Origin: Amyelois transitella
Taxonomy: Eukaryota > Arthropoda > Insecta > Lepidoptera > Pyralidae
DNA: 64,000 nt
Direction: 5' to 3'
Assembly (NCBI RefSeq): GCF_032362555.1
Contig: NC_083534.1
Coordinates: forward strand, 1,826,001 to 1,890,000
The first letter of the stretch is position 1. The number at the start of each line of letters is the position of its first letter. This document shows positions 1-64,000 of the stretch, piece after piece. The notes under the pieces were generated by a model, which saw nothing but the letters and a program-made list of their open reading frames with translations, had not been told where the DNA came from and ran no database searches. Made by a program: the position numbers and the translations under genes.

Positions 1-102
1 TCTTATTCTGAAGAGTCCGAATCTACCGTAGGTGGAGAGCAATACAATTTTGCCAGTCCATCCAATTCAAGTATCGACGATTTAGATTTTACAAATATAT
101 AG
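1..102 (+). CDS. Harb-A MADF-BESS partner protein, C-terminal end only
   Basis: An open frame runs from the window edge to a stop at 100-102. It encodes a 33-residue Ser/Glu-rich tail that ends in an acidic-hydrophobic motif (SIDDLDFTNI). I assign it to the MADF-BESS partner by position (just before transposase exon 1 on the other strand) and by the terminal motif, which resembles the SYSDLFQ and DYLDLF ends of the partners in other families here. The MADF and BESS domains would lie to the left of the window, so this assignment is an inference. Confidence 0.6.
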   Translation, partial: SYSEESESTVGGEQYNFASPSNSSIDDLDFTNI

Positions 103-179
103 TCTGCCTTACAAATTTATATATATAATGATTAATAAATACCACTTGACCAAGTAATTGTTATTATTTATTTACTTAC

Positions 180-499
180 CGCAATGTCACTGCTAATCTT
201 TCTGTGGGGGTAATACTGTCCCGCATGTTAGTGTTCTGGTGCTTCAATTTATCATGTATGAAGTTGAGTAGTTTATCAAATGTTTTAACATCCATTCGGA
301 AATAATCTGCGAATTCTTTTTCATCTTCTCGCAATTGGTTGTATAGCGTATGAAATTCACCAAACTCTTCTCGCCGTGCTAAAATAGGATGAATCCAAAA
401 TTTTCTACAATTCTTTTTTTCTTTCTTTTTGCTTTGTCGGTACAAGTAATATGCAATCATAATTTTATTCTTCTTAGTCAAATAGCTCATAACGAACAC
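180..499 (-). CDS. Harb-A HARBI1-like transposase, exon 1
   Basis: N-terminal exon of a PIF/Harbinger transposase. It has a Lys/Arg-rich start, the RKFWIHPIL motif, the FADYFRMDVKTFDKLL helix typical of the HARBI1 N-terminal region, and ends ERLAVTLR just before a GTAAGT donor. Other families continue after this point with a catalytic exon starting Y/F-L-A-x-G; here that exon would lie left of the window. The start is either Met 499 or Met 490. Frame and splice donor are intact. Confidence 0.85.
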
Positions 500-655
500 G
501 TGTGAATTTTAAGAAAGACCAAGATCAACTGGAAATGGTTCGGGTTCGCAGTGGCGTGGCCACCAGGCCTGACCGCGCGGCCGCCGCGCGGTCACCATAC
601 TTTCGTCGCGCGGCCGACACGCTGTAACATTCCGCGTCATATAAACGCGCCCTAA

Positions 656-894
656 GACTGCTGGAAAATGATTTATCAAATCAAAGTAGAAACGAGGCTT
701 CTAGAAATGAGAATAAGTCTGATGACTACTACTTTTTTATGAGTTTACTTCCACAAATGGAAAAATTCACGCCCTTTCAAAAGTTTAGAGTAAGACAAAA
801 AATTAATCAAGCTCTTCTAGATGAGTTAAGTGTAAATGAAAGCACGTACCCTTCTAATGAATCATATATGTATGGGTATAGTACTCAACAATAG
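656..894 (+). pseudogene. Harb-B1 MADF-BESS protein, C-terminal remnant
   Basis: C-terminal 79 codons of the B-family MADF-BESS protein, cut off on the left by Harb-A. It keeps the BESS motif (DDYYFFMSLLPQMEKFTPFQ) and the conserved tail motif YGYSTQQ before the stop. BESS motifs mediate protein-protein contacts in MADF-BESS factors. With its upstream exons separated by Harb-A it cannot be expressed as a normal protein. Confidence 0.85.
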
Positions 895-1377
895 AGGTAT
901 ATCAATCTTATAATGAAAATACTGTCAATAAATAACAAAACTGTGATTTAAATAGTTAACTAATCGTCGTACAGATGAGAACTTTAATTTTAGAGAGAAG
1001 ATTTAGTTTTAAGATTAGCGTGGAATTATTATACTGACCACTAAGTATATCGACCTTGTAATAAAAATACTGTAAATGAGTGAGAAAACTGTGATTGTAG
1101 AAATAATTAATCGTAGTACAAACGAAAACTGTGATTTTAAAAATAAATGACAAACTGTTATGTTACTTATTTCATACGAAACGTTTTTATATTATATTTT
1201 TCGTCAAAGATAAATAATTAAGGCTGATTAGTGTGTAGTAGGTATTTAATTAAAATTATTGTATCTGGGAACTTAATACCGATGCCAAACTATTTACTAA
1301 ATTAGTAGGTACAACACTTCCTTTTTGAAACTATCAATAAATACAATTACAAATTACAATTTCGTTGTTTTACTTAC

Positions 1378-1709
1378 CCAAGCGTTATGTATAATTTTTC
1401 TGCTGGAGATATACCTCTAAAACTTTTTGGATTAATTCCAGACTGTAAATCACTCTTGATAGTTTCTAGAATATAGTCAAAAGTTTCTACACTCATTCTG
1501 GTGTAGTCGTAGAATTTATCGGGATTTTGTCTCTGTTCTTCATAATTTCGATAAAACTCGCCATTTATTTTCCTTGCCTTATAGTAGGGATCCACTTCTT
1601 CTTTTGCCCACAATAAATCGAGCGTTAGGAATACATTTGAATCAAAAAGATGTTGTCGCCGATTTTCAGACATTTCGTTTGCGAATGTCGACAACACAAC
1701 CACGAACAC
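1378..1709 (-). CDS. Harb-B1 transposase exon 1
   Basis: First exon of the B-family HARBI1-like transposase, matching B2 exon 1 (38999-39330). It contains the FYDYTRMSVETFDYILETI segment and ends KLYITLG, where other families have TLR, before a GTAAGT donor. The likely start is the internal Met of MSENRRQ (1673). The catalytic exon is missing because the left half of this copy is absent, so it cannot make a transposase. Confidence 0.8.
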
Positions 1710-2020
1710 ATCACTACACCGCTACAGTACCGCGCGATCTGCCCGCTGGTTTCGAGAACAGGTATGCGTTGCCCGCCCCTCTCCCGCGCCGCCGCCGCCG
1801 CCGCCCCGCTGCCCGCAAAATTCGAGACCGAGGCCTTAGGGCTCCCACACATAAACACGATACGACGTCGCGTCGTACAACGATGCGGCGTCGTTTCACG
1901 ATACGACATCGTGTCGTGGAAATCTACGATGAGCATCGTAAAAAAACACGACATCGTAACGTAATGTGCCATGCACGATATACGGCACGGTGCCGTTGGT
2001 GTTTTAGTTCATTCCGAAAA

Positions 2021-4321
2021 ATGGACCGCACTAGACGCATTCTGCTTCTGCTGTTAATAAGAAGACGAAGAAAGAAAAGACAGATACTCAGAAGATATTG
2101 GATCCACCCATTTCTTTCAAACATGAATAACGGGAGTCATTTTATAAAGAAGTACAATGCCTTAAAAATAGACCACAACAAGTTTTTTGATTACTTTAGA
2201 ATGAGTGTATCAAGTTTCGAAGAATTACTTCATCGAATAACGCCACATATAGCAGGAAAATATGGCAGAGGCAGACCACCCATCGAACCTCTCGAGATGC
2301 TGGGATTAACTGTAAGGTAAATGAAACAACAACTTTTTCATATTTTTTCATTTCACAAATCAACGACACTAAACAACAATTTTTGAAAATTAAGTTATTA
2401 ATAAAGAATGCTTCACCTCAAATTAACAGATATTAAATCAACTTAAACATTATTTTAAATCAACAAAGGAATCCAAAGGTGTAAAACCTTTGGATTCCTT
2501 TTTTTAAGAAAAGTCGTAAAGCGATAGGGGTGATGCTATTGGTTCACGTGATGTATTCGAATAATCATTAGATACGCTCTCATCGCTTTGGACTTGCTGG
2601 GCAGCTGGTGACAGTGCTGCTTCTCGGGTAGACTGTGTTGAACTTCCGGCTGTTTGGTAACCACCGTGGTAAGAACTTTGCCATGAACTTTGGGGTCTTT
2701 GTGATTCATAGTTACCCTGGTACGAAGATGGACAATTGCTCTGAGAATAATATATAGAGGTACGTTGCTGTGATTGTTCGTATAGATCCGTTAAAATATT
2801 TAAGACTCGACTTTGGAAAATTAACGTTTGATGATCATTTAGTTTATTTAAAGATGGCAATATCGCTTTAAAAAAAGATAAATGTCTGTTTTCGGGCTCT
2901 TCTAATTTTGCCATAATCTCTTCTTCAAATGTATCGACATTTCTCCTTTTTCGTGATGACTGGGGTAGAGATGGACTTTTAAATTTTCTTTTTGGACTTT
3001 CCTTTTGTGTGTCCTGATTGTTTATTTCTAGATCTATTATACTATCATCGGTTTCGTTTTGATCGTTTCTTTTTAAAAAAAGGAGCTGTTTATATAAATG
3101 ATATTCTTTAAGTTTGCTAGCGCCTGCTCCAGATTTATTTATTTCTTTAAGTTTTTTTACGTACTTGGCATAGTTATCTTTAATACCAGTCCATTTCTTT
3201 AACACAGCATTACCTGAAACAACAGTATTTTATGTTTAGACATGCATAAATAAATAAATAAATAATACATTCACTCGCACACACACGCACACACACGCAC
3301 CACACTGATACACATATACACATGCATACCTTCACATTTCACATTTATTTATGTATACACTTTTAATTTGAAGTGTGGGTTATGCCTATACTACAAATTA
3401 TTTCATTTATTTATTTCTTTATTTTATTTCAGGTTTTTGGCATCAGGAAACACTTTTCAAGACATGCATTTAAACTGCTATCGTGGAGCGTCTACTATTG
3501 CTAAAACTGTAAAAATAGTCTGTGGAGTTATATGGAAGCATCTTTTGATCGAAAATATACCGAAAATAACTACTAAGCGGCTAACAAAAATTGCTGAGAA
3601 GTTTGCCAAGAGTGCCAACTTTCCTAATTGCATAGGCGCACTTGACGGGAAACATGTTCGTATTTGGAGTCCCAAACATGGCGGATCGCTTTTTTATAAT
3701 TACAAAAATTACCATTCTGTATTGTTGTTGGCTCTCGTAGATTCTAAATACAGATTTATATATGTTGATATTGGAGCATATGGCAAGGAATGTGACTCAA
3801 CCGTTTACAATAATTCAAAATTGAATGAATTACTTTTAAAAGGACAACTTCCTTTACCAACGCCAAAGCCTTTACCAGGCTCCCAAACGCCTGTTCCTTT
3901 TGTTTTTATTGCAGACGAAGGCTTACCGTTAACAAATAATATAATGCGCCCATACCCGGGAAAACATTTGACGATACAACAAAGAGTTTTTAATTATCGT
4001 TTGAGCCGAGCAAGAAGATTTGTAGAATGTGCTTTCGGTATCCTGGCTAACAGGTGGAGGGTATTTCATCGACCATTAAATGTTTCTTTAGATCTTTGCA
4101 CAAATATCATAAAAGCAAGCTGTGTTTTACATAATTTCATTCTAAACCGTGAAGTAACCGAAACATTTGAAGATATGATAATTGATGATTCTTTTATTGA
4201 ACTACAACAATCCACACCGGAGGGTAGAACAAGAACAAGAGCTACCGACATAAGAAATGAATTTTGTGATTACTTTAATAGTGATGTGGGAGCTCTTAGT
4301 TGGCAACTAAATAAAATATAG
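2021..4321 (+). CDS. Harb-I HARBI1-like DDE transposase (2 exons)
   Basis: Exons 2021-2316 and 3433-4321; donor AG|GTAAAT, acceptor TTTCAG. Exon 1 starts with a Leu-rich then Arg-rich stretch (MDRTRRILLLLLIRRRRKKR) and has the YWIHPFL and FDYFRMSVSSFEELL segments. Exon 2 is the DDE_Tnp_4 catalytic domain with GALDGKHVRI (first Asp), IADEGLP (second Asp), the FNYRLSRARR motif and VECAFGIL (Glu). It ends LSWQLNKI. It would cut and insert the element at TWA sites. The second MADF exon lies in its intron on the other strand. Both exons are open and the catalytic residues are present, so it may be functional. Confidence 0.92.
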
Positions 4322-4514
4322 GATATTACTTACCATATTTTGTTTTTTCTTGATTGCATAATTCTTGAAAACCAGGAAATAAATTTTCGCACACCTCTTT
4401 CCATGCTGTTGTTTTTGAATTTTTATTCTTGTATTCTTCAGATGTTTTGTCCCATAGTACGGGACGCTGCTCGACTAGGGTAATTAAATGATCGACTTCA
4501 ATGACATCCGTCAT
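2504..4514 (-). CDS. Harb-I MADF-BESS DNA-binding partner (2 exons)
   Basis: Exon 1 4334-4514 (start Met of MTDVIEVDHLI), exon 2 2504-3213; donor GTAAGT, acceptor TTTCAG. The MADF domain spans the junction: LITLVEQRPVLWDK, AWKEVCENLF, then KKWTGIKDNYAKYVKK and a YHLYKQLLFL helix. A C-terminal BESS-like segment reads ENRHLSFFKAILPSLNKLND. The tail is Ser/Gln/Tyr-rich with GGYQTAG and ends SLYDFS. The protein is presumably the DNA-binding partner of the transposase. The catalytic transposase exon lies inside its intron. Confidence 0.88.
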
Positions 4515-4699
4515 CTTTGAATTTTGAATACAACTGCGCAGGATTGCAACGTGAGTTTCTAACGTCACGACGTCGTATCGTGCATCGGTACGTTACGACG
4601 TCGTGACGTAGATTTCCACGATGCGACGTCGTATCGTGAAACGACGCCGCATCGTTGTACGTTGCGTCGTCGTAACGTGTTTATGTGTTTGAGCCCTTA

Positions 4700-5046
4700 G
4701 GATACGTTATACATGGCAATATGGGACTTGGTGGACTACCAAACGACTTGACTGTCCTACACGTCTGCCGATGTGAATCAGACTTACATGACTTGGTTAA
4801 ACGTTCTTTTTCTACAGAATCATTCGGCGTAAAGCAGTCTGATGACTTTTCCCTTTCTCGGGAGGATCAGCGGGCGCTGAATATTATGGAACGGACTACG
4901 AGACTATTGCCTGAAGATTGGCGGGAAACGGGTCTGCATTGGAAATCTGAGGAGTTCCAGCTATCTGATAGCCTTCCACAAGCGAAAGTCCGATGGAAGG
5001 GTGGCGTTGAGATAAAAATGGTGGGAGCGTTTAGTAAGGACCAGCC
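4700..5046 (+). mobile_element. BEL/Pao retroelement fragment (pol, peptidase A17 / RNase H region)
   Basis: Fossil fragment of a BEL/Pao LTR retroelement. The translated segment has the family pattern of the Pao A17 region, including [30 protein letters not shown] and [13 protein letters not shown]. It is a broken piece bounded by Harb-I (and B1) on the left and Harb-D1 on the right, both at TTA. No LTR is visible in the window. Confidence 0.75.
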
Positions 5047-5483
5047 TTAAGGCCTACGCAGACCGGGACGGAATGGCAAGGGATTTTAATTTTTACTAAT
5101 GGACATTCAACCGTACTGTTACAGAAATACGACATAAATTGCTATGCTTTAAAATGATGCCGTGGCATTGAAAGGGATTTAATCGAAAAGACACGCCACA
5201 GGCTCCCGTGGCGGGATGCCGCGGCATACTGCGGTAGGCAACGGCATGACACGGACTCCGGCGCTCGTCACAGGCTCCCGTGGCGGGATGCCGCGGCATA
5301 CTGCGGTAGGCAACGGCATGACACGGACTCCAGCGCTCGTAGTAATATACTGCGGGGTGCGGCGGTGGGGGTAGAGAAGCGGGGAATGCACACCATTGAC
5401 CATCCATTTGCGCCCGCGTCTTTGACGACTGTGTACCTACGTGTTTTTTTCGGAGACCAGTTTTTTACGTTTTTTATTCCAAC

Positions 5484-7800
5484 ATGGAGGAAAAATTAAT
5501 AACATTAGTTCAAGCCTATGATTATTTATATAATATGTCATCAAAACATTATATGAACACTCAAATGAAGAACAATGCGTGGAGAATAATTGGGACAGAA
5601 ATGAATAAAACAGGTAAATATTTTTGCAATATAATTATATTTTAATACTTCACACGGTATTAATGTCTATTTACAATATCGTTTTGCCATGGAATCGAGC
5701 CCTCATCAGAGTTAAAGTAATCTTTAAACATCTCCCGTACTGTCGTACCATCTAATGCATTGTTCATATTATTATCGTTTTCTAAATTAATGCTTACACT
5801 TGCTATACTTTGACTTTCTGTGCTTGTACCACCTATGATGAAATTGTGTAAGCAAGTACATGCTAAAATGATATTATCAATATATTTTGGTTGAACCTGA
5901 ATTCCTTTTTGACATAATTCGAAACGTTCTTGAAGTATACCAAATGCATTTTCGACGATACGCCTGGCTCTACTCAAACGATAATTGTATATTTTCATTG
6001 CTTCATCTGTCAATCGGTCGCTACTAAATGGTCTCATAATGTTTGTGGTTAACGGAAAAGCCTCGTCTGCTATAAAAACATAGGGCAACTCAAGATCTGT
6101 CCTCGGTAAACGTTTTTTTGGGGGAATATCGAGGGCATTAGAAGTCAATTTTTTTCCAAATATTGAGTTTTGCATTATACCTCCATCACTATTTCGTCCA
6201 TATGATCCTACATCTGCAATCACAAATTTATAATTTGCATCCACAACCGCTAGTAGCACGATACTAAAAAACTTTTTATAGTTCATGTAGAGACTTCCAC
6301 TATTGCGAGGTGCCCTTATCCTAAAATGTTTACCATCTATTGCACCGATGCAGTTCGGGAAATTCCATTTTTCATCAAATTCCATCGCGATTCGCGTCCA
6401 TTTTTCCCTTGTTGGTTTTGGCATAACACTAGGCCTTAGGACATTCCAAATGACTTGGCAAGTTTCATGTACTATAGAGCGCACTGTACTAAACCCCATA
6501 CGATAGCTGTAACCTAGAGACTTGAAGCTACTTCCCGTGATCAAAAATCTGAAAGATAATATAAAGAGGGGTAAGTGAGGCAGAGTGAAAGACAGGGTAC
6601 AGTTAAACAAAGTCAATTAAATAATACGATATATTTATTTATATATAATTATGAATTCCTCACGATATTTTCCTTCACCGTAAAGCCAGTGGTAATTTTT
6701 ACTTAGAAAAAAAATTAGCTCAATATAATCCCATAAACATAGCTGGTGCTAACCTAGTCACCTAGTCACTATCTAAGGCCTTTTCCCATTACCTACTTAT
6801 TCTGATTCTATACCATTTTACCTGCTTATGTTTTGTTTTAGGTGAAGAATGTCAGAAAATATGGAGTAATATACGTAATAATTTTAGGAAAGCTCTGAAT
6901 AACAGAAAAACAAAGAGTGGTGACCCGTACACAAAGCGACGCCCTATCAAGTTTGAAAAAGAGCTGGAGTTTTTGAAAAAATTCATTCAGCACAGAAAAC
7001 AAACCTCGAATTTGGACTCCTCTTCAGAGGATACGCAGACTTCTTTTGCAGAATCCGCTGTCGTTGATAGCGATGAACGTTCAGTTTCGCGAATGACCAA
7101 TGATTCACACCATTCCTCAATAATACCAGAACCTACAACAACTGCTGAAATACTAAATAAATATATTGAATCGAAAAAGGAGGTGGACGCCATTGATTCG
7201 TTCTTTCAAACAATGGCTGCCACAGTAAAAAAGCTACCAAAAAGAGAGCAGGTCCGAATAAAGAGACAAATATTTAATATGGTAACTGACGCCGAATTAA
7301 ACTACATAGAGGGAACTCCAGCTCCAACATCTGAAGATGTCTCTACCAATTTGCAACATCAACGACCATGCCGTACCGCTTTTACTTCAAGATCTGGCTG
7401 TGGAACCGCGGCAGGCTTGGGCTATGAAGCTGTATCAGGATCTGGCTATGAAACCACCTCAAGATCTGGCTATGAAACCACCTCAAGATCTGGCTATGAA
7501 GCAGCTTCGGGGTCTGACTTTGGAACCGCCTCAGGCTCCGGTTATGAAGCAGCTTCGGGGTCTGGCTTTGGAACTGCCTCAGGCTCTGGTTATGAAGCAG
7601 CTTCGGGGTCTGGCTTTGGAACTGCCTCAGGCTCTGGTTATGAAGCAGCTTCGGGGTCTGGCTTTGGAACCGCCTCAGGTTCTGGCTATGAACCTGCTTC
7701 ACGGTCTGGTTATGAAACCGCCTCGGGCCCTGGCTATGAAGCTGCTTCAGGGTCTGGCTACAAAACTGCAGTTTCTGAATACGAAACTAATCTAAAGTAG
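5484..7800 (+). CDS. Harb-D1 MADF-BESS protein with GYE/GFG repeats (2 exons)
   Basis: Exon 1 5484-5613 (MEEKLITLVQAYDYLYN...AWRIIG), exon 2 6842-7800 after TTTTAG. Exon 2 completes the MADF domain (CQKIWSNIRNNFRKALNN, then KFEKELEFLKKF) and holds a BESS motif (AIDSFFQTMAATVKKLPKRE). The last 130 residues are an 8-residue tandem repeat of the type SGSGYEAA/SGSGFGTA. It is presumably the DNA-binding partner of the D transposase, whose catalytic exon lies in its intron. The frame is open. The repeat tail is unique to this family here. Confidence 0.9.
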
Positions 7801-8294
7801 TAGGTACTCTAAATTAAGTAAAAAGAAATAAAGATCCAGGAATTATCAGTGAGAAGATTTATCAGTGCAAAAACATAAAAATCGTTATTATGTGTCTACA
7901 ATTCATGATTGTATTTGGCAAAAAAAATTGTTTTTTTAATTAAATAAAAGAAGAAAATATTAAACTTATACAATCATTTAACTGCCCACCTCAAACACAA
8001 GGATAATCTTTGATCGGCTTCAATGGGGTTGCGAAAATTGGTCCTCTGTTTTTCGATATATGGTCGACATATATTCAACAGTGCTTGAAATTTCTCATAA
8101 TCCATTCTATGATAGTCATAAAATTTTTGCACGTCGTATTTTAAGTCATTAAATAAATTATTGAATTCACCCTTTGATTCCCTTTCTTTCCATAAATTAT
8201 CAACCCAAAATCTTCTTCTATTCCTGTTATTAGCCTGTGCACTTTCTTCTTCATCTGCAATAATCGATATCAACACTAAATCCCAATCTACCAT
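5660..8294 (-). CDS. Harb-D1 HARBI1-like DDE transposase (2 exons)
   Basis: Exon 1 7990-8294 (from MVDWDLVLIS, containing RRRFWVDNLW and FYDYHRMDYEKFQALL, ending LCLR at a weak GTGGGC donor). Exon 2 5660-6548 is the DDE_Tnp_4 domain: GAIDGKHFRI, IADEAFPL, YNYRLSRARRIVENAFGIL, ending PWQNDIVNRH. All three acidic catalytic positions are present and both frames are open. MADF exon 2 lies in its intron on the opposite strand. The donor is less typical than the GTAAGT of other families, so splicing efficiency is uncertain. Confidence 0.9.
7384..7764. repeat. Coding minisatellite, 24-bp unit (48-bp higher-order unit)
   Basis: Tandem repeat inside MADF exon 2 of Harb-D1. The 24-bp units alternate between a GYEAASGS-type and a GFGTASGS-type octapeptide, so the best-conserved central units have a 48-bp period. 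The unit length is a multiple of 3, so unit gain or loss keeps the frame. The outer units are more diverged than the central ones, as expected of repeats that expand from the middle. Confidence 0.9.
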
Positions 8295-8550
8295 TGTAAA
8301 ACTGAGGCACACCAACACTCAATCAAACGCAACTGAAGACTGCAGGCAGCAGGAGTCGCTGAGGCGTGCTTTGTCATGCCGCGGCACCCCGGGGCATGCC
8401 GGGGCATGCCGTGGCAAAGTGCTGGAATGCCGCGGCACGCCGTGGCATGCCGTGGTAAAATGCTGGTATGCCGCGGTATCTAAGCAGCCGGTGTGCGCTG
8501 ACTCACGGCAAAATCCCTTGCCATGACGTCCCGGTCTGCGTAGGCCCTTA

Positions 8551-8621
8551 TGATGACCCTTAAGACTACGAATCCGACTGACCAAACTTTATTACGGTGC
8601 TGACTGAGACTGAATTTATGA
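8551..8621. other. Non-element flank X, copy 1
   Basis: Short sequence between Harb-D1 and Harb-J. From TAAGACTACG onward (8560-8614) it is repeated at 39457-39511 beside Harb-B2. It seems to be the remaining target sequence into which several elements inserted. I see no convincing coding signal in it. Confidence 0.6.
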
Positions 8622-8624
8622 TTA

Positions 8625-8803
8625 AGAGCTCATTCACACGAAGACGAATCGTGATTTTTCACGAATCGTGTTTTTTCACGATTCGTTATTTTTTTTGACG
8701 GGAGCAATGCTTTTTATATACCCATGTTCACACGCTTCACGAATCGTGAAAAAAGACGTAGACGGATACGTCGGTCACTACGGTCATTAGAATGACGATT
8801 CGT
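8625..8803. mobile_element. Harb-J: left end of a PIF/Harbinger-like element
   Basis: Starts AGAGCTCATTCACACGAAGA right after TTA (8622-8624), and has subterminal copies of the palindromic motif CACGAATCGTG. No gene is present before Harb-F1 interrupts it at 8804-8806. The right end is not in the window. Assignment rests on the TTA target and the end structure, which resembles its neighbours. Confidence 0.6.
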
Positions 8804-9232
8804 TAAGAGCTAGTTCAGACACGGCGGATTCCGCGCGGTTTCAAACAGCGCGGTTGAACCGCGCGGATCCTAATTACATTAGCGCCTTACAAATCGTTCA
8901 TACCTGTCCGCACGGATTGACAATCCGCGCGGCTCCCGCCACTCAACCGCTAGAAAATGAATTCGCGCGGTCGCCGCTCGGTTTTATTTAGGGCCCTTAC
9001 GCACTAGCGGCTAACCGCGGGGGCGGCTAACCGCGCGGCTAGCCGCTTTTCCAGTTTAATATGCAACCGCTTATGATCGTACGCACTAAACCGCCACAAA
9101 ATTTCAACCGCGGCGGTTGAATGGAGGGCCGCGGCCCGCTTCGCGGCTAGCCGCCATCTTGTGTATACGCACTGGCGGTTAGTTTGCGGCGAGCCGCCGG
9201 TGAAGTATGCACGTGTTTTGAGTTGCGCAGCC

Positions 9233-11211
9233 ATGAACTTCGACACAGAGAAATTCATTGTTGAAATTCAACAACGAGAAGCTATTTGGAATTGTGAAGG
9301 AGCAGTTTATAAGAATAGAGATTTAAAACGGAAACAGTGGGAAGAATTAGTAGATATTTTTGGAAAAGAAGAGATGACAACAGAGGCAAAAAAAAGTCTT
9401 GGTAAGTATTTATTATTATTGTTACATATTTTTAAACGAAACTAAACATACTTTAAACATCTTAGAACATAATAAATAGGTCTATTTTCAGTTAAATCAT
9501 ATTTCTTTGCCATTCTAATTTCCCATCAGTCATAAAATATTCGGCAAACAATTCTCTGTATCTCAACGCAGTTTTATTGTTCCTTCTTAACCCTTCCTGT
9601 GTTACATTTTCTGGCAAAGGGCAACTGAGTGAGTCGTCGAAACAATAGCCATCTCGATCTCTTACAAAATTATGTAAGACACAAGTAGCTTTTATGATAT
9701 CTTTTGCTAGAGTGAATTGAACATTTAGAGGTCTATGAAATATACGCCACTTGTTTGCATAAATTCCAAAACTGCATTCTACATATCTTCTTGCTCTAGA
9801 AAGCCTGTAATTGAACGTTCTTTTGGTTTCATCCAAATCTTTTTTTGCGTATGGGCGCATTAAATTCGTAGATAACGCAAATGCCTCGTCGCCTACAAAT
9901 ACGTATGGGATACATGTCTCGCTGCTTTGTGAAATCGGTTGTGGCTCTGGAATATCCAATTGGTTTTTTTGCATTTTTTCATAGAAAACCGAATTTTGAA
10001 ATATTGACGAGTCACTGAATTTACCAAAAGCTCCAATATCAACCATAACAAATTTATAATTACTGTCGCATATTGCTAATAAAACCAAAGAGAAAAAACT
10101 TTTATAATTAAAACACATCGAGCCACTGTTATTAGGTGCAATGCATCGTATGTGCTTGCCGTCAACAGCACCTAAGCAGTTAGGAAAATTTGCTCTTTGA
10201 AAAAAATCATTGGCAATTTTTTTCCAAGCGTCTTTGTTTGGTTCAGGCAAACAAATATCTTTCAGACAAAACCAAATTGCAAAACAAACTTCTCGTACGA
10301 TTTCTGCTACAGTGCTTACTCCAATTTTGAATGTATAATGTAGTTCCGTGAATGTACAACCTGTTGCAAAATATCTGAAACAAACATTTTATTATTATTA
10401 CATGTTTTATTGAATTCAATGACCTATGTATATTCTTTATTGCACATGTCACACGAATTACAACAAATCTATTACTTTATGACTAAATCATTAACTTGTT
10501 TGTTGTATTGTTCTAGGAAAAGAATTACAAAAGAAATGGAAGAACATTAGGGATAATTTCGTGAAAGCTCTAAAGGACAATGTTACCAGGAGTGGGTCAG
10601 CGGCTAAGAAAAAGACTCAATATATATTTTACAATAATTTAATGTTTTTGAAGGACACAGTATCTATCAATGAAACTGATTCAAGCATGCAAAGGCAAGA
10701 AAATGAAAGAAATGAAACAGAAAACGTAGCTGACCCAGTCGTAGTACCACCGCCAAAACGAAAAAAAAAGAAAAATAAAGAAGATGATATAGGAGTTGAA
10801 TTGATTAACGTCTTAAATAAGAATGTAGAGTTGAAAAAGGCGGAAGAAGATGAAGATAGACTTTTCTTTTTGTCGTTGGTTAGTGAAATAAAAAAAGTGC
10901 CTGAACATATACGCCTACGTACAAAATCTCAAATAATGCAAGTCATTACTGAAGCCCAAACGTCTGGATACAACTACTGTAACTCTACTTGGGATTACGT
11001 ACGACCATTCTACAACCAAGGGCCATCCCAAGGATATCAGACACCATCATTTGCTAGAAATAATAACCCACCACCACCGCCCTCAGTTCCACCTACACAC
11101 CGTGGAACATGTAATCAAGAACAATCTGTAATGTCTCCTGAATCAACATATTCACAGATATCTCAAGAATCTGATTATCTAGATCTTTTTAATGATAATA
11201 ATTCTCAGTAA
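9233..11211 (+). CDS. Harb-K MADF-BESS DNA-binding partner (2 exons)
   Basis: Exon 1 9233-9401 (MNFDTEKFIVEIQQREAIWN...), donor GTAAGT; exon 2 10517-11211 after TTCTAG. The MADF domain continues as ELQKKWKNIRDNFVKAL and FYNNLMFLKD. A Lys-rich stretch (PPPKRKKKKNK) looks like a nuclear signal. The BESS motif is DRLFFLSLVSEIKKVPEHIR. The tail has QGYQTPS, a Pro run, and ends with the DYLDLFNDNN acidic motif. The transposase catalytic exon lies in its intron. Intact. Confidence 0.92.
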
Positions 11212-11607
11212 TAGTTATAGTTTACTACTTTTTTTATTCAATTATAAACCCACATTGCGATTAAAATTAAAACATAATAACTACTAAAACTTTTTTTATT
11301 TTTATCATACTTACCTTAATGTTATTACTAATTTCTCTTCGGGTTGGATACAATCACGAAATTTAGTATCTTGTCCTTTGATGGTGTCATATAAAACTGT
11401 TAGTAGTTCTTCAAATGACGAAACACTCATTCTAACATAGCCGAAAAATTTATCTTGGTGCTTCTTCAGTTCTTGAAAACAACTTGCGAACTGGCCGAAT
11501 TCGTTGCGTGTTTCTAGTAAAGGATGAATCCAGTATCTTTTTTTATATTTCTTTCGTTGTTTTCGGGAGTAAAAATAAATAACACAAGCTATCTCGACGG
11601 CGTCCAT
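9492..11607 (-). CDS. Harb-K HARBI1-like DDE transposase (2 exons)
   Basis: Exon 1 11315-11607 (MDAVEIACVIYFYSRK..., RYWIHPLL, FFGYVRMSVSSFEELL, ending LVITLR); exon 2 9492-10374, acceptor TTTCAG, beginning YFATGCTFTELHY. The catalytic domain has GAVDGKHIRC, VGDEAFAL, FNYRLSRARRYVECSFGI. It ends LEWQRNMI. All acidic residues expected of DDE_Tnp_4 are visible and both frames are open. MADF exon 2 is nested in the intron on +. Confidence 0.93.
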
Positions 11608-11828
11608 TTTATTTATGGGCCACGCGCCTTCGAGCGGTCCAACCGCTTAACGCGGTTTCATCGCGGCTGACCGCTATGGCGGCCAACCGCGAAGAAACCG
11701 CGTTAAGCGGTTGGACCGCTCGAGTCTAACCGCCTAGCGGCCAACCGCTAGTGCGTTAGGGCCCTTACTTGACGTACCTAGAGGGCGTTCAGTTGCTCCG
11801 CGGAAGCCGCGCGTATCGGACGGTGACA

Positions 11829-12000
11829 ATGGATCGCTTCGACACCGAGCTATTCATCGATGAGGTGGAAAAAAGACCTGCTTTGTGGAACATCCAATGT
11901 GCAGAATATTCTAACAAAACGATTAAAAACGGAGCTTGGCAGGAGCTGGTGGAGATTTTTGGAGAAAATGAGGATTCTTTGGAAAAGAAGGTTCTTTTTG
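11829..12000 (+). CDS. Harb-F1 MADF exon 1
   Basis: Encodes MDRFDTELFIDEVEKRPALW and the rest of the N-terminal half of the MADF domain, with donor G|GTCAGT. Identical in sequence to F2 exon 1. The matching exon 2 is not found in this copy because later insertions separate or remove it, so the gene is incomplete. The following 12006-12230 is intron with no recognisable gene. Confidence 0.88.
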
Positions 12001-12751
12001 GTCAGTAGACATTTAATTATACATTTTACCAGGGTAGTTTACATGTTTTGTAATAGACAGTCCACCCCAAATAACTGAAATGTGTATAACGTTGTTTGGC
12101 GGTACGTAACGAGCGCGGGAAAACTATCACGTTGCCACAGTAACGTATAGCTATTAACTGTAATATGTACAACCCACCAACGCGACGCGCCATCTTGAGT
12201 TTAGTTATTTGGCGCGAACTGTAACAATTTTAATTTCATATTTTCGTGTCTTGCCATTCTACACGACCCTCATTCACAAAGTAATTAGCATATTTGTCTC
12301 TAATGTTTAATGATGATGGTGTACCCCTTCCTGCATGTAATGTAATAAGATTACTCATTGGCGCAGTATGTAAAGTATCTTCATACTGTATACCATCTCT
12401 AGTTCTAACAAAATTGTGTAGCACGCAACAGGCCTTTATTATGTCTTCGGCAAAGTCTATATTCACGTTTATAGGCCTATGAAAAATGCGCCACTTGTTT
12501 GCCAGAATTCCAAAAGTGCATTCAATTAAGCCCCGGATACACTAGGGAACATTTTGTCCCGCAACATGACGCGCAACACAAAATATACGTGACGCTGCAA
12601 CGTTGCATAGTGTCCCGCAACATGACCCACAACATTGTACGTGACGCGGGGCATGTTGCTTGCTCCCGCCTCGTGAGCGAGCGCATGTGTCCCGCGTCAG
12701 TGTTGCGGCATTTGTCACCGAGTATAGTCGCGTACGCAACGTGCCTTTAAA

Positions 12752-14945
12752 ATGTCTGTTGTGTGGGGAAATGATACCGTGCTTTTGCTTATTGAGCTTT
12801 ACGAAAGTCGTGACTTGTTATGGGATACTTCACACCGTGACTATCGAAATAAAATAAAGAAAAATGATGCATGGGAGGATATTGCCAAGGCGCTTAAATT
12901 GCCTAGAAAAGAAATAGAAGCCAAAGTACATACCCTGCGTTCGCAATTTGTCCGAGAAAGGAAGAAAGTGAAATCGTCAAAAACTACTGGCAGTGGACGA
13001 GAGGACGTGAAGTCCAGTGCATGGTTTGCGTATGATGCAATGAAATTTTTGCTAAAGGGAGCCACAACGTCTGGAAGCTTGGACACTTTGGACACAAACG
13101 TAAGTTATGCTTTTTTATTTCTAATTTATTTATATTTACTAGCGGCCCGCCCCGGCTTCGCACGGGTAGCTAAATTTATACATACTTAATTTATTAATTT
13201 AAACTTTCTTCTATTTCTATTTCCTTTTTTCTGCCCATATGATGCTGTATTTTTTTATCTTATCACTTATTTTATTATTATTTCACCTTATCACTACTAA
13301 TATAATATGTATTATTTACATTAACTAAGATTTGTACACACCTCACCCACAAGACTTCACTTCTAAAAGGATTGACGTTGTTCAATAACATTAAAAGAAA
13401 AAATATAGTACAATACTAGTTTATTCATTTAAAAATTATTCTGCCAGGGAACACGTCCTTCTTCACTCATGAAATATTCAGCAAATTTGTTTCTTATTTC
13501 CATAGCAGATTCAGGGTAGCGTCGTCCCATAGCATTTAAATTCGACATATTAACAGAGCCAGCTTCTCTGCGCCAAGATCCTTCTAAAATATCGTGATCC
13601 ACATTTTCAGAATCAAAAGTTCCATGTGGGTTGTACAGTGATCTCGATTGACTATTTCGCCTTAAAAAATTATGGAGGTATATGCACGCCATTACAACAA
13701 GTTCAGCATTACAGGGTAGGATGGTTATGGGAGTTCGGAATATACGAAATACAACACCTAAGATACCGAACACATTTTCGACAATTCTTCTAGCTCTTGA
13801 CAGTCGATAGTTGAAAATGCGTCTTGTTGTACCCACGTCATGATTACCGGGATATGGCTTCATCATGTTTTCTGTCAGTGCAAAGGCGCTGTCTCCTACA
13901 AGTACGTAAGGCATATTCGGCCCATCTTGTCGTATTGGGTCTGGAGTCGGCCAGTTGAGTTGGTTATCAGCCAAAGCTTTATAAAAAGCAGTCTCTTGGA
14001 ATACTCCACTGTCAGAAGATTTTCCTTTAGCACCACAATTTGCATAGATAAAATTGTAATTTGCATCGACAATACCCAATAGGACAATACTAAATTGTTC
14101 TTTATAGTTAAAATAGTCACTTCCAGAATTCGAAGGAGCTTGGATCAAAACGTGTTTACCGTCTATAGATCCAACGCAATGCGGAAAATTCCATATATTT
14201 TCAAAGCTTCTAGCCTTGGCTTTCCATTCATTTGCAGTAGCTGGGACCTGTAAAGAAATTATTAAACATTAAATACTATTTTTACGTACTAATAATTAAG
14301 GATTCATGTCTAACAGATGTTTGAAATAATACAATACGTGTTTTATAGTCTATCCTTATTATAATAATTGATTTAATATTTATATCATTAATTTTTCAGA
14401 GTCCACAAAGCCAAAACACGATTTCGTCTCCGGATGAAGATGTCGTTCTACAGTCTCAATCTACCGTTCCAGAATTTCAATCTCCTCATCAACTAGAATC
14501 GCAATCTACCATTGATCAAGCAGAGCAACCTACAACCCCTGCACCAACACCTTCATCGTCGCGACCAACTCGCAAGAGGAGCCACCCCAATGAAGATAGA
14601 TTAGAGGAGGCTTATGAAGTTCTGCATGCTGCTAAAAACAGAATGATGTCCCGAGATGAATTCGATGTTTATGGACAGTACGTAGGAACTGAGTTACGTG
14701 CATTAAATGACGAACACAGTGTAATTATGGCTAAATATTATATTAATAATATTTTATTAGATGCACGCTTAGGAAAATACCGTACAATTTATAATAATCA
14801 AAGCCAGCCAGTTGTTCAACAGGGCTATAGCACTGCATCCAGTGATATTAGCCCCGAGCCTTCTGAAGAGCATATTATACAAGATATACTTGAAACTATG
14901 GATTCCTCGAACACTAATAGCATTGATGGCACTAATACTAATTAA
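12752..14945 (+). CDS. Harb-E1 MADF-BESS protein (2 exons)
   Basis: Exon 1 12752-13099 encodes the whole MADF domain in one exon: TVLLLIELYESRDLLWD, AWEDIAKALKL, KVHTLRSQFVRERKKV and WFAYDAMKFLL; donor GTAAGT. Exon 2 14400-14945, acceptor TTTCAG, begins SPQSQN. Its BESS-like segment is EFDVYGQYVGTELRALNDEH, followed by QGYSTAS and a Ser/Asn tail. In families D, F, G, K and others the MADF domain is instead split by the intron. Open and apparently functional. Confidence 0.92.
13136..13176. repeat. Short RTE-like LINE tail in the Harb-E1 intron
   Basis: A sequence containing CCCGCCCCGGCTTCGCACGG resembles the 3' tail commonly left by RTE-type LINEs and related SINEs in insects. It is also present at the same place in E2 (about 22378-22418), so it predates their duplication. 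Assignment is from memory of the motif, with modest certainty. Confidence 0.45.
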
Positions 14946-15469
14946 TTTACGTTGGTCGCTATATCCATCTCGTACTCTTTAAAATTTATTTTACTGAAGA
15001 TTAAAATACAATTATAAATAAAATATATGCGTTTTCTTTAACTTACCTTTACACATATCTTCAATTTATTTATCAGTTCTTTACAAACTTCTGGTACTAT
15101 TTTACGTATCAGTTGTTTTGACACTCGAAAAGTGTACGACAAAGAAGCATAAGAATCTCCAGTCGACAAGTACCTCAATGTAATGGCAAGTCTGATATGA
15201 GGACTAATAGCGTTTCGTAAAATTGTATCCTGTTTGGCTATGGAAGATGCGATCATTTGCAACAAAGTTTCAAAATCAGATGATGACATGCGAGTAAAAT
15301 TCACAAACGATCCGTCAGACATTCGGAGATCACTTAGAATATTTACTCTTCTTTCTCGTTGTAATAAGAAATTCCGCATCCACCACCTTCTCTTTCTCTT
15401 ACGTTTCAACACACTCGATATAATTACTATGTACGCAGCACTAATAGCCACGACCTCCTCGGGCGACAT
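13429..15469 (-). CDS. Harb-E1 HARBI1-like DDE transposase (2 exons)
   Basis: Exon 1 15047-15469 starts MSPEEVVAIS, runs through AITLRYLSTGDSYASLSYTF and ends KLKICVK at a GTAAGT donor. Exon 2 13429-14247 starts VPATANEWK after TTACAG. The catalytic domain has GSIDGKHVLI, VGDSAFAL, FNYRLSRARRIVENVFGIL and ends VPWQNNF. The intron lies just before the catalytic core instead of after TLR as in most families here. MADF exon 2 sits in the intron. All catalytic acids are present. Confidence 0.93.
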
Positions 15470-16134
15470 TTCTATAAACACTGAGAAGTGTGGTCGACAA
15501 AATGTTCCGCGACATGTATCTCGGCACATTCCACGTAGTTGTTGAGCAACATGTTCCGCAACATGTTGCTCCATTTGTCCCCTAGTGTATCCGTGGCTTA
15601 AAACGTCGAGCTCTTGATAACCTGTAATTAAATATTTTTTTTTTCGTATGATAGCCCTTTACCTGCATAGGGTCGCATTACATTTTCGGATAAACCAAAC
15701 GCTTCATCGCCAACTATGACGTATGGCAATGGTTTAGGATCTGTTTCAGATATTGGTTTAGGTTTTGGTATGTGTAATGACTTTTCTATTAACCTTTTAT
15801 AAAATGCTGAATTTTTAAAAATTGCAGAATCACTACTTTTTCCGTAAGATCCGATATCTATGAAAGTAAAACAATAGTTAGGGCCCTTTCAATTTATGCG
15901 TTTCTTGTCGGCCCGCTGCGGTGCCGAAGCGGTACGTTAGTCGTACAACGTACGGACGATCCTTTTTTTCATACAAATCGCGCGGTGCGGCAACAGTGCG
16001 GCGCCAGTACCGAGAACGCTCGACAACAGGACGGCAACGTCGCAAGCATCACGTGTTCATTCTAGTGTTGAATAGTGCGGTGAATAGACGTCAGAGCTCT
16101 TTATATCAAATGTTTATTTGCATTTTTGCTAAAA

Positions 16135-16312
16135 ATGGATAATATAAACGTGGAAGATTTTATAAATGAGATTGAAATACGTCCTGCTATCTGGAACTCC
16201 AAAAGTGACAAACACAGCAATCGCACTGAAACAAAAAATGCTTGGGAAGGCATCTGTGAGAAATTTGTGGAAGATTTTAAAAATAAAACTACTGGTGAAA
16301 AGAACTCTGCAG
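16135..16312 (+). CDS. Harb-G1 MADF exon 1 (exon 2 starts at 18204 and is cut)
   Basis: MDNINVEDFINEIEIRPAIW followed by AWEGICEKFVEDF, the first half of a MADF domain, with donor CAG|GTAATT. Exon 2 begins at 18204 after TTTTAG (MVLQKKWRHI) and is interrupted by Harb-L1 about 30 bases later. The gene is therefore truncated in this copy; G2 shows the full set of exons. Confidence 0.87.
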
Positions 16313-17207
16313 GTAATTATTTATTCAGTCAAATTTTGTAATTTTGCCATGATAATTGTCCTTCGTTAACAAAGTATTCTGCAAATTTATCGCGAATTGA
16401 TGTTGCTGACAAATTATGTTCATTTTGATCCTCCTGATCTATTTGATTGGCTTGAATTAAGAGATTACTATTAGTAATTTCTTCACAATCACGTTGTAAG
16501 AAATTATGTAAAACACAGATGGCTTGAACAATATCCGTCGCTAACGATATTTCTACATTTATTGGTCGATGTAATATTCGCCACTTATTAGTCATCATTC
16601 CGAACGTACACTCTATGTATCTTCGAGCACGTGACAAGCGGTAATTAAAAACTTTTTGTTGGTGATTCAAAAAATTTCCACTATAGGGGCGTTGTATAAA
16701 ATTACTGATACCGAATGCTTCATCACCGATAAAAACAAACGTTTTCTGTTATTGCCATAGGACTTGGTATATGTAGACTGTTTTCTTGCAATTTCTCGAA
16801 GAAATCACTGTTTCTAAATATTTGTGAATCAGAAGACTTTCCATATGAACCGACATCAATGAAAATGAATTTGTAATTTGAATCATGTGTGTCAGAATGG
16901 CGGGTGTACCTCACGGATTTTAATATCTGTTTTGGATTAAAAACGTACCTGATGTGTACCTCAGTGTACCTCTCCTAAAAATCTGTGTACCTCCTTCTAT
17001 GTAAAGATTTTAAATAAAATAGGTACACCCGCCATCCTGACGTCAGGACCGCGGGTGTACTTCTAGTTAGCATATGTAGGTAAGTAAACTATATATGTAG
17101 ATTTGGTACCTCTTGTGTACCTGCCGAAGCAAATATTAATTAAATAAAAAATATTAAGGGTGCTGAGAAAATGAATAAAAAATTTTTTTCTATGGCGTCA
17201 TTTTTAG

Positions 17208-17424
17208 GGTTACGTACCCAAAGGGTAAAACGGGACCCTATTACTAAGCCTCCACTGTCTGTCTATCTGTCCGTCTGTCTCCAGGCTGTAAATAAACCGT
17301 GATAGCTAGAGAGCGGAAATTTTCACAAATTATGTATTTCTGTTGCCGCTATGACAACAAATACTAAAAATGATAGTACGGAACCCTTCGTGCGCGAGTC
17401 CGACTCACACTTGGCCGGTTTTTA
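17208..17424. repeat. Common lepidopteran interspersed repeat inside H1
   Basis: Begins near GGGTTACGTACCCAAAGGGT and ends with a CGCGAGTCCGACTC...ACTTGGCCGG tail. I recognise this as a short repeat seen very widely in moths and butterflies. It lies at the centre of H1 and is absent from the other H elements in the window, so it probably inserted into H1 or its recent ancestor. It is the best single clue to the host order. Confidence 0.75.
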
Positions 17425-17427
17425 TTA

Positions 17428-17530
17428 CATAAAAATAACTACAGTATTAATAACTTAAAATAAATTAAATTAATGACACCTGGTACAATTAATTTATTTT
17501 TAGTTACTTATACTGTAGTTATTTTTATAA
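17428..17530. repeat. AT-rich palindrome inside H1
   Basis: TAAAAATAACTACAGTATTA at one side pairs with TACTGTAGTTATTTTTA at the other, giving arms of about 45 bp around a short centre. Part of the same sequence occurs at 28105-28202 in H2b, so it belongs to the H core sequence. It may be a small fold-back element or just the junction of the H inverted arms. Confidence 0.5.
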
Positions 17531-18492
17531 AATAAAAACTACGTCAAAGACAAAAAACTTTTTTTTTTTCATTTTCTCAGCACCCTTAATATTTTTTATT
17601 TAATTAATATTTGTTTCTGCAGGTACACAAGAGGTACCAAATCTACATATACAGTTTACTTACCTACATATGCTAATTAGAAGTACACCCGCGGTCCTGA
17701 CGTCAGGATGGCGGGTGTACCTATTTTATTTAAAATCTTTACATAGAAGGAGGTACACAGATTTTTAGGAGAGGTACACTGAGGTACACATCAGGTACGT
17801 TTTTAATCCAAAACAGATATTAAAATCCGTGAGGTACACCCGCCATTCTGACACACATTTTGAATCACAAATGGCCAACAATACAATAGAAAAAAAGTTT
17901 TTATAATTGTAATAAAGCGAACCGCTTTTAGGGGGCTTAATTATTCTTATATGTTTCCCATCTATGGCGCCCAAACAATTAGGGAAATTTGCCTTGGTTG
18001 CAAAACCGTGTGCAATTCTTAACCAATCCTCCTTTTTCAGTTCGGGTAAACAAATTTCTCGTAGGGTTTTGTAAATCTGTTGACACGTATCTTTTACAAT
18101 TCCAGAAATAGTTGAAATTCCATGTTGATAAGAATGATGCAATTCAGTCATACTGCAACCAGCGGCTAAGTATCTGTAACAATAATATTTATTTTTATTT
18201 TAGCAATGGTACTTCAAAAAAAATGGAGGCACATAAGGGTGCGTCCACATCTGGCGAATGTGCCGCGAATGTGCAGCTCGCGAGCCGTTTGCGAGCTGCG
18301 CGCGTACAATTTTGTTCGAGCGCCGCTCCTGCGCCGCCCGCGCGCAGTTCACGCGCAACCTAAGCGCCGTACGCGATCAGCGCGCGGGCGGCGCGCTAGC
18401 GGCTCGCGTCTTCCTTCCACCCGCGTCTCAATCCCCGCACCCCTTACCCGCTCAGTTCGTTTCTGATTATTGGAGGTTAAGTACGTGTTGTC

Positions 18493-20207
18493 ATGGAGTG
18501 GACGGAGGAGAACTGTTTACGCTTAATTGAAACATATAAAAGATTTCCAGTTTTGTGGGATCCTAAAGATCAATATTACTATAGAAAAAATGTAAAAAAT
18601 GATGCGTGGAAAGAAATTGGTGCTATAATGGGAAGCGATTATGAACAATGCCGTAGCAAACTGTTAAGTCTTTTATCTTCTTTTAGAAGAGAGAAAGGAA
18701 AAAGTCAAAAAAGTAAAGGGACAGGGAAAGGCGAGTAAAAAACTATTTGTTACTTTTTATGTTTTATTTTATTAGTTAAATTGACTATGTAACTAATATT
18801 ATTCTATATTTTTAGGTACATCCGAGACTTACAAAAGTAGATGGTTTGCCTATGACGCTTTTTCCTTTTTAGCTGATCGGGATAAACCAAGGAAACGTAT
18901 AAATACTGTAAGTAATTAAATCAACAATATTTATCTTGAAATGCAATACGGCCTTCATTTACGCAATAAGAAGCAATCTCATCTCTTATTTCGTTTATTT
19001 CTCTTGAATATCTTATTTGTGATGTTTGAATATTTGAAAGAGATGTCAAATTAGGTACGGATTGATTTATATACATATTGGAATTAGTTGTATAACTATC
19101 GGTGGCGTTCTGTTTCAAATAATTATGCAAGTGAATAATACTCATAACGACTACTTCAGCAACTTCTGGTTTTAATATCATAGGTTTTCTAAGTACCCTA
19201 AAAATGGATGATGCAATGCCAAAGGCACTCTCAACAATTCTGCGAGCTCTGCTTAATCTATAGTTAAAAATGCGTTCCGGAGTGCCTTTACTGTGGTTAC
19301 CGGAGTATGGTTTCATCACATGTTTATCTAGAGCAAAAGCGCTGTCAGCAACAAAGAAGTAGGGTATCGCTTTAGTCCTGTAAGGTAATGCTTTTTCTTG
19401 TGGTAAATTTAAGGAGCCATTTTGCATCATCTTGTAGAACTCTGTATCTTTGAATATCCCTCCATCAGATATACGCCCCTGGCAACCAACATCAGCAAAC
19501 ATAAATTTATAATCTGAGTCTACCAGTGCAAACAGAACAATACTAAAAGTAGATTTGTAATTATGATATTCAGTTCCACTTTTCGGAGGTGCCTGTATGA
19601 CTATATGTTTACCGTCTATTGCGCCAATGCAATGGGGCAAATGCCATTTATCTTCGAATCCTTTACTCACTTCTAGCCATATTTCTGGTCTCCTTGGCAC
19701 CTGAAAAATAATAATATAAATATAAAAACATTATTACAGGAACAGGCAGATATAGAACAAGATAAAGTGGATGAGCGACAGGTACAAGATGATGGAATAA
19801 ATACTGACACTGAAAGCGACCTGTCTTTTATTGAACCTCCGCCGTCCAAAAAGAAAAAATCGACGGATGATAAAATCGTAACTGAAGCCCTACAATGTTT
19901 AAAGACTGCTACAGAAAAATTGAGCGATAATTCCAAATTGTCACAAGAAGTACATTCATTTATAAATTTTATTGGAGCCAAAATGGAATCTTATTCACGT
20001 TCAACAAAAAATATGGTTCAACAGGCAATATTTGATGTCATAATGAAAGCTGATTCTGGGTACTATGATTATCAACCAAATATGCAAGTGTCAACGCAAG
20101 GTTATACAACTTATTCTCAAAGTGCTTCTACGTCCAGACCGCACAGTCAGGAAAGTAATTATTCGGCAGAAGATACGAATGACAGCTACAGTGATTTGTT
20201 TCAATAA
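18493..20207 (+). CDS. Harb-L1 MADF-BESS protein (3 exons, one GC-AG intron)
   Basis: Exons 18493-18730, 18816-18907 and 19740-20207. Exon 1 gives MEWTEENCLRLIETYKRFPV, AWKEIGAIM and a Lys/Ser linker; exon 2 completes the MADF domain (SRWFAYDAFSFLAD); exon 3 holds a PPPSKKKKST basic stretch, a BESS-like segment (VHSFINFIGAKMESYSRSTK), QGYTTYS and ends SYSDLFQ. The first intron appears to use a GC donor (AAAG|GCGAGT), because only this keeps the frame. The same site is present in L2 and L3. Confidence 0.87.
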
Positions 20208-20719
20208 TAACTACTTTCTTTTTGTAAACTTATATGTTGCTTATAAAAAAGGCTATGTGATTATTTAATAAAGATAATTAGAAAAATACTCACACGTACG
20301 TTTTCCTTTAAACACTTGATAATCGCCAAACACACTTCAGGAATAATAATACTTATACTTTGCTTAGAAATTCTAAAAAGGTACTGCAAGCTTGTGTAGG
20401 AATCTCCAGTGGCCAAGAATCGTAATGTCAAACTTAATTTATTTTCAACTGAAATTGGTAGCCTAAAATGCGTTTCCTTTTTAGCAATCTTGAAACTAAG
20501 CATGTGTAGTAGATTTTCATATAATTCTGGTGACAATTTTAAAAAATTTGCATAGTGGCCGCTTAATTGATGGCTTTTTAACTCCGCTACTATATTCTGT
20601 TTTCTTTTAAAAATAGGATTTTGCCACCAACGCCGTTGTCTCTTTTTTTTCCTTTTTATCAGTAATATAATAGCTAATGATGCAGCAATTATATTAAAAG
20701 CACTAGTGTCGTCCGACAT
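18921..20719 (-). CDS. Harb-L1 HARBI1-like DDE transposase (2 exons)
   Basis: Exon 1 20294-20719 (MSDDTSAFNIIAASLA..., RRWWQNPIF, LSLTLRFLATGDSYTSLQYL, ending NVR at GTGAGT). Exon 2 18921-19700 (VPRRPEIWLE, acceptor TTTCAG) with GAIDGKHIVI, VADSAFAL, FNYRLSRARRIVESAFGI and C-terminus IAFQDKYC. Intron just before the catalytic core, as in Harb-E. All catalytic acids are present and the frames are open, so this gene looks intact although the element end is broken. Confidence 0.92.
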
Positions 20720-20801
20720 CTTCGAAAGTACTGAGCCAGTAAATGGAACTGTAAGCGCGAGGATTGAGTACGCGCAGATCGCGCGCCGCGCGCACGCCTT
20801 A

Positions 20802-21090
20802 AGCCCCGGATACACTAGGGAACATTTTGTCCCGCAACATGACGCGCAACACAAAATATACGTGACGCTGCAACGTTGCATAGTGTCCCGCAACATGACC
20901 CACAACATTGTACGTGACGCGGGGCATGTTGCTTGCTCCCGCCTCGTGAGCGAGCGCATGTGTCCCGCGTCAGTGTTGCGGCATTTGTCACCGAGTATAG
21001 TCGCGTACGCAACGTGCCTTTAAAATGTCTGTTGTGTGGGGAAATGATACCGTGCTTTTGCTTATTGAGCTTTACGAAAGTCGTGACTTG
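20802..21090 (+). mobile_element. Harb-E copy 3: left end only, with the start of MADF exon 1
   Basis: Matches the first 289 bp of E1/E2 including the terminus AGCCCCGGATACACTAGGGA. The first 22 codons of the MADF gene (MSVVWGNDTVLLLIELYESR, from 21025) are present, then Harb-D2 begins at TTA (21091-21093). The continuation expected after D2 (TTATGGGATACTTC...) is not found at 27665. Confidence 0.92.
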
Positions 21091-21527
21091 TTAAGGCCTA
21101 CGCAGACCGGGACGGAATGGCAAGGGATTTTAATTTTTACTAATGGACATTCAACCGTACTGTTACAGAAATACGACATAAATTGCTATGCTTTAAAATG
21201 ATGCCGTGGCATTGAAAGGGATTTAATCGAAAAGACACGCCACAGGCTCCCGTGGCGGGATGCCGCGGCATACTGCGGTAGGCAACGGCATGACACGGAC
21301 TCCGGCGCTCGTCACAGGCTCCCGTGGCGGGATGCCGCGGCATACTGCGGTAGGCAACGGCATGACACGGACTCCAGCGCTCGTAGTAATATACTGCGGG
21401 GTGCGGCGGTGGGGGTAGAGAAGCGGGGAATGCACACCATTGACCATCCATTTGCGCCCGCGTCTTTGACGACTGTGTACCTACGTGTTTTTTTCGGAGA
21501 CCAGTTTTTTACGTTTTTTATTCCAAC

Positions 21528-24500
21528 ATGGAGGAAAAATTAATAACATTAGTTCAAGCCTATGATTATTTATATAATATGTCATCAAAACATTATATGA
21601 ACACTCAAATGAAGAACAATGCGTGGAGAATAATTGGGACAGAAATGAATAAAACAGGTAAATATTTTTGCAATATAATTATATTTTAATACTTCACACG
21701 GTATTAATGTCTATTTACAATATCGTTTTGCCATGGAATCGAGCCCTCATCAGAGTTAAAGTAATCTTTAAGCCCCGGATACACTAGGGAACATTTTGTC
21801 CCGCAACATGACGCGCAACACAAAATATACGTGACGCTGCAACGTTGCATAGTGTCCCGCAACATGACCCACAACATTGTACGTGACGCGGGGCATGTTG
21901 CTTGCTCCCGCCTCGTGAGCGAGCGCATGTGTCCCGCGTCAGTGTTGCGGCATTTGTCACCGAGTATAGTCGCGTACGCAACGTGCCTTTAAAATGTCTG
22001 TTGTGTGGGGAAATGATACCGTGCTTTTGCTTATTGAGCTTTACGAAAGTCGTGACTTGTTATGGGATACTTCACACCGTGACTATCGAAATAAAATAAA
22101 GAAAAATGATGCATGGGAGGATATTGCCAAGGCGCTTAAATTGCCTAGAAAAGAAATAGAAGCCAAAGTACATACCCTGCGTTCGCAATTTGTCCGAGAA
22201 AGGAAGAAAGTGAAATCGTCAAAAACTACTGGCAGTGGACGAGAGGACATGAAGTCCAGTGCATGGTTTGCGTATGATGCAATGAAATTTTTGCTAAAGG
22301 GAGCCACAACGTCTGGAAGCTTGGACACTTTGGACACAAACGTAAGTTATGCTTTTTTATTTCTAATTTATTTATATTTACTAGCGGCCCGCCCCGGCTT
22401 CGCACGGGTAGCTAAATTTATACATACTTAATTTATTAATTTAAACTTTCTTCTATTTCTATTTCCTTTTTTCTGCCCATATGATGCTGTATTTTTTTAT
22501 CTTATCACTTATTTTATTATTATTTCACCTTATCACTACTAATATAATATGTATTATTTACATTAACTAAGATTTGTACACACCTCACCCACAAGACTTC
22601 ACTTCTAAAAGGATTGACGTTGTTCAATAACATTAAAAGAAAAAATATAGTACAATACTAGTTTATTCATTTAAAAATTATTCTGCCAGGGAACACGTCC
22701 TTCTTCACTCATGAAATATTCAGCAAATTTGTTTCTTATTTCCATAGCAGATTCAGGGTAGCGTCGTCCCATAGCATTTAAATTCGACATATTAACAGAG
22801 CCAGCTTCTCTGCGCCAAGATCCTTCTAAAATATCGTGATCCACATTTTCAGAATCAAAAGTTCCATGTGGGTTGTACAGTGATCTCGATTGACTATTTC
22901 GCCTTAAAAAATTATGGAGGTATATGCACGCCATTACAACAAGTTCAGCATTACAGGGTAGGATGGTTATGGGAGTTCGGAATATACGAAATACAACACC
23001 TAAGATACCGAACACATTTTCGACAATTCTTCTAGCTCTTGACAGTCGATAGTTGAAAATGCGTCTTGTTGTACCCACGTCATGATTACCGGGATATGGC
23101 TTCATCATGTTTTCTGTCAGTGCAAAGGCGCTGTCTCCTACAAGTACGTAAGGCATATTCGGCCCATCTTGTCGTATTGGGTCTGGAGTCGGCCAGTTGA
23201 GTTGGTTATCAGCCAAAGCTTTATAAAAAGCAGTCTCTTGGAATACTCCACTGTCAGAAGATTTTCCTTTAGCACCACAATTTGCATAGATAAAATTGTA
23301 ATTTGCATCGACAATACCCAATAGGACAATACTAAATTGTTCTTTATAGTTAAAATAGTCGCTTCCAGAATTCGAAGGAGCTTGGATCAAAACGTGTTTA
23401 CCGTCTATAGATCCAACGCAATGCGGAAAATTCCATATATTTTCAAAGCTTCTAGCCTTGGCTTTCCATTCATTTGCAGTAGCTGGGACCTGTAAAGAAA
23501 TTATTAAACATTAAATACTATTTTTACGTACTAATAATTAAGGATTCATGTCTAACAGATGTTTGAAATAATACAATACGTGTTTTATAGTCTATCCTTA
23601 TTATAATAATTGATTTAATATTTATATCATTAATTTTTCAGAGTCCACAAAGCCAAAACACGATTTCGTCTCCGGATGAAGATGTCGTTCTACAGTCTCA
23701 ATCTACCGTTCCAGAATTTCAATCTCCTCATCAACTAGAATCGCAATCTACCATTGATCAAGCAGAGCAACCTACAACCCCTGCACCAACACCTTCATCG
23801 TCGCGACCAACTCGCAAGAGGAGCCACCCCAATGAAGATAGATTAGAGGAGGCTTATGAAGTTCTGCATGCTGCTAAAAACAGAATGATGTCCCGAGATG
23901 AATTCGATGTTTATGGACAGTACGTAGGAACTGAGTTACGTGCATTAAATGACGAACACAGTGTAATTATGGCTAAATATTATATTAATAATATTTTATT
24001 AGATGCACGCTTAGGAAAATACCGTACAATTTATAATAATCAAAGCCAGCCAGTTGTTCAACAGGGCTATAGCACTGCATCCAGTGATATTAGCCCCGAG
24101 CCTTCTGAAGAGCATATTATACAAGATATACTTGAAACTATGGATTCCTCGAACACTAATAGCATTGATGGCACTAATACTAATTAATTTACGTTGGTCG
24201 CTATATCCATCTCGTACTCTTTAAAATTTATTTTACTGAAGATTAAAATACAATTATAAATAAAATATATGCGTTTTCTTTAACTTACCTTTACACATAT
24301 CTTCAATTTATTTATCAGTTCTTTACAAACTTCTGGTACTATTTTACGTATCAGTTGTTTTGACACTCGAAAAGTGTACGACAAAGAAGCATAAGAATCT
24401 CCAGTCGACAAGTACCTCAATGTAATGGCAAGTCTGATATGAGGACTAATAGCGTTTCGTAATATTGTATCCTGTTTGGCTATGGAAGATGCGATCATTT

Positions 24501-26917
24501 GCAACAAAGTTTCAAAATCAGATGATGACATGCGAGTAAAATTCACAAACGATCCGTCAGACATTCGGAGATCACTTAGAATATTTACTCTTCTTTCTCG
24601 TTGTAATAAGAAATTCCGCATCCACCACCTTCTCTTTCTCTTACGTTTCAACACACTCGATATAATTACTATGTACGCAGCACTAATAGCCACAACCTCC
24701 TCGGGCGACATTTCTATAAACACTGAGAAGTGTGGTCGACAAAATGTTCCGCGACATGTATCTCGGCACATTCCACGTAGTTGTTGAGCAACATGTTCCG
24801 CAACATGTTGCTCCATTTGTCCCCTAGTGTATCCGTGGCTTTAAACATCTCCCGTACTGTCGTACCATCTAATGCATTGTTCATATTATTATCGTTTTCT
24901 AAATTAATGCTTACACTTGCTATACTTTGACTTTCTGTGCTTGTACCACCTATGATGAAATTGTGTAAGCAAGTACATGCTAAAATGATATTATCAATAT
25001 ATTTTGGTTGAACCTGAATTCCTTTTTGACATAATTCGAAACGTTCTTGAAGTATACCAAATGCATTTTCGACGATACGCCTGGCTCTACTCAAACGATA
25101 ATTGTATATTTTCATTGCTTCATCTGTCAATCGGTCGCTACTAAATGGTCTCATAATGTTTGTGGTTAACGGAAAAGCCTCGTCTGCTATAAAAACATAG
25201 GGCAACTCAAGATCTGTCCTCGGTAAACGTTTTTTTGGGGGAATATCGAGGGCATTAGAAGTCAATTTTTTTCCAAATATTGAGTTTTGCATTATACCTC
25301 CATCACTATTTCGTCCATATGATCCTACATCTGCAATCACAAATTTATAATTTGCATCCACAACCGCTAGTAGCACGATACTAAAAAACTTTTTATAGTT
25401 CATGTAGAGACTTCCACTATTGCGAGGTGCCCTTATCCTAAAATGTTTACCATCTATTGCACCGATGCAGTTCGGGAAATTCCATTTTTCATCAAATTCC
25501 ATCGCGATTCGCGTCCATTTTTCCCTTGTTGGTTTTGGCATAACACTAGGCCTTAGGACATTCCAAATGACTTGGCAAGTTTCATGTACTATAGAGCGCA
25601 CTGTACTAAACCCCATACGATAGCTGTAACCTAGAGACTTGAAGCTACTTCCCGTGATCAAAAATCTGAAAGATAATATAAAGAGGGGTAAGTGAGGCAG
25701 AGTGAAAGACAGGGTACAGTTAAACAAAGTCAATTAAATAATACGATATATTTATTTATATATAATTATGAATTCCTCACGATATTTTCCTTCACCGTAA
25801 AGCCAGTGGTAATTTTTACTTAGAAAAAAAATTAGCTCAATATAATCCCATAAACATAGCTGGTGCTAACCTAGTCACCTAGTCACTATCTAAGGCCTTT
25901 TCCCATTACCTACTTATTCTGATTCTATACCATTTTACCTGCTTATGTTTTGTTTTAGGTGAAGAATGTCAGAAAATATGGAGTAATATACGTAATAATT
26001 TTAGGAAAGCTCTGAATAACAGAAAAACAAAGAGTGGTGACCCGTACACAAAGCGACGCCCTATCAAGTTTGAAAAAGAGCTGGAGTTTTTGAAAAAATT
26101 CATTCAGCACAGAAAACAAACCTCGAATTTGGACTCCTCTTCAGAGGATACGCAGACTTCTTTTGCAGAATCCGCTGTCGTTGATAGCGATGAACGTTCA
26201 GTTTCGCGAATGACCAATGATTCACACCATTCCTCAATAATACCAGAACCTACAACAACTGCTGAAATACTAAATAAATATATTGAATCGAAAAAGGAGG
26301 TGGACGCCATTGATTCGTTCTTTCAAACAATGGCTGCCACAGTAAAAAAGCTACCAAAAAGAGAGCAGGTCCGAATAAAGAGACAAATATTTAATATGGT
26401 AACTGACGCCGAATTAAACTACATAGAGGGAACTCCAGCTCCAACATCTGAAGATGTCTCTACCAATTTGCAACATCAACGACCATGCCGTACCGCTTTT
26501 ACTTCAAGATCTGGCTGTGGAACCGCGGCAGGCTTGGGCTATGAAGCTGTATCAGGATCTGGCTATGAAACCACCTCAAGATCTGGCTATGAAACCACCT
26601 CAAGATCTGGCTATGAAGCAGCTTCGGGGTCTGACTTTGGAACCGCCTCAGGCTCCGGTTATGAAGCAGCTTCGGGGTCTGGCTTTGGAACTGCCTCAGG
26701 CTCTGGTTATGAAGCAGCTTCGGGGTCTGGCTTTGGAACTGCCTCAGGCTCTGGTTATGAAGCAGCTTCGGGGTCTGGCTTTGGAACCGCCTCAGGTTCT
26801 GGCTATGAACCTGCTTCACGGTCTGGTTATGAAACCGCCTCGGGCCCTGGCTATGAAGCTGCTTCAGGGTCTGGCTACAAAACTGCAGTTTCTGAATACG
26901 AAACTAATCTAAAGTAG
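21528..26917 (+). CDS. Harb-D2 MADF-BESS protein with repeats (2 exons, intron enlarged by Harb-E2)
   Basis: Exon 1 21528-21657, exon 2 25959-26917. Same protein as in D1: MADF domain, BESS segment and the GYE/GFG octapeptide tail. Harb-E2 lies in the intron, so the coding exons are untouched. Splicing would have to remove 4.3 kb containing the E2 genes. It may still be expressed, while the transposase of the same element is destroyed. Confidence 0.88.
21994..24187 (+). CDS. Harb-E2 MADF-BESS protein (2 exons)
   Basis: Exons 21994-22341 and 23642-24187. Same protein as E1 with one visible substitution (REDM for REDV in exon 1). Complete MADF domain in exon 1, BESS-like segment and QGYSTAS in exon 2. 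The frame is open throughout. Confidence 0.92.
22671..24711 (-). CDS. Harb-E2 HARBI1-like DDE transposase (2 exons)
   Basis: Exon 1 24289-24711 and exon 2 22671-23489. Same motifs as E1: GSIDGKHVLI, VGDSAFAL and VENVFGIL, with the intron before the catalytic core. Both frames are open, and with matching termini and intact TTA flanks this copy looks fully autonomous. Confidence 0.93.
26501..26881. repeat. Coding minisatellite of Harb-D2
   Basis: Second copy of the 24/48-bp coding tandem repeat described in D1, with the same number and order of unit variants as far as I can read. Equal length in the two copies indicates that they separated very recently. Confidence 0.88.
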
Positions 26918-27667
26918 TAGGTACTCTAAATTAAGTAAAAAGAAATAAAGATCCAGGAATTATCAGTGAGAAGATTTATCAGTGCAAAAACATAAAAATC
27001 GTTATTATGTGTCTACAATTCATGATTGTATTTGGCAAAAAAAATTGTTTTTTTAATTAAATAAAAGAAGAAAATATTAAACTTATACAATCATTTAACT
27101 GCCCACCTCAAACACAAGGATAATCTTTGATCGGCTTCAATGGGGTTGCGAAAATTGGTCCTCTGTTTTTCGATATATGGTCGACATATATTCAACAGTG
27201 CTTGAAATTTCTCATAATCCATTCTATGATAGTCATAAAATTTTTGCACGTCGTATTTTAAGTCATTAAATAAATTATTGAATTCACCCTTTGATTCCCT
27301 TTCTTTCCATAAATTATCAACCCAAAATCTTCTTCTATTCCTATTATTAGCCTGTGCACTTTCTTCTTCATCTGCAATAATCGATATCAACACTAAATCC
27401 CAATCTACCATTGTAAAACTGAGGCACACCAACACTCAATCAAACGCAACTGAAGACTGCAGGCAGCAGGAGTCGCTGAGGCGTGCTTTGTCATGCCGCG
27501 GCACCCCGGGGCATGCCGGGGCATGCCGTGGCAAAGTGCTGGAATGCCGCGGCACGCCGTGGCATGCCGTGGTAAAATGCTGGTATGCCGCGGTATCTAA
27601 GCAGCCGGTGTGCGCTGACTCACGGCAAAATCCCTTGCCATGACGTCCCGGTCTGCGTAGGCCCTTA

Positions 27668-28104
27668 TAGATTGAAATATTTTATTGTAATATACATAAA
27701 AATATATTTTGTGATTTAGGAATGTTACAATTCTGTACATAAATGTATAATCACATACAGACAGATACTAGAGTGATCCTATAAGAGTTCTTTTTTTTTT
27801 TTTTTTTTTTTTTTTCATTTTCTCAGCACCCTTAATATTTTTTATTTATTTAATATTTGTTTCTGCAGGTACACAAGAGGTACCAAATCTACATATACAG
27901 TTAACTTACTTACATATGCTAACTAGAAGTACACCCGCGGTCCTGACGTCAGGACCGCGGGTGTACCTATTTTATTAAAAATCTTTACATAGAAGGAGGT
28001 ACACAGATTTTTAGGATAGGTACACTGAGGTACACATCAGGTACGTTTTTAATCCAAAACAGATATTAAAATCCGTGAGGTACACCCGCCATTCTGACAC
28101 ACAT
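27668..28104. mobile_element. H2a: right part of an H (MULE-type) element
   Basis: From 27668 to about 27800 it matches, in reverse, the core of the autonomous H3 (about 61395-61535). It then has a long T run and the full right arm ending in ACACACAT at 28104. A perfect 26-bp palindrome centred on TGACGTCA is at about 27936-27961. The left part is missing because Harb-D2 abuts. No gene in this stretch. Confidence 0.82.
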
Positions 28105-28519
28105 GTATTAATTACTTAAAATAAATTAAATTAATGACACCTGTTATAATTAATTTATTTTTAGTTACTTATACTGTAGTTATTTTTATAAAATAAAAAC
28201 GACGTCAAAGAAAAGAAATTTTTTTTTTTTCATTTTCTCAGCAACCTTAATATGTTTTATTTAATTAATATTTGTTTCTGCAGGTACACAAGAGGTACCA
28301 AATCTACATATACAGTTTACTTACTTACATATGCTAACTAGAAGTACACCCGCGGTCCTGACGTCAGGATGGCGGGTGTACCTATTTTATTTAAAATCTT
28401 TACATAGAAGGAGGTACACAGATTTTTAGGAGAGGTACACTGAGGTACACATCAGGTACGTTTTTAATCCAAAACAGATATTAAAATCCGTGAGGTACAC
28501 CCGCCATTCTGACACACAT
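28105..28519. mobile_element. H2b: right part of a second H element
   Basis: Begins with the AT-rich core seen in H1 (17440 onward) and continues with the right arm to ACACACAT at 28519. H2a seems to have inserted into the core of this copy. The next bases (CCTTAA) match flank X (8558-8563), suggesting that H2b had inserted beside that target. No gene. Confidence 0.8.
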
Positions 28520-28788
28520 CCTTAAGAGCCAAACCACACGGGCGGCGCGGCTGCGGCGCGGCGCCTGAGCGGCGCCGCTGCGGTTTTCTACATACAAAAA
28601 TGCATTGTAGCCACATGGCGCCGTGCGGTGTGCTCCGGCGCCGCACCGCGCGCGCATCGGATTCGAGACGAGGCGGGGAGGGGTGTAAGCAGAGCGGTGC
28701 CGGAGCGGCGCCGCAGTTGTTTGTTTGCGCAGCATAGGGAAGGACGCATGCTGGATTAAGTACGATCACGTAACCTGTACCTATTAAA

Positions 28789-31180
28789 ATGAGTACCAGT
28801 GATGAGGAAAATATTGACATGGACTACCTCATTTCTTTAGTTCAAGAACGGGAAGTACTGTGGGATAAGTTTCATGTGGATTTTAAAAACAATAATTTAA
28901 AAGCGAAGGCATGGGCAGATGTTACAAAAAATTTATTTCCAGAATATGATAGCTACGCTCCCGATCGAAAGAACAAAATTGGTGAGTCCTTATTTTTCTT
29001 CATACTAGTAACATGACTAAATTTTCTTTAATTGCCACTTCAAAGATCCTGTGCTGCTCATAAAATAGTTTGCAAATTCATTTCTAATGCCATTAGCTGC
29101 TGTCAATTCTTCATTTTGGGGTTGGAGAGAGTGAAACTCATCACAAATTATCGCCAATTTATCTTTTTGACGAACACCTTCCCGATCGGCCACAAAATTA
29201 TGTAGGACACAACATGCTTTTACAATGGCAGTAGCAAAATCATAGGATACGTTTATCGGTCTGTGAAAAATGCGCCATTTGTTTGCCATGATTCCAAAAG
29301 CACATTCGACATATCTTCTTGCCCTGCTAAGACGATAATTGAATACCATCTGTATTACATCGAGATTTTTACCACCATAAGGACGCATAACATGTTTGCT
29401 TAATCCAAAAGCTTCGTCACCCACTAACACATATGGGATTGGTCTATTAAAACCACATAGTGGCTGGGGATCAGGCAATGGCAGCTTCTCGCAAATCATT
29501 AACTCGTACAGTTTTGAGTTTTGAAAAACAGTTGAATCGCACTCTTTTCCGTATGCGCCAATATCGACAAAAGTAAATTTATAGTTAGAGTCCACAACAG
29601 CTAGCAACACCATAGAAAAAAAAGATTTGTAATTAAAAAAGAGGGAGCCACTATTAGCAGGATTACACATGCGTATATGCTTTCCGTCGATGGCCCCGAT
29701 GCAATGAGGAAAATTTGCTCTGACATCAAAATCAGATGCTATTTTTTGGAATCGGTCTGTTGTCAGTTCAGGGATGTTGTCACGAAGAAGATGTTTCCAT
29801 ATAGCTTCGCATACTCTCAATATCATACATGCAATCGTAGATTTCCCCCGTTTAAATTTGAATTCTAAATCTTGAATCGTATTTCCACTTCCTAGGTACC
29901 TGTAAAAAAAAAATTAAGATTATTAGGACGACTAGTGCAGCGAAACTAGCGCCACCCGTCTATTTGTTCTTTTTCTTTCTGATCACATCATATTTTAAAA
30001 ATCTAATTCCATAGTGCCCTAGTAAATGACTCATAGTATTTTTCGTATCAATTTCACAATTTTTCCTTTCAAAACCGCCGAGAAAAATTGATTATCGCCA
30101 AAAGTGGCCACTTTCGGCAGTAATCAATTTTTCTCTGAATTTACCGAAGGAAAAATGTGAAATTTATACCAAAAATACTATGAGTCATTTACTAGGGCAC
30201 TATCGAATTAGATTTGTATAATATGATGTAATCAGAAAGAAAAAGAATAAATAGACGGGTGGCGCTAGTTTCGCTTCACTCTTCGTCTATAAAACAGTAC
30301 TCACTCAGGGGTAGATGCTTATACAAAATTATATGTTTTTAAATCACCCCTTGAAAGTGACCACATACTGGTAGTTTGTAGTCACTTTTTAGAGGTGATT
30401 CAAAATTCGGCAATATTTTCCCTTATATTTATGAAATGCATTTCTGAAGTATTCGATTTAAGGCTCTAGTTACGCATCTATAGGACCTTAAAAAAAGACG
30501 CGATGAACCTACAAATATACATGTAATATTTGATTTTCATTTCAGGTAATACTGTTGTGAAAAAGTGGAAAAATGTCAAAGACACCTTTTTCAAACATTT
30601 GAAAAAAATTAAAGAAGCCTCGAGATCCGGCTCAGCCGCTAAAAAGCTTGCAAAATATCATTATTACAATCAGCTATTATTTTTAACCAAAATAGCACAG
30701 AATGCCACGGACGATAGTTTAAACTTAGCTGATGAATCGACCATGTGTTCTACAGATGATGTTCCTGTTCCTGGGCCGTCCCGCTATGTTCCTGTCACCC
30801 GGAAGAGAACATTACAATTGGATGATTTTGAAAAAGATACATTAGAAGCATTAAAAGCTCCTAAGGAGAAGGAGAATCGCCACTTGTCCTTTTTTAAAGG
30901 CATACTGCCATCTATAGAAGATTTTACCGAACTTCAGACCCTGACTTTCCAAACAAAAGTTTTACAACTAATCACGGAAATGCGCTATGGACAATCGACT
31001 CCACATTCGTCCTTTGCGTTTGAAGAGCAATTATCACACGGGTATCAAACCCGAAATTACCAAAGTACGGGTACGTACAGTTCAATAAACTCAAATTCTG
31101 CTGTATTTCAATCTCCAAATCAAGGTTCTGAAGTGTCTCAAAATAGCGAAGAGATTGAATATGACTTTGCAAACATGTAA
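28789..31180 (+). CDS. Harb-C MADF-BESS protein (2 exons)
   Basis: Exon 1 28789-28981 (MSTSDEENIDMDYLISLVQE..., AWADVTKNLF; donor GTGAGT), exon 2 30546-31180 after TTTCAG (KKWKNVKDTFFKHLKKIKEA, YYNQLLFLTK). The BESS-like segment is ENRHLSFFKGILPSIEDFTE, followed by HGYQTRN and an acidic end EYDFANM. Closest in this window to the Harb-I partner. The frame is open. Confidence 0.9.
29934..30280. repeat. Fold-back MITE, about 347 bp
   Basis: The ends AGTGCAGCGAAACTAGCGCC and, on the other strand, AGTGAAGCGAAACTAGCGCC continue as near-complete inverted arms of about 150 bp around a short centre (GGCCACTTTCGGC region). No coding sequence. It lies in the MADF intron and transposase intron of Harb-C. 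The family is unassigned; no clear target duplication was found. Confidence 0.75.
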
Positions 31181-31885
31181 GTGATAATATTGCCCTGAAG
31201 TTGATTTGAAAATCTATTATAATATATAAAACAAAGTCGTGTGTGTTACACCATTTGTACTTAACTCGAATAAAGCAAGTTGAAAAAATAAAAGATTTTC
31301 ATTACTTACCTCAAAGTGATACCCAACATTTCTATTGGCTCCACTGGATTCCTCATATTAGTAAGGTCAACTAGGCTAATTGCGTCTACGGGGCTATTGC
31401 GTCTTTTTTAAGTTATTCGAAAACAGTTCGGTTCAGACTAACTAGTGCTATCTAGTTACATTTGTATAAACTAAAACCTTTACATAAATTACGTCTAGAT
31501 GGCGTTGTAGTGAACTGACTCAATAATTCGGCCATTTTGTATATCGAATGCGTGTGGACAACTTGTTGCTGGTAGAGGTGAGTGTCAAAATCCTTGTTAA
31601 TCTTAAGTTTTTCTTAAATTACCGATTTTAATTTATTATGAGTGTGAGGACTAATCAATGGGCTGCTTACACAGGCAGTTATTTTTAATAAAATAGCTTT
31701 ATTGTAGGAGGTATTGATGTCGCCATTTTTAGGTTAGGATTTATATCTTGGGGTAAATGCATCTCGCCGTTACGAGGTAATTGCGACTGTGGGACGCATT
31801 TTCCTCAAAACATAAATCGTCAACCTTTTTGTGCTAGCATTTAATATATAAAAATTGTATTTCAGATAAAGAGTTTATACTTACC

Positions 31886-32203
31886 ATGGTGATTTTGCAA
31901 TACATGGACATTGACAAATACTTAACTAAATACGATTTTCAAAACTTTATACAACAAAGACTTGTATGGCCATGGCAGAATACTCATTTTAATTTGTCAA
32001 CCAAGTGTTTCGGATGTGGAGAGCCAACAAACGTTATATCCAGTATGCCCCATCATTTTATTATGAATGAGATAATAGTTCAACATGCACGAGTATTGCT
32101 AGCAAGCTCATTTTTCTGGTGTCCTTTTTGTTCCATTTTTACTATTTACGAACATTATCCCGAAGATGAATGCGGGTATTGCCATGCAAATAATTTGATT
32201 TGA
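31886..32203 (+). CDS. Element Q small Cys-rich ORF (105 aa)
   Basis: Open frame of 105 codons lying between an acceptor-like TTTCAG (31862-31866) and a GTAATT donor-like site (32211), just upstream of the transposase. It has four spaced Cys pairs or near pairs (KCFGCGEP, FWCPFCS, ECGYC), suggesting a small zinc-binding fold. I do not recognise the family. It could be an accessory protein made from a separate or bicistronic transcript, or a chance frame in the 5' leader. Confidence 0.5.
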   Translation: MVILQYMDIDKYLTKYDFQNFIQQRLVWPWQNTHFNLSTKCFGCGEPTNVISSMPHHFIMNEIIVQHARVLLASSFFWCPFCSIFTIYEHYPEDECGYCHANNLI

Positions 32204-32310
32204 TAATAAGGTAATTTCACTGCATGACATAATCGCCTTTTACGTGTATACAAAATCCTTATTCACATCAATTTTATTTCATTCATTTCAGATTTAAGAT
32301 ATTTATCAAA

Positions 32311-34515
32311 ATGGTACGTAACTACAGAAAAAAAACACAACCTACGTACACTTTAGATACTTTAAATATAGCCGTCAAAGAAGTAAGAGATGGAATTTTA
32401 AATTCATATCAAGCTTCAAAACAATATAATATACCGCGGACAACTATAGTAGACAGAGTTAAACTTAGAAGAGGTGTCGTTAAAGAAACTAGAGGCAGGC
32501 CAACAGCCATAAATGTCAAATTTGAGAAAAGAATAGCTACCTCGCTCCACATTATGGAAAAGAACGGGTTCGGTCTGTCCTCTGAGGAAGTTATAAAACT
32601 TGTAACGCAATACGTTGAAAAAAATAAACTAACGACACCCTTCAAGGAGGGAGCCCCGGGTTATGAGTGGTTTTCTGGCTTTCGGAAAAGAAATAACTTA
32701 TCTCTAAAAAAACCACAAGCGGTAGAGATGTCACGAAAAGCCGCATGTGACCCGTTCATAATCAAGGACTACTTCGACACACTTGAAGAGTATATAAAAA
32801 CAATGGATTTACAATATAGTCCAGATAGAATATGGAATCTCGACGAATCTAGTTTCAGCAAGGACCCAGAAAAGACCAAAATTGTTGGGGCAAAAGGCTA
32901 TGCGAGTACCAGAACAATTGCTTCGGCGGGAAAAGATAATGTGACTGTATTGTTTACAGTTAACGCAGCAGGTGAAAAATTGCCACCATTAATCATATAC
33001 CGTGGCAAAAATATATGGGACCAATGGATGTCTCAAAATGCTTATGAAGGTACTTGTTATGCGGCCACAAAGAATGGGTGGATAGACGCTAAAGTTTTTG
33101 AGAAATACATGTTGGGGACAGTCTTGCCTCATGTAAGTAAAGAGTCACCTTGTTTAATAATATACGACGGCCATTCCACGCATATTCAATTACATGTATT
33201 AGAGAAAGCAAAAGAATTGGGCGTTGAAATTATAAAACTGCCATCACACGCGAGCCATCTGTTACAACCTTTAGATTTAGCGGTATTTAAATCTATGAAA
33301 GTTAGGTGGGATGCTAAAATATTGGCATGGCAACGGTTAAACGTAGGAGCCAAGATGCAAAAACACAATATCAGTGAAATCCTCGGGGAAGTCTGGAAAG
33401 AGTTAGATCCCAAAATAATACGAAATGGATTTAAAAAAGGCGGCATATTCCCCCTAAATAAAGACGTAATACCTGTTGAAAAATACGACGCACAGGCTTT
33501 TAAAAGATTCAATGAAGCCAAAATAAAACAAGTTCCAACGTTATACAGTTTATGTTCACGACAAATAATAAAGACCATTAATAAGAAATGTACCTCAACA
33601 ATTGACAACCACAAAAATAATATTATTTTCCATCCCAATGAGATACAGTTACCTGGTACAAGTCAAGGAACACCAAAAATTGAGATTTTGGAAGACCGGT
33701 ATCTGAATAATGAAGAACTAGTATCCTTTGAAAGTTTGTTACTTAACACGATAAAAAAAGCTGACCCGACATATAAAATTAAGAAAAGAAAGGTAGTTCA
33801 AGGAAGTGAAGTAATTACACACGATGATTTTTTGAATAGATTGCGGAAAAATGAGGCTGAAAAACAAAAAAAAGAAGAAGAAAAAAGAGAACGAAAATCT
33901 AAATCAGAGGCGAAGAAAAATATAAAATCTAAACAGAAATTACCTATGCCTACGACTATAAAAAAATGTCAGAAGAAAATACCGAAAAAGATACCGAAAT
34001 ATTCATCGGACGAAAGCAGTGAAAGTGATAATATAATACTTAGCAGCGACTCTGATACAAGCGAAAACTGGGGAACATATTGTCATAAGATAATCCAACA
34101 AGTTGAAGAAGAAAGTAATATAAGTGATCATACATCCACTGAACTAGGACTTACATCTATACAATGTCATAAAATACAGCCAGATAAGGACCATATCACT
34201 AATGATGAATATGAACCAGATTCCAGTCAAAGGCATCCACAAGTTGGTGACTGGATTATTGTAAAATTCGCAACAAAGAAAACCGTGAAACACTTTATCG
34301 GAAATGTAATCTCATTGAATCATGGCCATCCTCAGGTTAAGTATTTGAGAAAAATTAAAAATAGTAAGATTGTATCCTTTCATTACCCTGACGTTGAGGA
34401 CGTATCTGAACTCATACATGACATTGACATTGTTAAGTTTCTTGAAAACCCCCTAATAACACGAAGAGGACACGTAGTTTTCAAAGAAAAATTTGAAGGA
34501 TTCAATATTCAGTAG
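32311..34515 (+). CDS. Element Q pogo-like DDE_1 transposase with C-terminal extension
   Basis: 734 residues. An N-terminal Psq-type helix-turn-helix (about 15-55, SYQASKQYNIPRTTIVDRV) is followed by a CENP-B/Tc5-type DNA-binding region (about 70-135) and a DDE_1 domain with WNLDES (D178), IYDGHSTH (D286) and LLQPLD (D322), spacing 35. After about residue 500 there is a Lys/Glu-rich coiled segment, a Ser/Asp-rich stretch and a C-terminal folded module beginning VGDWIIVKFATKK. It cuts and pastes at TA. The start follows TTTCAG and the M of MVRNYRKKTQ. It looks intact. Confidence 0.93.
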   Translation: MVRNYRKKTQPTYTLDTLNIAVKEVRDGILNSYQASKQYNIPRTTIVDRVKLRRGVVKETRGRPTAINVKFEKRIATSLHIMEKNGFGLSSEEVIKLVTQYVEKNKLTTPFKEGAPGYEWFSGFRKRNNLSLKKPQAVEMSRKAACDPFIIKDYFDTLEEYIKTMDLQYSPDRIWNLDESSFSKDPEKTKIVGAKGYASTRTIASAGKDNVTVLFTVNAAGEKLPPLIIYRGKNIWDQWMSQNAYEGTCYAATKNGWIDAKVFEKYMLGTVLPHVSKESPCLIIYDGHSTHIQLHVLEKAKELGVEIIKLPSHASHLLQPLDLAVFKSMKVRWDAKILAWQRLNVGAKMQKHNISEILGEVWKELDPKIIRNGFKKGGIFPLNKDVIPVEKYDAQAFKRFNEAKIKQVPTLYSLCSRQIIKTINKKCTSTIDNHKNNIIFHPNEIQLPGTSQGTPKIEILEDRYLNNEELVSFESLLLNTIKKADPTYKIKKRKVVQGSEVITHDDFLNRLRKNEAEKQKKEEEKRERKSKSEAKKNIKSKQKLPMPTTIKKCQKKIPKKIPKYSSDESSESDNIILSSDSDTSENWGTYCHKIIQQVEEESNISDHTSTELGLTSIQCHKIQPDKDHITNDEYEPDSSQRHPQVGDWIIVKFATKKTVKHFIGNVISLNHGHPQVKYLRKIKNSKIVSFHYPDVEDVSELIHDIDIVKFLENPLITRRGHVVFKEKFEGFNIQ

Positions 34516-35228
34516 AGTATAGAAAATGTATTGTTGATTTTTCTGATCAGTAAGACTGAATTACATAGTATTATGTAATGACAATTGTATTTAAAAGTTA
34601 AAATACTCAGTATTAGATACCATATTTTTATGTGATTATTTGTTGAATACTGTGGTTGAATAATATGACACTACTTAAGTACGAAGATTTTTGTTCTGTT
34701 AATTTGTCTTAAGAAATTTTATGTCGATTAATCTTGTTATTTAATTGTTTAAGCATGAAAACTTGTATACGCTATCTAAGTATAAGTACATTTTCTAGAG
34801 TAGGTTAGCTTAAGTCATTAGTTACCGAATGATCTGATATTTCTGGTCAAATATACAAGACTGAACTTTGTTATAATATGTCACATAGTGACTGATTTTA
34901 AGTTGGAGTATGGAGAGATGTCGATTACTGTTAATTAGTATGATTAAGCTAATTATATAAAGTTTCAGTATATCCTTAAGTTTATTCTAATAATCTTATC
35001 TGATATTGCTGGTCAAATTTTGCAAGACTGAATTTCTTTATAATATGTCACATAGTGACTGACTGGAAGTTAGAATATAACGTTGGTGTGTGGACAGATG
35101 TTGATTACTGTTAATTAGTGTGATTAAGCTAATTATGTTAAATTTCATTATAACAAAAGTTTACTTTTCTAAAGAATATTTTTGCTGTAATAAGCATCTT
35201 TTCGACTAATATTTTACAATTATGAAGG

Positions 35229-35284
35229 TAACAACGCCTAAATCTAACTTGATAACACAATCAAGTTAGATTTAGGCGTTGTTA
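35229..35284. repeat. Perfect 25-bp hairpin in element Q
   Basis: Arms 35229-35253 and 35260-35284 (TAACAACGCCTAAATCTAAC... and its exact complement) with a 6-base loop AACACA. It lies 0.7 kb downstream of the transposase stop. It could form a strong RNA stem in a read-through transcript, or be a tiny fold-back remnant. Confidence 0.85.
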
Positions 35285-36657
35285 AGTCAAAACATGCCAT
35301 TTTTTATTTACTGGATAATAAGTTCAGAATAGTTTTCCTTTGGCAGGATTTTTGTATAGATTTTTGTTCCCAGTACCGAAAATTTGATTTTGAAAATTAA
35401 GAACAACGCATTTATAAAAAGTTGGCTCTTATTTTAATTTTTTATAATAAAAATTGTATAATGTAATGCAGATTTTTTTATTTACAATTCTTACCACTAT
35501 TAAAATCTCATAGGTTTCTACTACCTACAAGTAAGTACATGCAAATAGGTGGTCCGAGAGGGGGCAAGTTTTATGAGTAAAATGTTGACAACATCTGGAT
35601 TTAGCACGAGGCAAATGCGTCTATAAAAAACTAGGCGCATTTCCCCCCGACCTTACCAAATCTTCTCTGAATGCATCAAGTATTCTCTTTGTCTTATTAA
35701 ATTATCACCTATAGCATAGAAAATTGGTTTGTAAAAAGCTACCTTGTTTTCATCCCGATAAACCTACTAATTCAGTATTTACTTAATAAAGACGCATTTG
35801 ACCCAAACGGGGTAAATGCGTAAGAAAAACCTCTTTCAAAAACACTCAATATGCCACCTTTTTAAAACTCTGGTGAAAAAAACATTGATATAAATTTATA
35901 CATAAGAAGTCATTTAATAGGCTTGATGTTCAAAAACAACGATAATGCCATGAATTCGCCTACATTATGGCGTTAACTTCAAGTGATCGGGAAATATGAC
36001 GCAATTACCCCGGTTGACCTTATATTGTTTCCGTATATGTGGCTCTAAGGATTGCAATAAACCTTCAAAAGTGGATACGCTCATTCGAAAAAAATTGTAA
36101 AACCTCTTTTCGTCTAAAACTAACTCTTGATATTCTTTAAAGAAAAAAAGTCCGTCACTATTCCTCAAGGCTATAAATGGACTGATCCAGTGTTTTCGTA
36201 TGATTCTACGTCGATTTCTTCGGTGGCGAAGTAATAAGAGCAGCAGCACACGTCTTTCCCGATCCATTGTTATTACAGACTGTCGTACGTAGCGATGGAC
36301 AACCCCTCATTATGCTACCGCTGCGGCGCCGCCGCGGCTCCGTAGATCGTTGCGACGCCGCTCTGCCCGTGTGGTCGCCAGCGCGGCGAAATGGCTTGCG
36401 GTGCGGCGCCGCGCCGCCCGTGTGGTTTGAGCCTAAGGCCTCGGTCTCGAATTTTGCGGGCAGCGGGGCGGCGGCGGCGGCGGCGCGGGAGCGGCAGGAT
36501 CTTGCGTATCGTCAAATGGACCGGGTCTCGAAAACAGAGGCGCGGGAGCGGCGCGGGGGCGGGCAACGAGCGGTGCACTCCAGTCGAGCGGTGACCGTCC
36601 CGTGTTGCGCGTCTGCATTGTAGTATAGTGTTGTACTTTTTTTTGTGACGTTTCAAA

Positions 36658-38515
36658 ATGTCCTCGGACGTGCAAGAGCAAATTATTTCGGCAATCTTTG
36701 AGAGGAGACCCATATGGAACAGCAAAGATGTGAACCATAAAAATAGAAGAATAATTAATCAATTATGGGAAGAAATAAAAAACGAACTGAATATTGAAGG
36801 TAGGTGAATATAAAAATTATTTATTATGTTATATACAATGTTTATTATGGTTTACAAATTAATTAGTAGCTAATGGGATTATTTACAAAATATTCTTTGA
36901 ATTTTTCACGTATATATTGTGCTTGATAAGACGTCCGGGCGTTGGTTTGTAATCGTGTTTGTAATGTTTGTTGATTCGTATTGACAGTAATATAGGCAAT
37001 GTCATTATCACCGTCCTTATCTCGGATAATGTTATGCAACAAACAGCAAGTTTTGATGAGTAATCTTGCATGACATTTGTTTGTCTCTATGGGCGATCTG
37101 AAAATATGCCACTTGGATCTTAAAATTCCGAAAGCACACTCAATAGTCTTTCGAGCCCGCGATAATCGCTTATTAAATAACTCACTTTGTGCATTAAGTA
37201 CGCTTTGTGGATAAGGTCGCATCAAATATGTTTTGAGTGGATATCCTTCATCTCCAATAAAAACCATTGGTAGAACGATATCTGATGTGGGTAGATATTG
37301 TGGACCTGGTATATTGTAGTTATTACTTTGAAGTAAACGGTTCAAATTAGAGTAATGGAATGTCCCTGCATCACTTTGTTTCCCTCTTCCTCCAACTTCT
37401 ATACAAACGAATCTTTTGTCAGCATCCGCGACCGCTTGCAAGTGCATCGAAAAGAAATGTTTATAATTATAATGCGATGATCCAGCGAACTTAGGATTTT
37501 TTATTCGACAGTGCTTGCCATCAATAGCACCAACGCAATTAGGAAATTGCCATTTTTCATAGTATTTTTCCGCTATATTTTTCAATAATTCTTCTGTCGG
37601 TTTTGGCATATGTAAATGTACCAAATTTTTCCATATAGCTTTACAAGTGCCATAAACTATGTTGGCTACCGTTGTTTTTCCCATTCTGAATGACAATGAC
37701 AGTCTTTTGAAAGGCTGCCCACTCGCCAAAAACCTGAAAATTAAAGCATGTATATGTTAAAGTTATGTATGTAATAAATAGTCTGTTCGTTCTTTGTTTC
37801 AGTGACCGATTTAAAGAAGAAATGGAAAAATTTAAAAGATCACTATAGAAAGGAATTAAAAAAAAATCCTGCCCCTAGATCAGGAGATGCCGGAAATGTT
37901 AATCAACCCTCAAATTGGCAATATTTTTCTCAATTGAGGTTTTTGCAAGATGAAGTTGTACCAAATGTTACTGAGGGTAATTTAAGCAGACCTGAAGTAA
38001 GTAATCAGATAAGTAATGATTCGTTTGAGACAGAAGACATATCTGGAGAAAACTCTCAAGAAGATACAACCGGTCATAATGAAGAATCTTCTATTTATCC
38101 ACAACAACCTTCTACATCCTCACAAGAGGCTCCTGTTTCTTCTCAAGAAGCTTCTACATCATTGCAAGAAATTTCTACGCCTCCAAGAGAAGCTTCTGCG
38201 TCACAACGATCAAGAAAAAAGAGAACAGCGAATGACATAAGAACTGAATTTTTAGAATTGGAAAGGAAAAGGATAAGACTGCTGGAAAATGATTTATCAA
38301 ATCAAAGTAGAAACGAGGCTTCTAGAAATGAGAATAAGTCTGATGACTACTACTTTTTTATGAGTTTACTTCCACAAATGGAAAAATTCACGCCCTTTCA
38401 AAAGTTTAGAGTAAGACAAAAAATTAATCAAGCTCTTCTAGATGAGTTAAGTGTAAATGAAAGCACGTACCCTTCTAATGAATCATATATGTATGGGTAT
38501 AGTACTCAACAATAG
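36658..38515 (+). CDS. Harb-B2 MADF-BESS protein (2 exons)
   Basis: Exon 1 36658-36799 is short (MSSDVQEQIISAIFERRPIW, LWEEIKNELNIE; donor GTAGGT). Exon 2 37803-38515 after TTTCAG continues DLKKKWKNLKDHYRKELKKN and YFSQLRFLQD. It has a Ser/Thr/Gln-rich linker (SSQEAPVSSQEASTS), a basic RSRKKRT patch, a long charged helix, the BESS motif (DDYYFFMSLLPQMEKFTPFQ) and ends YMYGYSTQQ. Presumed DNA-binding partner. The frame is open. Confidence 0.9.
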
Positions 38516-39294
38516 AGGTATATCAATCTTATAATGAAAATACTGTCAATAAATAACAAAACTGTGATTTAAATAGTTAACTAATCGTCGTACAGATGAG
38601 AACTTTAATTTTAGAGAGAAGATTTAGTTTTAAGATTAGCGTGGAATTATTATACTGACCACTAAGTATATCGACCTTGTAATAAAAATACTGTAAATGA
38701 GTGAGAAAACTGTGATTGTAGAAATAATTAATCGTAGTACAAACGAAAACTGTGATTTTAAAAATAAATGACAAACTGTTATGTTACTTATTTCATACGA
38801 AACGTTTTTATATTATATTTTTCGTCAAAGATAAATAATTAAGGCTGATTAGTGTGTAGTAGGTATTTAATTAAAATTATTGTATCTGGGAACTTAATAC
38901 CGATGCCAAACTATTTACTAAATTAGTAGGTACAACACTTCCTTTTTGAAACTATCAATAAATACAATTACAAATTACAATTTCGTTGTTTTACTTACCC
39001 AAGCGTTATGTATAATTTTTCTGCTGGAGATATACCTCTAAAACTTTTTGGATTAATTCCAGACTGTAAATCACTCTTGATAGTTTCTAGAATATAGTCA
39101 AAAGTTTCTACACTCATTCTGGTGTAGTCGTAGAATTTATCGGGATTTTGTCTCTGTTCTTCATAATTTCGATAAAACTCGCCATTTATTTTCCTTGCCT
39201 TATAGTAGGGATCCACTTCTTCTTTTGCCCACAATAAATCGAGCGTTAGGAATACATTTGAATCAAAAAGATGTTGTCGCCGATTTTCAGACAT
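36863..39294 (-). CDS. Harb-B2 HARBI1-like DDE transposase (2 exons)
   Basis: Exon 1 38999-39294 (MSENRRQHLF..., FYDYTRMSVETFDYIL, ending LYITLG; an upstream Met at 39330 is also in frame). Exon 2 36863-37733 begins FLASGQPFKRLSLSF and has GAIDGKHCRI, IGDEGYPL, FNKRLSRARKTIECAFGIL and a C-terminus FKEYFVNNPISY. It lacks the W-Q C-terminal signature seen in most other families here. Otherwise complete and open. Confidence 0.91.
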
Positions 39295-39456
39295 TTCGTT
39301 TGCGAATGTCGACAACACAACCACGAACACATCACTACACCGCTACAGTACCGCGCGATCTGCCCGCTGGTTTCGAGAACAGGTATGCGTTGCCCGCCCC
39401 TCTCCCGCGCCGCCGCCGCCGCCACCCCGCTGCCCGCAAAATTCGAGACCGAGGCC

Positions 39457-39511
39457 TAAGACTACGAATCCGACTGACCAAACTTTATTACGGTGCTGAC
39501 TGAGACTGAAT
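39457..39511. other. Non-element flank X, copy 2
   Basis: Repeats 8560-8614 (TAAGACTACGAATCCGACTG... to ...ACTGAATT) between Harb-B2 and Harb-G2. In copy 1 the same TTA is uninterrupted (followed by TGATTAAG), so X is the old target in which C/B2 and G2 inserted. Confidence 0.65.
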
Positions 39512-41018
39512 TTAGGGCCCTTTCAATTTATGCGTTTCTTGTCGGCCCGCTGCGGTGCCGAAGCGGTACGTTAGTCGTACAACGTACGGACGATCCTTTT
39601 TTTCATACAAATCGCGCGGTGCGGCAACAGTGCGGCGCCAGTACCGAGAACGCTCGACAACAGGACGGCAACGTCGCAAGCATCACGTGTTCATTCTAGT
39701 GTTGAATAGTGCGGTGAATAGACGTCAGAGCTCTTTATATCAAATGTTTATTTGCATTTTTGCTAAAAATGGATAATATAAACGTGGAAGATTTTATAAA
39801 TGAGATTGAAATACGTCCTGCTATCTGGAACTCCAAAAGTGACAAACACAGCAATCGCACTGAAACAAAAAATGCTTGGGAAGGCATCTGTGAGAAATTT
39901 GTGGAAGATTTTAAAAATAAAACTACTGGTGAAAAGAACTCTGCAGGTAATTATTTATTCAGTCAAATTTTGTAATTTTGCCATGATAATTGTCCTTCGT
40001 TAACAAAGTATTCTGCAAATTTATCGCGAATTGATGTTGCTGACAAATTATGTTCATTTTGATCCTCCTGATCTATTTGATTGGCTTGAATTAAGAGATT
40101 ACTATTAGTAATTTCTTCACAATCACGTTGTAAGAAATTATGTAAAACACAGATGGCTTGAACAATATCCGTCGCTAACGATATTTCTACATTTATTGGT
40201 CGATGTAATATTCGCCACTTATTAGTCATCATTCCGAACGTACACTCTATGTATCTTCGAGCACGTGACAAGCGGTAATTAAAAACTTTTTGTTGGTGAT
40301 TCAAAAAATTTCCACTATAGGGGCGTTGTATAAAATTACTGATACCGAATGCTTCATCACCGATAAAAACAAACGGTAGTGGTGAACCATTTTCTGTTAT
40401 TGCCATAGGACTTGGTATATGTAGACTGTTTTCTTGCAATTTCTCGAAGAAATCACTGTTTCTAAATATTTGTGAATCAGAAGACTTTCCATATGAACCG
40501 ACATCAATGAAAATGAATTTGTAATTTGAATCACAAATGGCCAACAATACAATAGAAAAAAAGTTTTTATAATTGTAATAAAGCGAACCGCTTTTAGGGG
40601 GCTTAATTATTCTTATATGTTTCCCATCTATGGCGCCCAAACAATTAGGGAAATTTGCCTTGGTTGCAAAACCGTGTGCAATTCTTAACCAATCCTCCTT
40701 TTTCAGTTCGGGTAAACAAATTTCTCGTAGGGTTTTGTAAATCTGTTGACACGTATCTTTAAGGGTGCGTCCACATCTGGCGAATGTGCCGCGAATGTGC
40801 AGCTCGCGAGCCGTTTGCGAGCTGCGCGCGTACAATTTTGTTCGAGCGCCGCTCCTGCGCCGCCCGCGCGCAGTTCACGCGCAACCTAAGCGCCGTACGC
40901 GATCAGCGCGCGGGCGGCGCGCTAGCGGCTCGCGTCTTCCTTCCACCCGCGTCTCAATCCCCGCACCCCTTACCCGCTCAGTTCGTTTCTGATTATTGGA
41001 GGTTAAGTACGTGTTGTC

Positions 41019-42733
41019 ATGGAGTGGACGGAGGAGAACTGTTTACGCTTAATTGAAACATATAAAAGATTTCCAGTTTTGTGGGATCCTAAAGATCAAT
41101 ATTACTATAGAAAAAATGTAAAAAATGATGCGTGGAAAGAAATTGGTGCTATAATGGGAAGCGATTATGAACAATGCCGTAGCAAACTGTTAAGTCTTTT
41201 ATCTTCTTTTAGAAGAGAGAAAGGAAAAAGTCAAAAAAGTAAAGGGACAGGGAAAGGCGAGTAAAAAACTATTTGTTACTTTTTATGTTTTATTTTATTA
41301 GTTAAATTGACTATGTAACTAATATTATTCTATATTTTTAGGTGCATCCGAGACTTACAAAAGTAGATGGTTTGCCTATGACGCTTTTTCCTTTTTAGCT
41401 GATCGGGATAAACCAAGGAAACGTATAAATACTGTAAGTAATTAAATCAACAATATTTATCTTGAAATGCAATACGGCCTTCATTTACGCAATAAGAAGC
41501 AATCTCATCTCTTATTTCGTTTATTTCTCTTGAATATCTTATTTGTGATGTTTGAATATTTGAAAGAGATGTCAAATTAGGTACGGATTGATTTATATAC
41601 ATATTGGAATTAGTTGTATAACTATCGGTGGCGTTCTGTTTCAAATAATTATGCAAGTGAATAATACTCATAACGACTACTTCAGCAACTTCTGGTTTTA
41701 ATATCATAGGTTTTCTAAGTACCCTAAAAATGGATGATGCAATGCCAAAGGCACTCTCAACAATTCTGCGAGCTCTGCTTAATCTATAGTTAAAAATGCG
41801 TTCCGGAGTGCCTTTACTGTGGTTACCGGAGTATGGTTTCATCACATGTTTATCTAGAGCAAAAGCGCTGTCAGCAACAAAGAAGTAGGGTATCGCTTTA
41901 GTCCTGTAAGGTAATGCTTTTTCTTGTGGTAAATTTAAGGAGCCATTTTGCATCATCTTGTAGAACTCTGTATCTTTGAATATCCCTCCATCAGATATAC
42001 GCCCCTGGCAACCAACATCAGCAAACATAAATTTATAATCTGAGTCTACCAGTGCAAACAGAACAATACTAAAAGTAGATTTGTAATTATGATATTCAGT
42101 TCCACTTTTCGGAGGTGCCTGTATGACTATATGTTTACCGTCTATTGCGCCAATGCAATGGGGCAAATGCCATTTATCTTCGAATCCTTTACTCACTTCT
42201 AGCCATATTTCTGGTCTCCTTGGCACCTGAAAAATAATAATATAAATATAAAAACATTATTACAGGAACAGGCAGATATAGAACAAGATAAAGTGGATGA
42301 GCGACAGGTACAAGATGATGGAATAAATACTGACACTGAAAGCGACCTGTCTTTTATTGAACCTCCGCCGTCCAAAAAGAAAAAATCGACGGATGATAAA
42401 ATCGTAACTGAAGCCCTACAATGTTTAAAGACTGCTACAGAAAAATTGAGCGATAATTCCAAATTGTCACAAGAAGTACATTCATTTATAAATTTTATTG
42501 GAGCCAAAATGGAATCTTATTCACGTTCAACAAAAAATATGGTTCAACAGGCAATATTTGATGTCATAATGAAAGCTGATTCTGGGTACTATGATTATCA
42601 ACCAAATATGCAAGTGTCAACGCAAGGTTATACAACTTATTCTCAAAGTGCTTCTACGTCCAGACCGCACAGTCAGGAAAGTAATTATTCGGCAGAAGAT
42701 ACGAATGACAGCTACAGTGATTTGTTTCAATAA
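41019..42733 (+). CDS. Harb-L2 MADF-BESS protein (3 exons)
   Basis: Exons 41019-41256, 41342-41433 and 42266-42733, with the same GC-type donor after exon 1 as in L1. Exon 2 begins GTGCATCC against GTACATCC in L1, a Thr to Ala change. The BESS-like segment, QGYTTYS and SYSDLFQ end are all present. Intact. Confidence 0.88.
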
Positions 42734-43245
42734 TAACTACTTTCTTTTTGTAAACTTATATGTTGCTTATAAAAAAGGCTATGTGATTATTTAATAAAGA
42801 TAATTAGAAAAATACTCACACGTACGTTTTCCTTTAAACACTTGATAATCGCCAAACACACTTCAGGAATAATAATACTTATACTTTGCTTAGAAATTCT
42901 AAAAAGGTACTGCAAGCTTGTGTAGGAATCTCCAGTGGCCAAGAATCGTAATGTCAAACTTAATTTATTTTCAACTGAAATTGGTAGCCTAAAATGCGTT
43001 TCCTTTTTAGCAATCTTGAAACTAAGCATGTGTAGTAGATTTTCATATAATTCTGGTGACAATTTTAAAAAATTTGCATAGTGGCCGCTTAATTGATGGC
43101 TTTTTAACTCCGCTACTATATTCTGTTTTCTTTTAAAAATAGGATTTTGCCACCAACGCCGTTGTCTCTTTTTTTTCCTTTTTATCAGTAATATAATAGC
43201 TAATGATGCAGCAATTATATTAAAAGCACTAGTGTCGTCCGACAT
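41447..43245 (-). CDS. Harb-L2 HARBI1-like DDE transposase (2 exons)
   Basis: Exon 1 42820-43245 (from MSDDTSAFN) and exon 2 41447-42226, same as L1: GAIDGKHIVI, VADSAFAL, VESAFGI. Complete and open, with both element ends present, so L2 looks autonomous. Confidence 0.93.
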
Positions 43246-44135
43246 CTTCGAAAGTACTGAGCCAGTAAATGGAACTGTAAGCGCGAGGATTGAGTACGCG
43301 CAGATCGCGCGCCGCGCGCACGCCTTATACGAGCCTTGTATGAGTTGCGCTAAGGCGGCGCAACGAACCATTGCAGTGACTGCATGCGTGCAGCGCGAGT
43401 GCAGTTCGCGTACCGTTCGTGAGTTGCACATTCGCGGCACATTCGCCAGATGTGGACGCACCCTTACAATTCCAGAAATAGTTGAAATTCCATGTTGATA
43501 AGAATGATGCAATTCAGTCATACTGCAACCAGCGGCTAAGTATCTGTAACAATAATATTTATTTTTATTTTAGCAATGGTACTTCAAAAAAAATGGAGGC
43601 ACATAAGGGATTCATTCTCAAGAGAGTTGAAAAAACAACGAGAGTCAAAAAGTGGATCTGCAGCAAAAAGACATCGACAATATGTTTATTTTGATCGACT
43701 GCAATTTTTGTCGGAACTATATGAAACAAAACCAGATGAAAAAAATAAACAGACTGGCGATGGTGCTACTGCGTCGACACCGAAAACTACAACTAAAAGT
43801 TCATCTGCTAACGACACAAATGAAACTAACACGCTTTTAAAAATACTCGCAGAAAGATTACAAAACAAAAAAGATGCAAGGGTGCGTCCACATCTGGCGA
43901 ATGTGCCGCGAATGTGCAGCTCGCGAGCCGTTTGCGAGCTGCGCGCGTACAATTTTGTTCGAGCGCCGCTCCTGCGCCGCCCGCGCGCAGTTCACGCGCA
44001 ACCTAAGCGCCGTACGCGATCAGCGCGCGGGCGGCGCGCTAGCGGCTCGCGTCTTCCTTCCACCCGCGTCTCAATCCCCGCACCCCTTACCCGCTCAGTT
44101 CGTTTCTGATTATTGGAGGTTAAGTACGTGTTGTC

Positions 44136-45850
44136 ATGGAGTGGACGGAGGAGAACTGTTTACGCTTAATTGAAACATATAAAAGATTTCCAGTTTTGTG
44201 GGATCCTAAAGATCAATATTACTATAGAAAAAATGTAAAAAATGATGCGTGGAAAGAAATTGGTGCTATAATGGGAAGCGATTATGAACAATGCCGTAGC
44301 AAACTGTTAAGTCTTTTATCTTCTTTTAGAAGAGAGAAAGGAAAAAGTCAAAAAAGTAAAGGGACAGGGAAAGGCGAGTAAAAAACTATTTGTTACTTTT
44401 TATGTTTTATTTTATTAGTTAAATTGACTATGTAACTAATATTATTCTATATTTTTAGGTGCATCCGAGACTTACAAAAGTAGATGGTTTGCCTATGACG
44501 CTTTTTCCTTTTTAGCTGATCGGGATAAACCAAGGAAACGTATAAATACTGTAAGTAATTAAATCAACAATATTTATCTTGAAATGCAATACGGCCTTCA
44601 TTTACGCAATAAGAAGCAATCTCATCTCTTATTTCGTTTATTTCTCTTGAATATCTTATTTGTGATGTTTGAATATTTGAAAGAGATGTCAAATTAGGTA
44701 CGGATTGATTTATATACATATTGGAATTAGTTGTATAACTATCGGTGGCGTTCTGTTTCAAATAATTATGCAAGTGAATAATACTCATAACGACTACTTC
44801 AGCAACTTCTGGTTTTAATATCATAGGTTTTCTAAGTACCCTAAAAATGGATGATGCAATGCCAAAGGCACTCTCAACAATTCTGCGAGCTCTGCTTAAT
44901 CTATAGTTAAAAATGCGTTCCGGAGTGCCTTTACTGTGGTTACCGGAGTATGGTTTCATCACATGTTTATCTAGAGCAAAAGCGCTGTCAGCAACAAAGA
45001 AGTAGGGTATCGCTTTAGTCCTGTAAGGTAATGCTTTTTCTTGTGGTAAATTTAAGGAGCCATTTTGCATCATCTTGTAGAACTCTGTATCTTTGAATAT
45101 CCCTCCATCAGATATACGCCCCTGGCAACCAACATCAGCAAACATAAATTTATAATCTGAGTCTACCAGTGCAAACAGAACAATACTAAAAGTAGATTTG
45201 TAATTATGATATTCAGTTCCACTTTTCGGAGGTGCCTGTATGACTATATGTTTACCGTCTATTGCGCCAATGCAATGGGGCAAATGCCATTTATCTTCGA
45301 ATCCTTTACTCACTTCTAGCCATATTTCTGGTCTCCTTGGCACCTGAAAAATAATAATATAAATATAAAAACATTATTACAGGAACAGGCAGATATAGAA
45401 CAAGATAAAGTGGATGAGCGACAGGTACAAGATGATGGAATAAATACTGACACTGAAAGCGACCTGTCTTTTATTAAACCTCCGCCGTCCAAAAAGAAAA
45501 AATCGACGGATGATAAAATCGTAACTGAAGCCCTACAATGTTTAAAGACTGCTACAGAAAAATTGAGCGATAATTCCAAATTGTCACAAGAAGTACATTC
45601 ATTTATAAATTTTATTGGAGCCAAAATGGAATCTTATTCACGTTCAACAAAAAATATGGTTCAACAGGCAATATTTGATGTCATAATGAAAGCTGATTCT
45701 GGGTACTATGATTATCAACCAAATATGCAAGTGTCAACGCAAGGTTATACAACTTATTCTCAAAGTGCTTCTACGTCCAGACCGCACAGTCAGGAAAGTA
45801 ATTATTCGGCAGAAGATACGAATGACAGCTACAGTGATTTGTTTCAATAA
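44136..45850 (+). CDS. Harb-L3 MADF-BESS protein (3 exons)
   Basis: Exons 44136-44373, 44459-44550 and 45383-45850. Same as L2 with one noticed substitution in exon 3 (SFIKPPP for SFIEPPP). Intact. Confidence 0.88.
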
Positions 45851-46362
45851 TAACTACTTTCTTTTTGTAAACTTATATGTTGCTTATAAAAAAGGCTATG
45901 TGATTATTTAATAAAGATAATTAGAAAAATACTCACACGTACGTTTTCCTTTAAACACTTGATAATCGCCAAACACACTTCAGGAATAATAATACTTATA
46001 CTTTGCTTAGAAATTCTAAAAAGGTACTGCAAGCTTGTGTAGGAATCTCCAGTGGCCAAGAATCGTAATGTCAAACTTAATTTATTTTCAACTGAAATTG
46101 GTAGCCTAAAATGCGTTTCCTTTTTAGCAATCTTGAAACTAAGCATGTGTAGTAGATTTTCATATAATTCTGGTGACAATTTTAAAAAATTTGCATAGTG
46201 GCCGCTTAATTGATGGCTTTTTAACTCCGCTACTATATTCTGTTTTCTTTTAAAAATAGGATTTTGCCACCAACGCCGTTGTCTCTTTTTTTTCCTTTTT
46301 ATCAGTAATATAATAGCTAATGATGCAGCAATTATATTAAAAGCACTAGTGTCGTCCGACAT
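44564..46362 (-). CDS. Harb-L3 HARBI1-like DDE transposase (2 exons)
   Basis: Exon 1 45937-46362 and exon 2 44564-45343, indistinguishable from L2 as far as I can read, with GAIDGKHIVI, VADSAFAL and VESAFGI. Apparently autonomous. Confidence 0.93.
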
Positions 46363-47448
46363 CTTCGAAAGTACTGAGCCAGTAAATGGAACTGTAAGCG
46401 CGAGGATTGAGTACGCGCAGATCGCGCGCCGCGCGCACGCCTTATACGAGCCTTGCATGAGTTGCGCTAAGGCGGCGCAACGAACCATTGCAGTGACTGC
46501 ATGCGTGCAGCGCGAGTGCAGTTCGCGTACCGTTCGTGAGTTGCACATTCGCGGCACATTCGCCAGATGTGGACGCACCCCAAGAGAAGATGTATCCGAA
46601 GATGGGGATAGATATTTTTTATTGTCTTTGTTAAACGATTTTAAAAGGATCCCAGAAAGCCGTAAAATGGATGCTAAATATGACATAATTGGAATTATCC
46701 GAAAATACGCGATGCCACAATCGTATACACGAGATTATTACAACTTAGATTCGGAATCGTATGAACAGCGCGGCTATTTTACGAATCAATCTTCAGAATC
46801 CCAGGCACTAACAAATAATCAGCTTCCGTCCACATCAGATGAACTTGCAGCAATCTCACCCGTATCTAATTTAAGTGGAGATTCTGATGCTTCCATATAT
46901 AGTGATCTTTTTACAGATTTTTGTAGTAATAAACAATAAATCAAATACAATTTGTTTACTTTACTTACCTCAATGTTATTACCAATCTTTCTTCAGCTGA
47001 TATAGTATGCTTGAAAACAGATTCTTGCCGCTGAATTTTACTTTTAACTAATTCAAGTAGTTCGTAGAAACACTCTCTAGACATTCTTAGATAATTAAAA
47101 AAATTGCTTGGATCTTGTTTTAACCTAGGGTAAAGATTATGGAAATAACCCGAATTAAATGTTAACGAGAACATCGGTGTTGCTCTTTTACGGGGGCGTC
47201 GTTTTTCTTTCTCTTTGATGATTTTCAACAAGAGCACTAACAGTAATGTCTCTTCGTCAGAGTCCATGGCTTGACTGATGTCACATCACTGAGATAAAAA
47301 CGCACGGGCGTCAAATACGCTTTTAATTTAGTCGTTTGTTGCCGGACTGCTACCGTACTGCAGCGGCTCGACAGCGAGATATAACCTGCGGCACGGTAAG
47401 CGTGCGGCAGCGGTCCGACAAGAAACGCATAAATTGAAAGCGCCCTTA

Positions 47449-47671
47449 GAGCGCATACAGACGAACGGCATGGTGTCGACGGCAGGGTACCACCGCAGCC
47501 GTCGACGTGTCGGCGGCAGCAGTCAATACGTCGACGGCTGCCGCCGATAGGCGGCAACAGCTGCCGTTGACAGGCGACGTTTGCAGTATTAGAATGCCGC
47601 GTACTAGTAGTCGTGGTATAGGAGCCAGTTGCAAAATGGATTCCGAGGAAGAAACACTGTTATTGCTTTTA
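47449..47671. mobile_element. Harb-M copy 1: left end, cut by Harb-N
   Basis: Starts GAGCGCATACAGACGAACGG immediately after the TTA shared with G2. It reaches the first codons of transposase exon 1 (MDSEEETLLLLL on +, from 47636) before Harb-N begins at 47672. A short continuation is at 56359-56389, after which the M sequence restarts as M2. GTCGACGGCTGCCGCC-like subterminal repeats. Confidence 0.85.
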
Positions 47672-47675
47672 GGGT

Positions 47676-48019
47676 TGTAGGGGTGTACACACTCAGGCAT
47701 TTGCGCCAAATCAGCATTCCTGTAGCCGATAGCTAAGTAGAGCCAGTCGTCCCGTGTCGGCCTACCGACCAACACAACACACATAACCTGTACTTCTATA
47801 CTCTGTGTAATTTGTGTTATGTGAACTTTATCTTTCGTTTTCTCTATGTACTGTATGTGCTAATTATAATTTCGGTACCAATATAAGCGAAGCTTTCGTG
47901 AACTGCATTGAGTTGTTTTACTGGAACACTAAATCCTTCTAAACATTACCTGGGAAGTGATTACCTTAGAGACAGTGAAGTTAATCATTCGATATAGACA
48001 TAATAGTAACAGACTAACA
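47676..48019 (+). repeat. Gypsy 5' LTR
   Basis: 344 bp from TGTAGGGGTGTACACACTCA to ...GTAACAGACTAACA. Same as the 3' LTR by eye. Confidence 0.93.
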
Positions 48020-48158
48020 GTGGTGACACCCGTGTGCAGTAAAGTGACTTTCAGTGCAAGTAACGTTTGGCGGGGCGACTCAATTTCAAGCGTCGGTAGG
48101 TTGACTCACACTCGGTACCCTTCAGTTCACTCTCTGCGGACAGTGAAAAGTAACGAAG

Positions 48159-48938
48159 ATGTCGGAGGAAGATAAACCGGAGGTTGTATTGATTTCTGTA
48201 GCGGCGCGCATTCCCGAATTTTGGACGGACCAGCCGGCGTTGTGGTTTATACATTTCGAAGCGGCAGTGGCTCCTCAAAAGGCCAACGATAACGCAAAGT
48301 ACCAATTACTCATTGCTAAACTGAGCAAACAAGTTATACAGCAAGTAGCAGCGTTCTTGGAGACACCACCTGAGGACAAGAAATATGATGCTTTGAAAAA
48401 ACATCTACTAGACATCTATGAAGAATCAGAGACTAAACGCATTCAAAAACTCATGGGCGAGATGCAGCTCGGCGATCAGAAACCCTCACAACTTCTCAGG
48501 CGTATGAAAAGCTTAGCAGGAACGCGCGTATCGTCACAGACGCTGCTAGTTTTATGGCAGAATCATCTCCCGACGGCATTGCGAACGGTGTTAGCAGCCA
48601 CCACCTTGGAAGATGCTGACAAACTCGCAGAGGTAGCAGACAAAGTGATGGAGACGACCCGACCAATAGAAGTGGCAGCCGTCACACAGGAGCAGCAGTC
48701 AAATCACCTATCTGAGGCCATAGCAAAGCTTACTTTAGAAGTCGCAGAGCTACGACGAGGGAAGTTTAACACGCGCAGTCGCAGTAGGTCGAATCAGCGG
48801 TACAGAGGACGCGGTTATGGCCAAAGAAGAGATCAATCTGGTACGAGAAAAGAGAACTACCTATGTTTCTTCCACTACCGGTTCGGGAAGAAAGCGAAGA
48901 AATGTAGAGACCCCTGCGCATGGAAGTCGGAAAACTAG
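48159..48938 (+). CDS. gag: Gypsy gag
   Basis: About 260 residues. It has an insect Gypsy capsid-like start ([20 protein letters not shown]), a helical middle, an Arg/Ser-rich nucleocapsid region and a CHCC-type zinc motif within [20 protein letters not shown]. It would form the particle shell. The end overlaps the start of the pol frame, the arrangement in which this superfamily uses programmed frameshifting. Confidence 0.88.
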
Positions 48939-51900
48939 CAACCGTACAGTCGGCGACGGGAAGCTGTATCGGGGGAACAAACCGTCGGTTGTGTATCACG
49001 GATAAAAATAGTAAGCTAAGTTTTTTAATAGATACAGGTGCCAATGTGTCAGTATTGCCCCCCACGGCTAATAAACGCAGTTTCATGCACGATTCAAACG
49101 ATTATGTTTTATTTGCAGCCAACGGGACTCAAATAAAAACCTATGGTACTCGCACATTGACCCTAGATCTTAACATAAGGCGCGAATTACGTTGGACGTT
49201 TATTATAGCTGACGTTAAACAACCAATTATAGGAGCAGACTTTTTAAGCCACTATAAACTGATAGTTGATTTAAATAATAGGCGTTTAATCGACACGCTA
49301 ACAACTCTTAATGTTATTGCCAGTGTTCAAAGTTGTATTAACGCATCTGTCACGACTTTATCCGAAAATCATCCGTATCACGATTTACTTAAACTTTTTC
49401 CAGACATAACGAAACCCATGTCTTTTAAAGAACCTCCACAGCATTCAGAGAAGCACTACATCGAGACAACCGGACCACCGGTTCACGCTAGAGCAAGACC
49501 GTTACCGCCAGATCGTTTGCAGAAGGTAAAAGAAGAATTTAAGTTAATGGTAGAATTAGGTATTTGCAGGCCATCCAAGAGCGCGTGGGCAAGCCCACTG
49601 CATATCGTCCCGAAAAAGAATGGAGACATCCGGCCATGTGGTGACTATCGGCAGCTAAACGCCATCACCAAACCGGACAGATATCCCATTCCGCGCCTGC
49701 ACGATTTCACCTACGTCCTGGCAGGTAAAACAATTTTTTCACGTATCGACGTAAATCGATCTTATCATTTTATACCCATTAATGACGACGACATCGAGAA
49801 AACAGCAATAATTACCCCATTCGGACTTTTCGAATTTACGAGAATGACCTTCGGACTACGAAATGCAGCGCAATCCTTCCAAAGGTTCATGCATCATACA
49901 GTCTTACAAGGGTTGGATTTTGTATTCAGTTTTATCGATGACGTCATCATAGCAAGTACAAGTGAGGCAGAACATAGGGAACATCTTCGACTATTATTTG
50001 AGCGTTTAAACAAGTTTGGATTAACAATTAATCAGTCTAAATGTTGTTTTGGAGTATCGGAACTAGAGTTTGTTGGTTTTCACGTTTCGGCACAAGGAAT
50101 TCGACCTCTACAAGACAAGGTACAAGCCATATCAGATTTTCCTAAACCTACTAAGGTTAACCAATTACGACGTTTTTTAGGCATGATAAATTTCTATAGA
50201 AAACATATTCCACATGCGGTTCAAAGTCAAGCTATTTTATCTCAATATTTACATAACGCTAAAAAGAACGACAAATCTCCCATCAACTGGACGCCGGATG
50301 CTGACGCAGCGTTTCAAGAATGTAAGTTACAGTTACAGAATGCGGTCACGTTGTCACACCCGAGCAGCGACGCTACGCTAGCACTGTTTACAGATGCATC
50401 GGACACATGTACCGGAGGGGTTCTACAGCAACTGGACAAAGGTGCGTGGAGACCCCTGGGCTATTTTTCTAAACGTCTATCAGATACTCAAAAGCGTTAC
50501 AGCACTTACGATAGAGAATTGTTAGCGATTTATTTCGCCATCAAACATTTTCGTAAGTTGTTCGAGGGAAGGCCGTTAACGATCTATACCGATCATCGTC
50601 CATTGGTACACGTTTTTTCGAAAATAGGTACAGAGTCAGAAACACCTCGTCGAACAAGGCAGCTTTTGTTCATAAGCGAATTCACAACGGACATACGACA
50701 CGTAGCAGGCAGCGATAACGTGGTCGCCGACGCGTTATCGCGCGTCGCGACTATTTCCTGTCCCACAAGCATCGATTACGAGCAACTAGCTGAGTCGCAG
50801 AAATCTGACAACTACCTAGCGCAGCATGAAGCAGGAAACGTAAGTAGTAATAATGTTGTAATCAAACGTATACTTTTACCCACAGTTAAAAAAGAGGTGT
50901 ATTGCGACATTTCAACTTCAAAAATAAGACCATATTTGACGGAGGCGTTCAGACGTTTAGCATTCGATAGCATACATGAACTTAGTCATCCTAGTATACG
51001 CACCACGCGTAAAATGCTATCGGACAGATTTTTCTGGCCTAACATGAACATTGACGTAGGCAGATGGGCAAAAAATTGTGTCAGTTGCCAAAAAGCGAAA
51101 ATCACCAGACATACGATTTCAGAGTATGGCACATTTCAGCATGCACAACGCTTTGAACATATTCATGTAGACATAGTAGGGCCATTACCTACATCACCAG
51201 ACGGATACAGGTACTGTGTAACCATCATAGACCGAGGTACACGGTGGCCTGAGGCTATACCAATCAAGGATATAACAGCAGAGACGGTCGCCAGAGTCAT
51301 CTACGACAACTGGATAACCAGGTATGGATGCCCGGTCCGACTTACGACGGACCAGGGTCGACAGTTTGAAAGTCAACTATTTGCAGATTTGCTTAAAGTT
51401 TTAGGCATTAACAGGATAAGAACAACCAGCTACCACGCGCAGGCTAACGGCCTTGTCGAGCGTTGGCATCGCAGTTTAAAAGCGTCACTGATGTCTCGTT
51501 TAACCAATCAATCTTGGGTTGACGAGCTTTCGACAGTGCTGTATGGTTTACGCGCAGTAGGGCGCAGCGAAAACGGCATAAGCGCAGCTGAGTATACTTT
51601 TGGAAAAACACTAAGGCTTCCAAATGATTTTTTTAGCTCGTCGGAAACTATACTTGACGACTCGTATACGTATATAGAAAATATTCGTCAGTCAATTGAT
51701 AAATTACGGCCAATTTCAAACACTCATCGGGATAATCGCAAATGGTTTGTGCATCCGGATCTTAAGTCATGCACACATGTTTTTGTTAGAGATGATACGG
51801 TGAGAAAGCCTTTGAAAGCTCCATACGATGGGCCATTTAAGGTAATTAGGAGGAACGAAAAAACATTCGAAATTCAACTACCAAATCGCCGTTCAGTAAT

Positions 51901-52081
51901 TTCGATAGATAGATTGAAACCGGCATACTTAATTAATAGCTCAGACGTGCAAACACAGGCGCCAAGTATAGTTATCGACACGGGTAAGCAGATGTCGCAA
52001 CCTAGCATCGCGACTGACCCGGCAACGCAGCGAGTTTCACGCAGCGGCCGTGTCATCAAAAAACCCGTACGTTTTACTTAG
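48920..52081 (+). CDS. pol: Gypsy pol (protease, reverse transcriptase, RNase H, integrase)
   Basis: About 1050 residues. Protease [12 protein letters not shown], reverse transcriptase [11 protein letters not shown] core, RNase [15 protein letters not shown] and YTDHRPLVH, an integrase zinc region (HELSHPS ... CVSCQKAK), integrase core VDIVGPL and [10 protein letters not shown], then a [11 protein letters not shown] module of GPY/F type. It copies the RNA to DNA and integrates it. The whole length is open. Confidence 0.92.
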
Positions 52082-52228
52082 AAATAGTAAGTATTTTAGG
52101 GCAGATATTTTTTTTTCCTTCCGCAAAGATACTTTCTTCGGTCACAGTCATAACGCATCTTTGATCAGTTTCACTACTGCAATAAATATCTAATAGTCAA
52201 TTTTTTTATTCAAAGACATTCATTCAAC

Positions 52229-52519
52229 ATGGGTCAATATTCAACTAAGTTAGAGGAAGTAAATTATACGCAAAACAACATAAATCAAGTCAACGATATG
52301 AAGTCAAAAATGGATAGTTTTAACGTCATTTTGATCTGCATAAGTGTCGGTACAGTTTTATGTATGGTTTGCTGCATTTATTTTTGTTTCGCGAGATGCA
52401 CTAAAAGTACGAAGAACTGGTTGAATAAACGATTGACAGTATCTTTGGAGGAAGCCATTGAACAGCGATCATCACCAGCGCAGGCAGAGAAAGGTAAACA
52501 CAGAGTGATTATCGCGTAA
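52229..52519 (+). CDS. Gypsy third ORF, small membrane-type protein (96 aa)
   Basis: 96 residues with a single hydrophobic segment (VILICISVGTVLCMVCCIYF) about residues 33-52 after a polar Asn/Gln-rich start, and a basic tail. The length and lack of a surface domain argue against a full envelope protein. I do not recognise a family. It lies between pol and the 3' LTR, where extra frames are known in this superfamily. Confidence 0.6.
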   Translation: MGQYSTKLEEVNYTQNNINQVNDMKSKMDSFNVILICISVGTVLCMVCCIYFCFARCTKSTKNWLNKRLTVSLEEAIEQRSSPAQAEKGKHRVIIA

Positions 52520-52831
52520 AGCTACCTACACCTGTGTCTGGAAATCGTTCAAGTTTATGTAATTTTAAGACATTTTTTTTATGTATCGTTTTTTTTTTTG
52601 TAGTCGCGATAAGTCCTTAAAACCCTGGCATTCTAAATTATAAATAACTTGTGATCATTGTAAAATTGTAGTCATAACATATTGTTGATATCCTATCGCT
52701 TTGTATAATTTAATTCGTAGTTCAGCGCAAATATAGAAATAACAGATGTGGAGACTTGTACACAACATTTTTTTTTTTAACTATTGTAAAATTTGTCGAT
52801 TTTTGTGTAACAAATTTTAGGAGGGGTGTGA

Positions 52832-53175
52832 TGTAGGGGTGTACACACTCAGGCATTTGCGCCAAATCAGCATTCCTGTAGCCGATAGCTAAGTAGAGCC
52901 AGTCGTCCCGTGTCGGCCTACCGACCAACACAACACACATAACCTGTACTTCTATACTCTGTGTAATTTGTGTTATGTGAACTTTATCTTTCGTTTTCTC
53001 TATGTACTGTATGTGCTAATTATAATTTCGGTACCAATATAAGCGAAGCTTTCGTGAACTGCATTGAGTTGTTTTACTGGAACACTAAATCCTTCTAAAC
53101 ATTACCTGGGAAGTGATTACCTTAGAGACAGTGAAGTTAATCATTCGATATAGACATAATAGTAACAGACTAACA
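52832..53175 (+). repeat. Gypsy 3' LTR
   Basis: 344 bp, matching the 5' LTR. Preceded by a purine-rich GGAGGGGTG tract just upstream (about 52820-52829). 52520-52831 is AT-rich untranslated sequence. Confidence 0.93.
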
Positions 53176-53685
53176 GGGTGAAGCCAGACGGGCGTAATTT
53201 TATGAGTTGTGAGTCGCGTATTTTCGGTCGCGTAATTTCTGCTGCATTCGGTTTCATACAAAAGTGCAGTTTGCGCCACACGACGACGCAAAATGAGTTG
53301 TCTGTCGACTCACGCGCATAAACTCGACCGAATTTCTGTCGGGGTGAGGGAGGGGAGAGCGGTCAGCGGGGCAGCGGGTGAGGGAGGGGAGAGCGGTCAG
53401 CGGGGCAGCGCAGCGACAGTTCGTTACGGGATGCGTAGGTAGGAGTTTCTCGCTGTTCTGAAAAATGTTCGACACGGAAAAATTGATTTTTGAAGTGGAA
53501 CAACGGCCATGTTTATGGAATTTGTCAGAAAAGTCATACAGTGACAAGTTTTTGAAACAGAAAGCATGGCAAGAGGTCGCTGAGAATTGTTTTGAAGAAT
53601 GGAACAACTTGAGCAACGAAGACAAAGAAAAGAAAAGTGAGTATTTTTACCATATTTTTATTAACATTAAAATGTTATTGATATA

Positions 53686-53760
53686 CAGGCTGCTTTAAAA
53701 ATCACTGAAATGGTGAGACACGTACAAAATATTTTTATTAACATTAAAATATTATTAATA
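53686..53760. repeat. Solo arm of the fold-back MITE that follows
   Basis: ATACAGGCTGCTTTAAAAAT followed by TGGTGAGACACGTAC repeats the left arm of the element at 53761-54000, then TTTTTATTAACATTAAAATAT duplicates host intron sequence 53660-53676. It looks like a remnant of a duplication at insertion, or a solo arm. Confidence 0.6.
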
Positions 53761-54000
53761 TACAGGGTGTTATAAAAATCATTGAAATGGTGAGACACGT
53801 ACACAATAGTTTCATACACAGAACTCGATGGCATGGTCAATTTACCTCCCCATACAAAATGTCCCAGTGCTAATCGCATTTTGTATGGAGAGTCAAATTT
53901 TTTTTCGTGATTTGGTAAATTCTGACTATGCCATCGAGTTCTTTGTATGAAACTATTGTTTACGTGTCTCACCTTTTCAGTGATTTTTGTAACACCTGTA
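53761..54000. repeat. Fold-back MITE, about 240 bp, in the Harb-N intron
   Basis: Ends TACAGGGTGTTATAAAAATC and, on the other strand, TACAGGTGTTACAAAAATCA; arms of about 110 bp include GGTGAGACACGTA and ACTCGATGGCAT. No gene. TACAGGGTGTT-ended MITEs are common in insects; I did not assign a family. Confidence 0.75.
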
Positions 54001-54074
54001 TTATATCTATACCGGCTGTATCTATATGCTGTATCCTATATTAAAATTACCAATAAGTAATTTATTGTAAAAGA

Positions 54075-56201
54075 TCAGAATACAGAATTGATTCGATTTT
54101 GCCAGGGTAACGCTCCTACTTCACAAACAAAGTAATTTTTAAAAAAATCTCTGGTGACTATAGCAGAACTCGACGACCTTCTTCCATTTGAAATTTGTTG
54201 AATACATTGTAAAGGACATTTCAAAAACTCATCGTCAAACTTAGCCCCAACTCTCCTTCGCACGAAATTGTGCAAAACGCATGTAGCTTTAACTATATCA
54301 ATGGCAAAGTCAGGGTTGACTTGCATTGAAGAGTGAAGTACCCTCCATTTATTTGTTAATATGCCAAAAGCACATTCTACACATCGTCGCGCTCTACTAA
54401 GACGATAATTAAAAATACGTTTGTTTCTATCTAGGTTTCTGTTAGGATATGGGCGCATCATATTTCTGTGTAAACCAAACGCCTCATCTCCAACAAAAAC
54501 AAAAGGTTGGGGTTCGTTTGTGTAATTGGGCAAATTTTTGTCTTCCGGTAAATTTAAATCATTTCTGAAAAACTTTTGACCTAATGTAGACTTTCTGAAT
54601 ATAGAGTTATCGGATTCTTTTCCATAATCACCAACATTAATCGTTGTAAAACAACAGTTTGCATCTGCCACAGCCATTAACACGATGGAGAAGTATTTCT
54701 TATAATTATAATAATTCGAACCACTGTGTGAAGGTGATTTTATTCTGACGTGTTTACCATCTATTGCCCCAACGCAATTTGGAAAATTAGTTTTCTTATA
54801 AAAAAGCTCGGAGTTCGAATTCCAAATAGATTCATTCGGTTCTGGCATTTCATTAGGCTGAAGTACATTCCATATTTGTATACAGGTATGTTTGACGATA
54901 TCATACGCAGTAGAACGCCCAATCAAGAAGTCTTCACTTATTGTATTTAAATCAATACCTTTGGCAAGATACCTGAAACAAAATGTAAAAATAATTAATT
55001 GAACACAATTGAAAACACTAAAGTTATATTTTATTACATAAATCAATAACATAATCATCCTATTAAAATTAATCTTTTGCTTTTCAGTACATTTTCTGCA
55101 AAAAAAATGGAAAACCGTAAGAGATTATTACACGCGTGAAAAAAAAAAAGAAAATGAAGAAAGAAGTGGTAGCGCAGCAAAGAAGAAGAAACCATGCCCG
55201 TATTTTGATTTATTGCAGTTTTTAAAAGTTACCAAACAGTCAAGGAACTCATTTTCAAATGTAACTTCTCCTGAAAACACTGATAATGATAACGATGACA
55301 GTAATATAACTGGCAACAACGACGATGAAGATCCTGATGAACAATCCAGATCCACAGAAGCAGACTCACCACTGTATCAACCGTCTACCAGCCAGCCAGC
55401 GTCAATGCAAAAACCTGTATACGAAAACCAGCCATCGACGTCAAAGCAGACAGTGCCATCGCAACCCGAGACATCTGTATCCCGAACAAAAAATAAAAAA
55501 CAAACACTGACACTGTTTCAAGAATCTCTTCTCAAAAAGTTTGATAATGATGATGATAAGGATCCTAATTGATTATTTTTATTGTCTTTTTGCCGGAGAT
55601 GTCCAAAATGACAGAAAAACAGAATTTCGAATTTCGCATGGAACTTATGAAAGCATTAAATAAAGTCAAGTACCAAATTCCAGAACAGCACACACAATCA
55701 AATTGGCCTCATTTTTCATCACCCTTTTCCGATTCCCACAGCAGTAATCAATACTACCCGACACCAGTAAATAGAGGATACACAACACAGGCAAATGAAT
55801 ATCACTCTAATGAAATAAATGAATATGATGAAACATAGAATACTGTGCAGCTTGTTCATTAATCTTTATATTTAAGTAAAATAATAATTAAAATACTTTA
55901 AAACTTACTTGAGTGTTATTATTAATCTTTCCTCTGGGCTGATGGCTAGTCTCATATTTGTGTCCGATTTAGTAATAAAAGGTTTTACGTGATGTAATAA
56001 TTCTTGAAAAACATGTAATGGCATATGGTAGTAGTTTTTAAACATATCTGGATTTGCACATACACGTTCATATAATGTATGGAACTGTCCACATATCAGC
56101 CTCTCACTATTGAGTGGGTTTACCCAGCTTCTTTTTCTGGCATCATCTTCAGTATCTTCTGAATATGCTTCGTAAATACACAATATTTTCAATGGATCCA
56201 T
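54075..56201 (-). CDS. Harb-N HARBI1-like DDE transposase (2 exons)
   Basis: Exon 1 55909-56201 (MDPLKILCIYEAYSEDTEDD, KRSWVNPLNS, FKNYYHMPLHVFQELL, ending LIITLK at GTAAGT). Exon 2 54075-54972 begins YLAKGIDLNTISEDF after TTTCAG; GAIDGKHVRI, VGDEAFGL, FNYRLSRARRCVECAFGIL, C-terminal LPWQNRINSVF. All catalytic acids present and both exons open. The MADF partner of this copy is frameshifted. Confidence 0.9.
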
Positions 56202-56389
56202 CGCACTTGATGACACAAACACCCCGTATCAACACTCGATAGCGACTGAATAAATTACGTCCATCTGGCAGCTCAACCGAAATTCGGTTGGGCGTAATTT
56301 ACGCGGCCGAAATTCTGCGACTCACAACTTATAAAATTACGCCCGTCTGGCTTCACCCTTACTCCGCCGCCGTCGCCGACAACATCGAA

Positions 56390-57105
56390 GAGCGCATACA
56401 GACGAACGGCATGGTGTCGACGGCAGGGTACCACCGCAGCCGTCGACGTGTCGGCGGCAGCAGTCAATACGTCGACGGCTGCCGCCGATAGGCGGCAACA
56501 GCTGCCGTTGACAGGCGACGTTTGCAGTATTAGAATGCCGCGTACTAGTAGTCGTGGTATAGGAGCCAGTTGCAAAATGGATTCCGAGGAAGAAACACTG
56601 TTATTGCTTTTACTCCGCCGCCGTCGCCGACAACAACGAAAAAGAAAGATACGTTCAGTGTGGGTTAAAGAAATATTAATGTATAGAGAACAAGAGGGAG
56701 ATTTTTATACACTCTATCCACGTTTACGAGAGAACGAAAAAAAATTTTTCAATTACTTTCGTATGTCAATCGCTTCTTTTGATGAGTTAACAACTATCTT
56801 GAAAGCCTCAATATCTCGCCAAGACACCGTGATGCGGAAAAGTATACCAGCTGAGCAAAGACTCGCCATGACATTAAGGTAGCTCATTTTGTGGATGCGT
56901 GACGCTTGCGCACTCTCCGTCTATTTGCAGTCGACTGACAAAATGGCGGACGAAACACGCAAGAACCGCAAACATCGCCACCTGTCGGCGGCAGCCGTCG
57001 ACGTATTGACTGCTGCCGCCGACGCGTCGTCGGCTGCCGTCGACAGATGGCGACGGCTGAAGTAGACTCTGACGTTTACAACTTGCAGTTCGTCTGTATG
57101 AACCC
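56390..57105. mobile_element. Harb-M copy 2: internally deleted PIF/Harbinger
   Basis: 716 bp, from GAGCGCATACAGACGAACGG to the right terminus that reads GGGTTCATACAGACGAACTG on the other strand, then TTA (57106-57108) shared with Harb-F2. It keeps only transposase exon 1 between GC-rich ends of GTCGACGGCTGCCGCC-like repeats. The first 223 bp match M1. Confidence 0.85.
56577..56878 (+). pseudogene. Harb-M2 transposase exon 1 (solitary)
   Basis: MDSEEETLLLLLLRRRRRQQ start with Leu run and Arg run, then SVWVKEILMY, FFNYFRMSIASFDELTTIL and LAMTLR before AG|GTAGCT. A typical exon 1 of this superfamily, but no catalytic exon and no MADF gene follow before the right end, so M2 is non-autonomous. 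Confidence 0.87.
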
Positions 57106-57353
57106 TTAGAGCTAGTTCAGACACGGCGGATTCCGCGCGGTTTCAAACAGCGCGGTTGAACCGCGCGGATCCTAATTACATTAGCGCCTTACAAATCGTT
57201 CATACCTGTCCGCACGGATTGACAATCCGCGCGGCTCCCGCCACTCAACCGCTAGAAAATGAATTCGCGCGGTCGCCGCTCGGTTTTATTTACTTGACGT
57301 ACCTAGAGGGCGTTCAGTTGCTCCGCGGAAGCCGCGCGTATCGGACGGTGACA

Positions 57354-59470
57354 ATGGATCGCTTCGACACCGAGCTATTCATCGATGAGGTGGAAAAAAG
57401 ACCTGCTTTGTGGAACATCCAATGTGCAGAATATTCTAACAAAACGATTAAAAACGGAGCTTGGCAGGAGCTGGTGGAGATTTTTGGAGAAAATGAGGAT
57501 TCTTTGGAAAAGAAGGTTCTTTTTGGTCAGTAGACATTTAATTATACATTTTACCAGGGTAGTTTACATGTTTTGTAATAGACAGTCCACCCCAAATAAC
57601 TGAAATGTGTATAACGTTGTTTGGCGGTACGTAACGAGCGCGGGAAAACTATCACGTTGCCACAGTAACGTATAGCTATTAACTGTAATATGTACAACCC
57701 ACCAACGCGACGCGCCATCTTGAGTTTAGTTATTTGGCGCGAACTGTAACAATTTTAATTTCATATTTTCGTGTCTTGCCATTCTACACGACCCTCATTC
57801 ACAAAGTAATTAGCATATTTGTCTCTAATGTTTAATGATGATGGTGTACCCCTTCCTGCATGTAATGTAATAAGATTACTCATTGGCGCAGTATGTAAAG
57901 TATCTTCATACTGTATACCATCTCTAGTTCTAACAAAATTGTGTAGCACGCAACAGGCCTTTATTATGTCTTCGGCAAAGTCTATATTCACGTTTATAGG
58001 CCTATGAAAAATGCGCCACTTGTTTGCCAGAATTCCAAAAGTGCATTCAATAAAACGTCGAGCTCTTGATAACCTGTAATTAAATATTTTTTTTTCGTAT
58101 GATAGCCCTTTACCTGCATAGGGTAGCATTACATTTTCGGATAAACCAAACGCTTCATCGCCAACTATGACGTATGGCAATGGTTTAGGATCTGTTTCAG
58201 ATATTGGTTTAGGTTTTGGTATGTGTAATGACTTTTCTATTAACCTTTTATAAAATGCTGAATTTTTAAAAATTGCAGAATCACTACTTTTTCCGTAAGA
58301 TCCGATATCTATGAAAGTAAAACAATAGTTACTATCACAAAGTGCCAACAGTACTATGGAAAAAAAAGTTTTGTAATTATAATACAAAGAACCCGAATCT
58401 TTGGGTTTTGTAATCCTTATATGCTTGCCATCTATGGCGCCTATGCAATTGGGAAAATTTGCATATTTTTCAAAATCTTTAGCTATTTTCTTCCATATAT
58501 CTTCGCTGGATTCAGGCATGACGTTTTTTGTGACTTTTTCCCACAGAGCTTCACATACTTCACGGACAATTCCTGTGATTGTAGATTTGCCAAGACGAAA
58601 GTTGTAATGTAGTTCTCCAAAGGAACAACCAGTACCCAGATATCTGAAAAATAAAATATTAATCTGTATCGTTTTGAAAGTCTGCCGGGTCCGCTAGTTA
58701 AAGCATAATGAGTGTCTTGAATTACCTAACCGCTACTGTATTTATATTTGTTAAAGATAGTGATTTCTGTTCCAGGTGTATTATTACAAAAAAAATGGAA
58801 GAACATCCGTGATGCTTATAATAAGGAATTCAAGAAAGGCAAATCAATTCCTTCTGGTTCTGGTGCATGTAAAGGTTCAAAATACATGTATTTCGACCGG
58901 CTTTCTTTTCTTCAGAAGACGATAGAAAACAAAGAAACTATCACAAACATAGATGAAGCCAAAAATGAAGAAATTCGGAACATTGACCAAAAGCTAGATA
59001 ATTTTGTAAATGCACGTGAAATACAACCGGTACCCAATAAAAGGAAGAAAACTAAAATTACTTCAGAAGAGCGATTGGCTGACATATTAGAAAATAGTAT
59101 TGAATCAAGAGATAAAATACAAAGACAGATACAAGAAAGTATGTCAAAGCAAGATGATGATGATAAACTTTTTTGCATGTCATTGTATAAAGAGTTAAAG
59201 AAAGTTCCAGAAAATAAACGATTGGCTACTAAAATTGAATTGCTCCAGGTAATACAGAAAGGGCAGAAATTACCATCGCCTATTCATATCACGAGCCAGC
59301 AAAACACGCCTAATGCAGTATTTTGGCAAAACCAACAATATTCAAACCCACAAGGATATTTCACTGGATATTCTACAATAGTACCAGGAGAGTCTCCATC
59401 GCCTTTATCATGCAATAGCACTGACGATTCACAGTCTTCTATAGTACAAAATATATATTCTGACGTATAA
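57354..59470 (+). CDS. Harb-F2 MADF-BESS DNA-binding partner (2 exons)
   Basis: Exon 1 57354-57525 (MDRFDTELFIDEVEKRPALW, AWQELVEIFG; donor G|GTCAGT), exon 2 58776-59470 after TTCCAG (VLLQKKWKNIRDAYNKEFKK, YFDRLSFLQK). Then comes a long charged helix, a basic NKRKKTK patch, BESS motif (DKLFCMSLYKELKKVPENKR), QGYFTGYST and end NIYSDV. An in-frame upstream ATG exists but the MADF start is the natural one. The transposase catalytic exon lies in the intron. Confidence 0.93.
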
Positions 59471-59774
59471 AATAAATATCTTACCTTAATGTGATCACGA
59501 GTTTTTCTTCTGGGGACACGCTTGACCTCATATGGGTATCATTAGATTCAATTTGTTTACTTATCATTTCTAATAATTCATCAAATGAATTTATCGACAT
59601 TCTCAAATAATTGAAGAATTTTGGTTCAAAACTTCTTAATTTTGGATATAAAGTCTGAAACTGACCATGAGTAAACCGATCGCGTAATATTGGATGCACC
59701 CAATACTGCCGTTTCTTCTTTCTTTCTTTTTTACGGAGCAACAAGTACACACATATTGCTTCTTCGACTTCCAT
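57761..59774 (-). CDS. Harb-F2 HARBI1-like DDE transposase (2 exons)
   Basis: Exon 1 59485-59774 (MEVEEAICVYLLLRKKERKK, QYWVHPILRD, FFNYLRMSINSFDELL, LVITLR). Exon 2 57761-58643 begins YLGTGCSFGELHYNF after TTTCAG and has GAIDGKHIRI, VGDEAFGL, FNYRLSRARRFIECTFGIL and C-terminal VEWQDTKI. The catalytic acids are all present and both frames open. With intact ends this copy looks autonomous. Confidence 0.94.
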
Positions 59775-59900
59775 GATTGGACTGTCACCCTATGCGAATA
59801 ACGGCACTCCGCATGTACATCCGCGCCTGTCTGAACACTTGCGTTTAGAACCGCGCGATTTGCATCTGCGCGGAATCCGCCATGTCTGAACTAGCTCTTA

Positions 59901-60577
59901 AGGTCTTCGCACATTATAACAACTCACCGGCGACTCGACTCTATGCTAGACATTGAAATTAAAGCCCTGTATCATATGTTCAAGGTTCAATTTCAAAAAA
60001 TGATTATAAAGTAGTGTACAACGAGTGGCCTACGCATCGTACACTAGAGGTCAACCCCGACACGTTTGTCACGCAATGACCATACGTCGTCCACGCAACG
60101 ACCACACGTTGTCCACGTAACGACTATGCGTTTGCGACTGACGCGTGACGGGCAACCATTTGCCAGCCCACCCGTCCGCCCCGTGCCTTCCCCCCGCCCG
60201 CCATCATTCACTATAGAATCGAAGGACGGAGTGCACTTTGGCGGTACACGGTGATTTTTCGAAAATCATGCAGAAAGAAAAGTTGATAGAAGAAGTGCGA
60301 AAACATCCGCTACTATACGACCTTAGTGATCCGAAATATAGTGACGTACATAAGAAGGAAAAGGCATGGAATGAAATCGCTATTGTATTGTCGCAACCAG
60401 GTAAGAATTTTTTTCTACTCCGGTACATTTATCTGTTAATTATATAGTCCCGAACACCTATATAAAAGCTAGTCTTATTCAATTGCAAAAAAGTCGATCT
60501 AGTCTTTTTTGCAATTGAATTTTGCAAAAACTAACTGTCATATGTGACTATACAACTTCCCGCTCTTAATTATGCGG
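59901..60577. mobile_element. Harb-O: left part of a PIF/Harbinger element
   Basis: Starts AGGTCTTCGCACATTATAAC right after the TTA that also ends Harb-F2. The subterminal region has ACGCAACGACCACACGTTGT-type repeats (about 60060-60140). It holds MADF exon 1 and intron start, including a small hairpin near 60478-60520 (TTCAATTGCAAAAAA and its complement), then is cut by Harb-P. The rest is outside the window. Confidence 0.78.
60268..60400 (+). CDS. Harb-O MADF exon 1
   Basis: MQKEKLIEEVRKHPLLYDLS then AWNEIAIVL, the N-terminal half of a MADF domain, ending at donor CAG|GTAAGA. The matching second exon and the transposase are not in the window. Confidence 0.82.
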
Positions 60578-60580
60578 TAA

Positions 60581-60884
60581 TAGGCGGGTCCACACAGAGC
60601 GAGCAGCCTCGCGAGGCATTTGCCGCGCGAGGCCGCTCGGTCTATGTAGACGTGCCTCGGCCGAGGAAATCGCGTGTACCGCCGCGGGCGAGCGACCGAG
60701 CGTCCGAGCAACCGAGTGTCGGCTTTTTGTTTTGCTCAAAGGCGCCTCAGTCGTTTGCCGCGCGCACTCTGGACGCACGTGTATTTTGTTTCGTGCCTCG
60801 CTCGAGCTTAATAATTATGGATAAAGATCAGTGTTTGAAATTAATATCTCTCTATGGTGTAAACACCTGGCTATGGAATGCAAG
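60581..60884. mobile_element. Harb-P: left end of a PIF/Harbinger element
   Basis: Starts TAGGCGGGTCCACACAGAGC after TAA (60578-60580), inserted in Harb-O. GC-rich subterminal region with GCCTCGCGAGGC-type palindromes. It reaches MADF exon 1 and is then interrupted by H3. Confidence 0.72.
60817..60884 (+). pseudogene. Harb-P MADF exon 1, cut by H3
   Basis: MDKDQCLKLISLYGVNTWLW followed by NAR, the beginning of a MADF domain, interrupted by H3 at 60885. Assigned by the L-I-x-L-Y-x-x-x-x-x-L-W pattern shared with the other MADF proteins here. Confidence 0.75.
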
Positions 60885-63640
60885 ATGTGTGTCAGAATGG
60901 CGGGTGTACCTCACGGATTTTAATATCTGTTTTGGATTAAAAACGTACCTGATGTGTACCTCAGTGTACCTATCCTAAAAATCTGTCAATCCGGGGTATG
61001 TTGGCCCAAAGGGCAGAATGTCCAATGTGTCAAAATGCCAAGGAAATAATGTCCTTTTGTTAAAATGTCCAGTGGTCTGAACATCCAGGTGACTTAAAAC
61101 CAAATTGTTAAAAAGACAAACTGATATTAAGTCCATTTGTCAAAATATCCTATTGTTAAAATGCCCAGTTGTCATAACATCCATGTGTCAAAACAACATG
61201 TACCTCCTTCTATGTAAAGATTTTTAATAAAATAGGTACACCCGCGGTCCTGACGTCAGGACCGCGGGTGTACTTCTAGTTAGCATATGTAGGTAAGTTA
61301 ACTGTATATGTAGATTTGGTACCTCTTGTGTACCTGCAAAAACAAATATAAAATAAATAAAAAATATTAAGGGAGCTGAGAAAATGAAAAAAAAAAATAA
61401 AAAAAAACGGAACTCTTATAATCCTATAACCCTAGTTTCTGTCTGTATGTAATTATACATTTATGTATAGGTACAGAATTGTTACATTCCTAAATCACAA
61501 AATATATTTTTATGTATATTACAAAAAAATATTTAAATCCATAAAGGTCACATTCTGAAATCATACGTATAGAGCTTTTTCTTACATTATTACGAAGATC
61601 GTCCTAACACTCCCATTGCTTGCCTCTGAAGGATACCTACATGAAAGTATATACTGCAGTAATGAACTAGATCATTTATACATAAACATTTTGTTGTTGA
61701 TATATGTTAATTATAATTTGTATTGTGCAACTTCTTTTCTGTTTTGTTCAGAATGTGTCATAACTGGCCAGTTACAAAAAAAGAAAAAGAAAATTTTAAG
61801 TGTGCATTTGATTCTTTATTACAATGTTTAATCTAGTACATGTTAAATTGCTTTACTGTCTACAACAATATAAACTGTGTTTCTAAGTTAAAAAAATATG
61901 TTACATAACCTCGACGACGATTTTATGACAATCTTATAGATCGCGTGGTGAGATATTTTTGTTCGCTTGCGCAAAAGTTTTTAAAAATAAGTCATATTTA
62001 TTTTATTAAAATGAAACGTGGTAATCAAAGTTGTGTACCGTTACAAGAGCAAAAACAAGCGTTTGTCAAATATAGACAATATTTAATGTTAAAAGATGAC
62101 TTGCCTTCACCCTGTGATAAGATATTTCATAACATATGTAAGGATTTACAAGGCAAGATGTCTACAAAGGCATTGTATATATCATTAAAACGAAACTATG
62201 ATTATTTTTTTGATTCTGAAAGTGTTGGTTTATTGTCTGAAGATAATAGTGATTCAAAGAGCAATAGTTTCTTAGCTTCAGATACTGAAGGTGCTTTAAA
62301 AGACGAAGACGAGGTCCCTAGTAAACATGAGGTATTTACATTTTCTCTTGATATGTATCACTGGGAAAAAATACAACCTATCACAAAATACACTGTACGA
62401 AATAAATTACAATCTAAGTCCAAAACTTCTCAAAAAAAATATGTTTTACCGAAACATGAATGGGCTCATCTCCTACGGGAAGAAATTTGGAAAAAAACAA
62501 AAATACCCTGTAGTTGGACATTTAAAAACCATTCCGTTAAATATGGCGATACAGTTACGTGCTATGGAACTTGTGTGCAATGCAAAGCGGATGTTAAAAT
62601 ACGAATCAATTGGCCAACGGATAAAATCATAGTTTGTGAAGGGTTTTTAACTAACTATGACAGTAGTCATCATCAAATACCCGCAAAAAAAATTAAAATG
62701 TCCCCTGCTAAGCGAAGAGAACTTTCTGAAAGTTTGAAGAGCGAAGAATCTGCGATCATTGTTCGTAATAAATTAGCGGATGAAATTATGTCTGTTGGAG
62801 ATACTGAGCCATCAATACTGCCAACTGCGGGATGTTTGCGTCAAGTAAAATATGAATATAAACAGAGTCACTCCTATCATAATCATCCTATTTTGGCCTT
62901 GTGGAGTATGACAACAGTATTTCCTTACAATGAATTGATAAGGCATATTGCTTTGTACCCCTTTTATTTATACTATTGGTCACCAGCTCAAGAGAGATAT
63001 TACGAATCCTATTCAAAATTAAATTCAACTGTTATAAGTTTAGATGCCACCGGCAGTATTGTAAAAGAGACTGGTCCGTCAACTGAAAAAATAATTACAA
63101 AACACATATTTCTATATTCAGGAGTACTGTATGACGTAAATAATGGAAAAAGTGTACCTGTTATGCAGATGTTATCTGAAAATCAGAGTTTGAATACAAT
63201 AAATATGTGGTTAAAAGCTTGTTTGGCAAAAAAAAAAACCCTCCCAATGAAGTAATAGTGGACGACTCTGCTGCTATAATTGGAGCAGCGGTTAAGGCAT
63301 TTACTCGTCACGAGACCACGAAAGATTATTTAACTTCATCGTTCAATAAACTAAATTCAGGCGCTAAAACGCCAAAAGAAACATATATTCGTTTAGATAC
63401 TAGCCATTTCGCGAAAACAGTGTATAATTTATCTTGTCTTCAAAATGTTGACTCACGAGTGAAAGCCTTTTATTGTAAATGTATCCTGTACATTAAATCG
63501 TTAGATAATTATGACCGCTCAAAAGACGTGATCGCAGATGTAATAACAGTTTGTCTTCATAAATTCATAAAGAAGAGTTCAGTTGGCATACAAACATTGT
63601 TTGAAATTTCAATCAATTTCAGAAAACGAAAGTGTAAACC
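60885..63640 (+). mobile_element. H3: autonomous-type MULE element, left part
   Basis: Left arm ATGTGTGTCAGAATGGCGGG as in H1, with AATGCAAG just before it as the expected 8-bp target copy. The arm is interrupted by a 210-bp insertion (60988-61197). From about 61395 the core departs from H1 and matches H2a. 61540-61944 is AT-rich with no gene. Then follows a MULE-like transposase. The right arm is not reached; a LINE fragment begins around 63640. Confidence 0.82.
60988..61197. repeat. Degenerate short-unit repeat insertion in the H3 arm
   Basis: Other H arms read AAATCTGTGTACCTCC here. In H3 about 210 bp separates the halves, made of imperfect copies of units like TTGTCAAAATGTCC on alternating spacing. 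Family unknown; no gene. Confidence 0.7.
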
Positions 63641-63647
63641 TTCTTGA
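62011..63647 (+). pseudogene. H3 MULE-like transposase, one frameshift in an A run
   Basis: Frame 62011-63243 (an in-frame Met at 61945 also exists) continues in another frame from about 63239 to 63647. The shift lies in the A run at 63228-63238. The middle has a Cys/His region (CYGTCVQC ... HHQ) like the zinc motif before MULE cores. The core has VISLDATGSIV (first Asp) and VIVDDSAAIIGAAVKAF (second Asp region), as in Mutator/Phantom-type transposases. The Glu is not identified with certainty. The shift may also be a sequencing error in the homopolymer. Confidence 0.75.
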
Positions 63648-64000
63648 TAAGTTAAGTACTCTGTGTCAATTTAAATACTGGAAGAAAAAAAAGAAACCAC
63701 TGCTAGTAGAATGTTATGAAAAAACCAAACATGAGATTATCCATTCATCTGCTCCTCTGGAAATGTTTACTTTGAATACTTGGGTCTCAAGCATAGAGTA
63801 CAAGATTGAGATTAATTTAAAAGCCGTCAAACAGGCAAAAGCGTCTTACGACGCGAGTGTCCTCAAGTTTGAAATAATGAATGAAATCCAAGAGAAATAT
63901 CGTGGATGGCACATGTTGTTCACTGACGGGTCGAAAAGTGATGAAGGGGCAGGTGCGGCTTTTTACGACTGCACCACCAATTTCTCTGAAGGTTTTAAGG
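63641..64000 (+). mobile_element. LINE fragment (post-RT and RNase H region), running off the right edge
   Basis: Open frame with a post-RT segment (KPLLVECYEKTKHEII) followed by an RNase H start (HMLFTDGSKSDEGAGAAFYD) with its first catalytic Asp. This is typical of RNase H-bearing non-LTR retrotransposons such as the I or Jockey/R1 groups. The boundary with H3 is uncertain (63600-63650). The frame is open to the window edge. Confidence 0.75.

What the first reader, a model, noticed from the sequence alone, without database searches (positions are those of the whole stretch)
36434..59900. Elements laid end to end sharing one TTA/TAA
Several junctions have two different elements separated by only one 3-bp target copy: B1|TTA|I (1836), C|TAA|B2 (36434), G2|TTA|M1 (47446), M2|TTA|F2 (57106), F2|TTA|O (59898). 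The junctions read like CCC-TTA-GRG. PIF of maize prefers CWCTTAGWG, so the end of one element (..CCC) plus its duplicated TTA may itself form the favoured target. This would build self-growing trains of Harbingers, in which different families use each other's ends as landing sites.
Basis: partly seen in the sequence, partly recalled or inferred. Interest (0 to 1): 0.75.

Follow-up and report, generated by a model that had tools for sequence, protein, structure and literature searches.

The report
Harbinger transposons joined end to end
In a butterfly genome, young jumping genes of the Harbinger type sit end to end with a single three-letter tag between them more often than their mild landing preference predicts, and one case suggests that two neighbours were spliced together through that tag.

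Summary
The five junctions are real, at the stated coordinates; the letters CCC-TTA-GRG hold exactly in only 2 of 5. About 22 young Harbinger insertions can be read in the window; 5 sit at a neighbour's target copy against 0.19-1.15 expected under the weightings tried (P 1e-6 to 0.005). End searches of eight families in the whole genome found two more junctions: F|TTA|F on C24 and E|TTA|C on C27. E|TTA|C points elsewhere: both elements lie in one copy of element M whose 603 bp between the two target triplets are gone exactly from triplet to triplet, as if facing ends were cut and joined through a 3-nt overhang. Six of 53 end pairs have target copies that differ at the middle base only, and two insertions at TCA sites carry TAA or TTA: ends may sometimes keep their old triplet. 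C|B2 instead fits ordinary sequential landing. My reading: trains grow by transposase action on neighbouring ends, part joining, part landing. The C27 case is one locus; its key control search did not complete.

The parts
653..1835 (.). B1, right part of a B element (left part not seen; element J ends at 652 inside it)
   Evidence: 1 substitution in 1183 bp against B2; J end ..CGCGCCC-TAA at 653
1836..1838 (.). shared TTA, junction B1|I
   Evidence: native site GAC-TTA-GGA read from a copy of the host repeat at window -3281
1839..4696 (.). I element, right target copy TTA at 4697
5047..8550 (.). G1 with its two TTA copies (single, not in a train)
28523..28525 (.). TAA at the left end of C
28526..36433 (.). 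C element, carrying a pogo/Tigger-like ORF (DDE_1, HTH_psq)
36434..36436 (.). shared TAA, junction C|B2
36437..39456 (.). B2 element, complete
   Evidence: 20/20 terminal match, TAA both sides; DDE_Tnp_4 and MADF
39457..39459 (.). TAA right of B2; flank equals window 8564 onward (native CCT-TAA-GAC)
39512..39514 (.). TTA left of the four-element train; native site AAT-TTA-TGA from 8616
39515..47445 (.). D2 element with A2 and A3 nested
40760..43466 (.). A2 with unlike target copies: TAA left, TTA right; empty site in D1 is TTA
47446..47448 (.). shared TTA, junction D2|M
47449..57105 (.). M element, holding Q (with an LTR element in it) and a second M 5' end at about 56390
57106..57108 (.). shared TTA, junction M|F2
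57109..59897 (.). F2 element, complete (2789 bp)
59898..59900 (.). shared TTA, junction F2|O
59901..60579 (.). O element, left part in view
12526..15601 (.). E1 with unlike target copies: TTA left, TAA right; empty site in F2 is TAA

Best explanation
The trains come from transposase action on the ends of Harbingers already crowded into a nest, not from sequence preference alone. Inferred: the transposase cuts in a 3-nt stagger at TWA, so element ends carry a TWA overhang. When facing ends of two neighbours are cut and joined, the spacer is lost and one TWA remains; other members arrive by ordinary insertion at a neighbour's target copy, helped by a weak lean to C-TTA-G. The same overhang would explain target copies whose middle base differs left and right. 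Shown here: the junctions and their excess; one junction (C27 E|TTA|C) where 603 bp of the host element are missing exactly between the two target triplets; recurrent pairs of target copies that differ at the middle base. Not shown: the chemistry, and how each window junction formed.
For: C27:2976900-2983226: M[1-74]-TTA-E-TTA-C-TGA-M[684-716]; M 78-680 (603 bp) missing. The native triplets are TCA at the E site in 12 of 12 and TGA at the C site in 13 of 13 M copies read that cover them; this M's own outer copies are TAA/TAA. F|TTA|F dimer on C24: two full 2789-bp copies head to tail, 4 substitutions apart, with about five F copies seen in 327 Mb. 8 of 53 end pairs are discordant, 6 of them at the middle base only (48 pairs, 40 concordant; 5 more B pairs, concordant, read), although copies differ by 1-2 substitutions in 716 bp (M) or 0-4 per stretch of up to 3070 bp; at an assumed 0.0015 per base mutation gives about 0.16. 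G in an M copy on C27 has TAA/TAA where 12 of 12 other M copies read have TCA. The 5' TSD-overhang model for mPing excision (PMC4561436, passages read) supplies the chemistry.
Against: One locus only for spacer loss, and its control (does a short M with 74 joined to 684 through TNA exist?) was asked and never answered; no M end pair that short is, whose counts are lower bounds. M has inverted arms near both ends that could favour deletions, though not exactly at both target triplets. The C|B2 flanks match one native site (CCT-TAA-GAC; only 3 bp on the left), which fits sequential landing. Concordant non-canonical copies (TTC, TAC, GTA twice, TTT, CAA) look like ordinary copying of the target. 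One of the six middle-base pairs (D on C1:6.118M) is a diverged copy. In yeast, 45 of 46 insertions of an mPing with TCA copies lay in TTA/TAA (PMC4561436), so carry-over, if real, is not the rule there.
Confidence: 0.45

Rival explanations
1. Plain sequential landing: a resident element's end plus its TWA copy is an attractive target, through sequence (lean to C-TTA-G) and perhaps through transposase bound to that end.
For: C|B2 flanks fit a single native site; C at -1 and G at +1 about 2-fold enriched over 43 sites; the same TWA is kept through each window train.
Against: Sequence weights give 0.25-1.15 junctions for 22 insertions against 5 seen; a simple simulation needs about a 20-50-fold boost; the lean is uneven between site subsets; landing does not by itself remove 603 bp of M at C27.
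Confidence: 0.37
2. Recombination or assembly error among near-identical copies put unrelated ends together.
For: The nest is reshuffled: right parts of F1, D1, A1 and E3 are not seen and O bases 52-679 recur 11 kb on; copies are about 99.9% identical.
Against: Homologous exchange joins like to like inside elements; it does not readily make exact end-TWA-end junctions between different families, and the same form recurs on C24 and C27. Reads were not available.
Confidence: 0.1
3. Chance in a very dense nest.
For: 22 insertions in 64 kb; few intact pairs of Harbinger-like ends in the 100 kb on each side.
Against: Expected 0.19-1.15 junctions under the weightings tried, five seen; two more outside.
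Confidence: 0.05

Closest known systems
PIF/Harbinger of maize and rice (PIF, Ping/Pong, mPing)
   Same: DDE_Tnp_4 transposase plus Myb-like partner, 3-bp TTA/TAA copies, extended insertion preference (PMC2836001, passages), TSD-derived 5' overhang proposed for excision (PMC4561436, passages).
   Different: Preference here is about 2-fold per side; the maize 9-mer CWCTTAGWG comes from the finding and my recall (none of the 20 papers listed holds it). End-to-end joining and middle-base discordance of natural copies were not in the passages read.
MITE multimers (Jiang and Wessler 2001, not held; quoted in PMC10664404 as 11% of rice MITEs)
   Same: Clusters of such elements inserted next to or into one another.
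   Different: Here full-length young coding elements of different families; spacer loss at C27. I could not read the 2001 paper, which may already describe shared copies.
Pithovirus M1/M2 repeats (PMC10664404, passages)
   Same: Neighbouring repeats share one target dinucleotide.
   Different: TA, palindromic repeats, no transposase found by those authors, (M1-M2)n patterns.
Guayule/rice SaTar arrays (PMC5907723, passages) and coral CMITE tandem arrays (PMC2872659, passages)
   Same: End-to-end arrays of DNA elements.
   Different: MULE and piggyBac types; microsatellite targeting or slippage proposed.
Reversed-ends transposition of maize Ac (PMC3744419, search listing and start of abstract only)
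   Same: As recalled: facing ends of two neighbouring elements used together, with deletions.
   Different: hAT type, 8-bp copies (recalled).

Membership tests
PIF/Harbinger | DDE_Tnp_4-type transposase | tested here: met
   10 of 10 transposase ORFs scanned (7, 3); M, O and J not scanned
PIF/Harbinger | second protein with Myb/SANT (MADF) domain | tested here: met
   MADF or BESS hit in 7 of 8 partner ORFs, two of the hits below the curated cut-off; none in A's ORF 42203-42733
PIF/Harbinger | 3-bp TTA/TAA target copies and terminal inverted repeats | tested here: met
   45 of 53 pairs concordant, 39 of these TTA or TAA; TTC, TAC, GTA, TTT and CAA also occur
PIF/Harbinger | extended palindromic target (9-15 bp) | tested here: inconclusive
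   weak and uneven lean to C-TTA-G over 43 sites; no CWCTTAGWG in the window
Reversed-ends / alternative transposition | use of facing ends of two elements with loss of the DNA between | tested here: inconclusive
   one locus, C27 E|TTA|C; control search unanswered
piggyBac-like joining through element overhangs | element carries its target overhang into the new site | tested here: inconclusive
   middle-base discordant pairs and TCA sites bearing TWA; contrary cases with apparently copied non-canonical targets

The most novel reading that the evidence does not exclude
Harbinger elements keep a 3-nt TWA overhang of their old site and use it as a cohesive end: it can be ligated into the new site (leaving unlike left and right copies, or turning a TCA target into TAA...TAA), and it can join the facing ends of two different elements, deleting the spacer and building trains.
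Probability: 0.3. Interest if true: 0.75.

Novelty: new variant of a known kind. Interest (0 to 1): 0.5.

Why it matters
How PIF/Harbinger ends are joined is known mainly from mPing excision (my recall of the field, with PMC4561436). Young, nearly identical insect copies with readable empty sites give a natural test of whether the target copy is made by fill-in or partly brought along. If facing ends can be joined, dense nests would shrink and fuse into compound elements, a route to new composite transposons and to precise small deletions.

Tried and rejected
Extended maize-like motif: not in the window; only 4 of 43 clean sites are C-TTA-G. A Y-TTA-Y motif suggested by 13 window sites did not survive: elsewhere G at +1 is 12 of 27. 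X|TAA|G on C7: X proved to be the inside of a common repeat, so this is a natural GAC-TTA-GGG site, not a junction. M at C8 with flank ..ATAACCC-TAA: no element end recognised among the sequences held. The de novo scan for TIR pairs with TWA is largely chance (97-102 hits in each of 3 first-order resamples); only long G+C-rich pairs were used. Right flank of the D2-M-F2-O train: not usable, because the O copies flank a 10-kb element and seem exchanged. Family ends of A, O, H, J and Q were not searched genome-wide (A and O were asked and not answered). The first try at the expectation script failed and was rerun. Paper searches on nested, multimeric or shared-TSD elements and on alternative transposition showed, in the rows listed, no Harbinger account of end joining; the library lacks most subscription papers.

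The counts rest on tables typed by hand; background frequencies are those of the window; sites in one nest are not independent; P values are nominal. Rows dropped: single ends, diverged 3-mismatch hits, the C25 C ends, and, from the site logo, discordant or non-TWA pairs and the G insertion at a TCA site.
Full report
Setting. The window is C30:1826001-1890000 of a 327-Mb, 33-contig assembly. The closest listed protein to the F transposase is from Bicyclus anynana (98% identity), so a satyrine butterfly is likely. The window is a nest of Harbinger elements: 22 insertions can be read (J, B1, I, G1, F1, H, E1, D1, A1, E3, G2, E2, C, B2, D2, A2, A3, M, Q, a second M end, F2, O), while few intact pairs of such ends lie in the 100 kb on either side, and the searched ends of known families lie in the window or within 3 kb of it apart from weak matches. 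Copies of one family within the window differ by 0-4 substitutions per stretch compared (up to 3070 bp), so the nest is young. Ten of 10 transposase ORFs scanned carry DDE_Tnp_4 and 7 of 8 partner ORFs give MADF or BESS hits, two below the cut-off.

Observation. All five junctions are as reported, with one TTA or TAA between two element ends. The letters CCC-TTA-GRG fit exactly in two of five. Three loci are involved: B1|I, C|B2 and the train D2|M|F2|O. Their native sites can be read from other copies of the same host repeat, which by eye looks like a BEL/Pao element (not searched): GAC-TTA-GGA (copy at window -3281), CCT-TAA-GAC (8561) and AAT-TTA-TGA (8616).

Chance. Twenty-eight TWA target copies stand against 3287 other TWA sites. 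If all TWA were equal, 0.19 of 22 insertions would land in an existing copy; five did (P 1e-6). With -1/+1 weights from 13 window sites the expectation is 0.25, from 43 sites 0.43 (P 6e-5), and 0.84 (P 0.0012) if every target copy is given the C-TTA-G weight; an over-fitted +-3 model gives 1.15 (P 0.005). A simple simulation needs about a 20-50-fold boost of target copies to reach five.

Target preference. In 13 window sites, C at -1 is 5/13 and G at +1 is 0/13. End searches in the whole genome for F, G, M, D, C, E, I and B raise this to 43 clean sites: C at -1 12/43 (p 0.011), G at +1 14/43 (p 0.0014), both together 4/43 against 0.8 expected, A at -1 3/43. The subsets disagree: 27 sites elsewhere have C 5/27 (p 0.40) and G 12/27 (p 1e-4); 16 sites in or near the window have C 7/16 (p 0.003) and G 2/16. 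A symmetric motif should show both in both sets, so I call this a lean, not a motif. Background frequencies are those of the window.

More junctions. F has about five copies in the assembly, yet two of them form F|TTA|F on C24:3445531-3451117, head to tail, full length, 4 substitutions apart, with outer flanks GAT-TTA and TTA-AAC. C27:2976900-2983226 holds E|TTA|C. In the 39 other end pairs outside the window whose 14-bp flanks I read by eye (34, 5) I saw no end of another searched family; ends of unsearched families could be missed, and the tool calls its counts of repeats lower bounds.

The C27 case. E and C lie in one M copy with outer TAA copies on both sides. Left of E is M 1-74 and TTA; between E and C is TTA; right of C is TGA and M 684-716. 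M copies have TCA at 75-77 in 12 of 12 and TGA at 681-683 in 13 of 13 copies read that cover them. Thus E stands where TCA was and C where TGA was, and the 603 bp between those triplets are gone exactly. The simplest account is two separate insertions followed by cuts at E's right and C's left target copies and joining through one TWA. The alternative is an M deletion derivative whose breakpoint happens to be the landing site, perhaps helped by M's inverted arms; no such short M end pair is, but a direct search did not complete.

Unlike target copies. Of 53 pairs (48, 5), 45 are concordant and 8 discordant; six differ at the middle base only (M on C7 and C13, D on C1 with TAA/TCA in a diverged copy, E on C20, E1 and A2 in the window), and two otherwise (G on C7, M on C16). 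For E1 and A2 the empty sites are known (TAA and TTA): the left copy is the odd one in both. On C27, G at a site that is TCA in 12 of 12 other M copies has TAA/TAA, and E at a TCA site has TTA. M copies differ from the window's M by 1-2 substitutions in 716 bp, with 0-42 gapped bases; at an assumed 0.0015 per base, mutation predicts about 0.16 middle-base changes. Against a general rule, six concordant non-canonical pairs (TTC, TAC, GTA twice, TTT, CAA) look like ordinary copying.

Mechanism. Gilbert and colleagues (PMC4561436, passages read) propose that mPing excision leaves 3-nt 5' overhangs derived from the target copy, and report that unlike copies (TTA/TAA) are repaired less well. By inference the excised element then carries the complementary triplet. 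I take this as the most likely common cause of joined ends, spacer loss and unlike copies, at 0.45, with sequential landing as the main rival (0.37); both may operate, since C|B2 fits landing at one native site.

Known context. End-to-end or clustered small elements are known (passages read: PMC10664404, PMC5907723, PMC2872659; PMC10664404 quotes 11% of rice MITEs in multimers from Jiang and Wessler 2001, which is not held). I therefore rate this a new variant of a known kind, not a new kind.

Noticed in passing
15880-27665: F1, D1, A1 and E3 each lack their right parts; one deletion by exchange between two G copies (left end in E3, right end in another flank) would explain all four.
   Followed up: partly
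47669-56361: Q is inserted in M, and an LTR element (gypsy-type by eye) sits four bases inside Q's left end with GGGT on both sides.
   Followed up: partly
16885-17858, 27805-28519, 60885-61397: A foldback element (P) with long inverted arms and an apparent 8-bp TTTGAATC duplication in D1; several copies in the nest.
   Followed up: no
59952-60579 and C30:1896682-1897309: Bases 52-679 of O recur, identical, on both sides of a roughly 10-kb element, probably exchange between two copies of that element.
   Followed up: partly
C27:2949494-2991238 (L027, L028, L039): A second Harbinger nest holding G, B, M in M, E|C, Q and F.
   Followed up: partly
C20:7311023, C21:759529, C27:3150582, C20:1903879, C23:4819035, window 43877: Concordant non-canonical target copies TTC, TAC, GTA, GTA, TTT and CAA.
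   Followed up: no
C7:11065141-11068672 (L023, L024): G at a natural GAC-TTA-GGG site in a common repeat, with only T left of the right target copy.
   Followed up: partly
32233-34515: Pogo/Tigger-like ORF (DDE_1, HTH_psq) inside the C element.
   Followed up: no
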